From Gallionellaceae bacterium (GTDB lineage: Bacteria; Pseudomonadota; Gammaproteobacteria; Burkholderiales; Gallionellaceae), in NCBI GenBank assembly GCA_019753125.1, contig JAIELH010000021.1:1-64000 (forward strand): 64,000 nt of DNA. The letters are read 5' to 3'. The notes beneath the pieces were generated by a model. The model saw only the letters and a list, made by a program, of their open reading frames with translations, searched no databases and was not told the DNA's origin. The position numbers and the translations under genes are program-made. This document shows positions 1 to 64,000 of the stretch, piece after piece (the first letter of the stretch is position 1; each line of letters starts with the position of its first letter).

Positions 1-790
1 CGGCCTGGCCTGCGACGGCTACAAGCCGGTGGTGGCGATTTATTCGACCTTCCTGCAGCGTGCCTACGATCAACTGATCCACGACATTGCGATCCAGAAT
101 CTGCCGGTCGTGCTGGCAATCGACCGTGGCGGGCTGGTCGGCGCGGACGGCGCGACCCATGCGGGCAGCTTTGATCTTTCCTATATGCGCTGCATTCCCA
201 ACATGACGGTGATGGCGCCGTCTGACGAAAACGAATGCCGCCAGATGCTCTACACCGCCTTCCAGTTGAATACGCCGAGCGCGGTGCGCTACCCGCGCGG
301 GCGCGGCCCCGGCGTGACGATCAGCGAGGCAATGCACGCCTTGCCGGTCGGCAAAGGCGAGTTGCGGCGCAGCGGACGCAAGGTGGCGATATTGTCGTTT
401 GGCTCGATGCTGGCGCCCGCGCTGGCGGCTGCCGAACAACTGGACGCCAGCGTCGCCAACATGCGCTTCGTCAAGCCGCTGGACGCCGAACTGGTGTTGC
501 GGCTGGCGCGCGAACATCAACTGCTGGTGACGGTTGAGGAAAATACCATACAGGGCGGGGCGGGCAGCGCGGTGGCGGAATGCCTGCAACAGCACGGCGT
601 TGCGATACCGCTGCTGCAACTCGGTTTGCCGGACAGTTTTCTCGAACAGGGCGAGCACGCGCAGATGCTGGCCGATTGCGGCCTGGATGCCAACGGCCTG
701 GTTGCCGCCATTAAACGGGCCGAGGAGCGGGAATCGAGGATCGAGCCGGGTGTTTTCCCTGATTCTCGCTCCTCGCTCACTGTTCCTTAA
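1..790 (+). CDS. dxs: 1-deoxy-D-xylulose-5-phosphate synthase, C-terminal part
   Basis: This is the 3' part of the first enzyme of the MEP isoprenoid pathway, which condenses pyruvate and glyceraldehyde-3-phosphate using thiamine diphosphate. The gene runs in from before the window, with codons in frame from base 2. The fragment follows Dxs closely: the pyrimidine-binding transketolase segment ([15 protein letters not shown], then [11 protein letters not shown] and [13 protein letters not shown]) and the transketolase C-terminal domain ([14 protein letters not shown]). The family normally ends near the AAIKRA segment. Here about 22 further residues follow, encoded by heptamer repeats at 722-774, so the tail is probably acquired. 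ispH, a later step of the same pathway, lies at 31464-32387. Confidence 0.95.
722..774. repeat. heptamer repeat pair at the end of dxs
   Basis: Three 7-nt units (GAGGAGC, GGGAATC, GAGGATC; 722-742) face an inverted arm of GATTCTC and GCTCCTC (761-774). The repeat is translated as the last residues of Dxs. It has the same design as the repeats at 4063, 7491, 14712, 17600 and 42913. Confidence 0.55.
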
Positions 791-819
791 TCTACAATCC
801 TCCAATGAGAGAGGCTGTC

Positions 820-1623
820 ATGAACGTCGCCGCAAAATCCCCGATCCCCGATGTGCAAAGCTCGGCCGATACCCGCCATCTGGCGATCAACCGGGTCGGC
901 ATCAAGGGCATCCGCCATCCGGTCAAGGTCAAAGACAAGAGCATCGGCGTGCAGCATACGATCGCCACGTTCAACATGTACGTGCACCTGCCGCACAACT
1001 TCAAAGGCACGCACATGTCGCGTTTCGTCGAGATACTCAACGAGCACGAGCGCGAGATTTCCGTGGAATCCTTCGAGAGCATCCTGCAGGAAATGGTGGT
1101 TCGCCTCGAAGCGCAGTCCGGCTACATCGAAATGAGCTTCCCGTATTTCGTCAACAAAACCGCGCCGGTTTCCGGCGTGCAAAGCCTGCTGGATTACGAC
1201 GTCACGTTGATCGGCGAAACGGTCGACGGCAAAGTGCGCGTCACGATGAAAGTGGTCGTGCCGGTCACCAGCCTGTGCCCGTGCTCCAAGAAAATATCCG
1301 ATCGCGGCGCGCACAACCAGCGTTCCCACGTCACGCTCACGCTGCGCACCAACCGCTTCGTCTGGATCGAAGATGTGGTGCGGATCGCCGAGGAGCAGGC
1401 ATCCTGCGAACTGTTCGGGTTGCTGAAGCGCCCGGACGAAAAATACGTCACCGAACGGGCGTACGACAACCCCAAATTCGTCGAGGACATGGTGCGCGAT
1501 GTCGCGGCGGTGCTGAACGCCGACGAGCGCGTCGACGCCTTTGTCGTGGAATCGGAAAATTTTGAATCGATCCACAACCATTCCGCTTATGCGCTGATCG
1601 AACGCGACAAGACGCTGGGTTAA
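820..1623 (+). CDS. folE2: GTP cyclohydrolase I, FolE2 type
   Basis: Converts GTP to 7,8-dihydroneopterin triphosphate, the first step of folate synthesis. The protein is the FolE2 (type IB) form, unrelated in sequence to FolE. The LCPCSK segment near residue 149 carries the conserved cysteine region, followed by the family-typical stretch [10 protein letters not shown] chose the ATG at 820 because GAGAGAGG (807-814) sits five bases upstream; an in-frame ATG at 805 would add five residues. In other bacteria FolE2 is used when zinc is scarce. I see no second folE in the window. FolK, a later folate-pathway enzyme, is at 10432. Confidence 0.93.
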
Positions 1624-1655
1624 TAATTTCTGTCGAAGTTGGTCATGGCTATTTC

Positions 1656-1907
1656 TGCCAGCCGCTGGTTTCGAGCGCCACTGCCGCAGAACTTATCCGT
1701 GTGCTGGCCTACCCAAAATTCAAACTTGCTGGGGAAGAACAGCAAGAGTTGCTGGCCGACTATCTGCCTTACTGCGCCACGGTGCGCATGCCCGCCAAGC
1801 TGCCCGCAACGCCAGTTTGCCGCGACAAATTCGACATGCCGTTTCTGCAACTCGCAGTCGCGGGCAAAGCGGACTATCTGGTTGCTGGACCGCCGATCAA
1901 TTCATGA
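1656..1907 (+). pseudogene. remnant of a PIN-domain toxin-like protein
   Basis: In the frame that ends at 1907 the translation is PLVSSATAAELIRVLAYPKF, followed by a stretch containing LLADYLPYC, CRDKFDMPFLQLA and GKADYLV. This is the middle and late part of a PIN-family ribonuclease of the COG1569 toxin type. The N-terminal LDTNV-type segment with the first catalytic aspartate is missing, and the reading frame ends soon after ADYLV, before the last conserved acidic residues. There is no start codon or RBS at a sensible place. I read it as a fossil left in the gap after folE2, next to another fossil at 1921. Confidence 0.65.
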
Positions 1908-1920
1908 AAACGCTCAACCC

Positions 1921-1995
1921 ATGGCCACACCCGACATCACAGGCAAACTCTGGAACCTGTGCAACGCCCTCAAGGGCGACGGCGTCACCCCGTAG
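1921..1995 (+). pseudogene. fossil N-terminus of a type I restriction methylase (HsdM-like)
   Basis: An ATG opens a 24-codon frame (MATPDITGKLWNLCNALKGD, then GVTP and stop). It resembles the conserved start of HsdM proteins, where a K-LW-x-x-CN-x-L-(K/R)-x-DG segment precedes the helical N-terminal domain. Nothing further of hsdM is visible in any frame. The match is short, so the call rests on family memory. Together with the PIN remnant it suggests a lost defence or toxin island. Confidence 0.45.
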
Positions 1996-2014
1996 CCGCA
2001 CTTCACCAAGAGTG

Positions 2015-2218
2015 TTATTCGCCACGCTTTCTCCGGCCTGTCACGGATTCACCGCCGACGCCCCAATTGTCGGTTTCAATTTCATCGATGACCACCACGG
2101 TGGTTTTTGGATTCTTCCCCAGAACATCAACCAATAGCTGGGTCGCACCCTGGATCAGCCTGGCCTTTTGTTCGGGTGTTGCGCCTTCTCTGGTGATTTT
2201 GATATTGACGTAGGGCAT
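2015..2218 (-). CDS. 4-oxalocrotonate tautomerase-family protein
   Basis: A 67-residue member of the small tautomerase superfamily. The start at 2218 puts proline directly after the initiator methionine (MPYVNIKITREG), and Pro1 is the catalytic base once Met is removed. AAGGAA lies just upstream on the minus strand. The family builds homohexamers of beta-alpha-beta units and isomerises 2-hydroxymuconate-type ketoacids, but many members have unknown substrates. The arginine at position 11-12 of typical enzymes is present as TREG. No aromatic-degradation genes are nearby, so the substrate cannot be inferred. It follows the unknown gene at 2263-2727 by 44 bases and is probably co-transcribed. 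Confidence 0.85.
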   Translation of the reverse strand: MPYVNIKITREGATPEQKARLIQGATQLLVDVLGKNPKTTVVVIDEIETDNWGVGGESVTGRRKRGE

Positions 2219-2262
2219 AAGATTTCCTTGGGTCGAAAATTGAAAAAATTTCAAGGGGCTGC

Positions 2263-2727
2263 TCAGTAGTTTTTATTCAGGTTTCCGCCGAATTGACTGA
2301 AGCTGGTTATGACTGATTTGCCGCCGACCTGGGGAGCCAGCTCCTTTCTTTGGGTGGCATAGACAGTCATCGCCACGCTCTCATTGTCGTAGATGGCCAT
2401 TGGCACATATCCATCGCCAATCATCTCGCGGATTATGCCCCGGACGATTTCATGCGCTTTTGCGTCTTCTTCCTGCATGGACACTTCTTGCTTGCCGTGC
2501 AATACGATATGCAGGCAGTCTGGCAGGCAATTGCCGGCCTTGATTTTTGCAATGGCGGTCACCGAAAGTTTTTGCCCCCATTGCTCCGGGATTTGATAGT
2601 AATGAAAAACTGCATGCGCGAATTTTTTTGCGTCGGCAACATCGGGGCAGCTTATATAAAATATGTGTTGCAGATTTGTTGTCGAGAAGCCTACTTCATA
2701 GGTTTCAATATTTTGTTCGGTCGTCAT
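2263..2727 (-). CDS. hypothetical protein of 154 residues
   Basis: I do not recognise this protein. It is soluble, without signal peptide or membrane segments. A central stretch (QEEDAKAHEIVRGIIREMIG) is predicted helical, and the protein is slightly rich in aromatic residues and histidine near the N-terminus (HIFYISCPD, HAVFHYYQIPEQWGQK). Two cysteines flank a short loop (NCLPDCLHI, residues 67-75). The coding frame has normal codon use and a purine-rich RBS. The small tautomerase gene lies directly downstream on the same strand, so a shared transcript is likely. Confidence 0.7.
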   Translation of the reverse strand: MTTEQNIETYEVGFSTTNLQHIFYISCPDVADAKKFAHAVFHYYQIPEQWGQKLSVTAIAKIKAGNCLPDCLHIVLHGKQEVSMQEEDAKAHEIVRGIIREMIGDGYVPMAIYDNESVAMTVYATQRKELAPQVGGKSVITSFSQFGGNLNKNY

Positions 2728-2897
2728 TTTTTACCTTTGTGTTGCTGCAAGGCGCAAGTCTGCATGATGCATGCTGATTGGCTCTGGTTTTACAAATCCG
2801 GCAGGCCGCCGGAAGGAATGGTGGCTTGTTGTTTGCGGCGGCAATTATAACTCATCGGCTACTGCCATCGACTGTCGGGGGCGCGCGGCGTTTCCGC

Positions 2898-2903
2898 TAT
2901 AAT
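2898..2903 (+). promoter_or_regulatory. possible -10 element of mutL
   Basis: A perfect TATAAT lies 38 bases before the mutL start. No convincing -35 hexamer is visible at the usual spacing. Confidence 0.35.
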
Positions 2904-2940
2904 TCGGCGCGTACATCGCTACTACACCCGGTTTCTGTAT

Positions 2941-4737
2941 ATGTCCGTCATTCAACTGCTCCCTGATCTGCTCATCAATCAAATCGCCGCCGGCGAAGTG
3001 ATCGAGCGCCCCGCTTCGGCGCTCAAGGAGTTGCTGGAGAACAGCCTGGATGCGGGGGCAACGGACATCGCGGTGCAGATCGAAGGCGGCGGTGTCAAGC
3101 TGTTGCGCGTGCGCGACAACGGCAAGGGCATCGCCAAGGATCAGTTGGCGCTGGCGCTGATGCGCCACGCCACCAGCAAGATCGCTTCGCTGGACGATTT
3201 GCAGCGCGTCGCCAGCATGGGGTTTCGCGGCGAGGCGCTGGCGAGCATGGCGGCGGTGGCGCATCTGTCCCTCACCAGCCGCACCGTACACGAGGCGCAC
3301 GGCTGGAAAGTCGATGCGCTCAACGGCGTCATCGGCGAACCCGCGCCGGCCAGCCATGCGCCGGGCATCACCGTGGAAATGCGCGAGCTGTATTTCAATA
3401 CTCCGGCGCGGCGCAAATTCCTGAGATCGGAAGCCACCGAATTCGCGCACTGTGAAGAAACGTTCAAGCGCATCGCGCTGTCGCGCCCCGATGTGGCTTT
3501 TTCGCTGCAACACAACGGGCGCACGGTATGGCAATTGCCTGCGATTCAAGACCGGCAATCCGTGTTGAAGCGCGTCGCGGCGCTGCTTGGCGATGAGTTC
3601 GGCCAGGCGGCCGTGCCGGTTGCGCGCCAGGCGGCCGAGCTTTCGCTGCAAGGCTTGGCGGCGCTCCCGGCCTATTCGCGCGGCAGCCGCGATGCGCAAT
3701 ATTTTTTCGTCAACGGGCGCTTCGTGCGCGACAAGGTCGCCAGCCATGCGCTGCGCCAGGCCTATCAGGATATCCTGCATCACCAGCGCCATCCCGCCTT
3801 CGTGCTGTTTCTGGACATGCCGCCGGAGCAGGTGGATGTGAACGTGCATCCGGCCAAGAGCGAAGTGCGCTTCCGCGAGAGCCAAGGGATACACCAGTTT
3901 ATCTTTCACACGCTGCAACAGGCGCTTGCGGTTCCAGCCAGCGGGCAAGAAACACGGGCGCCCGAGCCACAACGCCCCACACCATACATCCCGACGCAAC
4001 AATCCATGCGCCTTGGCGTTGCCGAAAGGGAAGCGGCATATCGGTTGTGGGAAATGCAGACAGAGAAGGGAGAAGAGGGAAGGGAGAAGGGTGATGCACC
4101 TTCCGCTTTTGACGTTTCCCTTCCCCCTTCCCCCTTCCCCCTTCACGATGTTGCTCCTCCGCTCGGTTTCGCTCTCGCCCAGCTCTCCGGCACCTACATC
4201 CTCGCGCAGAACACGCAAGGCCTGATCGTCGTCGATATGCACGCCGCGCACGAACGCATCGTCTATGAACGGCTCAAGACCTCACTGGACACCGAACGGC
4301 TCGCCACCCAGCCGCTGCTGATCCCGGTAAGCTTCCATGCCAGCGCGCTCGAAGTTGCCACGGTCGAGGCCGAACAGGACGCGCTCAACACGCTGGGCTT
4401 CGACATTGCGCCGCTGTCGCCCAACACCCTCGCAGTGCGCGCGATGCCGGCGCTGCTCAGGCAGCCCGAGGCGGAAGCCGCCGCGCGCGACGTGATCGAC
4501 GAACTGGGCGAATTCGGTGCGAGCCGCGTCCTGACCGAACGGCGCAATGAGCTGCTCGCCACGCTTGCCTGCCACGGCGCGGTGCGCGCCAACCGCATCC
4601 TCAGCATCACCGAGATGAACGCGCTGCTGCGCGAAATGGAACAGACCGAACGCTCCGGCCAGTGCAACCACGGGCGGCCGACGTGGTTCCAGATTACGCT
4701 GGCGGAACTGGATGCGATGTTCATGCGAGGGAAATGA
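2941..4737 (+). CDS. mutL: DNA mismatch repair protein MutL
   Basis: MutL couples MutS mismatch recognition to strand incision. The N-terminal GHKL ATPase is clear: NQIAAGEVIERPASALKELL, ENSLDAGA with the catalytic Glu, DNGKGI, and GFRGEALASM (residues about 12-100). The C-terminal dimerisation domain ends with [12 protein letters not shown]. The linker holds about 28 residues encoded by two inverted arms of heptamers (residues 375-402), an in-frame insertion into the flexible linker. The final 52 codons plus stop (4579-4737) are repeated at 5533-5691, so the present 3' end may be an incoming copy. mutS is on the other strand at 60086-62647. Confidence 0.96.
   Translation: MSVIQLLPDLLINQIAAGEVIERPASALKELLENSLDAGATDIAVQIEGGGVKLLRVRDNGKGIAKDQLALALMRHATSKIASLDDLQRVASMGFRGEALASMAAVAHLSLTSRTVHEAHGWKVDALNGVIGEPAPASHAPGITVEMRELYFNTPARRKFLRSEATEFAHCEETFKRIALSRPDVAFSLQHNGRTVWQLPAIQDRQSVLKRVAALLGDEFGQAAVPVARQAAELSLQGLAALPAYSRGSRDAQYFFVNGRFVRDKVASHALRQAYQDILHHQRHPAFVLFLDMPPEQVDVNVHPAKSEVRFRESQGIHQFIFHTLQQALAVPASGQETRAPEPQRPTPYIPTQQSMRLGVAEREAAYRLWEMQTEKGEEGREKGDAPSAFDVSLPPSPFPLHDVAPPLGFALAQLSGTYILAQNTQGLIVVDMHAAHERIVYERLKTSLDTERLATQPLLIPVSFHASALEVATVEAEQDALNTLGFDIAPLSPNTLAVRAMPALLRQPEAEAAARDVIDELGEFGASRVLTERRNELLATLACHGAVRANRILSITEMNALLREMEQTERSGQCNHGRPTWFQITLAELDAMFMRGK
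4063..4143. repeat. inverted heptamer arrays inside mutL
   Basis: Four G/A-rich heptamers (GAGAAGG, GAGAAGA, GGGAAGG, GAGAAGG; 4063-4090) are followed after 25 bases by four C/T heptamers (TTCCCTT and three CCCCCTT; 4116-4143). The arms are largely complementary and are read through in frame in the MutL linker. A near-identical pair lies between genes at 42913-43012. Confidence 0.75.
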
Positions 4738-4752
4738 CCTGTATCGCCTGAA

Positions 4753-4792
4753 CATGCCCAAATCGGGTATCTTGATACCCGATTTGGGCATG
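4753..4792. repeat. perfect 18-bp-arm hairpin behind mutL
   Basis: Arm one (4753-4770, beginning CATGCCCAAATC) is exactly repeated in inverse at 4775-4792 around a CTTG loop. No T-run follows, so it is not a standard intrinsic terminator. It lies at the junction between mutL and the MNT-HEPN module and could mark an element end. Confidence 0.7.
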
Positions 4793-4864
4793 GTCGATTA
4801 TTCAAGCAACTCGCCTGCACTTGCCGATATAATCCGCACAACCAACGCAGCTACCCATCGAAAA

Positions 4865-5155
4865 ATGCGCCCATCACTCGCCCTGCAAGCACACCGCCAA
4901 GCGATCCGCGAGATCGCGTTGCGCCATCGCGTGCGCAATGTTCGCGTATTCGGTTCTGCCTTGCATGGGAACGACACCGAGGCCAGCGACCTCGACCTGC
5001 TGGTCGAACCAACGGCGGAAACCACGCTGATGGACATCGCAAAAATTCAGGTCGAAGTGGCACATCTGCTCCATGTCAGCGTGGATGTGCTGACGCCAAA
5101 TGCGCTGCCTGACAAATTCCGCGACCAGGTGATGGCGGAAGCCGTCGCGGTATGA
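4865..5155 (+). CDS. mntA: MNT-type nucleotidyltransferase, antitoxin of an MNT-HEPN pair
   Basis: A 96-residue minimal nucleotidyltransferase. Residues 28-47 carry the family signature: G30-S31 followed by SDLDLLVE with metal-binding Asp42 and Asp44. I start it at 4865 (MRPSLALQ), where the fold begins; in-frame upstream codons run back over the hairpin and the mutL end. The gene overlaps the next one by ATGA (5152-5155), the usual arrangement of MntA/HepT pairs. In characterised systems MntA transfers AMP from ATP to a tyrosine of the HEPN toxin and silences it. The pair lies between two copies of the mutL 3' end. Confidence 0.87.
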   Translation: MRPSLALQAHRQAIREIALRHRVRNVRVFGSALHGNDTEASDLDLLVEPTAETTLMDIAKIQVEVAHLLHVSVDVLTPNALPDKFRDQVMAEAVAV

Positions 5156-5514
5156 GCAAAGCAGACCTCCTGCGCATACCGGACTATCTCGGCTACATCG
5201 TCGAGGCTATCGAACGTATCCACGAATATGTTTCGGATATGAACGAAGTGTCCTTCCTCGAAGACAGGAAGACCCAGGACGCCGTCATCCGCAACTTCGA
5301 AATCATCGGCGAAGCGGCACGCAACATCGAACGCCATCATGCGCAATTTGCCGCAGCTCACCCGGAAGTGCCCTGGTCAGTCATTTACACCATGCGCAAT
5401 CGCGTCGCGCATGGCTACTTCACGGTTGACCTGGGAATCGTCTGGAAAACGATACACACTGACTTGATCGAACTGCACGCGCAAATCCGCAAGCTGCTCG
5501 AACAAGCTGGTTAG
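5152..5514 (+). CDS. hepT: HEPN-domain toxin (HepT/DUF86 family)
   Basis: A 120-residue all-helical HEPN protein. The catalytic RNase motif RX4H followed by XY is present as R82, H87 and Y89 in MRNRVAHGYF. In studied homologues this arginine-histidine pair cleaves RNA and the tyrosine is the site AMPylated by the partner antitoxin. The start overlaps the antitoxin stop by four bases, implying translational coupling. All motif residues are intact, so the module may be functional. Only 18 bases separate its stop from the duplicated mutL end. Confidence 0.87.
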   Translation: MSKADLLRIPDYLGYIVEAIERIHEYVSDMNEVSFLEDRKTQDAVIRNFEIIGEAARNIERHHAQFAAAHPEVPWSVIYTMRNRVAHGYFTVDLGIVWKTIHTDLIELHAQIRKLLEQAG

Positions 5515-5532
5515 ACTTCTGCGAACCATTCC

Positions 5533-5691
5533 GCAGTGCGCGCCAACCGAACCATGAGCATCACCGAGATGAACACGCTGCTGCGCGAGATGGAACAGAC
5601 CGAACGCTTCGGGCAGTGCAATCACGGGCGACCGACCCGGTTCCAGATTACGCTGGACGAACTGGATGCGATGTTTATGCGGGGAAAGTAA
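5533..5691 (+). pseudogene. second, diverged copy of the mutL 3' end
   Basis: These 159 bases align without gaps to 4579-4737, the last 52 codons and stop of mutL, with about 20 differences in my hand alignment. The frame is open to a TAA and translates as a MutL C-terminus (GQCNHGRPT present). Trp in PTWFQI is Arg here and Ser in ERSGQ is Phe, so it has drifted. There is no start codon or upstream mutL sequence. It is most simply the original or displaced 3' end left when the MNT-HEPN segment inserted or recombined in. Confidence 0.88.
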
Positions 5692-5695
5692 AGAT

Positions 5696-6199
5696 ATGGG
5701 AAACGAAGACCACAAAGACAAAACATCCAGAGGAAACTCCAGTCAATTTTTCGTTGCGGGGGAATTGTGTCGCAGAGGATATGTAGCCGTTGTAACACTA
5801 GGCAACACACCAAATACGGACATCCTGTGTAGCAATAAGGCAGGCACCCAATTCGTCCATATCCAAGTAAAAACATTTCTCCCTGGCAATAGAACATGTA
5901 GCGTTGGCCTGAAAGCCACCAAGGACTTTGGAAAAAACTTCTTTTGGATTCTTGCGGGCATTCCAGAGCCAAACTCCTCCGCGCCCTTTGAGTATTTCAT
6001 CATTCCGAGTTCTGACATGGCTAAAAACGTCAAACAAGCCCATGAGCTTTGGCTAAGTCAGGAGGGGAAAAATGGACATCAACGTAAAGATAGTGCAGTA
6101 AGAACAGTACATATTCCTCCGTATAAGTCATATTCCGGCTGGGATATTGAGGCCTATCGAAACCGCTGGGACTTGATTGACGATCTTCTCTCCAAGTGA
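5696..6199 (+). CDS. hypothetical protein, possible PD-(D/E)XK nuclease fold
   Basis: A 167-residue soluble protein with no name I can give. I start it at 5696 (MGNEDHKDK), seven bases after GGGGAAAG; earlier in-frame codons lie inside the mutL duplicate. Residues 15-70 show an order typical of restriction-like folds: a Glu in a helix (VAGELCRRGY), an Asp before a beta strand (NTPNTDILC), and a QVK triad end (FVHIQVKTF), i.e. E...D...QxK. That matches PD-(D/E)XK proteins but is a motif argument only. Its position after the MNT-HEPN and duplicated mutL end suggests it belongs to the same accessory segment. Confidence 0.6.
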   Translation: MGNEDHKDKTSRGNSSQFFVAGELCRRGYVAVVTLGNTPNTDILCSNKAGTQFVHIQVKTFLPGNRTCSVGLKATKDFGKNFFWILAGIPEPNSSAPFEYFIIPSSDMAKNVKQAHELWLSQEGKNGHQRKDSAVRTVHIPPYKSYSGWDIEAYRNRWDLIDDLLSK

Positions 6200-6206
6200 C
6201 TGATAG

Positions 6207-7478
6207 TTGAAAAAGTCTAATTCAACAGTCCGCATCGCCTTCGCCAGCTTTATCGGCACCGCCATCGAGTTCTACGATTTCTACATCTACGGCCTCGCGG
6301 TGGCGATGGTGATCGGGCCGGTGTTTTTTCCCGGCAGCGACCCGGCTGCGCAGGCGCTGAATGCGTTCCTGACGTTCGGCATCGCGTTCCTCGCGCGGCC
6401 GCTCGGCGCGTTGCTGTTCGGGCATTTCGGCGACCGCATCGGGCGCAAGACGACGCTGGTTGCGTCGCTGCTGGTGATGGGCATTTCCACGATGTTGATC
6501 GGCGTGCTGCCCGGCCACGATATGATCGGTTGGGCCGCACCTGCGCTGCTGTGCCTGCTGCGCTTCGGCCAGGGCATCGGCCTCGGCGGCGAATGGGGCG
6601 GCGCGGCGTTGCTGGCGGCGGAGTATGCGCCCAAGGGCAGGCGCGGCTGGTTCGGCATGTTCCCTCAGCTTGGGCCGCCGGTCGGCTTCCTGTTTGCGGT
6701 CGGCAGCTTTTTGCTGCTGTCGCAGTGGCTCGACGATGCGCAATTCCGTGCGTGGGGCTGGCGCATTCCGTTTCTTGCCAGTGCCGCGCTGGTGATCGTC
6801 GGCCTGTATGTGAGGCTCAGGCTCACCGAGACGCCGGTGTTCGCCAAAGCCATGTCAGTACACCAACCAGTGAAGCTGCCGCTGGCAGAATTGTTCAGAC
6901 ATCACGCAAAGCCGCTGCTGCTGGGCGCATTGGCGATGGTGGTGTGTTATGCGCTGTTCTATATCTCCACGGTGTTCAGCTTGAGCTACGGCGTTACCAC
7001 ACTCGGCATCCCGCGCCCGCAATTCCTGACGATGCTGTGTGTTGCCGTCGTCTTCATGGCTGCGGCCACGCCGCTTGCCGCCATCGCGGGTGACTGCTAC
7101 GGCCGCCGCCCGGTGTTGCTCGTTGCGGGCAGTGCGGCATTGCTGTCCGGCTTCCTGCTTGCGCCGATGCTCGGCAGCGGCTCGCCGTTTCAAATCACCG
7201 CGTTTCTCTCGATTGAACTGTTCCTGATGGGTGCAACGTTCGCGCCGATGGGCGCGCTGCTGCCGGAATTGTTTCCGACCGGAGTGCGCTACACCGGCGC
7301 AGGCGCAGCCTACAATCTGGGAGGTATCCTCGGCGCGTCGCTGGCACCCTATCTCGCACAACAACTGGTGCTGCACGGCGGCCTCGCCTGGGTCGGCGGC
7401 TATGTATCCATCGCAGCGGCGATCAGTTTGCTTGCTGTGCTGATGATGTCCGAGACGAGAGACCGGGAGTTAGCATGA
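6207..7478 (+). CDS. MFS transporter, metabolite:H+ symporter (MHS) family
   Basis: A 423-residue inner-membrane carrier with about 12 hydrophobic segments. The N-terminus ([18 protein letters not shown]) and the loop [10 protein letters not shown] are hallmarks of the MHS subfamily that includes ProP, ShiA and KgtP. The long segment [18 protein letters not shown] is also characteristic. The apparent start is TTG at 6207 with no strong RBS; the first residues (KKSNSTVR) are slightly shorter than in relatives, so a recombination event could have trimmed the 5' end. The substrate cannot be told from sequence. The stop overlaps miaA by four bases. Confidence 0.85.
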
Positions 7479-8455
7479 ATACCTTTTCTCGATCCTCGAT
7501 CCCCGATCCTCAATCCTCAAAAAAATTGCCTCCAGCTATTTTTTTGATGGGGCCTACCGCCAGCGGCAAGACCGATGTTGCGGTGGAGCTTGCGCAAAGC
7601 TTGCCGGTGGAGATCATCAGCGTGGATTCCGCGCTGGTATATCGTGGCATGGACATCGGCACCGCCAAGCCGGATGCCGCCACGCTTGCCCGTGCGCCGC
7701 ATCACCTGATCGATATCCGCGATCCCACCGAAGCCTATTCCGCCGCAGCGTTCTGCCACGATGCGCTGCACCTGATGCAGGACATCACGCGGCGCGGCAG
7801 AATACCGCTACTGGTGGGCGGCACGATGCTGTATTTCAAGGCGCTGCGCGAAGGGTTGAGCCAGTTGCCGGAGGCCGATGCCGCCGTGCGCGCCGAGCTC
7901 GATGCGGAAACCGCAAGGCATGGCATCCAGTATCTGCACCATCAACTCGCGCAGGTAGATGCGGAAACCGCCGCACGTCTGGCGCCCGGCGATACCCAGC
8001 GCATCCAGCGCGCGCTGGAGATTTACCGGCTGTCCGGGCGGCCGATGTCGGAGCTGCTCCGGCAGCAGACGAGTGTCGAACTGCCTTACCGCGTTCTGCC
8101 GCTTGCGCTGATACCCGGCGAGCGCAGCGTGCTGCATCAGCGCATCGCCCTCCGCTTCGGGAAAATGCTCGAACAAGGTCTGGTCGAGGAATTGCACGGT
8201 TTGCGGCAACGCTATGACTTGCACCCGGATTTGCCGTCGATGCGCTGCGTTGGCTATCGTCAGGCCTGGCAATTCATCGAGGGCGAAATCAGCGCGGCGC
8301 AACTGCTGGAAACCGGCACTGCGGCCACCCGCCAGCTCGCCAAACGGCAGCTCACCTGGCTGCGTTCCATGCCGGACAACATTAAAATCGACCGTTTTTC
8401 CGGCAGTTTCATGCAACAGGTTTATGAGATGTTGCAGCCATTTATGCGCTCATAG
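7475..8455 (+). CDS. miaA: tRNA dimethylallyltransferase
   Basis: Transfers a dimethylallyl group from DMAPP to N6 of A37 in tRNAs reading UNN codons. The P-loop GPTASGKT (about residue 26) and the [17 protein letters not shown] segment identify it. The protein is 326 residues, with a normal-length core. The first 20 residues ([12 protein letters not shown]) are not family sequence and are encoded by four heptamers at 7491-7518. The start overlaps the upstream transporter stop (ATGA), but a later start would have to be non-ATG, so the extension appears to be translated. DMAPP comes from the MEP pathway genes dxs and ispH present here. Confidence 0.94.
7491..7518. repeat. four heptamers in the 5' end of miaA
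   Basis: Units GATCCTC, GATCCCC, GATCCTC and AATCCTC follow without spacing. Only one arm is seen; there is no inverted partner. It belongs to the same class of 7-nt repeats seen in mutL and ileS. Confidence 0.65.
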
Positions 8456-8600
8456 GGCGCATGTTTGTATTCCAATTGGCCGCTTGCTGCGTTAAAGTCA
8501 TCGGTGCCGTAGACAACCATTGTGTATCGACCGGCCTGAAGCGAACTTCCCGGCATGACGGGAAATATTTTTTTACATTACTTACATCAAGGGGAATGGC

Positions 8601-8957
8601 ATGAAAAAATTGATAGCATTGGCTTGTCTGGGTTTCGCATTCACTGTTTCCGCTCCTGCTTTCGCTGCTGGCGAGAAGATGAAGGGCTGTAACAAGGAGG
8701 CGACGGGCATGAAGGGCGATGAACGCAAGGCGTTCATGAAGAAGTGCCTGTCCAAGGATTATGAATTGAAGGCAGACGCCGCAAAGCCGGCAGCTCCGGC
8801 AACTCCAGCCACTGCGGCAAAACCGGCAGCACCAGCAACACCGGCAGCTGCGGCAACCCAGCAGGACAAGATGAAGGTATGCAACGCAGAAGCCAAGACC
8901 AAGGCGTTGCAGGGGACTGATCGCAAGCTATTCATGAGCGCCTGTCTGAAGAAATAG
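8601..8957 (+). CDS. PsiF-repeat periplasmic protein
   Basis: A 118-residue exported protein. Residues 1-22 form a Sec signal peptide ending AFAAG. Two PsiF-type repeats (MKGCNKEA...KAFMKKCLS and MKVCNAEA...RKLFMSACLKK) each carry two cysteines, spaced by an Ala-Pro-rich linker of repeated PAAPATPA units. PsiF is phosphate-starvation induced in E. coli; its function is unknown. The gene stands alone behind miaA with its own RBS (AAGGGGAA) and a hairpin after it. The linker looks recently expanded by repeat slippage. Confidence 0.85.
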   Translation: MKKLIALACLGFAFTVSAPAFAAGEKMKGCNKEATGMKGDERKAFMKKCLSKDYELKADAAKPAAPATPATAAKPAAPATPAAAATQQDKMKVCNAEAKTKALQGTDRKLFMSACLKK

Positions 8958-8976
8958 CATTATTAGACTGCCCAAT

Positions 8977-9004
8977 GAGAAGCGCGCCGCAAGGCGCGTT
9001 TCTC
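8977..9004 (+). terminator. hairpin after the PsiF-like gene
   Basis: A 12-bp stem (GAGAAGCGCGCC against GGCGCGTTTCTC, one G-U pair) with a GCAA loop lies 20 bases after the stop. Only a weak T-run follows, so termination strength is uncertain. Confidence 0.55.
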
Positions 9005-9029
9005 GTTAGTGCCCAAAAAATCCGCAGTG

Positions 9030-9035
9030 TATAAT
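9030..9035 (+). promoter_or_regulatory. possible -10 element of pcnB
   Basis: TATAAT lies about 50 bases before the preferred pcnB start. No clear -35 box was found. Confidence 0.3.
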
Positions 9036-9085
9036 CTACGCTCTTTTGCGCGGCTATGGACGCGCCCCAATCCTTGTATGACTGC

Positions 9086-10432
9086 ATGATCAAAAAATTC
9101 CTCAAACGCGTATTCCGTAAATCGGCAAAAACCAGAACGGCAGGCAATGCGCAGGTGATTCCGTTCGACTTGCATGGCGTGGCGCGCGAGCAGATCAGCT
9201 ACGGCGCTCAAAAAGTCACCGATGGCTTGCAGGCGGCGGGTTATCAGGCCTACGTGGTGGGCGGTGCGGTGCGCGACCTGTTGCTGGGCTGCACACCCAA
9301 GGATTTTGATGTGGCGACCGACGCGACGCCCGAGGAGGTGCGCCGCGTGTTTCGCCGCTCGCGCATCATCGGGCGGCGTTTCCAGATCGTGCATGTGATG
9401 TTCGGTGAGGAGGTGGTCGAGGTTTCCACATTCCGCAGCCTGATCGAGGCCGAAGATGCGCAGACCGACGAGCATGGCCGGCTGTTGCGCGACAATCAGT
9501 TCGGTGACCAGGAGCAGGATGCGGCGCGGCGCGATTTCACCGCCAACGCGCTGTTCTATGATCCGTCCACGCAGGAGATTCACGACTTTCACAACGGCTA
9601 TGCTGATACCCGCAAGCATCTGTTGCGCATGATCGGCGCCCCGGAAGTGCGTTACCGCGAAGACCCGGTGCGGATGCTGCGCGCGGTGCGCCTGTCCGCG
9701 AAACTGGGCATGCAGCTCGATGCCGCAACCGCCGCGCCGATCGCCGCAATGAAGGATTTGCTCGATAACGTGCCGCAGGCGCGTTTGCTCGATGAAGTGT
9801 TGAAGATGCTGCTGTCCGGCCATTCGGTGGAGTGCATCCAGCAATTGCGCAAGATGAATTTGCATCATGGCTTGCTGCCGTTGCTGGATGTGATTCTGGA
9901 ACAGCCGATGGGCGAGAAATTCGTGATGCTGGCATTGCGCAATACCGATGAGCGCCTCAGCCAAGGCAAGACGGTGTCACCGGCGTTCCTGTTCGCCGCG
10001 TTATTGTGGCATGAAGTGCTGGCCGCCTGGAACCTGCGGGTGCGGCAGGGCGAGCGTCCGGTGGGCGCGATGCACGCGGCGATGGATGAGGTGCTGTCCA
10101 GACAGAAGGCGCAACTCGCGATCCCGCACCGCCATGATGCGGTGATGAAGGAAATCTGGCTGCTGCAGCAGCGTTTCGAGCAGCGCGCCGGGCAGCGTCC
10201 GTTCCGCTTGCTGGAACAGCCGCGCTTCCGTGCCGGGTTCGATTTCCTGCTGCTGCGTTGCGCCAGCGGCGAAGTGGACGAGCAGCTCGGGCTGTGGTGG
10301 GATGAATTTCAGGACGCCAGCATCGAGCGCCGCACCGAGATGCTGCAACCGGAGCAGGCCGGGGACAAGAAGCGCCGCCGCAGGCCGCGCAAGAAACCGC
10401 AGGCGGTTGCGCCGGGCGAGCCGCCAGTTTGA
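9086..10432 (+). CDS. pcnB: poly(A) polymerase I
   Basis: Adds 3' poly(A) tails that speed RNA decay. The nucleotidyltransferase head is clear: VVGGAVRDLLLG, then PKDFDVATDATPEEVR with the catalytic aspartates, and the RNA-binding part RRDFTANALFYD. About 448 residues with a basic tail (KKRRRRPRKK), typical for PcnB and unlike the CCA-adding enzyme. I prefer the ATG at 9086 (MIKKFLKRVFRKS), which matches the family N-terminus; an in-frame ATG at 9056 would add ten residues. It overlaps folK by one base, the usual betaproteobacterial order pcnB-folK-panB. Confidence 0.93.
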   Translation: MIKKFLKRVFRKSAKTRTAGNAQVIPFDLHGVAREQISYGAQKVTDGLQAAGYQAYVVGGAVRDLLLGCTPKDFDVATDATPEEVRRVFRRSRIIGRRFQIVHVMFGEEVVEVSTFRSLIEAEDAQTDEHGRLLRDNQFGDQEQDAARRDFTANALFYDPSTQEIHDFHNGYADTRKHLLRMIGAPEVRYREDPVRMLRAVRLSAKLGMQLDAATAAPIAAMKDLLDNVPQARLLDEVLKMLLSGHSVECIQQLRKMNLHHGLLPLLDVILEQPMGEKFVMLALRNTDERLSQGKTVSPAFLFAALLWHEVLAAWNLRVRQGERPVGAMHAAMDEVLSRQKAQLAIPHRHDAVMKEIWLLQQRFEQRAGQRPFRLLEQPRFRAGFDFLLLRCASGEVDEQLGLWWDEFQDASIERRTEMLQPEQAGDKKRRRRPRKKPQAVAPGEPPV

Positions 10433-10926
10433 TGCTGCATACTGCCTTCATCGGGCTGGGCAGCAACCTGGAAGACCCGTGCAGCCAGTTGCGCCGCGCT
10501 TTCGACGATCTCGCCGGGTTGCCGGACACACGGCTTGTTGCGCATTCTTCGCTGTATCGCAGCGCGCCGCTGGGCTTTGCGGAGCAGCCGGATTTCATCA
10601 ATGCGGTGGCGAAGATCGAGACGGCTTTGACGCCGCAAGCCTTGTTGCAAGCGCTGTTGCAAATCGAACACCGGCATGGCCGCGAGCGCACATTCCGCAA
10701 CGCGCCGCGCACGCTGGACCTGGATGTGCTGCTGTATGGCGATATGCAACTGCATGAGCATGGCCTGACGATTCCGCATCCGCAGATGCATTTGCGCGCC
10801 TTCGTGCTGAAGCCGCTGCTGGAGATTGCGCCGGACGTGCCCATACCCGGCATGGGGCAGGCCAAAGCCGCGTTGGACAGATGCGATGGCCAGGTGCTGG
10901 AAGTTGTTTCCGAACCGATTTTATAG
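10432..10926 (+). CDS. folK: 2-amino-4-hydroxy-6-hydroxymethyldihydropteridine diphosphokinase
   Basis: Pyrophosphorylates 6-hydroxymethyl-7,8-dihydropterin in folate synthesis. The N-terminal GLGSNLEDP and the signature RTFRNAPRTLDLDVLLYG are intact and the length (164 residues) is normal. I use the ATG at 10432, which overlaps the pcnB stop as TGATG; a TTG three bases earlier is less likely. panB follows after 12 bases, giving a tight pcnB-folK-panB operon. Confidence 0.94.
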   Translation: MLHTAFIGLGSNLEDPCSQLRRAFDDLAGLPDTRLVAHSSLYRSAPLGFAEQPDFINAVAKIETALTPQALLQALLQIEHRHGRERTFRNAPRTLDLDVLLYGDMQLHEHGLTIPHPQMHLRAFVLKPLLEIAPDVPIPGMGQAKAALDRCDGQVLEVVSEPIL

Positions 10927-10938
10927 GCGGGGGGTTGG

Positions 10939-11733
10939 ATGCGAACGACATTGACCACATTGCAAACGATGCACGGCAAGGGTGAAAAAATCGCCGTGCT
11001 GACCTGCTATGACGCAAGCTTTGCCGCGCTGCTCGAAGCGCAGGGCGTGGATGTGCTGCTGGTCGGTGATTCGCTCGGCATGGTGTTGCAGGGGCATGAA
11101 ACCACATTGCCGGTGACGCTGGACGATATGGTTTACCACACCGCCTGTGTGGCGCGCGGTTCGAAGCAGGCGTTCATCGTCGCCGACATGCCGTTTGGCA
11201 CCTTTCAGGTCAGCCCGGAAAAAACTTTTGAACATGCTGCACGTTTGATGGCGGCGGGTGCGCAGATGGTCAAGCTGGAAGGCGGCACGGCGATGGCCGG
11301 GACGGTGAGTTTTCTTACCGGGCGCGGCATCCCGGTATGCGGCCACCTGGGGTTGACCCCGCAATCGGTGCACCAGTTGGGCGGCTATCGCGTGCAAGGC
11401 AAGGAATCCGCCGCCGCACAAAAAATCTTGGCGGATGCCGCAGCACTCGAGCAGGCGGGCGCGGGGATGCTGGTGCTGGAAGCCATGCCCGCGTTGTTGG
11501 CGGCGGAAATCACCGCGCAACTTTCCATTCCCACGATCGGTATCGGTGCAGGCGCGGCGTGTTCCGGGCAGGTGCTGGTGCTGCATGACATGCTGGACAT
11601 CTACCCCGGCAAGAAGCCGCGCTTCGTGAAGAATTACATGCAGGGTGCGGGCGGCATCGCAGATGCGGTGGCGAGCTATGTGGCCGAGGTTAAACAGGGC
11701 AGTTTCCCGGCGCGGGAGCATGGCTTCAAGTAG
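10939..11733 (+). CDS. panB: 3-methyl-2-oxobutanoate hydroxymethyltransferase
   Basis: Forms ketopantoate from alpha-ketoisovalerate and 5,10-methylene-THF, the first committed step to pantothenate and CoA. Family segments are [37 protein letters not shown] and [10 protein letters not shown]. The 264 residues form a standard TIM-barrel enzyme with Mg-binding Asp in VGDS. It is the last gene of the pcnB-folK-panB run and ends 22 bases from a convergent ParA-family gene; no panC is visible here. Confidence 0.95.
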
Positions 11734-11755
11734 CCGGATATTCCGCTCCGGCCAG

Positions 11756-12370
11756 TCAGTCTTTCTCCAGCCAGTCCTGCAAAAATTCCCATTGTTCCAG
11801 CTCGCGCCCGGCGAGGTGATGCGGCAGGTCGAACAGCGATTTCCCCTCGAAGGCCGCGTTTACATACACCTGCGTCTCGCGCAGATAGGCCAGTATCGGC
11901 AGGTCGAGCGTGGACAGGAAATGTTCCAGCGCCCAAGCCGCTTTGGTGCGCATTTCCATGCGCATGCCGACTACGCCGATGTGGCATTTCCCTTTGCGCA
12001 CCGCTTTTTCGTCGGCCAATAGTTGCAGGAAATCCCGGCTGGCTTGCAGATCGAACAGGGACGGTGCGACCGGCACGATGATCTTGTGCGCCAGCTTGAT
12101 CGCATAAGCGAGGTTTTTGCCATGCAAGCCGGCGGGCGAATCGATCACCAGCCAGTCGTTGGAGCGGCCATGCTCTTTTTTTGAATTCAGCGCGTGTATT
12201 GGCGGCAGATCAGCCGGGCGTGTAGCGAGCCATAACGCGGAGGATTGTTGCCGGTCCAGGTCGAGCATCGCGACGCGCTGGCCCCGATTGGCCAAGTGTC
12301 CGGCGATGTTGATCGAAAGCGTGGTTTTGCCGCTGCCGCCTTTGGGGTTCGCAATCAGAACGGTTTTCAT
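11756..12370 (-). CDS. orphan ParA/MinD-family ATPase
   Basis: A 204-residue ParA-like P-loop ATPase starting at MKTVLIANPKGGSGKTT, with the deviant Walker A motif KGGSGKTT and the switch segment WLVIDSPAGL. Family members position plasmids, chromosomes or protein clusters on the nucleoid. No parB or parS candidate is beside it, so it is an orphan of the kind often found as a single gene in betaproteobacteria. In-frame codons upstream of 12370 are not family sequence. Partner and cargo cannot be named. Confidence 0.8.
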   Translation of the reverse strand: MKTVLIANPKGGSGKTTLSINIAGHLANRGQRVAMLDLDRQQSSALWLATRPADLPPIHALNSKKEHGRSNDWLVIDSPAGLHGKNLAYAIKLAHKIIVPVAPSLFDLQASRDFLQLLADEKAVRKGKCHIGVVGMRMEMRTKAAWALEHFLSTLDLPILAYLRETQVYVNAAFEGKSLFDLPHHLAGRELEQWEFLQDWLEKD

Positions 12371-12494
12371 TTTTAGGGCGCCTCTATAATCATCTGGCAT
12401 CGCCATCATGATGTTGTCAATTCCACATTTGCTTCATGATTCATTTTGGGCAGTAAATTGCCGTTTAACCCTGAATAACTGCCCGCCCCTCGGG

Positions 12495-12500
12495 TATAAT
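12495..12500 (+). promoter_or_regulatory. possible -10 element of ribF
   Basis: A perfect TATAAT ends nine bases before the ribF ATG. If used, the transcript would be nearly leaderless. No good -35 box was found. Confidence 0.3.
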
Positions 12501-12508
12501 CCGCGCCC

Positions 12509-13435
12509 ATGTTGATTCTACGCGGACTTTATCCTTTTGACACCCGGCCTGTTGCGCTCACGATCGGAAATTTCGATGGTGTGCATATGGGCCATCAGGC
12601 ATTGCTGAACGAGTTGCATGCGGTGGCCAAGGCGCGTGGCTTGCAAACGGCGGTGGTGATTTTCGAGCCGCATCCGCGCGAATTTTTTACGCCGCAACAG
12701 GCGCCGGCGCGGCTGACCAGCTTGCGCGAGAAGCTGGAATTGTTCGAGTCGATGGGCATCGCGCGCGTGCATGTGTGCCGCTTCAATACGCATCTTACGC
12801 AGATGAGCGCGGCGGATTTCATTCACGCGTTGCATGAGAAATTACTGGCCAAATTCGTGCTGATCGGCGACGACTTCCGCTTCGGCAGCGGGCGCGCCGG
12901 TGATTTTGGCCTGATGGAGAAGATCGGCTCGCAGCGGGGTTTCGAGGTGCGGGCGGTGCATACCGTGGCGCGCGACGGTGTGCGGATTTCCAGCACTGCG
13001 GTGCGCGCGGCATTGGCGGCGGGGCAGATGCGCACCGCGCAACATTACCTGGGGCGCCCCTATAGCATCAGCGGGCGGGTCATCCATGGCGACGGGATGG
13101 GCAAGAAGATCGGGTTCCCTACCGCGAACATCCAGTTGAAGCACAATCTGCCGCCGTTGACCGGTGTCTTCGTCGTGCAGGTGCATGCCGAGAATATGGG
13201 CGTGCTGCAAGGTGTGGCGAGCCTGGGTGTGCGCCCGACGTTGAAGAAGGATGCCAAACCGGTGCTGGAGGTGCATCTGTTCGAGTTTGCACAGCAGATT
13301 TACGGCAAGCATTTGCGTGTGGAGTTTTTGCAGAAACTGCGCGACGAAGGAAAGTTTCCGGATGTGGCGGCGCTGGTGCGGCAAATCACATCGGATGTGG
13401 ACAAGGCAAAGCAATGGTTCAAACAACATGACTGA
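12509..13435 (+). CDS. ribF: bifunctional riboflavin kinase / FAD synthetase
   Basis: Phosphorylates riboflavin to FMN and adenylates FMN to FAD. The N-terminal nucleotidyltransferase domain has [13 protein letters not shown] and [13 protein letters not shown]; the C-terminal kinase domain has [13 protein letters not shown]. The 308 residues are typical. It is followed after eight bases by ileS and then lspA, the classic ribF-ileS-lspA cluster. Around its stop, the 12 bases ATGACTGATTAC occur at 13428 and again at 13444 as the ileS start. Confidence 0.95.
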
Positions 13436-13443
13436 TTACCCGA

Positions 13444-16320
13444 ATGACTGATTACAAAGCCACCTTAAATCTCCCCGATACGGCCTTCCCGATGCGCGGC
13501 GATCTCGCCAGGCGCGAGCCGCAGATGGTCGCCAAATGGCAGGCGCAACAGCGCTACCAGAAGATACGCGCGGCCAAACAGGGCAAACCGAAATTCATCC
13601 TGCACGACGGCCCGCCGTATGCGAACGGCGATATTCACATCGGCCACGCGGTGAACAAGATACTCAAGGACATCATCATCAAGAGCAAGACGCTGTCCGG
13701 CTTCGATGCGCCCTATGTGCCGGGCTGGGATTGCCACGGCCTGCCGATCGAATTGCAGGTGGAAAAGAAGCACGGCAAGGCCATTCCGCCGTCGCAGTTC
13801 CGCGAGCTGTGCCGCGCCTATGCGCAGGAGCAGATCGAGCGCCAGAAAAAAGATTTCATCCGCCTCGGCGTGCTCGGCGATTGGGAGCATCCCTATCTGA
13901 CGATGGATTTCAAGACCGAGGCCGACATTATCCGCGCGCTCGGCAGCATCCACGAGCGTGGCTATCTGTATCAGGGCTACAAGCCGGTCAACTGGTGCCT
14001 GGATTGCCAGTCGGCGCTGGCCGAGGCGGAAGTGGAATATGAAAACAAGACTTCGCCAGCGATCGATGTGGGTTTCGAAGTCAAAGACAGGCACGCACTG
14101 GAGAAAGCGTTTGGTGTATCGCTGCCGGGTGATGCGAAAGCGTATGCGGTGATCTGGACCACTACGCCGTGGACGTTGCCGGCGAACGAAGCGGTGAGCG
14201 TGCATCCCGAGTTTGAATATCGTTTGGTCAGGACTGAAAAAGGGTGTCTGCTGCTGGCCGCCGAATTGTTGGAAGGCTGCTTGCAGCGCTATCAGTTGAG
14301 CGGCGAGATCATCGGGCAATGCAACGGCGCGGCGCTTGACATGTTGCCGCTGCAACACCCGTTTTACGAGCGCATCGTGCCGGTCATCTGCGGCGACCAT
14401 GTCACGCTGGAAGCGGGTACCGGCCTGGTGCATACCGCACCGGCGCACGGCTTGGACGATTACTTCGTCGGGCAGAAATACCATCTGCCGACCGATAATC
14501 CGGTCGGCGACGACGGCAAATTCATCGCCAACCTGCCGCTGGTCGGCGGCTTGTTCGTGTGGAAAGCCAACGATGTCGTGATCGAGGCGCTCAAAAATAG
14601 CGGTCATTTGCTGCACCTGGAAAAAGTGCAGCACAGCTATCCGCATTGCTGGCGCCACAAGACCCCGATCATTTTTCGCTCTACGCCACAGTGGTTTATC
14701 GGGATGGATTCCAGAGGACAGAGGACAGAGGGCAGAGGACAGAAGGCAGTAGATGCCTTGGTGCAGGAAAAGCGCGAGCACGGTGTTGCACAGGCACACC
14801 GAGACGGGTCGAGCCTGCGCGACCTTGCCAATCAGGCTGTCGAGCAGACCGAATTCTTTCCCGCCTGGGGGCGCGCACGGCTCGAAGCGATGATCAGGAA
14901 CCGCCCCGACTGGTGCGTGTCGCGCCAGCGCAACTGGGGTGTGCCGATGCCGTTCTTCGTGCACAAGGAAAGCGGAGAATTGCATCCGCGCACGCCGGAA
15001 CTGCTGGAGCAGGTCGCGCAGCGCGTCGAGCGCGACGGCATCGAGGCGTGGTTCAGTTTGAACTCGGTGGATTTGCTCGGCGCAGAAGCGGAGCATTACA
15101 AGAAAATCACCCACACGCTGGACGTGTGGTTCGATTCGGGCGCTACCCATGCGGCGGTGTTGCAGCGCCGCGCGGAGCTGCGCTCCGGCTCTGATCTTTA
15201 TCTGGCCGATCTGTATCTGGAAGGTTCAGACCAGCATCGCGGCTGGTTTCAGTCGTCGCTGCTGACCGGCTGCGCGATCAATGGCCGCGCGCCTTTCAAG
15301 GCGTTGCTGACGCATGGTTTCGTCGTCGACGGCAGCGGCCACAAGATGTCGAAATCCAAGGGCAACGTGATCGCGCCGCAGAAGATTTTCGATACGATGG
15401 GCGCGGACATCCTGCGCCTGTGGGCGGCCGCGACCGATTATTCCGGCGAGCTGACGATCTCCGATGAAATTTTGAAGCGTGTCGTGGAAAGCTACCGGCG
15501 CATCCGCAACACGCTGCGTTTTTTATTGGCCAATATTTCGGATTTCGATCCGCAGCAGCATACGTTACCGGTTGCGCGATGGCTCGAGATCGACCGCTAT
15601 GCGCTGGCAACGGTGCAACGTTTGCAGGATGAGGTAACACAGGATTACGCGCGTTACGAGTTCCATCTGATCGCGCAGAAATTGCAGACCTTCTGCTCCG
15701 AAGCCTTGGGCGGTTTTTACCTGGATGTCCTGAAAGACCGCTTGTACACCGCCGGTGAGAATTCCGCCGCGCGCCGCTCCGCGCAGAACGCGCTGTATCA
15801 CATCACCCATAGCCTGGCGCGCCTGATTGCGCCGATCCTCAGCTTCACCGCCGAAGAGGCGTGGGAGGTATTGAACGGCAAACAGGACGAGAGCGTGTTC
15901 ATCGATGAGTGGCATCGATTGCCTGACGCACAGTTGGACGGCGAAGCGATTGCCGCATGGCTGAAAATCGAAGCTTGGCGTGCCAAGGTGAACAAGCAAC
16001 TGGAAGAGGCGCGTGCCGCCGGGCTGATCGGCTCGGCACTGGCCGCCGAGGTGGATGTGTATGCGGCGGGAGAAGATTACGGCGTGCTGGCGCGTTTGGG
16101 CGCCGACCTGCGCTTCGTGTTCATCACCTCGCGCGCAACGGTGCATCGCGCCGCGACGGAAGCGGAACAGCATATCGATGTCTCCGCCAGCCTGCATGAC
16201 AAGTGCGAACGCTGCTGGCATTACCGTGAGGATGTCGGCAGCGATGCCAATCATCCCGCGATCTGCGGGCGTTGCGTGAGCAACCTGTTCGGAGCGGGCG
16301 AGGCACGGCAGTATGCTTGA
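13444..16320 (+). CDS. ileS: isoleucyl-tRNA synthetase
   Basis: Charges tRNA-Ile. The class I motifs are clear: HIGH as [12 protein letters not shown], and KMSKS as [12 protein letters not shown]1 editing-domain segments are present ([19 protein letters not shown]), and the C-terminal zinc knuckle is CERCWHY with CGRC. The length of 958 residues exceeds most bacterial type enzymes because about 30 extra residues lie between FIGMD and LRDLANQAV (about residues 422-456), starting with five CAGAGGA-type heptamers at 14712-14746. The insertion keeps frame and sits just before the conserved PAWGRARLE segment. It lies upstream of lspA. Confidence 0.96.
14712..14746. repeat. five tandem heptamers inside ileS
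   Basis: Units CAGAGGA, CAGAGGA, CAGAGGG, CAGAGGA and CAGAAGG run head to tail and are translated in frame as [11 protein letters not shown]. No inverted arm is seen. The class is the same as in mutL and the lytic transglycosylase gene. Confidence 0.75.
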
Positions 16321-16321
16321 G

Positions 16322-16448
16322 CCGTCATTCCCGCGCAGGCGGGAATCCAGCCAATCAATCAGGCGCCGTGTAGCGGAACAATGTAATGATTTTGCCTGTT
16401 ATGTAGAGACATCCAGTTTCTGGATTCCCGCCTGCGCGGGAATGACGG
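16322..16448. repeat. dRS3-like inverted repeat pair with perfect 29-bp arms
   Basis: The arms 16322-16350 and 16420-16448 are exact reverse complements. Each arm carries the palindrome ATTCCCGC-N4-GCGGGAAT, the core of the dRS3 repeat described in Neisseria. The 69-base centre has no gene. The element fills the gap between ileS and lspA. Confidence 0.85.
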
Positions 16449-16473
16449 AGATAATAAGAAATGGCGGAGATAT

Positions 16474-16941
16474 ATGCGCCGCTGGCTAGTTATTGCCTTT
16501 CTGATCATCGTGCTCGACCAGTTGAGCAAGGTGTGGATCACCAATCACTTTGCTTATGGCGAGAGCCTGGTTGTCCTGAGCGTATTCAATCTGGTATTGC
16601 TGCATAACACCGGCGCCGCATTCAGCTTTCTGCACGATGCCGGCGGGATGCAACGCTGGTTGTTCAGCTTCATCGCGATCGCCGCGTCAGTATGGATAAT
16701 CTGGCTGTTGCGCAAACATGCCGCGCAGACGTTGTTTGCGCTGGCATTGAGCCTGATACTCGGCGGCGCGCTGGGCAACCTGATCGACCGCATCGTTTAT
16801 GGCTATGTGGTGGATTTCCTGCACTTCCATTGGGATGAGCATTATTTTCCGGCGTTCAACGTCGCGGATTCCGCGATCACCTGCGGCGCGCTGTTGATGA
16901 TTCTGGATAGCCTGAAAACGCAGCGGAACGCTAATAACTAA
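16474..16941 (+). CDS. lspA: lipoprotein signal peptidase (signal peptidase II)
   Basis: Cleaves signal peptides of diacylated prolipoproteins in the inner membrane. Four hydrophobic segments and the conserved blocks are visible: DQLSKVWI, HNTGAAFSFL, GNLIDRIVYGYVVDFL and FNVADSAI. The catalytic aspartates are in GNLIDR and NVADS. Length of 155 residues is normal. It follows ileS across an inverted-repeat element of 127 bases, which may alter coupling with ileS. Confidence 0.95.
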   Translation: MRRWLVIAFLIIVLDQLSKVWITNHFAYGESLVVLSVFNLVLLHNTGAAFSFLHDAGGMQRWLFSFIAIAASVWIIWLLRKHAAQTLFALALSLILGGALGNLIDRIVYGYVVDFLHFHWDEHYFPAFNVADSAITCGALLMILDSLKTQRNANN

Positions 16942-16967
16942 CGGGATGCCTGATTCAACCAAGTGAA

Positions 16968-17702
16968 TTAGCTGCGGTTAGCCGGGAGCGTATCGTTGCT
17001 GACGGTCCGGCGTGGTGACGCCCAATTGTTGTGCCATGCGGCGCGCACCATGGCCGGATATTCCGGGCTTCCCAGGCTGCCGTTGTAGCGCCCCAAGGCG
17101 CGATACAGATCGCCTTTTTCGATGTCCAGATAGTAGCGCAGGATCGTGCAGCCGTAGCGCAGGTTGGTGCGCAGGTGGAACAGGTTGTGTTCCGCTGTGC
17201 CGATCTCTTTCACCCAGAACGGCATCACCTGCATGTAGCCGCGCGCGCCGACGCTGGAAACCGCGTATTTCTTGAAGCCGCTTTCCACCTCGATCAACCC
17301 CAGCACCAGTTCCGGTTCCAGTCCGGCACGGGTCGCCTCGTAATGTACGGTACTCAGGAAATCGAGGCGCGATTCGATATCCGGTATGCGCTTCTGCAAG
17401 CGCCGCGACATTTCCTTCAGCCACACGTCCGCTTCGTACTGCGTCGCAAACGCCAGCCTGGGCGAAGCCTGGTCCGCCACGCTGCGCTGCAATACCGCGC
17501 GGACACTCGCCGACAGCGGCGCGTAAACCTGCGCGCCAGCCGATGCGCCGGAGAAAGGGAGGCAGAGTGCAATAGCAAGGATTAGCAATCCAGGGTTTAG
17601 GATTTGGGATTTGGGATTTTGGATTTGAGGAAACGCGGAACCGCCGGGCGGCTTGGTGCTTGCCCTAAATCCTAAATCCTCAATCCTTAATCCTGTTTTC
17701 AT
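16968..17702 (-). CDS. lytic transglycosylase (SLT domain)
   Basis: A periplasmic murein-cleaving enzyme. The catalytic glutamate is in [20 protein letters not shown], followed by [14 protein letters not shown] and [12 protein letters not shown], the three SLT blocks. The ATG at 17702 overlaps the proS stop (ATGA), which supports this start. About 37 residues (ending [11 protein letters not shown]) precede the hydrophobic signal segment [19 protein letters not shown]; they are encoded by heptamer arrays. A late start nearer the signal peptide would be non-ATG, so the exported precursor may carry an odd N-terminal extension. Confidence 0.87.
17600..17691. repeat. inverted heptamer arrays at the 5' end of the transglycosylase gene
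   Basis: Four GGATTTG/GGATTTT heptamers (17600-17627) face four CCTAAAT/CCTCAAT/CCTTAAT heptamers (17664-17691). The arms can pair with few mismatches. On the coding strand they fall between the start codon and the signal peptide. Confidence 0.75.
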
Positions 17703-19399
17703 AGTTTCGATTGTACGAGCTCCAGCACGCTTTGCAAGGGGACAGGTTGCGCCGCAGCATCGCGCCGTCCCTGATATTCCACGTTGCCTTCCTTCAAGCC
17801 GCGCTCGCCGATGACGATGCGGTGCGGGATGCCGATCAGTTCCATGTCGGCGAACATCACGCCGGGGCGTTCGTCGCGGTCGTCCAGCAATACCTCGATA
17901 CCGGCGGCTTGCAGCGCGGCATACAGGCTGTCCACCGCGTTGCGCACCGCCGCACTCTTGGCCAAGCCGATCGGCACGATAGCCACCTGGAACGGCGCCA
18001 TCGCAACCGGCAATGTGATGCCGCGTTCGTCGTAATTCTGCTCGATCGCCGCCGCGACGATGCGCGATACGCCGATGCCATAGCAGCCCATCTCGATGAC
18101 CTGCGATTTGCCCTGTGTGTCCAGATAGGTGGCATTGAGCGCTTCGGCATATTTGGTACGCAACTGGAAAATATGCCCGACCTCGATGCCGCGACAGATT
18201 TCCAGCATGCCGTTGCCGTCCGGCGACGGATCGCCTGCAACGACGTTGCGCAGATCATGCACATTGGCCTCGTCCAGGCTCACGTCGCGCCCGAAGTTGA
18301 CCCCGGTGTAATGAAAGCCATCATCATTGGCGCCGCATACGAAGTTGCTCATTGCGGCGGCGGCGCGGTCGGCGAGAATGCGTACGGCAGTTTTAACCGG
18401 TCCGATGTAGCCGGCGCGGCAATTCATGTGCCGCTCAATTTCTTCGTTGGTGGCGAAGCGGAACTCTCCCAATACCTTGCCGGCCTTTACTTCATTCAGT
18501 GTATGGTCGCCGCGCAACAACAGCAGTACGAAACGGTTTTCTGCATCCATCACGGCGATGGCTTTCAACACCTGTTGCGCTGCGACATCCAGGAACGCGG
18601 CGACTTCTTCGATGCTCTTCTGTCCGGGGGTAATGGCCTTTTCCAGCGGCTGGCTGGCCTCGCCGCGCGGTGCATCGGGCGCGACCGCCTCCGCCAGCTC
18701 CACGTTGGCCGCGTAATCCGAAGCCGGGCAGTAGGCCAGTGCATCCTCGCCGGAATCGGCCAGCACATGAAACTCATGCGAACCGCTGCCGCCGATCGCG
18801 CCGGTATCCGCCGCGACCGCGCGGAATTTCAGCCCGAGGCGGGTGAAGATGCGGCTGTAGGTGTCGTACATAACCTGATAGGTTTGTTCCAGGCTCGCAA
18901 AGTCTGCATGGAATGAATAAGCATCCTTCATCACGAATTCACGTGCGCGCATCACGCCGAAACGCGGACGCACTTCGTCGCGAAACTTGGTCTGGATCTG
19001 GTAGAAGTTGATTGGCAGCTGGCGGTAGCTGCGGATTTCGCGGCGCGCGATGTCGGTGATCACCTCTTCGTGGGTCGGGCCGAAACAGAAGTCGTGGTCG
19101 TGGCGGTCCTTGATTTTCAGCATCTGCGGGCCGAATACTGCCCAGCGTCCGGTTTCATGCCACAGCTCGGCGGGTTGCACGGCGGGCATCAGCAGCTCGA
19201 TGCCGCCGCTCTTGTCCATCTCTTCGCGCACGGCGTTTTCCACCTTGCGCAGCACGCGCAGGCCGAGCGGCATCCAGGTGTACAGTCCGCTGGACAGTTT
19301 CTTGATGTAGCCGGCGCGCAGCATCAGTTTGTGGCTGGGCAGCTCCGCTTCCGAAGGTGCTTCCTTGAGGGTGGAGATGAAAAATTGCGAGACGCGCAT
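17699..19399 (-). CDS. proS: prolyl-tRNA synthetase, bacterial type with editing insertion
   Basis: Charges tRNA-Pro. The start at 19399 ([15 protein letters not shown]) matches the family; in-frame codons before it are not conserved. Class II motifs include [37 protein letters not shown] and [17 protein letters not shown]. The INS editing domain (about residues 225-410) is present. Length of 566 residues is normal for the bacterial form. Its stop overlaps the start of the lytic transglycosylase gene. Divergent from rppH across 134 bases. Confidence 0.95.
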
Positions 19400-19533
19400 G
19401 ATGTGATGATGGTGGAGTTGAAAATGAGGCAGCGATTTTACAGCGAATGGGCGCCATTCGTCTGCCATCGCTTTTCATTGAGGGTGAAATGTGAAAGAAT
19501 CCGCCCATTGAAATTAACCGAATAGAGTGACAG

Positions 19534-20040
19534 ATGATCGACCGAGAAGGCTATCGCCCGAATGTCGGCATCATTATCACGAATGACAGGAATCAAGTGT
19601 TCTGGGGCAAGCGGGTGCGGCAGCACGCGTGGCAGTTTCCGCAAGGCGGTATTCAGCATGGCGAAACCCCGGAGCAGGCGATGTACCGCGAGTTGCATGA
19701 AGAAGTTGGCTTGCTGCCGGAGCATGTGAAAATACTTGGACGCACGCGTGACTGGATGCGTTACGAGGTTCCGCAGAGAGCGAACAAGCATGAATCGCGC
19801 GGCAGTTACCGCGGGCAGAAACAGATATGGTTTTTGTTGCGCCTGATCGGACGTGATTGTGATGTCTGCCTGCGCGCCAGCGGACAGCCCGAGTTTGACG
19901 CCTGGCGCTGGAACGATTACTGGCTGGATATCAACGCCGTTATCGCATTCAAGCGCGAGGTTTATACGATGGCGCTCAATGAGCTGGTTCGCTATCTTCC
20001 CGAGTCCGAGGCGGCGTATCCGCAGCATATGCGCAGATGA
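19534..20040 (+). CDS. rppH: RNA pyrophosphohydrolase
   Basis: A Nudix enzyme that removes pyrophosphate from 5'-triphosphorylated RNA and starts mRNA decay. The Nudix box lies at residues 38-60 ([20 protein letters not shown], then VGL). The N-terminus [15 protein letters not shown] and WQFPQGG match RppH. Length 168 residues. It diverges from proS, as in other betaproteobacteria, and is separated from efp by a shared bidirectional terminator. Confidence 0.95.
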
Positions 20041-20054
20041 TTAGCTGCACAAAC

Positions 20055-20084
20055 AAAAAGGCCAACTGCATAGTTGGCCTTTTT
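20055..20084. terminator. bidirectional intrinsic terminator between rppH and efp
   Basis: A 13-bp perfect stem (AAAAAGGCCAACT, inverse at 20072-20084) with a GCAT loop. A-run on one side and T-run on the other make it work for both convergent genes. Confidence 0.9.
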
Positions 20085-20102
20085 GCTATGTGTGAACGCT
20101 GT

Positions 20103-20657
20103 TTATGCGCGCTTCCTGAATTCGTTGGTGCGGGTATCGATTTCGATCTTGTCGCCGATTTCGATGAAGGCCGCAACCGGCAATTCAAAACCGGTGTTGA
20201 TCTTGGCCGGTTTCATCACCTTGCCGGAAGTGTCGCCGCGCACCGCAGGCTCGGTGTAAACGACTTCACGCACGATGGTGTTGGGCAGCTCGACCGAGAT
20301 CGCCTTGTCGTTGTAGAACACCACTTCGCACGGCATGCCGTCTTCGATGTAATTGATCGCATCGCCCATGCTTTCCGCTTCGATCTCGTACTGGTTGTAT
20401 TCGCCGTCCATGAACACATACATCGGATCGGCGAAGTAGGAATAGGTGCATTCCTTGCGATCCAGGATGATCTGGTCGAATTTGTCGTCGGCGCTATATA
20501 CGGTTTCCTTGGCGGCCTCGGTCAGCAGATTCTTCATTTTCATCTTGACCACCGAACCGTTGCGCCCGGAGCGGCTGTATTCCGCCTTCAGAATCACCAT
20601 CGGGTCTACGCCGACCATAATCACGTTACCTGCGCGGAGTTCCTGTGCTGTTTTCAT
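20103..20657 (-). CDS. efp: elongation factor P, arginine type
   Basis: Rescues ribosomes stalled at polyproline. The 184 residues match EF-P through all three domains, with domain [18 protein letters not shown] and C-terminal [14 protein letters not shown]. The tip of domain I reads YSRSGRNG, placing arginine at residue 32 where lysine sits in the EpmA type. Arg32 is the residue rhamnosylated by EarP in Pseudomonas, Shewanella and Neisseria. earP lies two bases upstream on the same strand (stop 20660, efp start 20657), so both modifier and substrate are made together. Confidence 0.96.
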
Positions 20658-20659
20658 GT

Positions 20660-21850
20660 TTACTGCCCCTCAATTTCGAAGGCGCGCATTCTACCGATTT
20701 CCCTGTAAAAATCCAGTAAATTCAACGCCAGATTGTTTTTTGCCAATTCCCGCGCCCAATTCTGGGCACGGGCATCCAGTTCGGCGCGAACGGCGGCGAA
20801 TGCGGGCCAGTTTTCCCCGGCTGCGCCCTCCTTATTCCATTCACACCACAGGCTTTGCACTGCCTGCCTTGCTGCCGTGCCGAGCGGTGCGCTGTACAGT
20901 TCCAGAAAGGCCTGCAACTTCCGCCAGTGCACCGCGTCATGCTGCGGGTATATCTGCCACACGAACGGTCTGCCCGCCCACTGCGCCCGCACGCAGGAAT
21001 CCTCGCCGCGGACGACATTGACATCGCATGCCCACAATAGTTCATCGTAGCGTTCCTGTTCGACGAACGGCAGCACGCGCACTTGCAGGCTGCCGCATGT
21101 ATAGCGGCTGCCCGCGCGCGGTGCGGTATCGCCGAAATACTGCCCAGCCTGCGGCAGGATGCGTCCTTCCGGCACCAGGCACAGCACCGGTTGTGCGCCG
21201 TTTGCCCAAGCGTCGAACAGCCCGGACAGCGCGGCATTCTCGTAGCCGAACAGCGAGATTTTCAGCGTTTCCGCATCTGGCATTTCGATGCCAAGCGATT
21301 GCCAGAATGCCTGCTGCTGCGCAACATCGTTTTGAAATGCATCGCGCCGCGCGAACAGGTCATGCTCCAGCAGCAAGCCGCCGGTTTTCCTGGTGAAGCC
21401 GGGAAAGAAGAAGTATTTCGTCAGCGGCAGGCTGGGGTGCGGCGAAGGCAGCTTGTGGCATTCCTCGACCCAGCTTTCAGCGCTCAGATATTCGAGATTG
21501 ATCCAGACGGATCGCTGCTGCGCCGCCATCGCTTCAATATAGCTTTGCGGCAGCTTGCAGGCGAAAGCTTCGACCACCAGACCAGCAACTCCCCTCGCTC
21601 CTTTGGGTGGGAGAGGAGGGAACGGCTCGCGCCACAGATATACCTCCACACCGCGACAGCGCTGCTGTGCCAGCGTGGTATCCGCCTCCGGGCACAGCCT
21701 GGCAAAACTGCCCAGATCGTCGACCCACAGCCTGACAGCGAGGCCATGCTCATGCGCCAGTTGTCGTGCGAGCCGCCAGCACACACCGATATCGCCGTAG
21801 TTGTCGATGACGTTGCAGAAGATGTCGCAGCGGTTAATTGATTTTTCCAT
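20660..21850 (-). CDS. earP: EF-P arginine rhamnosyltransferase EarP
   Basis: Transfers rhamnose from dTDP-rhamnose to Arg32 of EF-P. The N-terminal [20 protein letters not shown], the EAFACKLP block and the [14 protein letters not shown] and [20 protein letters not shown] segments are typical of this GT-B enzyme (formerly DUF2331). Length 396 residues. A short Pro-Gly-rich stretch ([13 protein letters not shown], from 21576-21632) before EAFACKLP looks inserted compared with relatives I remember. It stands directly upstream of efp in an operon. Confidence 0.93.
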
Positions 21851-21877
21851 TGAAAATTAAACCGGTTTCTGTTGTTG

Positions 21878-22186
21878 CTAAAACTCAAATACCTGCCCAC
21901 GCTGCAATAGCGCCGGTTTGAACTCTGGTATAGCGCTCAGTATTTCGCGCAAGGCGCCGTTTTCATGCCCCGTTTCCATATGTACGATGAATAGTTCCAC
22001 CAGGCGTTGCAGCAAACGCAGTCTCTGCGTCAGCAAATTGGCGGTCATATGGCTAGAGCGCGTAGCGCCTGCTGCATTGGCATTAATGAAAGTAGTTTCG
22101 ATCAACAGGCCATTGTCCACCCGATAACAAGTGGTGCGAGAATTACCGGTAATACTGCCGTTGCAACCGAGTAACCGTACTCGCAT
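21878..22186 (-). pseudogene. metallo-beta-lactamase-fold hydrolase with the middle deleted
   Basis: The first 30 residues (MRVRLLGCNGSITGNSRTTC, then YRVDNGLLIE) are the N-terminus of MBL proteins of the cAMP-phosphodiesterase class II type, and the last 70 (from TTFINANAAGATRSSH, through LFIVHMETGHE, to LLQRGQVFEF) are the C-terminus of the same family. The roughly 150 residues between, with the HxHxDH zinc motif, are absent. The join falls at LLIE, where the family has similar LLID and LIIET stretches, so a deletion between short similar sequences is plausible. It cannot be an active hydrolase but keeps an open frame. Confidence 0.72.
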
Positions 22187-22208
22187 GGAATTAACCCTGT
22201 AGCAAATT

Positions 22209-25200
22209 TCATACGCTTTTCAGTTTATTGTCAGGCACTGGCAAGCGCAACCAGGCCGCGTACAGCGCGGGAATGAACAGGATGGTGAGCAGCGTGCCGA
22301 CCAGCAGCCCGCCCATGATGGCGTAGGCCATCGGCCCCCACAGCACGCTGCGCGCCAGCGGGATCATCGCCAGGATCGCGGCGGCGGAGGTGAGCATGAT
22401 CGGGCGGAAGCGGCGCACGGTGGATTCGCGGATGGCATCCCAATCCGACAGCCCCGCTTCGCGATCCTGGCGTATCTGGTCGATCAGGATCACGGTGTTG
22501 CGCATGATCATGCCGCCCAGCGCGATGGTGCCGAGCATGGCGACGAAGCCGAACGGCTTGCCGAAAATCAGCAGCGCCATCGCGACGCCGATGATGCCGA
22601 GCGGCGCGGTGAGCACCACCATGAAGGTGCGCGACAGCGATTTCATCTGGATCATCAGGAAACCGAGTATGGCCGCCATCATCAGCGGCATGCCCGCGTT
22701 GATGGAATCCTGCGCGCCGGAATTTTCGCCCAGCTCGCCGCCGGGTTCGATGATGTAGCCGTCCGGTAATTTTGCGCGCAACGCATTCAGTTTGGCGTCC
22801 ACCGCGATGGCGGCATCGGTGGGCTGCACGCCTTCGGCGACGTCGGCGCGCACGCCCAGAGAAATATCGCGGTTCTTGCGCCAGATGATCGGGTCTTCCA
22901 GCACGTGGGAAATTTGCGCGACCTGGCGCAGCGGCACGCTGCCGCCCTGCGCGGAGGGGATTTCCAGCGCGCCGACCTGCTCCAGTTGCCGGCGCTCGGT
23001 GACGGGAGAGCGCAGTACGATGCCGATCAACTGGTCGCCTTCGCGCAACTGGCTGATGCCCAGCCCGTCAGTTGCGGCACGCAGGGTGCGCGCGATGTCG
23101 CTTGATGAAACGCCCGAAGCGCGCGCGCGATCCTGATCCACATCCACACGCAATATCGGGGTCTGTACGCCCCAGTCTGGATGCACGTCGCGCAGGCGTG
23201 CATCGCCGCGCATTACCGTTGCCACTTCATCGCCCAGCCGCTTGACCGTTGCAAGATCGCTGCCGAGCACGCGGAACTCCACGGGGTATTGGATGGGCGG
23301 GCCGAGCGGCACGCGGTTGGCGCGGGCGCGTACGCCGGGAAAGTCGGCGGCAAAAATCTGGCGCATTTTCTTCAGCAGCCGCTCGCGTGCTTCGATGTCA
23401 TGCGTCAGCACGACGATTTGCGCGAAATTGGGGCGGAACAGTTGCTGGTCCAGCGACAGGAAAAAGCGCGGCGAGCTGTAGCCGACATAGGTGACATAAC
23501 TTGCAATGCCATTTTCTTTCGAGAGTATTTGCTCGACCCGTGCGGCTTCGCGCTCCGTGGCGCGGATGCTGGAACTTTCCGGCAGCCAGATATCGAGCAT
23601 CAGTTCGGTACGGTTGGATGAGGGAAAGAACTGCTTCTCGGTGAGGCTCATGCCGGCTCCGCCCAGCAGGAAGGCGAGCAGGGTGCCGATCAGCACCGTC
23701 TTGCGGTGGCGCAGGCACCATTCGATGAGGCGGCGCAGCTTGCGGTAAAACGGCGTGTCGAAAATATCGTGGCCCTGCCCCTCGTGGCTCTTCAGCAAAT
23801 GGAAGCCCGCCAGCGGCGTGACGAAAACCGCGGCAATCCACGACACCAGCAGCGCCAGCGTCACCACCGCGAACATCGCGAAAGTGTATTCCCCGGTGGC
23901 GGATTGCGCGGTGCCGATGGGCAGGAAGCCGGAAGCGGTGATCAGCGTGCCGGTGAGCATCGGAAACATCGTGGCCGAATAGGCGAAGGTGGCGGCGCGC
24001 ATCCGGTCATAGCCCTCTTCCAGCTTGCGCACCATCATCTCCACCACGATCATCGCATCGTCCACCAGCAGGCCGAGCGCGATGATCAGCGCGCCGGTGG
24101 AAATGCGGTGCAGGTCGATGTGGAAAATGCGCATCAGCAAAAGAGTGGCGGCGATCACCAGCGGGATCGTGACTGCGACTACCATCCCGGCGCGGAAACC
24201 GAGGCTGATGAAGCTGACCAGCAGCACGATGGCGACCGCTTCCAGAAACGAGTTCATGAATTCGCCTACCGCCTCTTTCACGACGGCGGGCTGGTCGGAG
24301 ACGCGGGCAAACGAGATGCCGATGGGAAGCCGGCTTTTCAGTGCGTGCATCTCACGGTCGAGATCATCGCCCAAGCGCAGCACATCGCCGCGCAGTTTCA
24401 TCGAGACTGCCACGCCAACCGCCGGTTTGCCCGCATAGCGCATGGTGGTTTCCGGCGGATCGAGATAGCCGCGCGTCACCTCGGCGATGTCGCCCAGCCG
24501 TAACGTGCGCCCGTTCACGCGTAGCGGCAGGTTTTTCAGTTCATCCAGCGATTCGAAATTTCCGCGCACGCGCAACGGTACCGAGAAATCGGCGGCGTGC
24601 AGACGCCCGGCATCCTGCACGATGTTCTGCGTCTGGATCGCCTGCGCGATGGTTGAAGGAGGAATGCCGAGCGTGGCGAGGCGCTGGGTGGAAATGGAAA
24701 CCGTGACTTGTTCCGGCTGTACGCCGACCAGCTCGACCTTGGCTACATCGGGCAGGTTAATCAGATGCTGCTGCGCCAACTCCGCATAGTGGCGCAATTC
24801 CGCAAGGCTGAAGCCGTCGCCGGTGAAGGCATAGATGGAGCCGAACACATCGCCGAACTCATCGTTGAAGGTGGGCGCGTTCGCACCCGCAGGCAGCGTG
24901 TGCCCGATGTCGCCGACTTTCTTGCGCACCTGGTACCAGAGTTGCGGCACCTGTTCGCGCGGCGCAGTATCCAGCAATTGCAGGATGATGATGGATTCGC
25001 CGTTGCGCGAATTGCTGAAAGCCTTCCAGTAGTACGGGGTCTCCTGGAGTTTTTTGACGATACGCCGGGTGATTTGTTCGTCCACCTGGCTGGTGGTTGC
25101 GCCCGGCCACAGCGTACGGATCACCATGGCGCGAAAAGTGAAGTCCGGGTCTTCGCGCTGGCCGAGTTTGGAATAGGAGAGCAGCCCGGCGAGGCCGATC

Positions 25201-25271
25201 ACGGCGATGAAAAACCACGCCAGCTCACGCTGGCGCAGCGCGAGCGCCGTGAGGTTGAAGCGTTCGTTCAT
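22209..25271 (-). CDS. RND efflux transporter, inner-membrane permease
   Basis: A 1020-residue AcrB-type pump subunit with the twelve-helix plan and two large periplasmic loops. The N-terminus has the PDFTFRAMVIRTLWPGAT variant, helix 4 keeps the proton-relay aspartate pair in ALGLLVDDAMIVVEMM, and the second half shows GAPLGIIGV-like blocks and NTVILIDQIRQD. Sequence flavour is of the heavy branch of HAE1-related pumps that work with a lipoprotein adaptor. It overlaps the adaptor gene upstream by four bases. Substrates are unknown. No outer-membrane channel gene is adjacent. Confidence 0.9.
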   Translation of the reverse strand: MNERFNLTALALRQRELAWFFIAVIGLAGLLSYSKLGQREDPDFTFRAMVIRTLWPGATTSQVDEQITRRIVKKLQETPYYWKAFSNSRNGESIIILQLLDTAPREQVPQLWYQVRKKVGDIGHTLPAGANAPTFNDEFGDVFGSIYAFTGDGFSLAELRHYAELAQQHLINLPDVAKVELVGVQPEQVTVSISTQRLATLGIPPSTIAQAIQTQNIVQDAGRLHAADFSVPLRVRGNFESLDELKNLPLRVNGRTLRLGDIAEVTRGYLDPPETTMRYAGKPAVGVAVSMKLRGDVLRLGDDLDREMHALKSRLPIGISFARVSDQPAVVKEAVGEFMNSFLEAVAIVLLVSFISLGFRAGMVVAVTIPLVIAATLLLMRIFHIDLHRISTGALIIALGLLVDDAMIVVEMMVRKLEEGYDRMRAATFAYSATMFPMLTGTLITASGFLPIGTAQSATGEYTFAMFAVVTLALLVSWIAAVFVTPLAGFHLLKSHEGQGHDIFDTPFYRKLRRLIEWCLRHRKTVLIGTLLAFLLGGAGMSLTEKQFFPSSNRTELMLDIWLPESSSIRATEREAARVEQILSKENGIASYVTYVGYSSPRFFLSLDQQLFRPNFAQIVVLTHDIEARERLLKKMRQIFAADFPGVRARANRVPLGPPIQYPVEFRVLGSDLATVKRLGDEVATVMRGDARLRDVHPDWGVQTPILRVDVDQDRARASGVSSSDIARTLRAATDGLGISQLREGDQLIGIVLRSPVTERRQLEQVGALEIPSAQGGSVPLRQVAQISHVLEDPIIWRKNRDISLGVRADVAEGVQPTDAAIAVDAKLNALRAKLPDGYIIEPGGELGENSGAQDSINAGMPLMMAAILGFLMIQMKSLSRTFMVVLTAPLGIIGVAMALLIFGKPFGFVAMLGTIALGGMIMRNTVILIDQIRQDREAGLSDWDAIRESTVRRFRPIMLTSAAAILAMIPLARSVLWGPMAYAIMGGLLVGTLLTILFIPALYAAWLRLPVPDNKLKSV

Positions 25272-26320
25272 GGCAACAGCTTGACCTTTTCGCCTTCGCG
25301 CAGCAGGCTGGCGCCCGCGACCACCACCGTGGCGCCGCCGGACAACCCGGAAGCGACGCGCACCATGTTGCCTTCAATGGCGGCAATGGCGATGGGAGCC
25401 GCATGCACGATACCCGCCTCATCCACTTGCCACACCGAGGGTTTTTCGTCGCGTCCGACTACTGCGGCTAGTGGCAAGCGTATCGCAAGATCGCCTGCCG
25501 ATTGCGTCCGGGCTATAGCGCTCATCCCGAGTTGCATGGCTGCATCCGCGTTTTTGACGGCGATGCGCGCGGCATAGGTGCGCGTGGCGGGATCGGCTGC
25601 ACCAGCCAGTTCGCGCAGCGCGCCCTGGTAATTTTTGCCCGGTAGCGCATTCAGGATCACCGTGAAACCGGCAGCGGAGCGGAAGCGGGCAAGTTCCGCT
25701 TCCGGAAGATGGACCAAGATTTCCTTTTCACCGGACTGTGCAAGATGCAACACCTGCTGACCGGCGCTGACTACCTGGCCCGCATTGCAGTTGTACCCGG
25801 TGATGACGCCATTGTTTTCAGCGGCCAATGCGGTGTAATTCACCTGCCTGGATTGCCCGGTATGGGCTGAACGCATTGCATCCAGCCGTGCGCGCGCAGC
25901 ATCGGCGGCGGCCTGTTTCTGGTCGAGCATGGCAGCCGACACAAAACCCTTTTCGCGCAAGTTGCGGTAACGCGCCAGCTCCACATCGGCGAGGGTGGAT
26001 GCGCTGCGCGCTTCAGCCTCGCCAGCCGCACCGGCCTGCGCGGCAAGATCGTAATCGTCGGGCTCCAGCCGCGCGAGTATTTGCCCGCGCCGCACCGTAT
26101 CGCCCAAATTTACTTTGCATTCGATTATCTTTCCGCCCACGCGGAAGGCGAGCGGCGCTTCGTGCCGCGCGCGAACCTCGCCCGGCAGGCCGAGCGCAGT
26201 CTCGCTGGGTTCCATGCCGACACGCACGGTTTTTACCGGGCGCAACGGCTCTGGTGATGCGGGCGGTTTGCCGCAGGCGGCCAGCAACAGAAGAGGCAGC
26301 ATGTAAATAACTTCACGCAT
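25268..26320 (-). CDS. RND efflux adaptor lipoprotein (HlyD/MFP family)
   Basis: Periplasmic adaptor linking the RND pump to an outer-membrane channel. I start it at 26320 (MREVIYMLPLLLLAACGKPP), with AAGGAG upstream. The LLLLAAC lipobox predicts lipidation. A barrel-sandwich domain (KVNLGDTVRRGQILARLEPD) and a coiled-coil hairpin (about residues 80-160) follow. The start lies inside the last codons of the tetR-type gene (8-base overlap), and the stop overlaps the pump gene, so regulator, adaptor and pump form one transcript. Confidence 0.9.
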   Translation of the reverse strand: MREVIYMLPLLLLAACGKPPASPEPLRPVKTVRVGMEPSETALGLPGEVRARHEAPLAFRVGGKIIECKVNLGDTVRRGQILARLEPDDYDLAAQAGAAGEAEARSASTLADVELARYRNLREKGFVSAAMLDQKQAAADAARARLDAMRSAHTGQSRQVNYTALAAENNGVITGYNCNAGQVVSAGQQVLHLAQSGEKEILVHLPEAELARFRSAAGFTVILNALPGKNYQGALRELAGAADPATRTYAARIAVKNADAAMQLGMSAIARTQSAGDLAIRLPLAAVVGRDEKPSVWQVDEAGIVHAAPIAIAAIEGNMVRVASGLSGGATVVVAGASLLREGEKVKLLP

Positions 26321-26963
26321 GGGGTAACTCCTTGTTGAATGTGCCTTGCCACAGCGCGCGCAATGCTGCATCCAGTTCGGAAGCATAGTCGGGCCGCAGC
26401 ATGGCGGAAACTTCATCATTGGCGCATTCAGACCGGCAATTATCGACCAGTTGCCATAGCCCGAGGATTAATGCGTATGAGCGCATCAGCAAGCGGGCTC
26501 CGCTGATGCCATCCGGCAGCGGGAAATGCGCGCACAGCAATTCGCCCGCTGCCTCGAGCCGCCCGGCTATACGCTGCTCGAAGGCCTGTGCAGTTTCCGG
26601 GCTGACACCCTTGTGCATCAGCCCCGCAACCAGCGTGGCGAGCGGCAGGAAAGCGGGAATGCCGACGATATGCTCGTGCGTCAACTGCATCATGTCGTTG
26701 AAACTCATCTGTTTGCGTTCTGAAGCGCGCGCGATCAGCGCGGCGAAAAAGGCTTGCGCATGCCGCTCGTGTACCGCCAGCAGCAAATCTTCCTTGCTCT
26801 TGAAATACAGGTAGACCGTCCCCTTTGCGAGCGCGGCTTCGTCCGCCACCTCGGCTACGCCGGGAATGCGTTCGGGATGTTGCAGCCACAGCGCAACTGC
26901 GGCATCCAACAATTGGTTGACGCGTTGTTCGCGCGCTTCGGCGCTGGCAGGTGGTCTGGCCAT
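26313..26963 (-). CDS. TetR-family repressor of the RND pump operon
   Basis: A 216-residue TetR regulator. The N-terminal helix-turn-helix is residues 17-60 (LLDAAVALWLQHPERIPGVA, then KGTVYLYFKSKEDLLLAVHE), and the C-terminal helical part is the ligand pocket. It is the first gene of the regulator-adaptor-pump operon. A large palindrome starts four bases before its ATG and is the likely operator, giving autoregulation. The inducer cannot be inferred. Confidence 0.9.
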   Translation of the reverse strand: MARPPASAEAREQRVNQLLDAAVALWLQHPERIPGVAEVADEAALAKGTVYLYFKSKEDLLLAVHERHAQAFFAALIARASERKQMSFNDMMQLTHEHIVGIPAFLPLATLVAGLMHKGVSPETAQAFEQRIAGRLEAAGELLCAHFPLPDGISGARLLMRSYALILGLWQLVDNCRSECANDEVSAMLRPDYASELDAALRALWQGTFNKELPHA

Positions 26964-26966
26964 TCA

Positions 26967-27012
26967 TGACTCCCGGTCATTTAATGGTGCCATGATAAAT
27001 GACCGGGAGTCA
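26967..27012. promoter_or_regulatory. 46-bp palindrome, likely TetR operator
   Basis: Arms 26967-26983 (TGACTCCCGGTCATTTA) and 26996-27012 are exact reverse complements around a 12-base centre that contains ATGGTGCCAT, itself a palindrome. Each arm also has an inner TGAC-N5-GTCA dyad, so two repressor dimers could bind. It lies immediately before the tetR-type start. Confidence 0.8.
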
Positions 27013-27044
27013 GAATTTCAAGCGGTATGTAAATATCCGCCTTT

Positions 27045-28244
27045 TCACTCTGCTCGCAACGCCTCCACCGGATCGAGCCGTGCCGCACGTATTGCCGGCG
27101 TCACGCCGGCCGCCAGGCCGATGGTAATCGCGCTCAGTTCGGCAAGCGCGGCGAACAGCCACGGCGTATGCACCGGCAGCGCGGGGAACATCAGATGCAG
27201 CGCTTGTGCGATGCCGGCGCCGAGCAGCAGCCCGGCCAGGCCGCCCAGCGCCGACAACAGCATCGCCTCGCCCAAAAACAACATCAGCACTTGCCGCTCG
27301 CGCGCGCCCAGCGCGCGTAACAATCCAATTTCTGAGGTGCGCTCCGTGACGGCCATCGTCATGATCGTCAGGATGCCGACGCCGCCCACCAGCAGCGAAA
27401 TCCCGCCCAATGCGCCGACCGCAAAGGTGATTACATCCAGCACAGAGCCGAGCACTTCCAGCGCTTTTTCTTGCGGAACCAGCGTGAAATCTTCGCGCCC
27501 GTGCCGCTCCTTGAGTAGTGCGGTGATGGAGTTCACCACGCTTTGCAGTTCGACATTGGCCTTGTAGCTCACATGAATTTCCATCAGCCCCGGACGGTTG
27601 AACAACTCCAGCGCGCGCGCCGCCGGAATGAATACGGTATCGTCGAGATCGAAACCGAGTATCTGCCCCTTCGGCTCCATCACGCCGACTACCCGATAGC
27701 GTTGCCCGCCGACGCGCAAATAGCTGCCGAGCGGGTTCTGCCCGGCGAATAATTCCTGGCTCACTTTTGATCCAAGAACAACCAGCGCGCGCGGTTGGAT
27801 GGGGTCATCGTCGGGCAGAAAACTGCCGGTCTGCACCTTCATGCTAAAGATGTTCGGCATTTCATGGCCATGTCCATGCACCATGGTGCGGCGCGTCCGG
27901 CCATTGAAGCGCACCTCGGCATTGCCCATCATGCTGGGATCAACGTATTCAATGTTCGGCAAATGCCGCAAGGCTTGCGCATCCTCGATGGAAATCGTCT
28001 TGACTGATCCGAAGATGCCAACGTTCGCGCCATGCGTCTGCGTCCTGCCGGGCTGGATGTTGATGATGTTCGTGCCGAACTGGCTGAATTCGGCCAGTAC
28101 GAACTGACGCAGTCCTTCGCCGATCGAAGTCAGCAGGATCACCGCCGTGATGCCGATCGCGATGCCCAGCCCGGTCAGGAAGCTGCGCAGCCGGTAGGCG
28201 ACGAAGCTGGAAGTGGTGAGGTGGATCAGGTCGGGGAAGAGCAT
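27045..28244 (-). CDS. MacB-like ABC transporter permease (second copy)
   Basis: A 399-residue FtsX/MacB-type permease. It has an N-terminal membrane helix (LGIAIGITAVILLTSIGEGL), a periplasmic MacB core domain of about 220 residues, and three C-terminal helices with TERTSEIGLLRALGARERQVL, the usual coupling segment. Its stop end carries AGVTPAIRAARLDPVEALR, a MacB hallmark. It follows a sister permease gene by one base, so the exporter probably uses a heterodimer of permeases. Mechanotransmission rather than true translocation is known for MacB relatives. The substrate is unknown. Confidence 0.88.
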   Translation of the reverse strand: MLFPDLIHLTTSSFVAYRLRSFLTGLGIAIGITAVILLTSIGEGLRQFVLAEFSQFGTNIINIQPGRTQTHGANVGIFGSVKTISIEDAQALRHLPNIEYVDPSMMGNAEVRFNGRTRRTMVHGHGHEMPNIFSMKVQTGSFLPDDDPIQPRALVVLGSKVSQELFAGQNPLGSYLRVGGQRYRVVGVMEPKGQILGFDLDDTVFIPAARALELFNRPGLMEIHVSYKANVELQSVVNSITALLKERHGREDFTLVPQEKALEVLGSVLDVITFAVGALGGISLLVGGVGILTIMTMAVTERTSEIGLLRALGARERQVLMLFLGEAMLLSALGGLAGLLLGAGIAQALHLMFPALPVHTPWLFAALAELSAITIGLAAGVTPAIRAARLDPVEALRAE

Positions 28245-28245
28245 T

Positions 28246-29454
28246 TCAACTCCGTGCCAGCGCCATCACCGGGTCGAGCCGCGCCGCGCGCCGCGCCGGC
28301 CACACGCTGAACAGGATGCCGGTGCCGAACGATGTGCCGAGCGCCGCCAGCACCGCCCACCACGGCGCGGCTACCGGCAATGACGGATAGATTTGCCCGA
28401 TCATTCGAACGCCGATCTCGCCCAGCGCCAGTCCCGCCACACTGCCGACGCCGGACAGCAAGATCGCTTCGGCAAAGAACAGATTTTTGATCTGTGCGGC
28501 CGGCGCGCCCAGCGCCTTGAGCAGGCCGATTTCCCTGACGCGTTGCGAAACGGTGATCAGCATCACGTTCATGATCAGGATGCCGGCCACCGCGAGGCTG
28601 ATCGCGGCGATGCCGCCGACCGCCAGCGTCAGCGCGTGCAGGATGCGGTCGAACGTGGCCAGCACGGCGTCCTGCCTGATGACGGTCACGTCGCGCTCGC
28701 CGTGGTGGCGCACTTGCAGGATTTGTTCGGCATCGCGCTTGGCCTGCTCGATGGCGTCACGGCTTTTTGCTTCCACCAGGATGCGGAACAGGCCGGAAGT
28801 GTTGAACAGCATGTGCGCCGATGCGACCGGTATGATGACCAGCTCGTCGGTATTGAAGCCCATCGATTCGCCCTGCGCCGCCATGATGCCGACCACGCGG
28901 AAGCGCCGGTCCCCCAGGCGTACCCAGGCGCCGATGGAGGGTTGCTGGCCGAACAGCTCGTGTTTGATTTTTGCGCCCAGCACGCACACCGATTCGCTGG
29001 AACGTATATCGCCGGCGGGCAGAAATTGTCCTTGCCCCAGATTCATGTGGCGTATCTCCAGCAAGTTGGCCGTCGAACCCAGCACCACCACTTCGCGGTT
29101 GCGCGCCTCGTGGGAGATTTGCGACGAGCCTATCGTCAATGGCGCGATGCGCCCGATGGCGCGGCTGCGCAGCAAGGCTTGCGCATCGTCCAGGGTGAGC
29201 TCGCGCGGGATCTGCCCGAGCAGCATGCCCGGCCCGATCCCCGCCGTTTCGGTGCGCCCCGGCAGCACGATGACCAGATTGGTGCCCAACGAAGAGAACT
29301 GGTTGATGACGTAGCGGCGCGCCCCTTCGCCCAGGCCGGTCAGCACCACTACCGCCGCCACGCCGATAGACATCGCCAGTATCATCAGCAACGTTCGGAC
29401 ACGGCTGCCGCGCAGGCTGCCGGAGGCAAACTGCACGACATCGATCAGCCTCAT
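28246..29454 (-). CDS. MacB-like ABC transporter permease (first copy)
   Basis: A 402-residue permease with the same plan as its neighbour: helix near residues 20-45 (ILAMSIGVAAVVVLTGLGEG), large periplasmic domain, three C-terminal helices with SQRVREIGLLKALGAPAAQI and the end motif PARRAARLDPVMAL. It overlaps the ATPase gene upstream by four bases. The two permeases are clearly paralogous but diverged. The order on the minus strand is adaptor, ATPase, permease, permease. Confidence 0.88.
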   Translation of the reverse strand: MRLIDVVQFASGSLRGSRVRTLLMILAMSIGVAAVVVLTGLGEGARRYVINQFSSLGTNLVIVLPGRTETAGIGPGMLLGQIPRELTLDDAQALLRSRAIGRIAPLTIGSSQISHEARNREVVVLGSTANLLEIRHMNLGQGQFLPAGDIRSSESVCVLGAKIKHELFGQQPSIGAWVRLGDRRFRVVGIMAAQGESMGFNTDELVIIPVASAHMLFNTSGLFRILVEAKSRDAIEQAKRDAEQILQVRHHGERDVTVIRQDAVLATFDRILHALTLAVGGIAAISLAVAGILIMNVMLITVSQRVREIGLLKALGAPAAQIKNLFFAEAILLSGVGSVAGLALGEIGVRMIGQIYPSLPVAAPWWAVLAALGTSFGTGILFSVWPARRAARLDPVMALARS

Positions 29455-30137
29455 GTGTTTACCGCTGATCCGGTCTGATTGATGATCTGACCATCCACCA
29501 TGTGCAACTGGCGCTGCGCGCGCCCGCCGATCGCCGGGTCGTGGGTCACGATGATCAGCGTGACTTGCTGCGCGACGAGTTGTTCGAGCAGGTTCATCAC
29601 TTCCTTGCCGGTGGCCTGGTCGAGATTGCCGGTCGGCTCGTCGGCCAGCAGTACGGCAGGGTGCATGCTGGTGGCGCGCGCGATCGCGACGCGCTGGCGC
29701 TGTCCGCCGGAGAGCTGGTCGGGGCGGTGATCGGCGCGATCCGCCAGACCGTAGTTCTCCAGCAGTTGTGCGACGCGCGCCTTGCGCTCGGCGGCGGGGA
29801 TGCCCGCCAGGATCAGCGGCAGCTCGATGTTGGTCGCGGCGGTCAGGCGCGGCACCAGATGAAACGCCTGAAACACGAAGCCGATCTTCTTGCTGCGCAC
29901 CCTGGCTTGCTGCACGTCGTCCAAGTCGGTGACATTGCCGCCATCCAGCCGGTAAGTGCCGGAACTCGGGCGATCCAGCAGTCCGATCAGATTGAGCAAC
30001 GTGGATTTGCCGGAGCCGGACGGCCCCATGATCGAAACATAATCGCCCGCCGCGATGTTCAGGTCGATGCCGCGCAAAGCGGCAACCTGCTGATCGCCGA
30101 CAGCGAAGACGCGGCTGACATTTTCCAGTTGGATCAT
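29451..30137 (-). CDS. ABC transporter ATP-binding protein, MacB/LolD type
   Basis: A 228-residue ATPase. Walker A is GPSGSGKST (residues 38-46), signature LSGGQRQRVAIARA, Walker B VLLADEPTGNLD, switch histidine in IIVTHDPA. The sequence VRSKKIGFVFQAFHLVPRLT is typical of the type VII (MacB/LolD/FtsE) class. Its start overlaps the adaptor stop by four bases. It would drive the two permeases encoded downstream. Confidence 0.93.
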   Translation of the reverse strand: MIQLENVSRVFAVGDQQVAALRGIDLNIAAGDYVSIMGPSGSGKSTLLNLIGLLDRPSSGTYRLDGGNVTDLDDVQQARVRSKKIGFVFQAFHLVPRLTAATNIELPLILAGIPAAERKARVAQLLENYGLADRADHRPDQLSGGQRQRVAIARATSMHPAVLLADEPTGNLDQATGKEVMNLLEQLVAQQVTLIIVTHDPAIGGRAQRQLHMVDGQIINQTGSAVNT

Positions 30138-31297
30138 TTTGGCTGCACGCGCGCTCCGGCTTTCACGCCGGCCTGGTCGAGCGACAGCACGATCTGGTCG
30201 CCTTCATTCAATCCACCAGTGATCTCGGTGTATTCCCAGTTGGCCAGACCGGTTGTCACTACGCGCTCTTCGAGCATGCCGTCCGTTGCACGGTAAAGCA
30301 GCACACGCTTGCCTTCCAGCAGCGTCTGTGTCGGGATGCGCAGCGCTTTTTCATGGGAGGTGTGCACGATCTCGACATCGGCGCTGTAGCCAACCAGTAA
30401 ATTTTCTGCCGTGGGCGGCTCGACGAAATCCACCTCCACCTCGACGGTGCGCGCCTGCTTCTCCAGTTCCAGCACATAGGGCGCGACGCGCTTGACTTTG
30501 CCGGCAAACGATTTGCCCTTGATCGCATCCAGCACGATGCGGCTGGGCTGGCCTGCCTTGATGTTGGCCGCATCCACTTCATCGATCGGCGCGCTGACGA
30601 ACATGCAGCGGTCGTCGATCAGGTCGATCGCGGGCGGCGTCGGGATGCCGGGCGGCGAGGGCGTGGCGTATTCGCCCAGCTCGCCGCTGATGTCGGCCAC
30701 GACGCCGTCGAACGGCGCGCGCAGCACCATGCGCCGCAAGCCGGCGCGCGCCACATCGATGCGCGAGCGGCTTTGTGCGATCTCGCTGCGCGCCGCCGCG
30801 CAGGATGCCTGTCTGGCCTTCGCGTCGGCCTCGGCGCGCTCCAGACCTTCCGGCGAGATGAAGCCGCGCTCACGCAGTTGCCGCGCCCGCGCTGCCGCAT
30901 TGCCGCTCTGCTCGGCAACGGCGCATATCTCGTCGATCCGTGTCGTGGTCGTGGCGAGTTGCTGCTCCGCCAATCGTGCCTGTGCCTGCAAATCGTCGTT
31001 CCACAGCTCCAGCAATACCTGGTCGGCCTTGACCCGTTCCCCCTTTTTTACCAGCAGATGCGCGATCTGCCCGCCTGCCGGAGGAGCAAGCTTGGCGCGG
31101 CGGCACGCCTTGACGGTGCCCGCGCGGGTATTGCTCACGGTCGCTTCCACCGTGCCGCGTTCCGCCTTGGCCAGCTGTACGCGCACCGGTTCGGGGCGAG
31201 TGAAGTGCCAAGCGGCAAATGCCAGCAGCAGTAACGCAATCAGGTAGGAAAGGTATTTCAAGGGGGAGGGCAGTGGGCGTTGCCGAGAGAAAGCCAT
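30134..31297 (-). CDS. periplasmic adaptor of the MacAB-like exporter (HlyD family)
   Basis: A 387-residue membrane fusion protein. One N-terminal anchor helix (YLSYLIALLLLAFAAWHF) precedes the barrel-sandwich half (LAPPAGGQIAHLLVKKGERV), a long alpha-hairpin (about residues 100-190) and the second lipoyl half (VLRAPFDGVVADISGELGEY). It resembles MacA. The first gene of a four-gene operon, it is next to tRNA-Thr, whose 3' end is 23 bases before its start region. An outer-membrane TolC partner must be encoded elsewhere. Confidence 0.88.
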   Translation of the reverse strand: MAFSRQRPLPSPLKYLSYLIALLLLAFAAWHFTRPEPVRVQLAKAERGTVEATVSNTRAGTVKACRRAKLAPPAGGQIAHLLVKKGERVKADQVLLELWNDDLQAQARLAEQQLATTTTRIDEICAVAEQSGNAAARARQLRERGFISPEGLERAEADAKARQASCAAARSEIAQSRSRIDVARAGLRRMVLRAPFDGVVADISGELGEYATPSPPGIPTPPAIDLIDDRCMFVSAPIDEVDAANIKAGQPSRIVLDAIKGKSFAGKVKRVAPYVLELEKQARTVEVEVDFVEPPTAENLLVGYSADVEIVHTSHEKALRIPTQTLLEGKRVLLYRATDGMLEERVVTTGLANWEYTEITGGLNEGDQIVLSLDQAGVKAGARVQPK

Positions 31298-31319
31298 GCA
31301 GATTCCTCAAAATGATTTG

Positions 31320-31395
31320 TGGTGCTGGAGAGAGGAATCGAACCTCCGACCTACGCGTTACGAGTGCGTTGCTCTACCGACTGAGCTACTCCAGC
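31320..31395 (-). tRNA. tRNA-Thr (anticodon CGT)
   Basis: A 76-nt cloverleaf on the minus strand including encoded CCA. Acceptor GCTGGAG pairs with CTCCAGC, D stem GCTC/GAGC, anticodon loop CTCGTAA gives CGT (reads ACG, threonine), T arm GGAGG-TTCGATT-CCTCT. The last anticodon-stem pair is A with C, a mismatch next to the loop. Confidence 0.93.
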
Positions 31396-31463
31396 ACAAA
31401 CAGGAAGCAATTATAAAGGACGCGCCGCAGTCAGGGAATCTTTAATCGGCCATCAGGATGGTT

Positions 31464-32387
31464 TCAGGTTTGCAATGCCTTTGGCAGCGGAAATACGACA
31501 TTTTCCGTGATGCCTTGCAATTCGGCGACATTGTCCGCGCCCAACTCGTGCAGCCGTGCAATCACACCCTGCACCAACAGTTCCGGGGCAGAGGCGCCCG
31601 CGCTGATGCCGACACGCGTTTTTTTCGTAAACCAGTCCGGTTGCAATTCGCTGGCGTCATCGACCAGATAGGCCGGGATGCCAACATTGGCTGCCACCTC
31701 GCGCAGGCGATTTGAATTTGAACTGTTCGGCGAACCCACCACAATTACCACATCGCATTGTTTGATCAATAATTTCACGGCATCCTGGCGATTCTGCGTG
31801 GCGTAGCAAATATCGTTTTGTTTTGGCCCGGTGATGGATGGAAAACGTGCCTTGAGCGCGGCGACGATATTTTTGGCGTCATCCATCGATAGTGTCGTCT
31901 GCGTCACATAGGCGAGATGGTGTTCATCGTTCACGTTGAGCGATGCTACTTGTTGCGGCGTTTCGACCAGATACATGCCGCCATCGGATTGCCCCATTGT
32001 GCCTTCCACTTCGGGGTGGCCGGCATGTCCGATCATGATGATCTCCTTGCCCTGCTCGCGTAGCCGTATTACCTCGCTATGCACTTTGGTGACCAGCGGG
32101 CAGGTCGCATCGAATATTGTGAATCCGCGCGCTTCGGCTTCCTGGTGCACCGATTTCGGCACGCCGTGCGCACTGAAAACCAGGATGCCGCCGGGTGGCA
32201 CATCGGCCAAATCCTCGATGAATATCGCGCCTTTCCGGCGTAAATCTTCCACGACGAATTTGTTGTGCACTACCTCGTGGCGCACGTAGACCGGCGCGCC
32301 GTGCAAAGCCAGCACGCGTTCGACGATGGTGATGGCGCGATCCACGCCGGCGCAGAAGCCGCGCGGGTTGGCGAGCAATACTTGCAT
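31464..32387 (-). CDS. ispH: 4-hydroxy-3-methylbut-2-enyl diphosphate reductase
   Basis: Last enzyme of the MEP pathway, giving IPP and DMAPP, with a [4Fe-4S] cluster. The start at 32387 ([19 protein letters not shown]) places the first cluster cysteine at residue 12; the others are in [11 protein letters not shown] and [11 protein letters not shown]. The [10 protein letters not shown] segment binds substrate. Length of 307 residues is normal. In-frame codons upstream of 32387 are not conserved. The paired MEP gene dxs is at the start of the window. Confidence 0.95.
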
Positions 32388-32574
32388 AAAACTGTCCTTG
32401 AAAATGCTGTGGCGGGTGCTACGAATGTTACCGTAAAAATATCCACCTGTTTTGCCAGTAGGCATGAAGTGCGGCAAATTATGCTTCAGCCGAATTTCCT
32501 GAAAATTTTAGCGTAAACTTGCCCGATGTGTTTGTTTGCGTTTTAATGCGCGGCGATTTTTTCGGAGAATCAGC

Positions 32575-33165
32575 ATGAATTGGATCGAGAGAATTTTTGA
32601 AGGCACGTTGTGGAATAGCCGTTTCGTGATTATTTTGGCGGTGATAGGTAGCCTGTTGGCAGGTTTTGCGATTTTCTACATGGCCACGGTTGATGTGGTG
32701 TATCTGGTCAGTCATATGTTGCATTACGCCGATGCAGACATGACTGCGGAGGCGCGCAAGGCATTGCACGACAGCACGGTGTCGCATATCGTGGAAGTGG
32801 TGGATGGTTACCTGCTGGCTACGGTGATGCTAATTTTCTCGCTTGGCTTGTACGAGCTGTTCATCAGCGACATCGACCAGGCGCATGGCAGCAAGGCTTC
32901 CAGCAAGATTCTGGTGATTAACAACCTGGATGACCTTAAATCGCGCCTGGCCAAAGTGATCCTGATGATTCTGATCGTCACGCTGTTTGAAGAAGCGTTG
33001 AACATGCACTTGAGCACACCGCTGGATCTGGTCTATCTTGGCGCGAGCATCGCGCTTGTCGCGCTGGCGCTGTATCTCAGCCATGCCGCCGAGCACGGCG
33101 CAGGGCATGCTGCGGGCAAGGAGGAAGGTGAGGCTGAAGCAGAACCGGAGAAGCATGACCATTAA
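32575..33165 (+). CDS. YqhA-family (UPF0114) membrane protein
   Basis: A 196-residue inner-membrane protein with about four hydrophobic segments (first: FVIILAVIGSLLAGFAIFYM). The core around VVDGYLLATVMLIFSLGLYE and LAKVILMILIVTLFEEAL is the UPF0114 signature. The tail is hydrophilic and rich in Glu, His and Ala (residues 178-196). Family function is unknown. I start it at 32575, after GGAG. The downstream thioredoxin-like gene starts inside its last codons. Confidence 0.85.
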   Translation: MNWIERIFEGTLWNSRFVIILAVIGSLLAGFAIFYMATVDVVYLVSHMLHYADADMTAEARKALHDSTVSHIVEVVDGYLLATVMLIFSLGLYELFISDIDQAHGSKASSKILVINNLDDLKSRLAKVILMILIVTLFEEALNMHLSTPLDLVYLGASIALVALALYLSHAAEHGAGHAAGKEEGEAEAEPEKHDH

Positions 33166-33655
33166 TTATTTGGCAGCATTCGGGTCAGCCATGTTGCGCG
33201 GGCTATTCATATGCCTGTGGCTGGTCTTGCCGTTGTCCGGCCATGCAGCGGATTTTTCGCTGCAAGACCTGCAAGGCAAGACACACCGCCTGGCGGATTA
33301 TCGCGGCAAGTGGGTGCTGGTAAATTTCTGGGCAACCTGGTGCCCGCCGTGCCTGGCCGAGATCCCCGAACTGAACAGTTTGCACAATGCGCATAAGGAT
33401 AGCGACCTGGCCGTGATCGGCATCGCGATGGATTCCGGCTCGGGCAAAACTGTCGCCGATTTTGCCAAAGCGCGCGGCATCAGCTATCCGGTCATATTGG
33501 GCGATCGCAAGATTGTGACGCAGATCGGACCGGTCGAAGTGTTGCCGTCCAGCTACCTGTATGCGCCAAGCGGGGAGAAGGTTGGCTATCAGCCGGGAGA
33601 GGTGACGCGCGCGAGTATTGAATCCTATATCAAGAATAAAAAGATCAGTAATTGA
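33155..33655 (+). CDS. TlpA-like periplasmic thioredoxin
   Basis: A 166-residue exported thioredoxin-fold protein. A signal peptide (to about residue 31, ending SGHAA) precedes the redox motif WCPPC in VNFWATWCPPCLAEIPEL. The later VEVLPSSYLYAP contains the cis-proline. TlpA/ResA relatives reduce apocytochrome c or other periplasmic disulfides; which one cannot be told here. I place the start at 33155 (MTINYLAAFG), inside the 3' end of the YqhA gene with GGAG upstream, so translation is likely coupled. Confidence 0.87.
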   Translation: MTINYLAAFGSAMLRGLFICLWLVLPLSGHAADFSLQDLQGKTHRLADYRGKWVLVNFWATWCPPCLAEIPELNSLHNAHKDSDLAVIGIAMDSGSGKTVADFAKARGISYPVILGDRKIVTQIGPVEVLPSSYLYAPSGEKVGYQPGEVTRASIESYIKNKKISN

Positions 33656-33740
33656 TGCAGTTGCAAACAACGTTAACTTGTTGATTAAAGAATAATTATT
33701 CTATCTATATACGGTATTTTCGCCCAAGGCATCCAGCTTC

Positions 33741-33767
33741 TTGGCACTCTCGTTAATTGAGTGCTAA
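33741..33767 (+). promoter_or_regulatory. CIRCE element (HrcA operator) before rpoH
   Basis: TTGGCACTC-N9-GAGTGCTAA matches the CIRCE consensus TTAGCACTC-N9-GAGTGCTAA at 17 of 18 positions. It overlaps a plausible sigma-70 promoter, TTGGCA (33741) and TAAAAT (33765-33770) with 18 bases between. HrcA binding would block rpoH transcription. Confidence 0.87.
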
Positions 33768-33796
33768 AATGAAATCCTTGTGAAGGAGGAAACGCT

Positions 33797-34654
33797 ATGA
33801 ATGCAATGAACTTGCCCATTCCGTCTGCTGTCGGCAGTCTGGAAGGTTATATTCAAACGGTGAGCCGCTTCCCCATCCTGTCGCAGGAAGAGGAGCATGC
33901 CTTGGCGACACGGTTTAAGGTTGAGAATGATCTGGATGCGGCGCGCGAGTTGGTGCTCTCGCACCTGCGCGTGGTGGTGAGCGTGGCGCGTGGCTATATC
34001 GGCTACGGCCTGCCGCAGGCCGACCTGATTCAGGAAGGCAACATCGGCCTGATGAAGGCGGTGAAGCGCTATGATCCGGAGCGTGGCGTGCGGCTGGTGT
34101 CGTTCGCGCTGCACTGGATACGCGCCGAGATTCATGAGTTTGTCGTACGCAACTGGCGCTTGGTGAAGATTGCCACCACGAAGCCGCAACGCAAGCTGTT
34201 CTTCAACCTGCGCAGCATGAAGCAGGGGCTGGAGCCGCTCAAACCGCAACAAATCAGCGAGATCGCGCAGCAGTTGAATGTCAGCGAACACGATGTCGTG
34301 GAGATGGAAGCGCGCTTCAGCGGGCATGAAATTACGCTGGAAAACAGCGGCGGCGGTGACGACGAGAGTTATGCGCCCATTCATTACCTGGCCGATGACG
34401 TGGCATACGAACCGTCTCATATACTGGAAACAGCGGAGCGTGAACGCCTGCAAACGTCCGGCTTGGCGAAAGCTTTGTCCGGGCTGGATGAACGTAGCCG
34501 GCGTATTGTCGAGGCGCGCTGGTTGCAGGAGGGCGATGCGGCAACGCTGCATGACTTGGCCGCCGAGTTTAATGTGTCGGCCGAACGTATCCGTCAGATT
34601 GAGCAGAAGGCGTTGAGCAAGATGCACACGGCGCTGGCGCTTGCTGCTGCTTGA
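33797..34654 (+). CDS. rpoH: heat-shock sigma factor RpoH (sigma 32)
   Basis: Directs RNA polymerase to heat-shock promoters. The RpoH box QRKLFFNLRS (about residues 132-141) separates it from RpoD/RpoS. Region 2 has DLIQEGNIGLMKAVKRYDPE and FALHWIRAEIHEFVVRNWRL; region 4.2 ends in AEFNVSAERIRQIEQKAL. Length 285 residues. The ATG at 33797 follows AAGGAGGA. The promoter overlaps a CIRCE operator. Convergent with prmC. Confidence 0.96.
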   Translation: MNAMNLPIPSAVGSLEGYIQTVSRFPILSQEEEHALATRFKVENDLDAARELVLSHLRVVVSVARGYIGYGLPQADLIQEGNIGLMKAVKRYDPERGVRLVSFALHWIRAEIHEFVVRNWRLVKIATTKPQRKLFFNLRSMKQGLEPLKPQQISEIAQQLNVSEHDVVEMEARFSGHEITLENSGGGDDESYAPIHYLADDVAYEPSHILETAERERLQTSGLAKALSGLDERSRRIVEARWLQEGDAATLHDLAAEFNVSAERIRQIEQKALSKMHTALALAAA

Positions 34655-34659
34655 TGAAA

Positions 34660-34685
34660 ATTGCAGGGGCGTTCGCCCTTGCAAT
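34660..34685. terminator. hairpin between convergent rpoH and prmC
   Basis: Arms ATTGCAGGGGCG (34660-34671) and CGCCCTTGCAAT (34674-34685) pair over 12 positions with one G-U. There is no long T-run, so it may be a weak or Rho-assisted terminator. Confidence 0.5.
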
Positions 34686-34693
34686 TGAGCCGG

Positions 34694-35542
34694 TCAGTCT
34701 GACCTGCCGCCCGTCACCCGTTCGATCCCAGCCAGATCGCGTGCCGAAAATACCTCATTGAATCCATTTTGCTGCAACAGCGCGCGCACCCGTTCTGCCT
34801 GGTCATAGCCATGTTCGAACAATAGCCAGCCACCTTCGTTGAGATGCGTTTTCGCCTGTGCGCCGATGCGGCGGATATCGTCTAACCCATCCGTGCCGGA
34901 AGCCAGCGCACTGCGCGGCTCGAAGCGCAGGTCGCCCTGCGCCAGATGCGCATCGCTGGCGGCGATGTAAGGCGGGTTCGAGACGATAAGATCGAAGCGT
35001 TCGCCGGGCAGCGCGGAAAACCAGTCGCTGCGCAGCAGGCGCACGTTGCTGATGTTCAGGCGCCGTGCATTTTCCTGTGCCACATTGAATGCCTCGCTCG
35101 ATGCATCCACCGCCGTCACTTCCGCATCCGGCCGCGCGTGGGCGATGCTCAACGCGATCGCGCCGCTGCCGGTGCCGAGATCCAGCACGCGCCCGCACTG
35201 CGGAATCCGTTGCAACGCCAATTCGACCAGCAATTCGGTATCGTGTCGGGGGATCAGCGTCGCAGGCGTCACGATGAAATTCAGCCCGTAAAATTCGCGC
35301 TCGCCGAGCAGATAGGCAATCGGCTCGCCGTTCAAGCGCCGCTCGAATAGTTGGGTGTAACGCGCCTGCTGTTCGGCGTCGAGGGCTTGTTCAGAATGGG
35401 TGAGCAACCAGGCGCGATTCACCTGTAGCGCGGCCTGCAACAGGCATTGCACCTCGATGCGCGCGCTGGCGGCGTCAAGATTCAGCGCGGCTTCCAGTGC
35501 GGCTTTATCGCGGGCCAGAATGGATTGGATCGTGTGCGGCAT
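34694..35542 (-). CDS. prmC: release factor glutamine methyltransferase
   Basis: Methylates the glutamine of the GGQ motif in RF1 and RF2. The SAM-binding GTGSGAIALSIA and the catalytic NPPYIA are intact; the N-terminal helical domain includes FYGLNFIVTPATLIPRHDTE. Length 282 residues. In many betaproteobacteria it directly follows prfA. Here four unrelated genes (two yceI, cytochrome b561, PNPOx-like) lie between prfA at 38099 and prmC. Confidence 0.95.
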   Translation of the reverse strand: MPHTIQSILARDKAALEAALNLDAASARIEVQCLLQAALQVNRAWLLTHSEQALDAEQQARYTQLFERRLNGEPIAYLLGEREFYGLNFIVTPATLIPRHDTELLVELALQRIPQCGRVLDLGTGSGAIALSIAHARPDAEVTAVDASSEAFNVAQENARRLNISNVRLLRSDWFSALPGERFDLIVSNPPYIAASDAHLAQGDLRFEPRSALASGTDGLDDIRRIGAQAKTHLNEGGWLLFEHGYDQAERVRALLQQNGFNEVFSARDLAGIERVTGGRSD

Positions 35543-35660
35543 TGGCTGGATCAGGCAAGGTCAGGAGGCTGCTCGAAAAATTGTGGCGGATGCCCGTCGG
35601 ATCGGGCTGCCGGGCGCGGTCCGATCTGCGGATTGCCGCACCCTTGAAGCAGAAACGAAA

Positions 35661-36236
35661 TCAGTCCTTCAATGCTTCGATCGGAGCAATGATCCTCACT
35701 TCATCGCTTACCCCCGGAACATATTTTGTCATGCCGAAATCCGAGCGTTTTAAGGTGGCGGCGATATCCGCACCGCAGGTTGGCTTCTTGTTCATCGGGT
35801 GTGGCGCGCAACGGAAATTATTTACGGTGAGCCTGAGCGGGCGGGTGATGCCGAGCAGGGTGAATTCGCCTTCTGCAGCAACCGGTTTGCCGTCGTCAAA
35901 GAGCAATTGATGTGACGTGAAACGCATGCTTGGGAATTTTTCGACATTGAAAAAATCTTCGGACTTCATGTGCTTGTTCCAGTCATCCGCTCCCATATCG
36001 AGCGAGGCGGTGTCGATAGTGATTTCTACGCTGCCTTTCTTTGCGGCGATGTCCAGCGATATCTTGCCGGTGGTTTTGTTGAAGCGTCCACGCTGGGTCG
36101 AGAAACTCAGGTGGTTCACCTCGAATACCGGAAAGGTGTGGCGTGGGTCGACAGTGTAGTTGTCTGTGGCGGATACCGGCGTCGCAAGCAGGCCGATCAA
36201 GGCGGCTGCAACGGCATTGGCGATGTTTCTGTTCAT
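35661..36236 (-). CDS. YceI-family periplasmic lipid-binding protein
   Basis: A 191-residue exported protein: signal peptide to about residue 23 (LLATPVSA), then the YceI lipocalin-like barrel (VDPRHTFPVFEVNHLSFSTQ, GEFTLLGITRPLRLTV and SDFGMTKYVPGVSDEVRI). YceI proteins bind polyisoprenoid or fatty-acid-like lipids. Two cysteines flank HPMNKKPT. It follows a second YceI gene and a cytochrome b561 on the same strand, a frequent trio in proteobacteria. Confidence 0.9.
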   Translation of the reverse strand: MNRNIANAVAAALIGLLATPVSATDNYTVDPRHTFPVFEVNHLSFSTQRGRFNKTTGKISLDIAAKKGSVEITIDTASLDMGADDWNKHMKSEDFFNVEKFPSMRFTSHQLLFDDGKPVAAEGEFTLLGITRPLRLTVNNFRCAPHPMNKKPTCGADIAATLKRSDFGMTKYVPGVSDEVRIIAPIEALKD

Positions 36237-36253
36237 GGCGATCTCCTATTGAG

Positions 36254-36811
36254 TTAGTTTTTTGCTGCAACGACAGTAAAGCGGAAGCGAATCTGCACCT
36301 CGTCGGCCACGACGCCCGTATCTCCCCAGGCACCGGTTCCGATGCCGTAGTCCAGCCGCTTGAGCGGGAACAGGCCATCGATAACCAGTGTGTCACCCTG
36401 TTGTTTGAGGGTAAAGGGCGCCTTGATGTCCAGCGTCTTGCCCTTGATGGTCATTTTCCCTGCGACATCATATCGGCCTTTGCCCAAGTTGCTGACACTG
36501 CTCGAAACGAAGCTGGCGGTGGGGTGGTTTTGGGTGTCGAACCATGCTTTGCCAATAACCTCTTCATTTGCTTCGGCGCTGCCAGCATCGATACTGCCCA
36601 GATCGATCTCGATGCGCGCCGTTCCGGCTTCCGGTTTGGCCGGGTTCACCGTGATCAGTGCGGTAAATTTCCTAAAATTTCCCTCTACCGGCACGCCCAT
36701 TTGTTTTGAGACGAAGGCAATGCTGCTCTGCTGCGGGCGGGTCACGGTAAATTCTGTGCCGGATGCCAGCGCTGCGGCGAGCAGCAGTAGAATTAAAAGT
36801 AAATGTCTCAT
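36254..36811 (-). CDS. second YceI-family periplasmic protein
   Basis: A 185-residue YceI barrel with an N-terminal signal peptide (LLLILLLLAAALASG). It is distant from its neighbour: the strands FVSKQMGVPVEGNFRKFTAL and GKMTIKGKTLDIKAPFTL match the family, and the C-terminus has RLDYGIGTGAWGDTGVVADE. The start overlaps the cytochrome b561 stop by four bases, so they are co-translated. Confidence 0.88.
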   Translation of the reverse strand: MRHLLLILLLLAAALASGTEFTVTRPQQSSIAFVSKQMGVPVEGNFRKFTALITVNPAKPEAGTARIEIDLGSIDAGSAEANEEVIGKAWFDTQNHPTASFVSSSVSNLGKGRYDVAGKMTIKGKTLDIKAPFTLKQQGDTLVIDGLFPLKRLDYGIGTGAWGDTGVVADEVQIRFRFTVVAAKN

Positions 36812-37350
36812 GGCATCTTTCGCAGAAACGGCATCATGCGCGCCAGTATGTCGTCGCGCTCGATCAAATGGTGCTTGAGTGCTGCACCGGCATGGGCAAG
36901 CACCAGCCCGAGCATCAGAAAGTTCAGGGTCTCATGCGCCTCTCTGAGCAGATCGCCCAGCTCCTTGTTCTTGCCCACCAGATCGGGCAGCGGTAGCACG
37001 CCGAACCACACGGTCTGGAAGCCTTTCGCGGAACTCATCAGCCAGCCGCTGAACGGTACCGCAAGGATCAGGCCGTACAGCAGGTAATGCATGCTCTGCG
37101 CAGCGATCTTCTCCCAGCGCGGCATCGTGTCCGGCAAGGGCGGCGGGCGATGGCTGCTACGCCATAATACCCGCAATATTGCCAGCAGCAGAATGCCGAT
37201 CCCGATCCATTTGTGCCAGCTGAACAGCTTGAGTTTATGCGGCGACAGCGGCAGGTCGTGCATGTACACGCCCAGCGGAAAAGCGGCGAAGATTAGCAGT
37301 GCTGTCGCCCAATGCAGCAGGATGGCGGTGCGGGTATAGCGATCGTTCAT
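36808..37350 (-). CDS. cytochrome b561-family di-heme membrane protein
   Basis: A 180-residue protein with four membrane helices and the family histidines: ILLHWATALL (residue 13), LFSWHKWIGIGIL, MHYLLYGLIL and VLAHAGAALKHHLI. Such proteins pass electrons across the inner membrane, often from ubiquinol, and commonly stand beside yceI. It heads the cytochrome-YceI-YceI run; the start overlaps nothing upstream, and the 148-base gap at 37351-37498 probably holds its promoter. Confidence 0.9.
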   Translation of the reverse strand: MNDRYTRTAILLHWATALLIFAAFPLGVYMHDLPLSPHKLKLFSWHKWIGIGILLLAILRVLWRSSHRPPPLPDTMPRWEKIAAQSMHYLLYGLILAVPFSGWLMSSAKGFQTVWFGVLPLPDLVGKNKELGDLLREAHETLNFLMLGLVLAHAGAALKHHLIERDDILARMMPFLRKMP

Positions 37351-37498
37351 GGTCGGTTACCTGTCTGGTCGGCTCATCCTGGTGGTGTTGGCGGCGCATG
37401 GCAATTTGCAAACTTCATCAAGCAGTTCGGCTTTGGCCGGGTAGCCAGAATTACGAGTGCTAATTATATGGCTGTAATATCCTCGATGGTACTCTTGT

Positions 37499-38050
37499 TT
37501 ATTGCCCGGGCTCCAGGCCGGGCAGGTCGTCGATGCTGCGCGCATTCTTTTGTTTCTGGTATAGGGGCAGTTCTTCGGTTCCCTTTGCCTGCGCCCATTT
37601 TACAAGGGCATCTCGTTCTTCAACGTATTCAAACTTGGGCACGCCGTAGCCGCACGAGTCGCTGATGCGGGTGATGTCAACATCGATGATCGCCCTGGCG
37701 CCCGGGTAGTCCGGGAATAGCGCGCGGAGCTCGACCCATCGCGGCGATGCCGGCGTGATGGCCTGTCCATTGCCATGAAGCTTCAATATTTTTGGCGAAC
37801 CGGTCAGCGCGCAGAACATCAATACGATCCGCCCGTTCTCGCGCAAATGGGCGATAGTTTCCGCGCCGCTTCCGGTGAGGTCGAGATAAGCGACGCGGTG
37901 CGGGCCGAGTATCCGGAGCGTGTCCAGCCCCTTCGGTGAGCAGTTGACATGACCGTCGCTTGCCAGCGGCGCCGTGGCAACGAAGAACAGGTGCTGTTCT
38001 TTGATCCATCCGGCCAGTTCGGGCGTGATTTCTTCGTAGAGTTTTCCCAT
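37499..38050 (-). CDS. pyridoxamine 5'-phosphate oxidase-family flavin protein
   Basis: A 183-residue split-barrel protein. The segment FFVATAPLASDGHVNCSPKG and LTGSGAETIAHLRENGRIVL are typical of the FMN-binding PNPOx-like family; SCGYGVPKFEYVEER follows. Such proteins bind FMN, F420 or heme and reduce varied substrates; this one is not the vitamin-B6 enzyme PdxH. The gene sits between prfA and the b561/YceI cassette. Confidence 0.85.
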   Translation of the reverse strand: MGKLYEEITPELAGWIKEQHLFFVATAPLASDGHVNCSPKGLDTLRILGPHRVAYLDLTGSGAETIAHLRENGRIVLMFCALTGSPKILKLHGNGQAITPASPRWVELRALFPDYPGARAIIDVDITRISDSCGYGVPKFEYVEERDALVKWAQAKGTEELPLYQKQKNARSIDDLPGLEPGQ

Positions 38051-38098
38051 GATTTGTTACCTATTTTTGCCTGTTGCTTTTGTGATTTTCAGTGGAGC

Positions 38099-39184
38099 CT
38101 AAATATTCTCCTCCGCCATCGCGGCGAGCTGTTCGGCCTGGTGCTCGGCCATCAGCGCGCCGGTCAGTTCGCCGATGTCGCCGTCCATGATCGCATCCAT
38201 TTTGTATAGCGTCAGGTTGATGCGGTGGTCGGTGACGCGGCCTTGCGGGAAGTTGTAGGTGCGGATGCGCTCGGAGCGGTCGCCGCTGCCGACCAGGCTC
38301 TTGCGCGTCGCGGCGGTCTTGGCGTTCTGTTCGCGCACCTGTGCGTCCTTGATGCGGGCCGCCAGCACGCGCAGCGCCTGTGCCTTGTTCTGGTGTTGCG
38401 AGCGGCCGTCCTGGCACTCGACGACGACGCCGGTCGGCAGGTGGGTGATGCGCACCGCCGAATCGGTCTTGTTGATGTGCTGGCCGCCTGCGCCGCTGGC
38501 CCGAAAGGTGTCGATGCGCAGATCGGCGGAATTCAGCACCACGTCGTTGACCTCGTCCACCTCCGGCATGACCGCGACGGTGCAGGCCGAGGTATGCACG
38601 CGGCCCTGGGTTTCGGTTGCGGGGACGCGCTGCACGCGATGCGCGCCGGATTCGAATTTCAGCACCGAGTACGCGCCCTGGCCGATGATCCGGGCGATGA
38701 TTTCCTTGTAACCGCCCATTTCGCCGGGGCTTTCCGAGATCACTTCCACCTGCCAGCGTTTGCGTTCGGCGAAGCGCGAATACATGCGGAACAGGTCGCC
38801 GGCAAACAGCGCCGCCTCGTCGCCGCCGGTTCCGGCGCGCACTTCCAGAAATACGCCGCGCTCGTCGTTGGGATCCTTGGGCAGCAACTGCACCTGCAAT
38901 TCGGCGGCGAGTTGCGTCAGGCGTTCCTGCCCCTGTTTGATCTCGGCCTCGGCAAATTCTTTCATCTCGGGGTCGGACGCCATTTCCTGCGCGGTGTCGA
39001 TATCGGCCTGGCAGGCCTGCCAGGCGTGGTATAGCTCCACGACCGGTTCGAGTTCGGCGCGTTCGCGGTTCAGCTTGCGGAACGCGTCCATGTCCCTGGT
39101 CGCGTCTTCGGTGCTCAGTAGTTGGTTGACTTCGAGCAGGCGCTCGCTCAGTTGGGCGAGTTTGGTGGCAATAGTTGGTTTCAT
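38099..39184 (-). CDS. prfA: peptide chain release factor 1
   Basis: Terminates translation at UAA and UAG. The GGQ loop is in [20 protein letters not shown], and the stop-recognition tripeptide PAT is in [17 protein letters not shown]. Length 361 residues. The start at 39184 ([16 protein letters not shown]) matches the family; in-frame codons before it run through the inverted-repeat element. hemA lies 122 bases upstream on the same strand, the classic hemA-prfA pair. Confidence 0.95.
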
Positions 39185-39307
39185 TTCGATTCTATTTCGA
39201 AGGTCAAACAAGGCGGCGACGAGCGAACGACGCAGACAGTGCAAATGGCACGGCTAGGAGTGAGTGAGGAAGCCAACGCAGTTTCACCGATGAAATAGGA
39301 TCGAAAT
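39183..39307. repeat. inverted-repeat element filling the hemA-prfA gap
   Basis: Arms 39183-39198 (ATTTCGATTCTATTTC) and 39292-39307 match as reverse complements at 15 of 16 positions. The 93-base centre starts near AAGGCGGCGACGAGCG and ends near AACGCAG. The arms touch the prfA start codon and the hemA stop codon. Confidence 0.7.
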
Positions 39308-40560
39308 CATTCTTCGGGGTGCAGGTGATAGAGACGGTGGATCACATCGAGAAAAGCTTCGCGGTCATCGCCATGCACCTGGTTCAGCGCCTGGGTCGGG
39401 GCATGCAGGAATTTGTTGGTCAGGCCGTTGCTCATCGCTTCCAGCACCTTCGCCGGGTCGTCACCTTTGGCCAGCAGGCGCAGGGCTTTTTCCATTTCGT
39501 GGCGGCGGTCACGCTCGGCATGGTCGCGCATTGCGCGGATTGTCGGCACCACTTCGCGCGATTCCATCCAGTGGATAAAATCCGCCACGCCGGAATCGAT
39601 GATGATCTCGGCTTCCTTCACCGCACCCTGCCGTGCATCCAGCCCGTCTTTCACGACTTCTGCGATGTCGTCTACCGTGTACAGAAACACGTCGTTCAGC
39701 TCGGCGACTTCCGTTTCGACGTCGCGCGGCACGGCCAGATCGACGATGAAGATCGGGCGGTGTTTGCGTATCTTGAGCGCCCGCTCGACCATGCCTTTGC
39801 CGAGAATCGGCAGCGGGCTGGCGGTGCAGGTGACGATGATGTCGTGTTGCGCCAGTTGTTCCGGCAGGTCGTTCAGCGTGATCGCATGGCCGTTGATGCG
39901 CCGCGCCAGCACTTGAGCGCGCTCGATCGTGCGGTTCGCGACAGTGATGTGTTTCGGCGAGCGCGCCGCAAAATGCACCGCATTGAGTTCGATCATTTCG
40001 CCCGCGCCGATGAACAGCACGCGCTGTTCGGCGATGCTCGGGAAGATGCGCTCGGCCAGCCGCACCGCGGCGGCAGCCATCGAAACCAGGTTGGCGCCGA
40101 TCTCGGTCTGGGTGCGCACGTCCTTGGCCACCGAGAAGGTGCGCTGGAACAGCTTGTGCAGCAGGAAACCCAGCGTACCGGCCTGTTCGGCATGGCGCAC
40201 TGCCTGCTTCATCTGCCCGAGGATCTGCGGCTCGCCCAGCACCATCGAATCCAGCCCGCTCGCGACGCGGAACGAATGCTTGACCGCCTGCTCGCGCGGC
40301 AGCGTGTAGAGGTAGGGGTCGAGGTCTTTGCGCGACAGGTGGTGATATTGCGCCAGCCAGTCGATCGCATGGTCGGGCTGGGTGGAATTGCAATACAGCT
40401 CGGTGCGGTTGCAGGTGGACAAAATCGCCGCTTCCTTTGCCGCGCCGTTTTCCACCAGATTGCGCAGCGCGTTCTCCACTCCGTCCTCGTTGAAAGCGAC
40501 TTGCTCGCGCACGGCAAGCGGCGCGGTCTGGTGGTTGATGCCAAAGGCGAACAACTGCAT
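39307..40560 (-). CDS. hemA: glutamyl-tRNA reductase
   Basis: Reduces glutamyl-tRNA to glutamate-1-semialdehyde, the first step of C5 heme synthesis. The catalytic cysteine lies in [11 protein letters not shown], with [13 protein letters not shown] and [13 protein letters not shown] (NADPH site) following. Length 417 residues. Upstream of prfA with an element between. Heme is needed by the cytochrome b561, NarI and other electron carriers in the window. Confidence 0.95.
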
Positions 40561-40687
40561 TTCGGTATATGCCTGACGGCAGAGCTAAAAGGAGCGCGGA
40601 TTATAGTCGTAACGGCGGAGCAATGCCATGCGCCGCATCTGCGAAATTCGCATAGAATGCGCGCCTGTTCAATAAAATAGCGCGCTC

Positions 40688-41236
40688 ATGGCCATTAAAG
40701 CTACCGTATTCAAAGCCGCCCTCCAGGTTGCCGACATGGATCGCCACTATTACGCCGATCACCTGCTGACGCTGGCGCGCCACCCCTCGGAAACCGACGA
40801 GCGCATGATGGTGCGGCTGCTGGCTTTCGCGCTATACGCCGACGAGGCGCTGATTTTCGGCAAGGGTATCAGCGGCAACGACGAGCCCGATCTGTGGCAG
40901 AAAGACCTTACCGGCGCGATAGAGCGCTGGATAGAGGTCGGGCTGCCCGACGAGCGCGATATCCGCAAGGCCGGCGGGCGGGCAAACCAGGTGGTCGTCA
41001 TCAGTTACGGGCGTGCCGCCGACATCTGGTGGAATCAGAACCGTGACAAGTTGCAACGCCTGGATAATCTCGTTGTGCTCAATCTCGCGAGTGAGAGCAC
41101 CCAGGCGCTTGCCGCGCTGGTCAGCCGCACGATGCAGCTGCAATGCGCGATTCAGGAGGGGCAGGTGATGGTGACCAGCGCTGCGGGCATGATTGAGGTT
41201 GAGCCGAAAGTGTTGAAGGCGGCTGTTGGGGCATGA
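40688..41236 (+). CDS. yaeQ: YaeQ-family protein
   Basis: A 182-residue soluble protein beginning MAIKATVFKAALQVADMDRH with the typical blocks HPSETDERMMVRLLAFALYA, DLTGAIERWIEVGLPDERDI and MVTSAAGMIEVEP. The fold is related to PD-(D/E)XK nucleases but activity is not established. The stop overlaps the following ychJ-type gene by ATGA. Divergent from hemA. Confidence 0.93.
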   Translation: MAIKATVFKAALQVADMDRHYYADHLLTLARHPSETDERMMVRLLAFALYADEALIFGKGISGNDEPDLWQKDLTGAIERWIEVGLPDERDIRKAGGRANQVVVISYGRAADIWWNQNRDKLQRLDNLVVLNLASESTQALAALVSRTMQLQCAIQEGQVMVTSAAGMIEVEPKVLKAAVGA

Positions 41237-41628
41237 GCGCGAATACATTGCGCTGCCCCTGTGGCGGGGCTGACTATTCGGTCTGTTGCGGGCGCTACCA
41301 CGGTGGTTTGCCCGCGCCGGATGCCGAGGCGCTGATGCGTTCCCGGTACAGTGCTTACGTACTCGGCTTGGAAAGCTATCTGCTTGCTACCTGGCATCCC
41401 GATACCCGTCCTGCCGAACTCGATCTTGCGGCAGACAAGATGAAATGGATAGGGCTCGATATAAAGAACTGCACGGCAGAATCGGCAGATCAGGCTACCG
41501 TGGAGTTTGTTGCGCGCTACAAGATCGCCGGGCGCGCCCATCGTTTGCATGAAATCAGCCGGTTTGTGTGCGTGGAGGGGCAATGGTTTTATGTGGACGG
41601 AAAATTTCCGGCAAGGCGCGAGCGATGA
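41233..41628 (+). CDS. ychJ: YchJ-family SEC-C motif protein
   Basis: A 131-residue protein with N-terminal zinc-type motif CPCGGADYSVCCGRYHGG and the conserved MRSRYSAYVLGLESYLLATW, followed by TVEFVARYKIAGRAHRLHE, the NTF2-like part. Function in the cell is not known. It is translationally coupled to yaeQ. Confidence 0.92.
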   Translation: MSANTLRCPCGGADYSVCCGRYHGGLPAPDAEALMRSRYSAYVLGLESYLLATWHPDTRPAELDLAADKMKWIGLDIKNCTAESADQATVEFVARYKIAGRAHRLHEISRFVCVEGQWFYVDGKFPARRER

Positions 41629-41950
41629 GCCGTGCTTCCGGAAAGGCGCGCACGTTGACGTGAAACTCGCGTAGCGATTTGTTTGCCCTTTCTCCCGCAG
41701 GGATTGAAGATTGCCTTTCGCGTTCGCCTCCTCGCCCGCTTGCGGGATAACCAGCGACTTGCACGGATTTATCGTGCTTAGTCGAATGGCTAGTTGCTTT
41801 ACCAGAGGATTGAGGAGAGGGCATCGGGGGAAAGTTGGATAGGGGGAAGCGGGCATGGCGCGTTTTATTAACGGGGGGTGGTATCTTTGCCATGCCCGTT
41901 AGGCCGCTTAATCCATTACAATCGTCTGGTTTGTTGATTCAGGGGCGCTA
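41629..41950. other. gene-free gap of 322 bases
   Basis: No convincing gene, RNA or repeat. A minus-strand open frame across 41555-41893 has no family sequence or RBS. The promoter of the cyclase gene is presumably in the last hundred bases. Confidence 0.6.
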
Positions 41951-42868
41951 ATGTCAAGCAGCATGGAAAAACTGGCCGTTTTATTTGCCGATATCTGCGG
42001 CAGCACCGCGCTTTACGATAACCTTGGCGATGATCTGGCGCGCCGCCTGATAGCGCGCTGCATTGCCACAATGGTCAACGAGATTCCCGCGCATCAGGGC
42101 ACGCTGGTCAAAACCATCGGCGACGAAATCATGTGCACTTTCCCCAGCGCCGAGGCTGCACTGAATGCCGCTTGTGCGATGCAGCGCGCGGTGGAGCATG
42201 GCAGGCTGGAGGAAGGCGCCCGGATGCATATCCGCATCGGTTTTCATTATGGCGATGCGATTCGCGAGGCTGGCGATGTGTTCGGCGATACCGTTAACGT
42301 TGCCGCGCGTGTCGCGGCGATAACCAGGGCTAGCCAAATCATGGCGACCCGGGCCGTGGTTGACGCCTTGCCGCCCGATTCGCGCGACAAAATGCGCCAG
42401 ATCATGCGCGCCGAATTCAAGGGAAAGCAGGAGCAGTTCGATATTTTCCTGGTGGTATGGGAAATGGATGACATGATGAGCACCCGCATCGGCACCCCGG
42501 AATTCCGCAAATCCCCGGAGAATAACGATGAGTTGTCCCTGCGTTATCGCAATCAGGAGATCAGGATCGGCAAGGATCGCAGGACCGCAGTGATGGGGCG
42601 CGGCGAAATTTGCGATATTGTCGTGCAAAATAATTTTGCATCGCGCCAGCACGCCCGTATCGAGTTGCGGTTCGGAAAATTTGTTCTTGTGGATCAGAGC
42701 ACCAATGGGACGTATACCCGCTCCAGTGACGGCAATGTGGCGCGCATCGCCCGTGAGGAAATGATCCTGCAAGGCTCGGGCTCCATCAGCATGGGGCGGC
42801 CTTATACCGAAAACCCCGTCGATCTGATCGAATTCGCGATTACTTCAACCCGTGCCCGCAACAAGTGA
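41951..42868 (+). CDS. class III adenylate/guanylate cyclase with FHA domain
   Basis: A 305-residue soluble protein. The N-terminal cyclase domain (residues 5-175) has the metal-binding Asp in VLFADICGSTALYD, the second acidic site in TIGDEIMCTFPSAE, and DTVNVAARVAAI. The lysine in LVKTIGDE fits adenine recognition. The C-terminal FHA domain (about 195-300) has the phosphothreonine-binding residues in GRGEICDIVVQNNFASRQHA and STNGTYTR. It thus links cNMP synthesis to a phosphopeptide signal. Membrane segments are absent. It lies directly before narX, though a 240-base gap with heptamer arrays separates them. Confidence 0.9.
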   Translation: MSSSMEKLAVLFADICGSTALYDNLGDDLARRLIARCIATMVNEIPAHQGTLVKTIGDEIMCTFPSAEAALNAACAMQRAVEHGRLEEGARMHIRIGFHYGDAIREAGDVFGDTVNVAARVAAITRASQIMATRAVVDALPPDSRDKMRQIMRAEFKGKQEQFDIFLVVWEMDDMMSTRIGTPEFRKSPENNDELSLRYRNQEIRIGKDRRTAVMGRGEICDIVVQNNFASRQHARIELRFGKFVLVDQSTNGTYTRSSDGNVARIAREEMILQGSGSISMGRPYTENPVDLIEFAITSTRARNK

Positions 42869-42912
42869 GCAGAGTAAGAGAGATGGAAATTGCCAAAATA
42901 CTTTTTATGGTA

Positions 42913-43012
42913 AAGGGAGAAGAGGGAAGGGGGAAGGGTAAGAACTCCTTTCCGAATAAAGGGTGCGAGGGTTTTATCCTTCAACCCTTCACTCTTCCCC
43001 CTTCTCCCTTCT
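42913..43012. repeat. inverted heptamer arrays between the cyclase gene and narX
   Basis: Four heptamers (AAGGGAG, AAGAGGG, AAGGGGG, AAGGGTA; 42913-42940) face an inverted C/T-rich arm at 42985-43012. The sequence is very close to the pair inside mutL, but here lies outside a gene. Confidence 0.75.
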
Positions 43013-43108
43013 CTATTCGGTCAAGCGGCCAGCCGAGGTTTTCAGGTTCAATAGCTTTCATGCTCGGGGCTCTTGTATGACAACCTTTATGACGACCGGC
43101 AAATTGCC

Positions 43109-45019
43109 ATGAAAATCCAGGAAAAAATTACCGGTCTGCTGGCGTTCTACTTTCTGGTGGCGCTGGTTGCGATCAGTTCGACGCTTTATGTTTCCTGGCG
43201 GCTGGAAGGGGGGGCTGCGGCGATCAACGACGCCGGCAGTGAGCGCATGCGCTCGTTCCATATCGCCTTCCTGCTGGCACAGCAAGTGCAGCAACCTTCC
43301 GCTGAATTGCGGCGCGATATTGAGGCGAAAGTTGCACAATTCGAAAAGGTGCTGGCGAATCTTGAACGTGGCGACCCGCAACGCCCGCTTTCCTTGCCCA
43401 AAGATGAAGCGGTGCGCACCCAGATGAGCAAATTGTGGCAGGCATGGCATGGCGACATCAAGCCCCGCATCGGACGCATACTCGATGTGCCGCAACGGGA
43501 AAAGCAGGAAAAAATGTTGGCGGAGTACCGTCCTGTCGTGGAAGAGTTCGTTGATAAAGTGGATGAGTTGGTGACGCTGGTGGAGCACAGTAATGCTCAC
43601 GCCACCACGCTGTTGCGCACCTATCAAATCGGGCTGGCGAGCCTTGCATTGATCGGTACAGTGTTGCTGATGAGTTTGTTTTTGCTGATGGTGGTGCGCC
43701 CCGTCACACGTTTGCGGGAAGGCATCCAGCGCATGGGTAAAGCCGACTTTGACGTGCGCCTGCCTGTTGCAGGCAAGGATGAGTTTGGCGAGCTGGCAGA
43801 AGGTTTTAACCGTATGGCTAGGCAGTTGCAGGATATCTATTCGACGCTGGAGCTTCGGATAGAGGAGAAGACACGCAGCATCGAAATCAAGAACCGTGAA
43901 CTTACGGCGCTTTACGATGTGGCTGCGTCGCTTAATTCATCCACTGCAACAGAGCCTCTTTGCAATATTGTACTGGGCAAGTTGTCCACTCTGGTTGGAG
44001 CGCGCGATGGCGTGGTGCGACTGGCCGACCAGAAGGGAGCGCAACTGCGGATTGTTGCGGCATGCGGGGTTTCTGAATCTTTTCTGGCCGAGGAGGCTTG
44101 TCTTTCTGTCGGCAGTTGCCTGTGTGGCGAGGTGGCGCGTGACGGTATTGCGATCAGTTCCGATTTTTCCAGATTGCCGTCGCAAATGTTGCTGCATACA
44201 TGCAAACACAGCGGGTTCAAGGCGATGGTGGCTGTTCCGATTCGCTCCAAACAAATGGTGCTGGGCACGATCAGCCTGTTCTTTGATACGCCGCGCGTTT
44301 TGCCGCCCTCGGATATTCGCCTGCTGGAGTCGGTAGGGCAGCATCTTGGCATCGCCATCGAAAACCAGCGGCTGGTCGCGCGCGAGAAAGAAATGGCAGT
44401 CTCCGAGGAGCGCAACCTGCTGGCCCAGGAGCTGCACGACAGTATTGCCCAGTCGCTGGCTTTCCTGAATATTCAAGTGCAATTGCTGGATGAAGATTTG
44501 CGGCAGGAACGTACTGTGCAGGCGCTGCAAAGCCTGGTGCAGATACGCGAAGGTGTGCAGGAAAGTTATGATGATGTGCGCGAACTGCTGGTGCATTTCC
44601 GTACACGCATCGGCAACGCTGATCTGGATACCGCCTTGCGTAGCGCCCTGGAAAAATTTGAGGGGCAGACCGGTATCTGCACGGCCTTTTCCCATCGCGG
44701 GGCAATACCTGAATTACCGCCGGAGCATGTATTGCAGGTCATGCACATCGTGCATGAATCGCTTTCCAACGTGCGCAAACATGCCAAGGCGAGCCGTGTT
44801 GACGTGGAGCTTGTGTGCGATGGAGAATGCGCGCTTGATATTCGCGATGATGGCGTCGGCTTCAATACCACGCACGATGCCGGCGATATTCATGTAGGCT
44901 TGCGCATCATGCGTGAACGGGCGCACCGCATCGATGCCGAGTTAACGCTGGAATCGGCGCCCGGACAGGGTACGTTGGTACGCCTTGCCATGGCGCACGG
45001 GAGTGATACAAGAACATGA
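43109..45019 (+). CDS. narX: nitrate/nitrite sensor histidine kinase NarX-like
   Basis: A 636-residue membrane sensor. I start it at 43109 (MKIQEKITGLLAFYF), where the first helix begins. The periplasmic P-box-like segment AINDAGSERMRSFHIAFLL (residues 39-56) is the nitrate-binding hallmark. A second helix at about 180-205, HAMP, a GAF-type domain and the HisKA_3 H-box with His443 (QELHDSIAQSLAFLNI) follow, then the ATPase (VRKHAKASRVDVEL, DDGVGFN). It overlaps narL by ATGA. Confidence 0.92.
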   Translation: MKIQEKITGLLAFYFLVALVAISSTLYVSWRLEGGAAAINDAGSERMRSFHIAFLLAQQVQQPSAELRRDIEAKVAQFEKVLANLERGDPQRPLSLPKDEAVRTQMSKLWQAWHGDIKPRIGRILDVPQREKQEKMLAEYRPVVEEFVDKVDELVTLVEHSNAHATTLLRTYQIGLASLALIGTVLLMSLFLLMVVRPVTRLREGIQRMGKADFDVRLPVAGKDEFGELAEGFNRMARQLQDIYSTLELRIEEKTRSIEIKNRELTALYDVAASLNSSTATEPLCNIVLGKLSTLVGARDGVVRLADQKGAQLRIVAACGVSESFLAEEACLSVGSCLCGEVARDGIAISSDFSRLPSQMLLHTCKHSGFKAMVAVPIRSKQMVLGTISLFFDTPRVLPPSDIRLLESVGQHLGIAIENQRLVAREKEMAVSEERNLLAQELHDSIAQSLAFLNIQVQLLDEDLRQERTVQALQSLVQIREGVQESYDDVRELLVHFRTRIGNADLDTALRSALEKFEGQTGICTAFSHRGAIPELPPEHVLQVMHIVHESLSNVRKHAKASRVDVELVCDGECALDIRDDGVGFNTTHDAGDIHVGLRIMRERAHRIDAELTLESAPGQGTLVRLAMAHGSDTRT

Positions 45020-45678
45020 AGCCGATACGCATTTTGATTGTTGACGACCATACGCTGTTTCGCAGCGGCATCAAGCTGGTATTGCAGCGCCATTCCGGGT
45101 TCGATGTGGTGGGCGAAGCGGGCGACGGGCTGGAAGGCGTCAAGCGCGCAAAGCAGCTTAAGCCGGATGTGGTGTTGCTCGACCTGCACATGTCCGGGAC
45201 TGGCGGGCTGGAAGCCTTGCGCCTGCTGGTGGAGGATATGCCGGAAACGCAAGTAGTCATGCTCACCGTTTCGGAAGACGCCGAGGATTTGCTGGAAACG
45301 CTGCGTGCAGGTGCGCGCGGTTACCTGCTCAAAAATATCGACACCGAGTTTTTGCTGGAATCGATTCAGCGCGCGGCGCGTGGCGAATCCGTGATGTCGC
45401 CGCAAATAGCGCACAAACTGGCCGATTCATTGCGCGCTTCGCCAAAAACAGGCCCTGCTGCGGAGAGCAATAACCTGGACAAACTCTCATCTCGTGAACG
45501 TGAAATTCTCATCATGGTCGCACGCGGAGATAGCAACAAGGAAATTGCGGGTGTGCTCAACTTGTCGGAATCCACGATCAAGATTCATGTGCAGGGTATC
45601 CTCCGCAAGCTCAATATCGCCGGACGTGTGCAGGCTGCCGTGTATGCGGTAGAGCATGGCCTTGTTAATGAGAAATAA
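45016..45678 (+). CDS. narL: response regulator NarL-like
   Basis: A 220-residue response regulator. The receiver has Asp10, Asp11 and phospho-acceptor Asp56 (DVVLLDLHMSG); the C-terminal LuxR-type helix-turn-helix is LSSREREILIMVARGDSNKE followed by STIKIHVQGILRKLNI. It is coupled to narX by a four-base overlap. Presumed targets are the usp-narK and narG operons downstream. Confidence 0.93.
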   Translation: MKPIRILIVDDHTLFRSGIKLVLQRHSGFDVVGEAGDGLEGVKRAKQLKPDVVLLDLHMSGTGGLEALRLLVEDMPETQVVMLTVSEDAEDLLETLRAGARGYLLKNIDTEFLLESIQRAARGESVMSPQIAHKLADSLRASPKTGPAAESNNLDKLSSREREILIMVARGDSNKEIAGVLNLSESTIKIHVQGILRKLNIAGRVQAAVYAVEHGLVNEK

Positions 45679-45762
45679 CAAATCTTTGGCTGATGATTAT
45701 GCTTGCAGGGGTATTATTGAGTTTGCTCATATTGGTGTGACTGATCGAAAGAACTAGGTGGG

Positions 45763-45821
45763 CTACCCAAAAGAACTAGTTCTTTTTCTTCAGTTAATTT
45801 GTTCTTCGGAAGAATGGGCAT
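45763..45821. promoter_or_regulatory. duplicated regulatory segment, copy A
   Basis: This 59-bp segment recurs at 50140-50197 with about ten differences. It contains AAAAGAACTAGTTCTTTT (45769-45786), a perfect palindrome, and ends GAAGAATGGGCAT. A partial AAGAACTAG copy lies just before it at 45749. It stands 67 bases before the usp start, so it is probably an operator or promoter. Confidence 0.75.
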
Positions 45822-45887
45822 ACCCTTTACATAAGCCTACTCTGTGCAGTGCAGATTGACCAAATCTTCTTGAGAGGAGTGGTAAAA

Positions 45888-46304
45888 ATGAAAATGCTCG
45901 TTTGTCATGACGGTTCAAGGAAGGTGCAGGCTGCACTGGAGGCTTCCATTGCGATGCTTAAGCGTGAAAAGCTGGAAATAATTCTGGCGACGGTTGTTGA
46001 AGAACCGGCTGACGCCAGTAGTTATGACGAGGCGTCATTTGAAGCGTTGCGTGCCAAAAGGGAATCGGACTTGAAAGAGGCGGCGGGCCAGGTGGCCAAA
46101 CAGGGCTTTGACGTGGAGGTGGTTATAGCGGTCGGTGATGCCCGCAAAATGCTGGTAGAGGCTGTCAGGAAGAAAAAGCCGGATATCGTGATGATTACCA
46201 GTCGCCCTCCTCAAGGGGGAGTAAGGTTCGGCAATGTCACTGTCAGTGTCAGTGATTATTTGCTCCACCATATCACCGACTGTCCTGTATTGGTTATGCA
46301 TTAA
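45888..46304 (+). CDS. universal stress protein family (UspA)
   Basis: A 138-residue UspA-fold protein starting MKMLVCHDGSRKVQAALEAS, with GDARKMLVEAVRKKKPDIVM and an end VSDYLLHHITDCPVLVMH typical of the family. The ATP-binding GX2GX9GS motif is altered (PPQGGVRFGNVTVSVSD), so binding of ATP is uncertain. RBS is GAGAGGAG. It lies 62 bases before the first narK; usp genes often accompany nitrate transporters and denitrification genes. A dead copy precedes the third narK. Confidence 0.88.
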   Translation: MKMLVCHDGSRKVQAALEASIAMLKREKLEIILATVVEEPADASSYDEASFEALRAKRESDLKEAAGQVAKQGFDVEVVIAVGDARKMLVEAVRKKKPDIVMITSRPPQGGVRFGNVTVSVSDYLLHHITDCPVLVMH

Positions 46305-46366
46305 GGGATTGAAGAAGGTTGCCAAGGTTTTTTGAGGTGCTTCAAAGCCAAAGAGGAGATTTAAAA

Positions 46367-47866
46367 ATGGCCGGATCAGGAAGAACAGAAGAAAAAACGA
46401 TGGGCTGGATGGATTTGTTCGCCTTCGGCAGGGCAGAGATTGCGGCTCTGCACAAGACATGGATAGCATTTTTTATTACATTCTATGTCTGGTTCAACAT
46501 GGCGCCGCTTGTGACGACGATCATGAAAGACACCGGCCTGACACTGGATCAGCTCAAGGTGCTTGCGATCTGCAACGTCGCGCTAACCGTTCCTATGCGT
46601 GTTGTCGTGGGGATGCTGTGCGACCGTATAGGGCCGCGCAAGACTTTCTGTATCGTGATGTGGGCGATGGCTTTCCCATGTATCGGTTTCGCTTTTGCCT
46701 CCACTTATACGGAAATGCTGATCGCCAGGCTGATCCTGAGCGCGGTTGGCACGGGCTTTGTCGTCGGTATCGCGATGACGTCACTCTGGTTCAAGCCGAG
46801 GGACGCGGGTTTTTCGCAAGGCGTCGAGGCGGGCCTTGGTAACTGGGGTTCATCGCTGGCGGCAATAACGATGCCGATCCTGGCGCTCACGGTTTTCGAT
46901 AGCTGGAGGTGGGCTGTCGCAAGCAGCGGTATCGTGATGTTTGCGTATGGTGTGTACTACTGGTTTGCGATTACCGACGGGCCTGAGGGCACGGCCAGGC
47001 CGATAGCCAGAAAGGCGCAGGCAATCGAAGTTTCCACCTGGGGCGATTTGGTTATAGCGATCCTCTGGACCATGCCTATCTGGGGTGTGCTTTCGCTGCT
47101 GGTCAGGATGGTGACGAAAAAGGGCTATATCACCGCTGATGTTTCATACATGCTGTATGCGGTTATCGCGATCATGGTGGTGTACCAGGCATTGGCGCTG
47201 ATCAAGGTCAATGTGCCGATCCTCAAGAAAGGCGTGCCTGAAGACGATAAATACCGGTTTACCCAGGTCGGCACGCTCTGTGCGTCCTATGTGGTAACGT
47301 TCGGCGCCGAACTTGCGGTTATTTCGATGCTGCCGATGTTCTTCCAGAAAACGTTCTCGTTAACCCCGGTAATGGCTGGCCTGTTTGGCTCGATGTTTGC
47401 GCTGATGAATTTCTTTTCCAGGGCGCTCGGCGGTTACGTATCGGATCGCACACCCACCAGAAAACTCGCGCATATGATCTATCTTGCGGGCGTTGCCGGC
47501 GGTTTTGCGTTGATGGGTATGATCACGCCTGATTGGTCGCTGGTTATGGCGGTTGTGGTTACGATAATTTGCGCCATGTTTGTCACGGGCGGTTGCGGGA
47601 CAACCTTTGCTCTGGTGCCGTTCGTCAAGCGGCGTATCACCGGGAATGTGGCGGGGTATGCGGGAGCCTATGGCAATGTGGGGGCTGTGGTATTTACCTC
47701 TGCCTATGTCACGATGACTGACAGCGAGTTTTTCCTGATGCTCGGCGGGACAGCGGCGGCAGTATTTGTTTTCTGCCTTTTCTTTATGAAAGAGCCAGAG
47801 GGCGCCTTTGCCAAGGAATATCAGCTTTCGTCGGTTGACAAGGAGATGATGGCAGGAGGGCATTGA
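46367..47866 (+). CDS. narK: nitrate/nitrite transporter, NarK type (first copy)
   Basis: A 499-residue NNP-family carrier with twelve membrane segments. The start at 46367 (MAGSGRTEEKTMGW) follows AAGAGGAG. Signature blocks include MRVVVGMLCDRIGPRK and VEAGLGNWGSSLAAITMPIL. It resembles the NarK1-type (nitrate:proton symporter) branch more than the NarK2 neighbours by the RVVVGMLCDRIGPRK motif, although I could not run a tree. Preceded by usp and followed by a second narK. Confidence 0.88.
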   Translation: MAGSGRTEEKTMGWMDLFAFGRAEIAALHKTWIAFFITFYVWFNMAPLVTTIMKDTGLTLDQLKVLAICNVALTVPMRVVVGMLCDRIGPRKTFCIVMWAMAFPCIGFAFASTYTEMLIARLILSAVGTGFVVGIAMTSLWFKPRDAGFSQGVEAGLGNWGSSLAAITMPILALTVFDSWRWAVASSGIVMFAYGVYYWFAITDGPEGTARPIARKAQAIEVSTWGDLVIAILWTMPIWGVLSLLVRMVTKKGYITADVSYMLYAVIAIMVVYQALALIKVNVPILKKGVPEDDKYRFTQVGTLCASYVVTFGAELAVISMLPMFFQKTFSLTPVMAGLFGSMFALMNFFSRALGGYVSDRTPTRKLAHMIYLAGVAGGFALMGMITPDWSLVMAVVVTIICAMFVTGGCGTTFALVPFVKRRITGNVAGYAGAYGNVGAVVFTSAYVTMTDSEFFLMLGGTAAAVFVFCLFFMKEPEGAFAKEYQLSSVDKEMMAGGH

Positions 47867-47963
47867 TGTGGCCGGATATCAGGTTTGATTTAATTAAGGT
47901 TGTGTGTTTGTGTTGGATGTGAAACTTTTAGACGTAAAACTGTAAATAAAAGGAAAATTTATT

Positions 47964-49616
47964 ATGTCAAGATTGCCAAGATGGGAACCGGAAGATCCGA
48001 AGTTCTGGGAAGAAACTGGTAGCGCGATTGCGTGGCGCACCTGCGCCTTAACGACGTTTTCGCTGATATTCTCGTTCGCTACCTGGTTTGTCATGAGCGC
48101 GGTGGTCGTGAGAATGCCTGCGATAGGCTTCAAGTTCACGACCATGGAACTGTTCTGGCTCGCGGCGATACCGGGGTTTGCGTCCGGTATTTTGCGGCTG
48201 ATACATTCCAACTTTATTCCGGTGCTCGGAACCAGGCCGGTCGTGAGCATCTCGACGATTATCAAGGTGCTGCCGATGGTGTGGCTGGGTTTCGCGATTC
48301 AGGATACAAGCACGCCCTGGGCAACATTCATGGTCATCGGATTTCTTACCGGTATGGGGGGGGGGGACTTTTCTTCGTTCATGCCTTCCACGAGTATCTT
48401 TTTCCCGAAGAGGCTACAGGGGCTCGCATTAGGTATCCAGGCGGGGTTGGGTAATTTCGGGGTAAGTATTGTTCAGTTTGTGGCGCCATGGATCATCGGC
48501 TTTGCGGCTCTTGGAGCGATAGCCGGCGGGCCGCAGCCCTTTACCAAGGTTGATGTTCTCAAGGATATCGCAGTCACCAAAAATGCCAGCGGCATCGTTA
48601 CCGACGTGGTAGCCAAGAGGCCAGACCTGGCGGCCGCCACAGAGATCACCAGAGAAGGCGATGTGATCAAGAATGTGGTGATCAAAGAGACGGAAACCAC
48701 CAAGAACATGAAGGTGGAACTCAAGAAAAACGATGCTGGTTTGATCACTGATGTGGTGGTCAAGAAAGTGGTCAAGAAGGATATCTATTTGCAGAACGCC
48801 CTTTTTATATGGGTTCCATTCCTTGTTGTTGCATTTATCCTGTGTGCGATATTCCTGAGAAGCGTCACGGTTCCTGCAAGAGGCTTCAAGGGGCAGTTTG
48901 AAATCCTGAGCAGCCTGAACCGGGCGCGCACACATACATGGAACTGCACGATCACCTATATCTGTTCATTCGGTTCGTTTTCCGGTTATGCGGCCGCGTT
49001 CCCGATGATGATCAAGACCATCTATGGCGGCTTTGACGGTGCGCCGGATCCATTGGCGTACGCCTTCCTTGGTCCGCTAATCGGCGGGCTTGTTCGTGCG
49101 CTTACCGGCGGTATATTTGACAAGATCGGCGGCAGCAAGGGTATGCACTGGACGACGCTCGGGCAGATCGCCGGTTGCCTGGCGCTTGTGTTTGGCGGAT
49201 TCCTGACGCCGACCAGCCTCGATCAGTTCCAGGGGTTTCTTTACATCATGTTGTTTATTTTCCTGATGACAGGCACAAACAACGCGGCAACCTTCCGCCA
49301 GTATCCGATCGTATTCGCGTATTCGCCAGCCAAGGGCGCGCAGATGCTGGGCTGGACGGGAGCATGGGCGGCATTCGGCCCATTTATCTGGACCTCGCTG
49401 ATCGGCGCGTCAATAACTAATACCGGCAGCGCGATAACATTCTTCGTTGGCGTTTCGATATTCTATGCTTATTCTTTCTTCATCAACTGGTGGTACTACA
49501 CCCGCGAGGGGGCCGAGCGGTTTGATTACGGCAATTCCGGCGGTACCTGGTGGGACAAGCTCTCCGATAAAGAGAAGGAGCATATGAAACACGTAGACTT
49601 GCATCAACCTGATTGA
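47964..49616 (+). CDS. narK: nitrate/nitrite transporter, NarK type (second copy) with poly-G and loop insert
   Basis: A 550-residue NNP carrier. The nitrate-signature segment FLTGMGGGDFSSF (about residues 127-139) is encoded partly by an 11-G run (48356-48366). Between GAIAGGP and the next helix lies a hydrophilic insert of about 60 residues (roughly 193-276) that is absent in the third copy. The insert has two related units, KNASGIVTDVVAK (206-218) and KNDAGLITDVVVK (255-267). The conserved second-signature region GTNNAATFRQYPIVF is present. A strong intrinsic terminator follows. Confidence 0.87.
   Translation: MSRLPRWEPEDPKFWEETGSAIAWRTCALTTFSLIFSFATWFVMSAVVVRMPAIGFKFTTMELFWLAAIPGFASGILRLIHSNFIPVLGTRPVVSISTIIKVLPMVWLGFAIQDTSTPWATFMVIGFLTGMGGGDFSSFMPSTSIFFPKRLQGLALGIQAGLGNFGVSIVQFVAPWIIGFAALGAIAGGPQPFTKVDVLKDIAVTKNASGIVTDVVAKRPDLAAATEITREGDVIKNVVIKETETTKNMKVELKKNDAGLITDVVVKKVVKKDIYLQNALFIWVPFLVVAFILCAIFLRSVTVPARGFKGQFEILSSLNRARTHTWNCTITYICSFGSFSGYAAAFPMMIKTIYGGFDGAPDPLAYAFLGPLIGGLVRALTGGIFDKIGGSKGMHWTTLGQIAGCLALVFGGFLTPTSLDQFQGFLYIMLFIFLMTGTNNAATFRQYPIVFAYSPAKGAQMLGWTGAWAAFGPFIWTSLIGASITNTGSAITFFVGVSIFYAYSFFINWWYYTREGAERFDYGNSGGTWWDKLSDKEKEHMKHVDLHQPD
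48356..48366. repeat. G11 homopolymer in the nitrate-signature codons
   Basis: Eleven Gs follow AT of ATG at 48354 (codons ATG GGG GGG GGG GAC). One gain or loss would shift the frame about a quarter into the gene. The paralogue at 50387 encodes the same glycines with mixed codons. Confidence 0.85.
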
Positions 49617-49628
49617 TGTAGCACACAT

Positions 49629-49659
49629 GAGGGAAGGCCATGGCCTTCCCTCTTTTTTT
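49629..49659 (+). terminator. intrinsic terminator after the second narK
   Basis: GAGGGAAGGCCA followed by its exact reverse complement and seven Ts. This ends the usp-narK-narK transcription unit. Confidence 0.93.
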
Positions 49660-49775
49660 GCTTCAGAAATAGCTCTTCATCGTAACGTTCCTTGAACCCT
49701 TTCGAGTAAGAGGGAGTGAAGGGGGCTTTGGTTGCATCATCTTGATGAGCTTATGGCTCACGCGAAATTATTACC

Positions 49776-49982
49776 GTGAAAAATCTGGATATCATTGTCA
49801 ATTCACTAGGCATAACCTACGGGATCATCCTGATTCTGACTGTCTTCGTTCGCACCCAATTCACTGAGTTGATGCGTGTGGATGCCCTGTTAATGCCGCA
49901 GCCAACTGAAAGCACCAGACCCGTTAATCTGGTTATCGGGCTTCTGGTGGCGGGTTACGGCATTTATTCATTAATTGGCTAG
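49776..49982 (+). CDS. small two-helix membrane protein, unknown
   Basis: A 68-residue protein with GTG start at 49776. Two hydrophobic segments (LGITYGIILILTVFV at about 11-25, and NLVIGLLVAGYGIYSLIG at the end) flank a charged loop (RTQFTELMRVDALLMPQPTE). I do not recognise it. It lies between the terminated usp-narK-narK unit and the third narK, within a nitrate block, so a role with the transporters is possible but not shown. The gene is short, and the RBS is weak. Confidence 0.5.
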   Translation: MKNLDIIVNSLGITYGIILILTVFVRTQFTELMRVDALLMPQPTESTRPVNLVIGLLVAGYGIYSLIG

Positions 49983-50139
49983 ATGAAAAATCAGCCTCGC
50001 TAAATAAACAAAAACAGCAGGAGAATGTCACGCGGACAGTTAGCCGCAGTTCCGCTGGCTTTTGAAAACGGGGAATGGAGGGCGGCAGATCGGCGTTTAT
50101 AAGAGCCTGCTGAAACGGCCTGTAATCGCCAGTTTATGA

Positions 50140-50197
50140 CTACCCGAAAGAACTAGTTCTTTTTCCTGTTTGATTTGTACTTCAGAAGAATGGGCAT
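50140..50197. promoter_or_regulatory. duplicated regulatory segment, copy B
   Basis: Near-identical to 45763-45821, including AAAGAACTAGTTCTTT at 50147-50162 and GAAGAATGGGCAT at the end. It stands before a usp fossil and the third narK. Confidence 0.75.
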
Positions 50198-50264
50198 CGT
50201 GTCCATGCAGGTATATCCTCGTGATGCAGGCTGCTTGAACCATGTTTGAACGAGTGTTAAAAGA

Positions 50265-50367
50265 ATGTTGGTTTTGCTGTGATGATTCAGGAATTGTCCG
50301 GTCTGCTTTGGAGAAGCCCATTGCGATGTTCAGGTGCGAAAAACCAGAGATAAATTTGGTGGTTTAA
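50265..50367 (+). pseudogene. decayed copy of the universal stress protein gene
   Basis: After ATGTTGGTT one extra base shifts the frame; then the frame reads CCDDSGIVRSALEKPIAMFR followed by CEKPEINLVV and a stop. It lines up with the first 40 codons of the intact usp at 45888 (LVCHDGSRKVQAALEASIAM). The frameshift and early stop kill it. It marks a duplication of the regulatory-usp-narK unit. Confidence 0.78.
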
Positions 50368-50386
50368 AGTAGCCAAAGGGTAAATC

Positions 50387-52054
50387 GTGATAAGCAAAAA
50401 AGAGCGGCAAGGCTCGCTGGATACCGGAGGCGCAACCAGCCACAGTTCTGCCGATATTGAGAGGTGGGATGTCGAGGATAATGCCTTTTGGGAGTCAACC
50501 GGCAAAAAAATTGCCACTCGCAACCTGTGGCTTTCGATCCCTAACTTGCTGTGCGGCTTTGCTGTATGGGCGATGTGGGGCATCATCACGGTGCAGATGC
50601 TTAACCTCGGTTTTCCCTTTAAGCCGGTAGAATTGTTTACGCTGACCGCGATTGCCGGGTTGATGGGCGCCACGTTGCGCATACCGGCATCGTTCTTTAT
50701 CAGCATTTGCGGCGGGCGCAATACCATCGTCCTCACCAGTGCGCTGCTGATCGTTCCGGCCATCGGTGCGGGACTTGCGTTGCAGGACAAAACTATGCCG
50801 CTGTCAGTGTTCCAGTTCTGGGCTTTTCTGTCCGGCATCGGCGGCGGCAATTTTGCCTGTTCAATGTCCAATATCAGCGGTTTTTTTCCGAAGCGGTTGC
50901 AAGGCACTGCGCTGGGGTTGAATGCGGGGCTGGGTAACTTTGGCGTGACCACCATGCAGATATTGATACCGCTGGTGATGACTGTTGGCGTTTTCGGTGC
51001 GATCGGCGGCGAGCCGATGACGTTGCTGAAAGATAGCGGCTGGATCCTCGGCAGGATTACTGCCGGCACGCCAACATTCATCCAGAATGCCGGTTTTGTC
51101 TGGGCGGCGATATTGATTCCTCTGGTGCTTGCAGCATGGTTCGGCATGAACAACCTGCTGCCGTTGTCGCCCAACTATGGTAGTACGCTGGCTGCTTTCG
51201 CAAAAATATTCTACCTGTGGGGCTTGGCCGGCGTAGTCGGCGCCGTCGGGTTATATTTTTATCTTCCAGCGCCGACCGGGGCAGGCATGTTAAACATGTG
51301 GGTGGCGTTGCCGCTGATCATGCTTGCCACGTTGTTTGTGATGAAACTTGCGGCGGTCGGCGACATGAAGGTTAACATCAACAAGCAGTTCGCCATTTTC
51401 GACAACAAGCACACCTGGTCGATGACTGTGCTCTATGTGTTGACTTTTGGTTCGTTCATCGGGTTTTCGATGGCTTTGCCGTTATCCATATCGGTGATAT
51501 TCGGCGTCAGCCATGTGCCTGATGCGACCGGTGTCATGCAGCATACCCTGAGGAACCCAAACGCGCCGTCCGCACTGGCCTATGCCTGGGTCGGCCCGTT
51601 TGTCGGGGCGCTGATCCGCCCGGTAGGCGGCTGGATTGCCGACAAAGTGGGCGGGTCCATTGTCACGCAAGTCATTTCTGCGGTGATGGTAGTATCTTCC
51701 GCTACATTGGGTTATGTGATGTTGCTGGCCTACAAGTCGGCGGCGCCGGAAGAATATTTCATGATCTTCATGGAGTTGTTTGTGATTCTGTTTGCCGCTA
51801 CGGGATTGGGTAACGGTTCCACTTTTCGTACGGTGGGCGTAATTTTTGACCGTGCGCAGACTGGCCCGGTGCTCGGCTGGATTTCTGCCGTGGCCGCTTA
51901 TGGAGCGTTCATCGCTCCGGTGGTGATCGGCGGGCAGATCAAGGCAGGCACACCGGAAAATGCGATGTATGGATTTGCGGTGTTCTACGCGTTGTGTCTC
52001 GTTCTAAACTGGTGGTTTTACTTGCGTAGCGATTCCGAGATCAAGAACCCGTAA
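50387..52054 (+). CDS. narK: nitrate/nitrite transporter, NarK type (third copy)
   Basis: A 555-residue NNP carrier from a GTG start at 50387 (RBS AAAGGG). Signature FLSGIGGGNFACSMSNISGF and GLGNGSTFRTVGVIF are intact. Two extra helices (GLAGVVGAVGLYFYLP and LPLIMLATLFVMK) break the middle, as in NarK2/NarU-like long carriers. It is closest in plan to the second copy. It is the last gene before the narGHJI operon; a 269-base gap with an FNR-like box separates them. Confidence 0.88.
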   Translation: MISKKERQGSLDTGGATSHSSADIERWDVEDNAFWESTGKKIATRNLWLSIPNLLCGFAVWAMWGIITVQMLNLGFPFKPVELFTLTAIAGLMGATLRIPASFFISICGGRNTIVLTSALLIVPAIGAGLALQDKTMPLSVFQFWAFLSGIGGGNFACSMSNISGFFPKRLQGTALGLNAGLGNFGVTTMQILIPLVMTVGVFGAIGGEPMTLLKDSGWILGRITAGTPTFIQNAGFVWAAILIPLVLAAWFGMNNLLPLSPNYGSTLAAFAKIFYLWGLAGVVGAVGLYFYLPAPTGAGMLNMWVALPLIMLATLFVMKLAAVGDMKVNINKQFAIFDNKHTWSMTVLYVLTFGSFIGFSMALPLSISVIFGVSHVPDATGVMQHTLRNPNAPSALAYAWVGPFVGALIRPVGGWIADKVGGSIVTQVISAVMVVSSATLGYVMLLAYKSAAPEEYFMIFMELFVILFAATGLGNGSTFRTVGVIFDRAQTGPVLGWISAVAAYGAFIAPVVIGGQIKAGTPENAMYGFAVFYALCLVLNWWFYLRSDSEIKNP

Positions 52055-52139
52055 GAGGTTTTATATGGGACGGTTGTATTGATATTGGGGTATTGGTTGC
52101 AGTGTGCCTTGATGTTAATTATTAATAATTTTCCGTTCC

Positions 52140-52153
52140 TTGACTTGAGTCAA
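52140..52153. promoter_or_regulatory. FNR/ANR-type box before narG
   Basis: TTGAC-N4-GTCAA is a perfect palindrome close to the FNR consensus TTGAT-N4-ATCAA. It lies 171 bases before the narG start in the 269-base gap, which fits oxygen control of the operon. Confidence 0.65.
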
Positions 52154-52323
52154 TATTCAGTTGTTTGATATACTAGATATTCGCCTTTGTCTCCGTTGAA
52201 ATGACAAAATCGGGATTGTTAGAGGTTTGCAAAATGCTGGTCGGTTACGGGGATTGAGAACATTAAAAGCCCTTGAGCCAGGAAGTTTGAACATAATTAT
52301 CATAAGAGGAGCAGGAAAAAAAC

Positions 52324-55300
52324 ATGAGTCACTTTCTCGATCGATTGAAATTTTTGGAAAAAATCAAGGAGACTTTCTCCAATGGTCACGGCATCGTCAC
52401 CAACGAGGATCGCCAGTGGGAAGATGCCTACCGTCATCGTTGGGCGCACGATAAAGTGGTGCGCTCCACGCACGGCGTAAATTGCACTGGCGGCTGTTCG
52501 TGGAAAATTTTTGTCAAGAATGGCCTGGTTGCGTTCGAGATGCAACAAACCGATTATCCGCGTACGCGTGAAGACCTGCCCGATCATGAGCCGCGCGGCT
52601 GCCAGCGCGGCGCCAGTTTCTCCTGGTACCTGTACAGCCCGCAACGCATCAAACATCCGCTGATCCGCGGACGCCTGCTCGATTTGTATCGCGCCGAACG
52701 CAAGACCGGCAAGGATCCGGTGGAAGCATGGGCCGCGATTCAGGCCGACGAAAAGAAGCGCAAGCAATATACCGCCGTACGCGGCTTGGGTGGTTTCGTG
52801 CGCACCTCCTGGGATGAGGTGAAAGAAATCATCGCTGCCGCCAACGTCCACACCATCAAGAAGTGGGGGCCGGACCGTATTTTCGGTTTCTCGCCGATCC
52901 CGGCAATGTCACAAATTTCCTACGCTTCCGGCGCGCGCTATCTGTCGCTGATCGGCGCGGCGTGCGGCTCATTCTATGACTGGTACTGTGATTTGCCGGC
53001 GGCATCCCCGCAAACATGGGGCGAGCAGACCGACGTGCCGGAATCGGCCGACTGGTTCAATTCCACCTACATCATCGTCTGCGGCTCCAGTCTGCCGACG
53101 ACGCGTACGCCGGACGCTCACTTCGTTTCGGAAGTGCGTTACAAGGGCGCGAAGATCATCTCGATGGCGCCCGATTATGCCGAGTTCTGCAAGGCGTCCG
53201 ATCTGTGGATGCCGGTCAATCCTGGCACCGATGCCGCCGCCTTCCTGGCGATGGGGCATGTGGCGCTGAGAGAGTTCTACATCGACAAGCAGGATCCGTA
53301 TTTTGCCGAATATGCCCGCAAGTACACCGACCTGCCGGTTCAGGTCATGCTGCGCAAGCAGGGCGACGCTTATGTATCCGACCGTTGCCTGCGCGCCTCC
53401 GATTTCAATGGTGCGATGGGCGAGACCAACAACCCTGATTGGAAAACCGTCGTCTATGACGAAAAAACCAGGAACTATGTTGTGCCGAATGGCTCAATCG
53501 GCTTCCGTTGGGGCGAAGAAGGCAAGTGGAATCTGCTGCCGAAAAATGCCGCCAGCCAGCAGGAGATAGCAGCCGAACTGACTTGTATCAATAGCAAGGA
53601 TGCCGTGGTTTCGGTTGGCTTCCCGCATTTTGAGACCGGCGAAGACAATCTGCTGTTCCGCAATGTGCCGGTGCGCAAGTTGAAGCTGGCCAATGGTGAG
53701 GAAGTGCTGGTCACTTCCGTGTTTGACATGCAAGTTGCACAGTACGGTATTGACCGCGGCTTGGGCGGCGGCAATGTCACCAGGGATTACAACGATGCTA
53801 GCGTGGCTTACACCCCGGCGTGGGCGGAGAAAGTTACCGGCGTCAAGGCAGGTGATCTGGAGCGCACCGGGCGTGAATTTGCTTACAACGCGTCCAGGAC
53901 ACATGGCAAATCCATGGTGATCATGGGCGCCGCGATCAACCACTGGTACCACAACGATATGGGTTACCGTGGCGTGATGAACCTGTTGCATATCTGCGGT
54001 TGCGTGGGGCAATCGGGCGGCGGCTGGGCGCACTATGTGGGCCAGGAAAAATTGCGTCCGCAGGCCGGTTGGGCGCCGATCGCGTTTGCACTCGACTGGC
54101 AGCGTCCGCCACGTCACATGAACTCCACTTCCTACTGGTACTTCCACACCGACCAGTGGCGCTACGAGACTCTCAGAGGTGATGATCTGACGTCGCCTGC
54201 CGGTAAAGGCAAGTACAAGGGCTACTCGCTGGCCGACTACAACGTTGCTGCAGTGCGCATGGGCTGGTTGCCGTCTGCGCCGCATTGGAACGTCAACCCG
54301 CTTGACTTGGTCAGCGAAGCCGAAAAAGCTGGTGCTACCGACGAAGCCAGCATCGGCAAGCATATTGTCAACAAGCTCAAGGACGGCTCGCTGGATGTCG
54401 CCTTTGCCGATCCGGATAGCCCGACCAATTGGCCGCGCAATGTGTTTATCTGGCGCGGCAATTTGATCGGGACATCGAGCAAGGGACATGAGTATTTCCT
54501 CAAGCATCTGCTGGGCACGCAGAATGGCGTGCTGCAGGAGGGCGGCGACGGGCGCGACAACAAGCTGGTCAAGTGGCACGACGAAGCGCCGGTCGGCAAG
54601 CTGGATCTGTTCGTGGATATCAACTTCCGTCTGAATTCCACCGGTGCGCATGCCGACATCATCCTGCCGACCGCAACCTGGTACGAGAAGAACGACCTCA
54701 ATACCACCGACATGCATCCGTTCATCCACCCGCTGTCGGAAGCGGTATCGCCGGGCTGGGAGTCGATGTCCGACTGGCAGATATTCAAGAACATCGCGCA
54801 AACCTTCTCCGGGCTGGCCGAGAAACATCTCGGTACACGCAAGGACGTCGTTGCGCTGCCGATGCAGCATGATTCGGCATTTGAAATGGCTCAGCCATTC
54901 GGTGAGGTCAAGGACTGGAAGAAAGGCGAATGCGATCCGGTTCCAGGCAAGACCATGCCGCTGCTCAAGGTGGTTGAACGCAATTTTGGCGATACCTACA
55001 AGAAATATATCGCGCTTGGCCCGTTGATGCCAAAACTGGGCAACAACGTCAAGGGACTCGACTGGGATACCAAGACAGAGTATGAGCAACTCGGGGTAAT
55101 GAACGGTACGGTAAAAGTACCGGGCGTTTCGTTCGGCATGCCGTCTCTCGAAGAAGATATCTACGTTTGTGATTCGATCATGCGCATGGCGCCGGAAACC
55201 TGTGGTGAAGTGGCGCATAAGTCATGGAGCGCGCTATCCAAGAAGACCGGTATCGACCACCATCATCTGTATGCCGCACGTCACGAGGACAAGATCACGT

Positions 55301-56079
55301 TCCGCGATATTCAGGTGCAACCGCGCAAGATCATCACCGCGCCTACCTGGTCCGGTATCGAATCGGAAACGGTTTCCTACACTTCGTGCTACACGAATAT
55401 TCATGAGCATATCCCGTTCCGTACCCTGACCGGGCGTGCCCATTTTTATCAGGATCACGAGTGGTTCCTGGACTTCGGCGAAGGCTTCTGTGTGCATAAA
55501 CCGCCGCAAGACATGAAGTCGTTCAAGGGCGTGCCCGCGAGCATCATGAAGGAGAAGCACGTCAAGCTGCAATGGATCACACCGCATTCCAAGTGGGGTA
55601 TCCATTCGAGCTATCAGGACAATTTGCGGATGCTGACGTTGTTCCGTGGCGGCCCGTATGTGTGGATATCCGAAACCGATGCCAAGGCGGCGGGAATCGA
55701 GGATAACGACTGGGTCGAGGCAATCAACTCCAACGGTGCGACCGTGGCGCGTGCTGTGGTATCGCAACGTGTGTCGCGCGGTATGGCGCTGATGTATCAC
55801 GCCCAGGAGAAGATTGTGAACGTGCCGGGGTCCAACACCACCGGCAAGCGTGGCGGTATTCTCAATTCGGTGACACGTGTCGTCATCAAGCCGACCAACA
55901 TGGTTGGCGGATACGTGCAATTGGCTTACAGCTTCAATTACTACGGTACGGTGGGTTGCAACCGCGATACCGAGGTGATTCTGCACAAGGTCGCGGATAA
56001 GGATATCGACTGGCTGGAGCGGCCGCTTACGCCGGAACGGGAAGCGCAACTGAACCCGCCCGGAATCGGCCCGAAATAA
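52324..56079 (+). CDS. narG: membrane-bound nitrate reductase, catalytic subunit
   Basis: A 1251-residue molybdo-bis-MGD enzyme that reduces nitrate to nitrite on the cytoplasmic side. The FS0 iron-sulfur ligands begin with His50 ([20 protein letters not shown]) and end in CQRGASFSW. Asp223 in [18 protein letters not shown] is at the position of the Mo-coordinating aspartate. The tail segments ([29 protein letters not shown]) match NarG. The protein lacks a twin-arginine start. RBS AAGAGGAG. First gene of narGHJI. Confidence 0.97.
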   Translation: [1251 protein letters not shown]

Positions 56080-56086
56080 AGAGTAG

Positions 56087-56118
56087 GGTGGGTTAGCCGC
56101 TTTGCGGCGTAACCCACC
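56087..56118. repeat. dispersed hairpin between narG and narH
   Basis: GGTGGGTTAGCCGC and GCGGCGTAACCCACC pair with one bulge around TTT. The same GTAGGGTGGGTTAGCC-type palindrome is widespread in intergenic DNA of other bacteria. It sits inside an operon, 59 bases before the narH start. Confidence 0.65.
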
Positions 56119-56176
56119 AACAAGCATATGGCAGATAACGGCCTACAGCCCTATCAGCCCTACGAAGGAGATAAAA

Positions 56177-57724
56177 ATGAAAGTAAGAGCACAATTCGCA
56201 TTTGTCTTTAACCTGGATAAGTGTATCGGTTGCCACACCTGTTCGGTGACATGCAAGAACACGTGGACCAACCGCAGGGGCATGGAGTATGTCTGGTTCA
56301 ACAACGTCGAATCCAAGCCCGGCATCGGCTATCCGAAGAACTGGGAAGACCAGAAGAAGTGGAAGGGCGGCTGGACGATGGACAGTGGCAAGCTGGAGCT
56401 GAAATCCGGCGGCAGGGCTTCGAAGCTGTTGAACATCTTCGCCAACCCCGATCTGCCGCAGATCGACGAATACTACGAGCCGTTTACCTATAACTACGCC
56501 CGTTTGCAGAACGCGCCGCTGTCCGAGGCTGCGCCTACCGCACGCCCGCTGTCGATGATCACCGGCGACCCGATGGAAAAGATCACCTGGGGGCCGAACT
56601 GGGAAGACGATCTGGCCGGCGAATACGCCAAGCGCAGCGAAGACAAGAACATGGACAACATCCAGAAAGAGATGTACGGCCAGTTCGAAAACACCTTCAA
56701 CCTGTATTTGCCGCGTATTTGCAACCACTGCCTGAACCCGGCATGCGTGGCTGCCTGCCCGTCCGGTTCGATCTACAAGCGTGAAGAAGACGGTATCGTG
56801 CTGGTCGATCAGGACAAGTGCCGCGGCTGGCGCTTCTGCATGAGCTCGTGCCCGTACAAGAAGGTGTATTACAACTGGGAATCCGGCAAGGCCGAGAAAT
56901 GTATCGCCTGCTACCCGCGCGTTGAGTCGGGTATGCCGACGATATGTTCGGAATCCTGCGTTGGCCGCATCCGCTATAACGGCGTCATGCTGTATGACGC
57001 CGACCGTATCGAAGAACTGGCCAGCGTTACCAACGAGCAGGATCTGTACGAAGCGCAATGCAAGATATTCCTCGACCCGAATGATCCTAAAGTGATTGCC
57101 GCCGCGCGCGCCGAGGGGATCAACGAAGACTGGATCATCGCCGCGCAGAAGTCGCCGATCTACAAGATGGCGATCGAATGGAAGATCGCGTTCCCGATGC
57201 ACCCGGAGTTCCGCACGCTGCCGATGGTTTGGTACGTGCCGCCGCTCTCCCCGGTGCAATCCCAGCTTGACCAGGGCAACCTGCCGGTTGGTCCGGATGG
57301 CGTGATTCCGTTGGCCGGCACGATGCGTCTGCCGGTACAGTACCTTGCCAACTTGCTTACAGCAGGCAAGGAAGCGCCGATTGTCAGCGCGCTGAACCGC
57401 CTGATCGCGATGCGCAGCTACCTGCGTTCGATACATGTCGAAGGTCAGGCAGATACACGCCCTCTGGTTGCCGCCGGCATTACCGAAGATCAAGCCAAGG
57501 AAATGTACCGTTACCTGGCCATTGCCAACTACGAAGACCGCTACGTCATCCCAACCGGTCATGAGGAAGAGCGCCTGGCAGACCCACACGGATTCCAGGG
57601 ACAGAACGGCTTTACGTTCGGCAACGATTCCTCGACCGGGATCAGCAAGATCACGCTGTTCCCGAGGCGTCGCAAGGAGTCTGCCGAGCCTGCCGAACTG
57701 GCTCCTCACGCAGACAATCGCTAA
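56177..57724 (+). CDS. narH: nitrate reductase iron-sulfur subunit
   Basis: Carries electrons from NarI heme to NarG through one 3Fe-4S and three 4Fe-4S clusters. Ligand blocks are CIGCHTCSVTCKNTW, CNHCLNPACVAACPSGSIYK, CRGWRFCMSSCPYKK (with W replacing a cysteine, typical for the 3Fe-4S cluster) and EKCIACYPRV. Length 515 residues from the ATG at 56177 preceded by AAGGAG. In-frame codons upstream are not conserved. Confidence 0.97.
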   Translation: MKVRAQFAFVFNLDKCIGCHTCSVTCKNTWTNRRGMEYVWFNNVESKPGIGYPKNWEDQKKWKGGWTMDSGKLELKSGGRASKLLNIFANPDLPQIDEYYEPFTYNYARLQNAPLSEAAPTARPLSMITGDPMEKITWGPNWEDDLAGEYAKRSEDKNMDNIQKEMYGQFENTFNLYLPRICNHCLNPACVAACPSGSIYKREEDGIVLVDQDKCRGWRFCMSSCPYKKVYYNWESGKAEKCIACYPRVESGMPTICSESCVGRIRYNGVMLYDADRIEELASVTNEQDLYEAQCKIFLDPNDPKVIAAARAEGINEDWIIAAQKSPIYKMAIEWKIAFPMHPEFRTLPMVWYVPPLSPVQSQLDQGNLPVGPDGVIPLAGTMRLPVQYLANLLTAGKEAPIVSALNRLIAMRSYLRSIHVEGQADTRPLVAAGITEDQAKEMYRYLAIANYEDRYVIPTGHEEERLADPHGFQGQNGFTFGNDSSTGISKITLFPRRRKESAEPAELAPHADNR

Positions 57725-57733
57725 GGGGGGATC

Positions 57734-58258
57734 GTGCAGATTTATAAAATATTATCGGTGCTGCTGGAGTATCCGGATCAGGAATTGCTGGATCACCTGC
57801 CGGAACTCCGCACAGAAATAGCGAAAAGTCCGGATATAGACATCGCGGAAAAGGATGCATTGCGGAAATTTCTCGAGCATCTGGCCAATACGCCGCTGAC
57901 CGGGCTGCAAGCGGACTACGTGAAGACGTTCGATTTGACGCCGGAACACAGCTTGCATTTGACGCACCATTTGTTCGGTGATGACAATGACAAGAATCGC
58001 GGGCCGGCGCTGATTGATCTGGGCGAGCTGTATAAGGATTACGGTGTGAAGGTGATGACTAATGAGTTGCCGGACTATCTGCCGCTGATTCTGGAATTTG
58101 CCGCGATGCTGGATGATAACGAGGCGATGGTGTTTCTCGCCGATGCCAAAAAGGTGCTCAAGGTGCTGACCGATAATCTGAACAAGGCCGGCAGCCCATA
58201 CGCGGCACCGCTTGCTATTGTTGAGAGTCGCGCCACCCTGACCCGTCTGGCTGCTTAA
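57734..58258 (+). CDS. narJ: nitrate reductase assembly chaperone
   Basis: NarJ is needed for molybdenum-cofactor loading of NarG and is not part of the final enzyme. The 174-residue protein starts at GTG 57734 behind AAGGGGGG. The family core TFDLTPEHSLHLTHHLFGDD and ALIDLGELYKDYG is present. It is shorter than the E. coli protein (about 236 residues) by its C-terminus, a common betaproteobacterial length. Confidence 0.92.
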   Translation: MQIYKILSVLLEYPDQELLDHLPELRTEIAKSPDIDIAEKDALRKFLEHLANTPLTGLQADYVKTFDLTPEHSLHLTHHLFGDDNDKNRGPALIDLGELYKDYGVKVMTNELPDYLPLILEFAAMLDDNEAMVFLADAKKVLKVLTDNLNKAGSPYAAPLAIVESRATLTRLAA

Positions 58259-58274
58259 ACTTAAGGAGAATGAA

Positions 58275-58988
58275 ATGAACGAGGGCCTTTTTAACTGGAA
58301 CAATTTACTTTTTGGCGCATATCCATATGTCTGCCTCGCCGTATTTTTTATCGGCAGCTGGCTGCGCTTCGACCGCGAGCAATACACCTGGAAAAGCGAC
58401 TCCAGCCAGTTGCTTTCCATGGGAGGCATGCGCTGGGCAAGCAACCTGTTCCATTATGGCGTGCTGTCAATCTTCGCGGGGCACTTTGTGGGTTTGTTGA
58501 CGCCACACGCGGTATTTTTGGCGGTTATGCCTGATATCACGCACCAATATCTCGCCATCATCGCAGGCGCCATTTTTGGCCTCACGATGTTGCTGGGCGG
58601 CGTTATTCTGTTGGTACGCCGCTTTACCAACGTACGCGTTTCGGCTGCCAGCCGCTGGTCGGACAAATTCACCTTGGTCTGGGTAATGTTCACGCTGGTT
58701 CTCGGTATACTGACCATCCCTGTATCAATCGGGCATGCTGGCCACGGCGACCCGCGCGTGGTGACTGCCATGGCAGAATGGATACAGAGCATTATTTACC
58801 TGTACCCAAGCCCGAACTTCCTGGAAGGGGTTGATTTGGTCTTCAAGCTGCATGTGTTGGCCGGCATGACCGTGTTCTTGATATTTCCATTTACCCGTCT
58901 GGTGCATATTTGGAGCATGCCGTTCGGCTATCTGACACGCTCATACCAGATTGTACGCAGCAAGAAAGTAAAGTATCAGCAAAACTAG
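58275..58988 (+). CDS. narI: nitrate reductase cytochrome b subunit
   Basis: The membrane anchor with two b hemes, oxidising quinol on the periplasmic side. Five hydrophobic segments; heme histidines in NLFHYGVLSIFAGHFVGLL and FKLHVLAGMTVFLIF with RLVHIWS. Length 237 residues. Final gene of narGHJI. Confidence 0.95.
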   Translation: MNEGLFNWNNLLFGAYPYVCLAVFFIGSWLRFDREQYTWKSDSSQLLSMGGMRWASNLFHYGVLSIFAGHFVGLLTPHAVFLAVMPDITHQYLAIIAGAIFGLTMLLGGVILLVRRFTNVRVSAASRWSDKFTLVWVMFTLVLGILTIPVSIGHAGHGDPRVVTAMAEWIQSIIYLYPSPNFLEGVDLVFKLHVLAGMTVFLIFPFTRLVHIWSMPFGYLTRSYQIVRSKKVKYQQN

Positions 58989-59201
58989 CAACACGGTTTG
59001 AAGTGGTTTTAATAGTCCGCGTTGTTTGACCGTTTGATGTGGGAGAACAGCGCGGATTTGTTTTGGGCCTGCCATTTTTTCAAGGGTATCTGGCGGTTTG
59101 TAATTTACTGTATGAATTTGGTGGACATACGCGTAGCTTTACCCTGAACAGCCCAATATTCGAGATGTATAACGCTTAAATCATCTGGAAATTTGAATTC
59201 T

Positions 59202-59864
59202 ATGCATATCCTTGCCGGCGTTTTCGAGAATAACCGCCGCTGGGCGCGAACCATGCAGGAGCAGGAACCGGAGTTTTTCAAGAACCTGTCCAAGCTCCAG
59301 ACCCCGGAATATCTCTGGATTGGCTGTTCCGATAGCCGTGTGCCGGCCAATGATGTGGTTGGAATGCTTCCGGGTCAACTGTTCGTACACCGGAATGTGG
59401 CCAACATGGTGGTGCATACCGATCTCAATTGCCTTTCCGTGATTCAGTATGCTGTCGATGTGCTGAAGGTGAAGCACATCATCGTCTGCGGCCATTATGG
59501 CTGCGGCGGCGTCCGTGCCGCGCTTTCCGGCGCTCCGCTGGGGCTTATCGATAACTGGCTGCGCCATGTGCAGGATGTGCGCGATCGCCACACGTCGCTG
59601 TTCGCCGCCATCGCCGATCCGGAACAGCGCAACAACAAGCTATGTGAGATCAATATCATTGAACAGGTAGTGAACGTCGTGCGTACCACGATGGTGGGCG
59701 ATGCCTGGAGGCGCGGACAATCACTGGCCGTGCATGGCTGGATATACGACATCCAGCAGGGGTTGCTGCGGGATCTCGGGCTTGCCATCACACACCCGGA
59801 AATGCTCGCAGATGCTTATGATGCAGCCCTGTCGAGGATTGCCCAAGGGCAGCGCGATACTTAA
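59202..59864 (+). CDS. beta-class carbonic anhydrase
   Basis: Interconverts CO2 and bicarbonate. With the ATG at 59202 the zinc ligands fall at Cys42, His98 and Cys101 (CSDSRVP and CGHYGCGG), the same numbers as in E. coli Can; Asp44 and Arg46 complete the active-site dyad. This match supports the ATG over an in-frame TTG nine bases earlier. Length 220 residues. The stop lies inside the first arm of the inverted-repeat element at 59860-60049. Confidence 0.94.
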   Translation: MHILAGVFENNRRWARTMQEQEPEFFKNLSKLQTPEYLWIGCSDSRVPANDVVGMLPGQLFVHRNVANMVVHTDLNCLSVIQYAVDVLKVKHIIVCGHYGCGGVRAALSGAPLGLIDNWLRHVQDVRDRHTSLFAAIADPEQRNNKLCEINIIEQVVNVVRTTMVGDAWRRGQSLAVHGWIYDIQQGLLRDLGLAITHPEMLADAYDAALSRIAQGQRDT

Positions 59865-60049
59865 GGGCGCTTCTAAAAATCCACATTTCATCCCAACTGC
59901 TGCGTTGTGTAAAAAATTTCTTGCTTACATATCATACATATGCGGCGCGGCAAAATTTTTTGCGAGCAGCCGCTATGCGGCTTGCCTGCTTACCCCACTT
60001 CCACGCCTTGCATTTGGGCGAACTCTGAATTTTTAGAAGCGCCCTTAAG
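59860..60049. repeat. 190-bp MITE-like element with perfect 21-bp terminal inverted repeats
   Basis: Arms 59860-59880 (beginning CTTAAGGGCGCTTCTAAAAA) and 60029-60049 are exact reverse complements. The centre holds a further weak dyad around GCAAAATTTTTTGCG and no open frame. The first arm supplies the carbonic anhydrase stop codon. On the minus strand it shows AAGGCGTGG near one end and AACGCAGCAG near the other, echoing the hemA-prfA element. Confidence 0.8.
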
Positions 60050-60085
60050 CTGTATCGCTGGCGCATGTGTTCAGTAGAGACCGCG

Positions 60086-62647
60086 CTATACCACCAGTTT
60101 TTTCAGCTGATACAATTTCTCCAGCGCATCTTTCGGGCTCAATTCATCCGGTTGCATTTCGCGCAATGCCGCCAACAACGGATGTTCCTCAGGCTCTTCG
60201 GTTCTAACCGGTTTGTAGTCGAACAAATCTCCTTGAGGGTTCTGTGCGGCGCTGTTTTGTTCCAGCTTGCGCAGTTGTTTTTTCGCGGCGCGGATGACGT
60301 CGTCAGGCACACCCGCCAAAGCCGCCACTTGCAGGCCGTAGCTCTGGCTGGCGGCGCCTTCGTTGACGCTGTGCAGGAACACGATGCTGTGCTGGTGCTC
60401 GATGGCGGCGAGATGCACGTTGGCGAGCTGGCGGAATTCTTCCGATAATCGTGTCAGTTCGAAATAGTGCGTGGCGAACAGCGTGTAGCTGCGGTTTTTT
60501 TCCAGCAGGTGGCGCGCGATCGCATAGGCGAGGGCGAGGCCGTCGAAGGTGGAGGTGCCGCGCCCGATTTCGTCCACCAGCACCAGGCTATTTTCGGTGG
60601 CGTTGTGCAGGATGTTCGCGGCCTCGGTCATCTCGATCATGAAGGTGGAGCGCCCGCTGGCGAGGTCGTCCGCCGCACCGATGCGGGTGAATATCTGGTC
60701 GATCTCGCCGATTATGGCCTGCTGCGCCGGGACGAAGCAGCCGACATGCGCGAGCAGCGCGATGATCGCGACCTGGCGCATGTAGGTGGATTTGCCGCCC
60801 ATGTTCGGGCCGGTGATCAGCAACATGCGGCGCGCTTCATCGAGCGCGGTGTCGTTCGGCGTGAAACGCCCCCCGCCATTTGCGGCAACCTGTGCTTCCA
60901 CGACCGGATGCCGGCCTTGGGTGATGCTGATCTGCGCAGTGTCTGCAAATTGCGGCGCGCTGAAATTCAGCGTGGCGGCACGTTCGGCGAAGGTGGCGAA
61001 CACGTCCAGCTCGGCGATCGCGGCGGCGACGCGTTGCAGTTGCGGGATGAACGGCGCCAACTGGTCGAGCAGTTGTTCGTAGAGGAATTTTTCGCGTGCC
61101 AGCGCACGTTCGTTCGCGGACAGCGCTTTGTCCTCGAAGGTTTTCAGTTCCGGCGTGATGTAGCGCTCGGCGTTCTTCAGCGTCTGGCGGCGGCGATAAT
61201 CGTCCGGCACGTTGGCGCTCTGCGCATGCGTCACCTCGATGTAGAAACCATGCACGCGGTTGTATTCAACCTTCAGCGTGGCGATGCCGGTGCGCGCGCG
61301 TTCGCGTGTCTCGAGCGCCAGCAGAAATTCACCGCAGTTGTTCTGGATGCCGCGCAACTCATCCAGCTCGGTATCGAAGCCATCGGCGATCACGCCGCCT
61401 TCGCGCAGCACTGCGGATGGCTCGGGTTTCAATGTGTGTTGCAGCAGCTTGATTAATGTGGCGTCGGCTTGCAGCGCATCGGCGAGGTTCTGGATCAGCG
61501 GCGCATCGCAGGCGGTTAGCGCGGCGTGCAGTTGCGGCAGTCGCGCGAGCGTATCGCGCAGCCCGGACAGGTCGCGTGGGCGTGCGCTCTTCAGCGCGAT
61601 ACGGGCGGTGATGCGCTCGATGTCGACGCTGGGTCTTAGTTGATCGTGAACAGTACGGAAATGCTCGCCAAGCTTATCTACCGCACCCAGTCTGGCCCGC
61701 AATACATTCCGATCGCGCAATGGATGGTGCAGCCAATGATGCAGCAGGCGGCTGCCCATGTTGGTGGCGCAAGTGTCGAGCAGCGATAGCAGGGTGGGGG
61801 CTGGCTCACCGCGCAATGTCTGGGTGATCTCCAGATTACGCCGTGTGCTGGCATCCATGCGCACGAAGCGCTCCGCACTGTATACCTGCAAGCTACGGAT
61901 GTGGCTGATGGCTTGCCCTTGTGTGAGCTTGGCGTAACCGAGCAGCGCACCCGCCGCTTCCAGCCCGACGCTGAAATCGTCGCAATCGAATCCGGCCAGA
62001 TCGAGCGTGGCAAATTGCTGGCACAGCGCGCGCCGCGCCGTATCGAGTTCGAAATGCCAATCGGGGAGTATTTTGAAAGCTATCTGGATATTGGCTTGCA
62101 GGCGAGTGTTTTCCGCATGCAGAATTTCGGAAGGTTGCAGTCGTTCCAGTTCGGCGGGCAGATTTTCGGCGGAAGTCTCGCACACGAAAAATTGCCCCGA
62201 AGCCAGGTTCAGCCAGGCCAGGCCCAGCTTGCCGTGGCGTTGATGTGCTGCCAGCAGCAGATTGTCGCGTTTTTCTTCCAGTAACGCGGAGTCGGTGACC
62301 GTGCCCGGTGTGACGATGCGCACCACCTTGCGTTCCACCGGGCCTTTGCTGGTGGCGGGGTCGCCGATCTGTTCGCAGATCGCCACCGATTCGCCGAATT
62401 TCACCAGGCGCGCCAGATATTGCTCGGCCGCATGGTAGGGCACGCCCGCCATTTTGATCGGCTGTCCATTTGATGCGCCGCGCTGGGTCAGCGTAATGTC
62501 CAGCAGCCTTGCGGCACGTACGGCATCTTCATGGAACAGCTCGTAAAAATCCCCCATGCGGTAGAACAACAGCATGTCGGGATGTTGTGCCTTGATGTGC
62601 AGGTATTGCTGCATCATCGGCGTGTGCTTGGCGGTATTTTCAGTCAA
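60086..62647 (-). CDS. mutS: DNA mismatch repair protein MutS
   Basis: Mismatch sensor that recruits MutL. The mismatch-binding N-terminal domain starts [20 protein letters not shown] with MGDFYELF; Phe-X-Glu is present in DFYELFHED. Walker A is GPNMGGKST, followed by the [16 protein letters not shown] signature. Length 853 residues is typical. Its partner mutL is at 2941-4737. The gene is isolated on the minus strand. Confidence 0.96.
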
Positions 62648-62772
62648 TTGCGCAGCCTGCGTGGTGATGTGTTATTGCAGGCGAATGATGCCACAATCGG
62701 TGCTGCTTATGGGGGCGAGTGCGGCGTTAGTGTCGCCGCACTGCCGTTGGGGGTGAGGTAATGCTGTGTTGG

Positions 62773-62943
62773 TTAGCGGGTGCGCACTGCGGCGCTGCGT
62801 ATGACGCTGGATACAACCAGTCCGGAATTCAGGCGCCGGGCTTTTTCGATCGCGTCCATCGGGTCGTCTGCACGGACGTCGAAGTGTAGATTTACATAGC
62901 GCTGCCCGTCAGTCACAAATCCTAATATGGTGAAGATGATCAT
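62773..62943 (-). CDS. small hypothetical protein (56 residues)
   Basis: An open frame MIIFTILGFVTDGQRYVNLH, then FDVRADDPMDAIEKARRL to a stop at 62773. GAGG lies seven bases before the ATG. A short hydrophobic start and a mainly polar rest; no family is recognised. It lies between mutS and the phoU-like gene and has codon use like its neighbours. It could be a real small protein or chance. Confidence 0.4.
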   Translation of the reverse strand: MIIFTILGFVTDGQRYVNLHFDVRADDPMDAIEKARRLNSGLVVSSVIRSAAVRTR

Positions 62944-63095
62944 GATGCACCTCGATTCCTTGTTTGGTTTTGTTGTTTCCTTGGGTCAGTTATCGGCTGG
63001 TTTGACCACAACTTTAGAGCCGGAGGGGTAAGTTTGAAAACCGGATAAAAGGAGGCAAGGCGCCGGGTTTTTGTAATATGGCATTTCAAGGAGGA

Positions 63096-63737
63096 TTAGC
63101 TGATCTTGACCACAATGTCGTGCAGCGTGTTGGCGCTTTGTGCCATATGTTCCGCAGCATTGGTCAGGTGGCGATATATCTCCCGGCGCTTGAACATGTT
63201 GATGTAATCGTTGCCTTCAAACAGGGTAGGCAAGGCTACCCGGTAAAGTTTTTCGGCCTGGCGCTCGGCCTTGCGCGCCGCGTCGGCATCCAGTGCTGCG
63301 GTGGCGGGTGTGGTGCCGAGCTTGGCGTAACCGTTGGCCAATGCATCCACGCCTTCCTTGATGTGGCGCGAGATCTCGCGCATGAAGCTGTCGGGGGTGA
63401 CGCCCAGCACATCCATTTCGTGCACCGTGGTTTTGCAGTACATCACGATGTCGTCGAAGCTCATGATGGCGCGATAAATATCCTCGCGGTCGATCGGTGT
63501 GGAGAACGCATCGTTGAGCTCATGCAGGTTGCGCACCTTGAGTTCATCAGCCTCATGCACGTCCTGCTTGAGCGCATCGGCGATTACCGGGTCGCCGTGC
63601 TCCATGTATTCGACCAGCAGGTTAACGGTGTGCGCAACCTTGATGTTCTGCTCGGTGAGCATATGGAAAAAATCCGGCATTTTTGGAAAAACGCGGTCCA
63701 GAATGATTGCGAGTATGGTGTTTGAGGCTTCAGTCAT
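63096..63737 (-). CDS. PhoU-like phosphate transport regulator (DUF47)
   Basis: A 213-residue all-helical protein of the DUF47 family, which pairs with Pit phosphate carriers. It begins MTEASNTILAIILDRVFPKM with FHMLTEQN, and contains REDIYRAIMSFDDIVMYCKT and KRREIYRHLTNAAEHMAQSA, two three-helix PhoU-like halves. It follows the pit gene by 29 bases on the same strand, so the two form an operon. Confidence 0.88.
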   Translation of the reverse strand: MTEASNTILAIILDRVFPKMPDFFHMLTEQNIKVAHTVNLLVEYMEHGDPVIADALKQDVHEADELKVRNLHELNDAFSTPIDREDIYRAIMSFDDIVMYCKTTVHEMDVLGVTPDSFMREISRHIKEGVDALANGYAKLGTTPATAALDADAARKAERQAEKLYRVALPTLFEGNDYINMFKRREIYRHLTNAAEHMAQSANTLHDIVVKIS

Positions 63738-63766
63738 CGGGTATTCTCCGTTATCGAATGAATTTC

Positions 63767-64000
63767 TCAGGTGAATGTGCGGACGACAAGATAGCAGCTA
63801 ATTGCCATTATTGCAGCGCCCGGAATTGTGACCAGCCATGTTGTGGCAATCTCGCGCGCCTTGCCCCAACGTACCGCTTTCGGGCGCTCCGAGGCGCCGA
63901 TCCCCATGATCGAAGACGCAACCACATGCGTCGTCGAAACAGGCGCGCCAAATAGCGACGAACTGAAGATCACGCTGGCCGCAGTCATCTGTGAGTCCAG
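63767..64000 (-). CDS. inorganic phosphate transporter (Pit family), C-terminal end
   Basis: The last 77 codons of a membrane carrier whose start is beyond the window. LFGAPVSTTHVVASSIMGIG is the conserved Pit C-terminal motif, followed by ATTWLVTIPGAAIMAISCYL. Paired with the DUF47 gene. Frame is open to the window end. Confidence 0.88.
   Translation of the reverse strand: MDSQMTAASVIFSSSLFGAPVSTTHVVASSIMGIGASERPKAVRWGKAREIATTWLVTIPGAAIMAISCYLVVRTFT

Follow-up and report, generated by a model that had tools for sequence, protein, structure and literature searches.

Heptamer repeats have been noted for years in many bacteria, where they were treated as microsatellites; among them, the cyanobacterial STRR sequences are tandem heptamers. 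The GGGNATC heptamers of Xanthomonas and Nostoc (Rehm et al. 2015, PMC4692102) favour four units, form 70 and 75 convergent inverted pairs in two Xanthomonas genomes, and vary in length and sequence at the same gene junctions. In Geobacter metallireducens, 49 elements of four tandem heptamers lie in and between genes, and class 3 comprises eight pairs of opposite-strand arrays, each of five tandem heptamers; these elements were read as regulatory RNA or regulator-binding sites (PMC2700814). Both heptamer repeats and their inverted pairs are thus known from Xanthomonas and Geobacter. The TAACTGA repeats of Beggiatoaceae and cyanobacteria resemble those reported below in being tandem heptamers, mostly between genes, but differ in that the accessible text on them presents a single conserved unit, nearly always in direct orientation, with one inverted case (PMC4679880).

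The repeats studied here occur in a 64,000-nucleotide stretch of a Gallionellaceae genome (contig JAIELH010000021.1, positions 1 to 64,000), hereafter the window. Like the GGGNATC repeats, they are G-rich heptamers arranged in convergent inverted pairs, with the preference for four units and the differing lengths and sequences at the same gene junctions as further points in common. However, where PMC4692102 deals with one unit type per genome, mostly non-coding and interpreted as G-quadruplexes, we find units of many families, with preferred ends and shared cores, and copies that lie in frame in core genes. The likeness to Geobacter class 3 concerns architecture only, namely opposite-strand paired tandem heptamers, as the unit sequence differs; polarity, ends and cores are described here and not in the accessible text of PMC2700814. 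In the open-licence literature, as far as its accessible text goes, no account was found of CAGARGA-armed elements or of a single polarity across units.

An earlier note on this DNA had claimed tandem heptamers at six loci, four of them inverted pairs, and inspection of the sequence upheld both statements, since 7-periodic DNA is present at all six. The pair at 722–778, at the 3′ end of a dxs-like frame, is degenerate and was read directly from the sequence; its left arm (722–745, GAGGATCGAG type), loop (746–759, CCGGGTGTTTTCCC) and right arm (760–778) were delimited by eye, and the pair was missed by both array detectors. In the mutL linker, a G-rich arm of GAGAAGG units (4063–4091, plus strand) and a C-rich arm of CCCTTCC units (4118–4144, plus strand) flank a loop at 4092–4117. 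The element at the 5′ end of slt adjoins an upstream gene on the same strand and consists of GGATTTG units (17592–17626, plus strand), a loop (17627–17663) and CCTAAAT units (17664–17694, plus strand). The fourth pair is intergenic, situated between two frames, with GAAGGGG units at 42913–42938 and CTTCTCC units at 42987–43013, both on the plus strand. The two single arms are a C-rich TCGATCC/TCAATCC array at the 5′ end of miaA (7488–7520, plus strand) and a solo CAGARGA arm lying in frame in a variable loop of ileS (14712–14753, plus strand). The further claim, of five coding overlaps among the six loci, is right if open reading frames are counted (dxs-like, mutL, miaA, ileS and slt). For slt and miaA, however, the array may belong to a leader and not to conserved protein, given that the best matches of slt in genus relatives begin at residue 17 or later in 14 of 15 cases and that the miaA array sits at the extreme 5′ end of its frame.

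With a run score of at least 12 as the threshold for an array of a given period, the window contains five arrays of period 7, three of period 14, a harmonic, and none of the remaining periods from 2 to 15; ten Markov-1 shuffles gave a mean of 0. In a genome sample made of the window and 20 further 20-kb stretches (464 kb in all, out of 2.47 Mb), period 7 is in large excess, with 18 strong arrays at the same score as compared with one of period 6 and none of period 8, and none of period 7 in a single shuffle. The harmonic at 14 accounts for 13 arrays, while periods 9, 12 and 15 give two, three and six. In a separate count, the row of G021 registered runs of N at every period and was excluded from the sum. 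Near-perfect tandem heptamers thus exceed chance in both the window and the 464-kb sample, as expected of heptameric long simple sequence repeats (LSSRs). This might simply reflect ordinary slippage, in which heptamer microsatellites arise from chance local seeds through a polymerase that favours 7-nt slips, with inverted partners made by fold-back template switching. Indeed, period 7 is privileged here and also in loci from distant taxa, which were fetched for their arrays; slippage is the earlier explanation of period 7 in the accessible parts of PMC4679880 and PMC4692102; and long, homogeneous arms occur, one of them of 97 nt. For the reasons given below, we nevertheless regard slippage as an unlikely sole origin, if the most serious of the alternatives.

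The inverted pairs have an invariant order. In all 41 pairs, made of many units (22 class II-like, as defined below, and 19 with other units), the G-rich arm comes first, followed by the loop and the C-rich arm, and no pair is reversed. Seen from the arms, 41 of 68 G-rich arms have their inverted partner downstream and none upstream, and 41 of 64 C-rich arms have theirs upstream and none downstream. The same order was seen in loci from other phyla. This one-way polarity is not predicted by slippage. Alternatively, the pairs could be break-repair patches, in which the 3′ ends of a resected break are extended by G-rich heptamers and native sequence is lost. Addition at both 3′ ends would yield G-rich and then C-rich arms, and the observed polarity is that of two 3′-extended ends fused end to end. 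We nonetheless hold such an origin to be improbable, in view of the conserved core described next.

Arms built of the unit CAGARGA (class II) have preferred ends. In our own genome, 31 of 40 start at the C of CAGARGA; across several species, 30 of 44 paired arms start at that C, 10 one base earlier and four elsewhere, and 12 of 18 solo arms also start there. Of the 40 own arms, 18 have a length of 33 or 34 nt, and among solo arms a length of precisely 33 nt is seen in 9 of 22. Most paired class II arms enclose a core that spans about 58 nt, contains two small hairpins and can be aligned over 23 loci of three species (G000, G012 and G015); the alignment took 23 of 25 cores, leaving out a truncated one in L197 and a nested-repeat one in L270. 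As exceptions, three CAGARGA-armed pairs of G012 and G015 (L188:876–1025, L194:3743–3932 and L201) enclose other sequence. Slippage leaves unpredicted the preferred outer end, the 33-nt mode and the core common to 23 loci, and such a core is not expected of repair patches either. Class II elements thus have the terminal inverted repeats with fixed ends of a MITE, as a preference rather than an absolute rule. Unlike MITEs, they display no target-site duplication among 22 class II pairs: the flanks match over 3 nt in one pair (0.85 in shuffles) and over at least 4 nt in none, and flank identity at 2, 3, 4, 5, 6 or 8 nt shows no clear excess over shuffled flanks, which slippage and patching would both accommodate.

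The class II core also has two small inverted palindromes with a short spacer, as in REPINs, and the accessible parts of PMC3116915 and PMC3733652 likewise describe REPINs and REP-RAYT systems as inverted doublets of small hairpins that are dispersed and include in-frame genic copies. The core differs in lacking the GTAG or CGTC tag, having TTGT/ACAA in its place, and the outer arms are, unlike in REPINs, tandem heptamers. Taken together, these features make it probable that each heptamer array is an arm of a short hairpin-forming repeat, and that such repeats make up a dispersed superfamily working like REPINs or MITEs. No Rfam family covers the element at the four loci searched, and the class II element found no BLAST match in plasmid and phage records, where low-complexity filtering may hide the arms.

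Class I elements have other units (GGATTTG, GGATCGA, GAAGGGG, AGTGG, TTAGTCG and others) and a short apex, often with a GTGAAAACCG-like half-site. Among 32 loops not used for training, 16 scored for this half-site at p<0.05 (8 of 15 in the own genome), with a combined p of 9e-13 for loops that are not all independent; the other half of the tested loops do not score. In the window, the loops at 722, mutL and 42913 gave p=0.007, 0.02 and 0.005, while that of slt does not score (p=0.15). The first set, cut by eye, included 10 of the own loops, and the remainder had automatic boundaries; one loop went from p 0.04 to 0.58 after a boundary shift. At the mutL site, compared in 22 of 23 genus loci, G008 and G019 have a similar apex. 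The idea that the 26-nt MutL loop is native, raised because G002, which has no clear array, shares part of it, was dropped since a similar apex occurs at slt and elsewhere. An inverted GGATTTR pair was found zero times in IMG/VR.

Within the genus, the CAGARGA family is plentiful in a handful of species, whereas most have next to none of it. Overlapping matches to GGACAGAGGACAGA with at most one mismatch number 190 in G015, 162 in G054, 76 in G056, 61 in G012, 50 in the own genome, 27 in G047, 18 in G009 and 10 in G019, and at most 8 in each of the remaining 33 genomes, the backward control giving 0–5 per genome. Slippage does not predict that one unit should abound in some species only. In-frame arrays occupy linkers in four proteins, namely MutL, IleS, pyruvate dehydrogenase E1 and MnmA. 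Sister species have different units, other repeats or nothing at these sites, so that the repeats are not conserved protein sequence shared by orthologues. Filled and empty orthologous sites were found for AceE, MnmA, IleS, slt and miaA; among seven aligned relatives, the miaA site holds nothing in three and other palindromic repeats in four.

These comparisons bear on a regulatory or structural role, in which the heptamers would be selected for G-quadruplex formation or for the binding of a nucleoid or regulatory protein. Precedents have been proposed for Xanthomonas (G-quadruplexes) and Geobacter (IHF/HU or a global regulator), as far as the accessible texts go, and class II hairpins fold stably as RNA in folding run without a shuffle control. 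Yet many arrays lie within core genes, sister species lack them or have different ones, and no single unit sequence is conserved. Moreover, class II units have GG or, as in CAGAAGA, no G tract, so that a three-tetrad quadruplex is not kept: units such as GGACAGA or AGACAGA do not supply the four tracts of at least three G of the Xanthomonas type, which some class I units would. We consider this role the least probable of the alternatives.

At AceE and MnmA the array largely replaces native codons, which plain insertion does not predict. Array alleles of AceE are 39 or 48 nt long in 12 of 18 cases, as compared with a commonest length of 39 nt without an array, and the outer junctions fall on native CAG or GAAGG, both of which fit repair patches, although linkers are free to lose native sequence later. 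GAAGGGG-type arrays of AceE look seeded by native TGAAGG, as slippage would have it. The one-way polarity, the native-seeded outer junctions, the lack of target duplication and the replacement of native sequence together raise the improbable but bolder idea of a bacterial end-patching process. G-rich heptamers would be made on broken 3′ ends, telomere-fashion and without a known reverse transcriptase, and the ends joined via a small core. The process would operate in Burkholderiales, Acidobacteriota and Chloroflexota as well as in hosts of some phage contigs, each lineage with its own unit. As for reverse transcriptase as maker, PF00078 is present in G009, G019, G054 and G056 and absent in the carriers G000, G012, G015 and G047, three of which are less than 90% complete; this led us to reject that candidate and also speaks against patches.

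RAYT as the mover was likewise rejected, since PF01797 hits (five in G006, none in G005 and G002, two weak ones in G015, one in the own genome) do not track array counts. Unlike REPINs, these elements do not flank RAYT genes: a paired heptamer element was absent near 19 of 20 fetched PF01797 loci, the remaining one having a pair about 0.8 kb away. Two others have a short single array, and GTAG-type palindromes, not heptamers, lie near the gene in two of the 20.

Returning to dispersed REPIN- or MITE-like repeats, a full element, on either strand, would read 5′ to 3′ as a G-rich tandem-heptamer arm, a short core and an inverted C-rich arm. The class II arm would most often comprise 33–34 nt, about 4 and 2/3 units from CAG onward, around a two-hairpin core, mostly of about 58 nt; class I would have a short apex instead. 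Solo arms occur as well. A single unit family would spread through a genome in a burst, after which slippage and conversion would alter units and arm lengths, and copies would persist between genes or, if in frame, in unconstrained protein linkers. We infer movement of the elements, an enzyme acting in trans and slippage-driven unit turnover. The suggestion in the earlier note of a mobile or slippage-driven element that tolerates translation came close, and neither of the outcomes that it had named as refuting was observed: period 7 far outnumbers periods 6 and 8, and orthologues do not have the repeats in common as conserved protein. Slippage alone fits the evidence less well than do dispersed elements that have preferred ends and cores and whose units turn over.

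The preferred ends, the shared core, the bursts confined to certain species and a strand polarity to which our sample, across unrelated units, has no exception indicate that at least one large group of heptamer repeats is a class of dispersed element. On this view, the long-standing question of why the unit length is seven becomes testable, and a source of odd in-frame linker peptides in core proteins is accounted for.

Six loci of the window (722-778, 4063-4144, 7488-7520, 14712-14753, 17592-17694 and 42913-43013) were inspected by direct reading of the sequence and with Tandem Repeats Finder, and periods 2-15 were scanned, an array being accepted at a period run score ≥12, with Markov-1 shuffles as controls. 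In the window, this run-scoring scan found five arrays at period 7, three at period 14, which is a harmonic of period 7, and none at the other periods; ten shuffles averaged 0 arrays at the same score. Together with 20 stretches of 20 kb sampled from the same genome (assembly of 2.47 Mb, 97 contigs), the window amounts to 464 kb, with 18 arrays at period 7, 13 at 14, one at 6, none at 8, two at 9, three at 12 and six at 15, compared with none at period 7 in one shuffle. The predominance of seven-nucleotide units claimed in the earlier note is thus borne out. Relatives' loci gave 31 arrays at period 7, three at 6 and none at 8, a sum based on loci fetched for genes that bear arrays in the window's genome (G000), with G000 and G021 left out and overlapping loci counted twice. 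In 27 loci (114 kb) from other families of the order, no array was found at period 7.

The paired arms follow one polarity. By plus-strand composition, the 136 arrays at genus loci divide into 68 G-rich, 64 C-rich and four with little skew. An inverted partner lies ≤150 nt downstream of 41 G-rich arrays and upstream of none; for C-rich arrays it lies upstream in 41 cases and downstream in none, these being largely the same pairs viewed from the other arm. Direct partners total nine. The 41 inverted pairs, drawn from 11 genomes, cover 13 canonical units; class II-like pairs account for 22 and other pairs for 19. Many loci were fetched via GGATTTG or GGACAGA matches, which biases the units and leaves arm order unaffected. 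Acidobacteriota and Chloroflexota loci keep the same order, with 5 and 7 partners, as do IMG/VR contigs, with 5 and 9 (three skewless arrays not being counted); no partner is reversed in either set.

Class II elements, whose unit is CAGARGA (equivalent to GGACAGA), have preferred ends and a shared core. A pattern search of the window's genome and of pieces around the matches, with arms paired at gaps <260, yielded 40 arms, namely nine pairs and 22 unpaired arms. Arms start at the C of CAGARGA in 31 of the 40, and in a multi-species set in 30/44 paired and 12/18 unpaired arms; nine of the 22 unpaired own arms are exactly 33 nt long. By eye, two of these 22 are outlying bits of a pair and four precede a core, and are therefore half-elements. 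Most pairs flank a core of ~58 nt, found in both orientations and made of two small hairpins bordered by TTGT and ACAA; three pairs of G012 and G015 (two relatives) are exceptions, surrounding non-core sequence. In an alignment of 23 of the 25 cores, which stem from three genomes, four of nine predicted base pairs showed at least one two-sided change and the rest were nearly invariant. Since the covariation term is also small (−0.41), the alignment argues more for homology than for a structure under selection. One entire element (L045:12444-12584) forms an in-frame part of a 442-aa frame, close to the beginning of that frame; the right arm would there be translated as LIPVLCLLGC, a peptide that we take to resemble a lipoprotein signal. 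Another element, in G015 (L184:1-231), lies ~700 nt from a tmRNA gene.

Class I elements comprise many units and a short apex. The half-site GTGAAAACCG, trained on 15 chosen loops of relatives, reached p <0.05 in 6/10 own loops cut by eye (combined p 4e-10; 4e-9 against shuffles), one of these loops coming from a paralogue of a locus used in training. When boundaries were drawn automatically (manually for the 722 loop, and with some loci entered twice), 16/32 loops outside the training set reached p <0.05 (8/15 own; combined 9e-13), so that the apex is common to about half. Heptamer arms in several species enclose a palindrome, TAACCAGCGACTTGGC..GGCTAGTAGTTCC, whose CTACTA end also adjoins three class II pairs from three species (observations from L119, L185:3836-3869, L075, L131 and L270).

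Arrays lie in window frames assigned by us, from Pfam, to a transketolase-domain (dxs-like) end, mutL, miaA, ileS and slt; that at 42913-43013 follows a guanylate-cyclase/FHA protein and precedes the next frame. In the window the mutL 3′ end is also present a second time (5512-5688; ~780 nt 3′ of mutL; MutL residues 540-598, 83% identical, one stop), as are a short ATCCCCG array of 2.3 units at the folE2 5′ end (837-852) and a 9/27-nt tandem array within a small frame (8781-8863).

Orthologous sites were judged by eye for presence of an array. In AceE (PDH E1, Pfam), the segment between GMY and VQLxGS was resolved at 28 of 29 loci: ten lack an array (33-51 nt, most commonly 39) and 18 carry arrays or degenerate arrays of differing units, namely CAGARGA in the window's genome and G009 (identical over 33 nt), partly in G004, and with further repeats in G019 and G045; CAGGACT in G011; CAGGAAT in G012; GAAGGGG or AAGGGAC in G006, G007, G020, G043, G044, the second copy of G012 and, with further repeats, G042; AAGTGGG in G017; CAAGGGG in G021; and degenerate arrays in G002 and G018. 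Because 11 of the 18 alleles measure 48 nt, and that of G009 39 nt, the array largely substitutes for native codons. The MnmA (tRNA_Me_trans) loop has 18 nt in 22 of 27 resolved loci (29 in all), is longer yet array-free in G003, G014 and G002, and carries CAGARGA in the window's genome (36 nt) and G009 (51 nt). The IleS loop, compared in 16 genus genomes, has CAGARGA arrays in the window's genome, G012 and G015, other repeats in G003, G009 and G013, 78-93 nt free of arrays in G004, G005, G006, G007 and G011, and 27-36 nt in G001, G002, G008, G010 and G014. By eye, the MutL linker (22/23 loci resolved) holds inverted heptamers of different units in 11, other palindromes in six and neither in five. 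Of 17 junctions upstream of slt, one of them at an own-genome paralogue, 11 have heptamer arms on both sides, matching within species and differing between species; three are degenerate (G001, G008, G013), one has other palindromes (G015) and two are short (G005, G006). The paralogue (G000:C80:1747-2448), 70% identical, has its own heptamer hairpin at the equivalent place. Where a UvrD-type helicase carries a class II element, the window's genome has 94 residues, seven relatives 87-92 and G045 104, 18 of 27 loci being unresolved. The earlier note had suspected a mobile or slippage-driven element; in sister species, arrays differ in unit or are missing at AceE, MnmA, IleS, MutL and slt. At the miaA 5′ end (orthologues of 7475-7520), other species have unrelated paired palindromes in place of the own heptamers (CGTCATTCCCGC.. 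in G006, G001 and G010; GTAGGAGCGAGCC.. in G008).

Abundance is uneven. With ≤1 mismatch, and counting overlapping matches, the class II 14-mer is present in 25 of 41 genus genomes and numerous in a few only (G015 190, G054 162, G056 76, G012 61, own 50, G047 27, G009 18, G019 10), with ≤8 in each of the other 33; the backward control gave 0-5. Twelve IMG/VR contigs, two of which apparently represent one locus, contain CAGARGA arrays, accompanied in several by heptamers of other sequence. A single search through 84,980 species for the exact inverted GGATTTG pair returned three loci, two in Acidobacteriota and one in a Caldilineaceae, each with additional period-7 arrays.

The elements are dispersed; their ends are preferred, their cores shared and their arms polar, abundance is uneven and presence at orthologous sites varies. 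From this we infer that they move. As movers, RAYT genes (PF01797) do not fit, and the PF00078 reverse transcriptase is missing from four array carriers. No target-site duplication was found in 22 class II pairs, an absence compatible with a route through single strands or repair. Plain insertion requires neither the replacement of native sequence nor one-way polarity, and for this reason we also consider an origin of the arrays as repair patches, although we hold it improbable. Slippage probably adds and homogenises units, as in a 97-nt arm; taken alone, it leaves ends, cores and polarity unaccounted for. Movement of the heptamer-armed elements remains our preferred reading.

PMC4679880 and PMC4692102 present heptamers as a leading class among long simple repeats, and the inverted pairs described here resemble the convergent pairs of Xanthomonas (70 and 75 cases, PMC4692102) and the paired heptamer sites of Geobacter (PMC2700814). 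As far as the literature searched shows, there is no precedent for the shared cores and preferred ends, for many heptamer units coexisting under one polarity, or for in-frame arrays that replace native linker in core genes.
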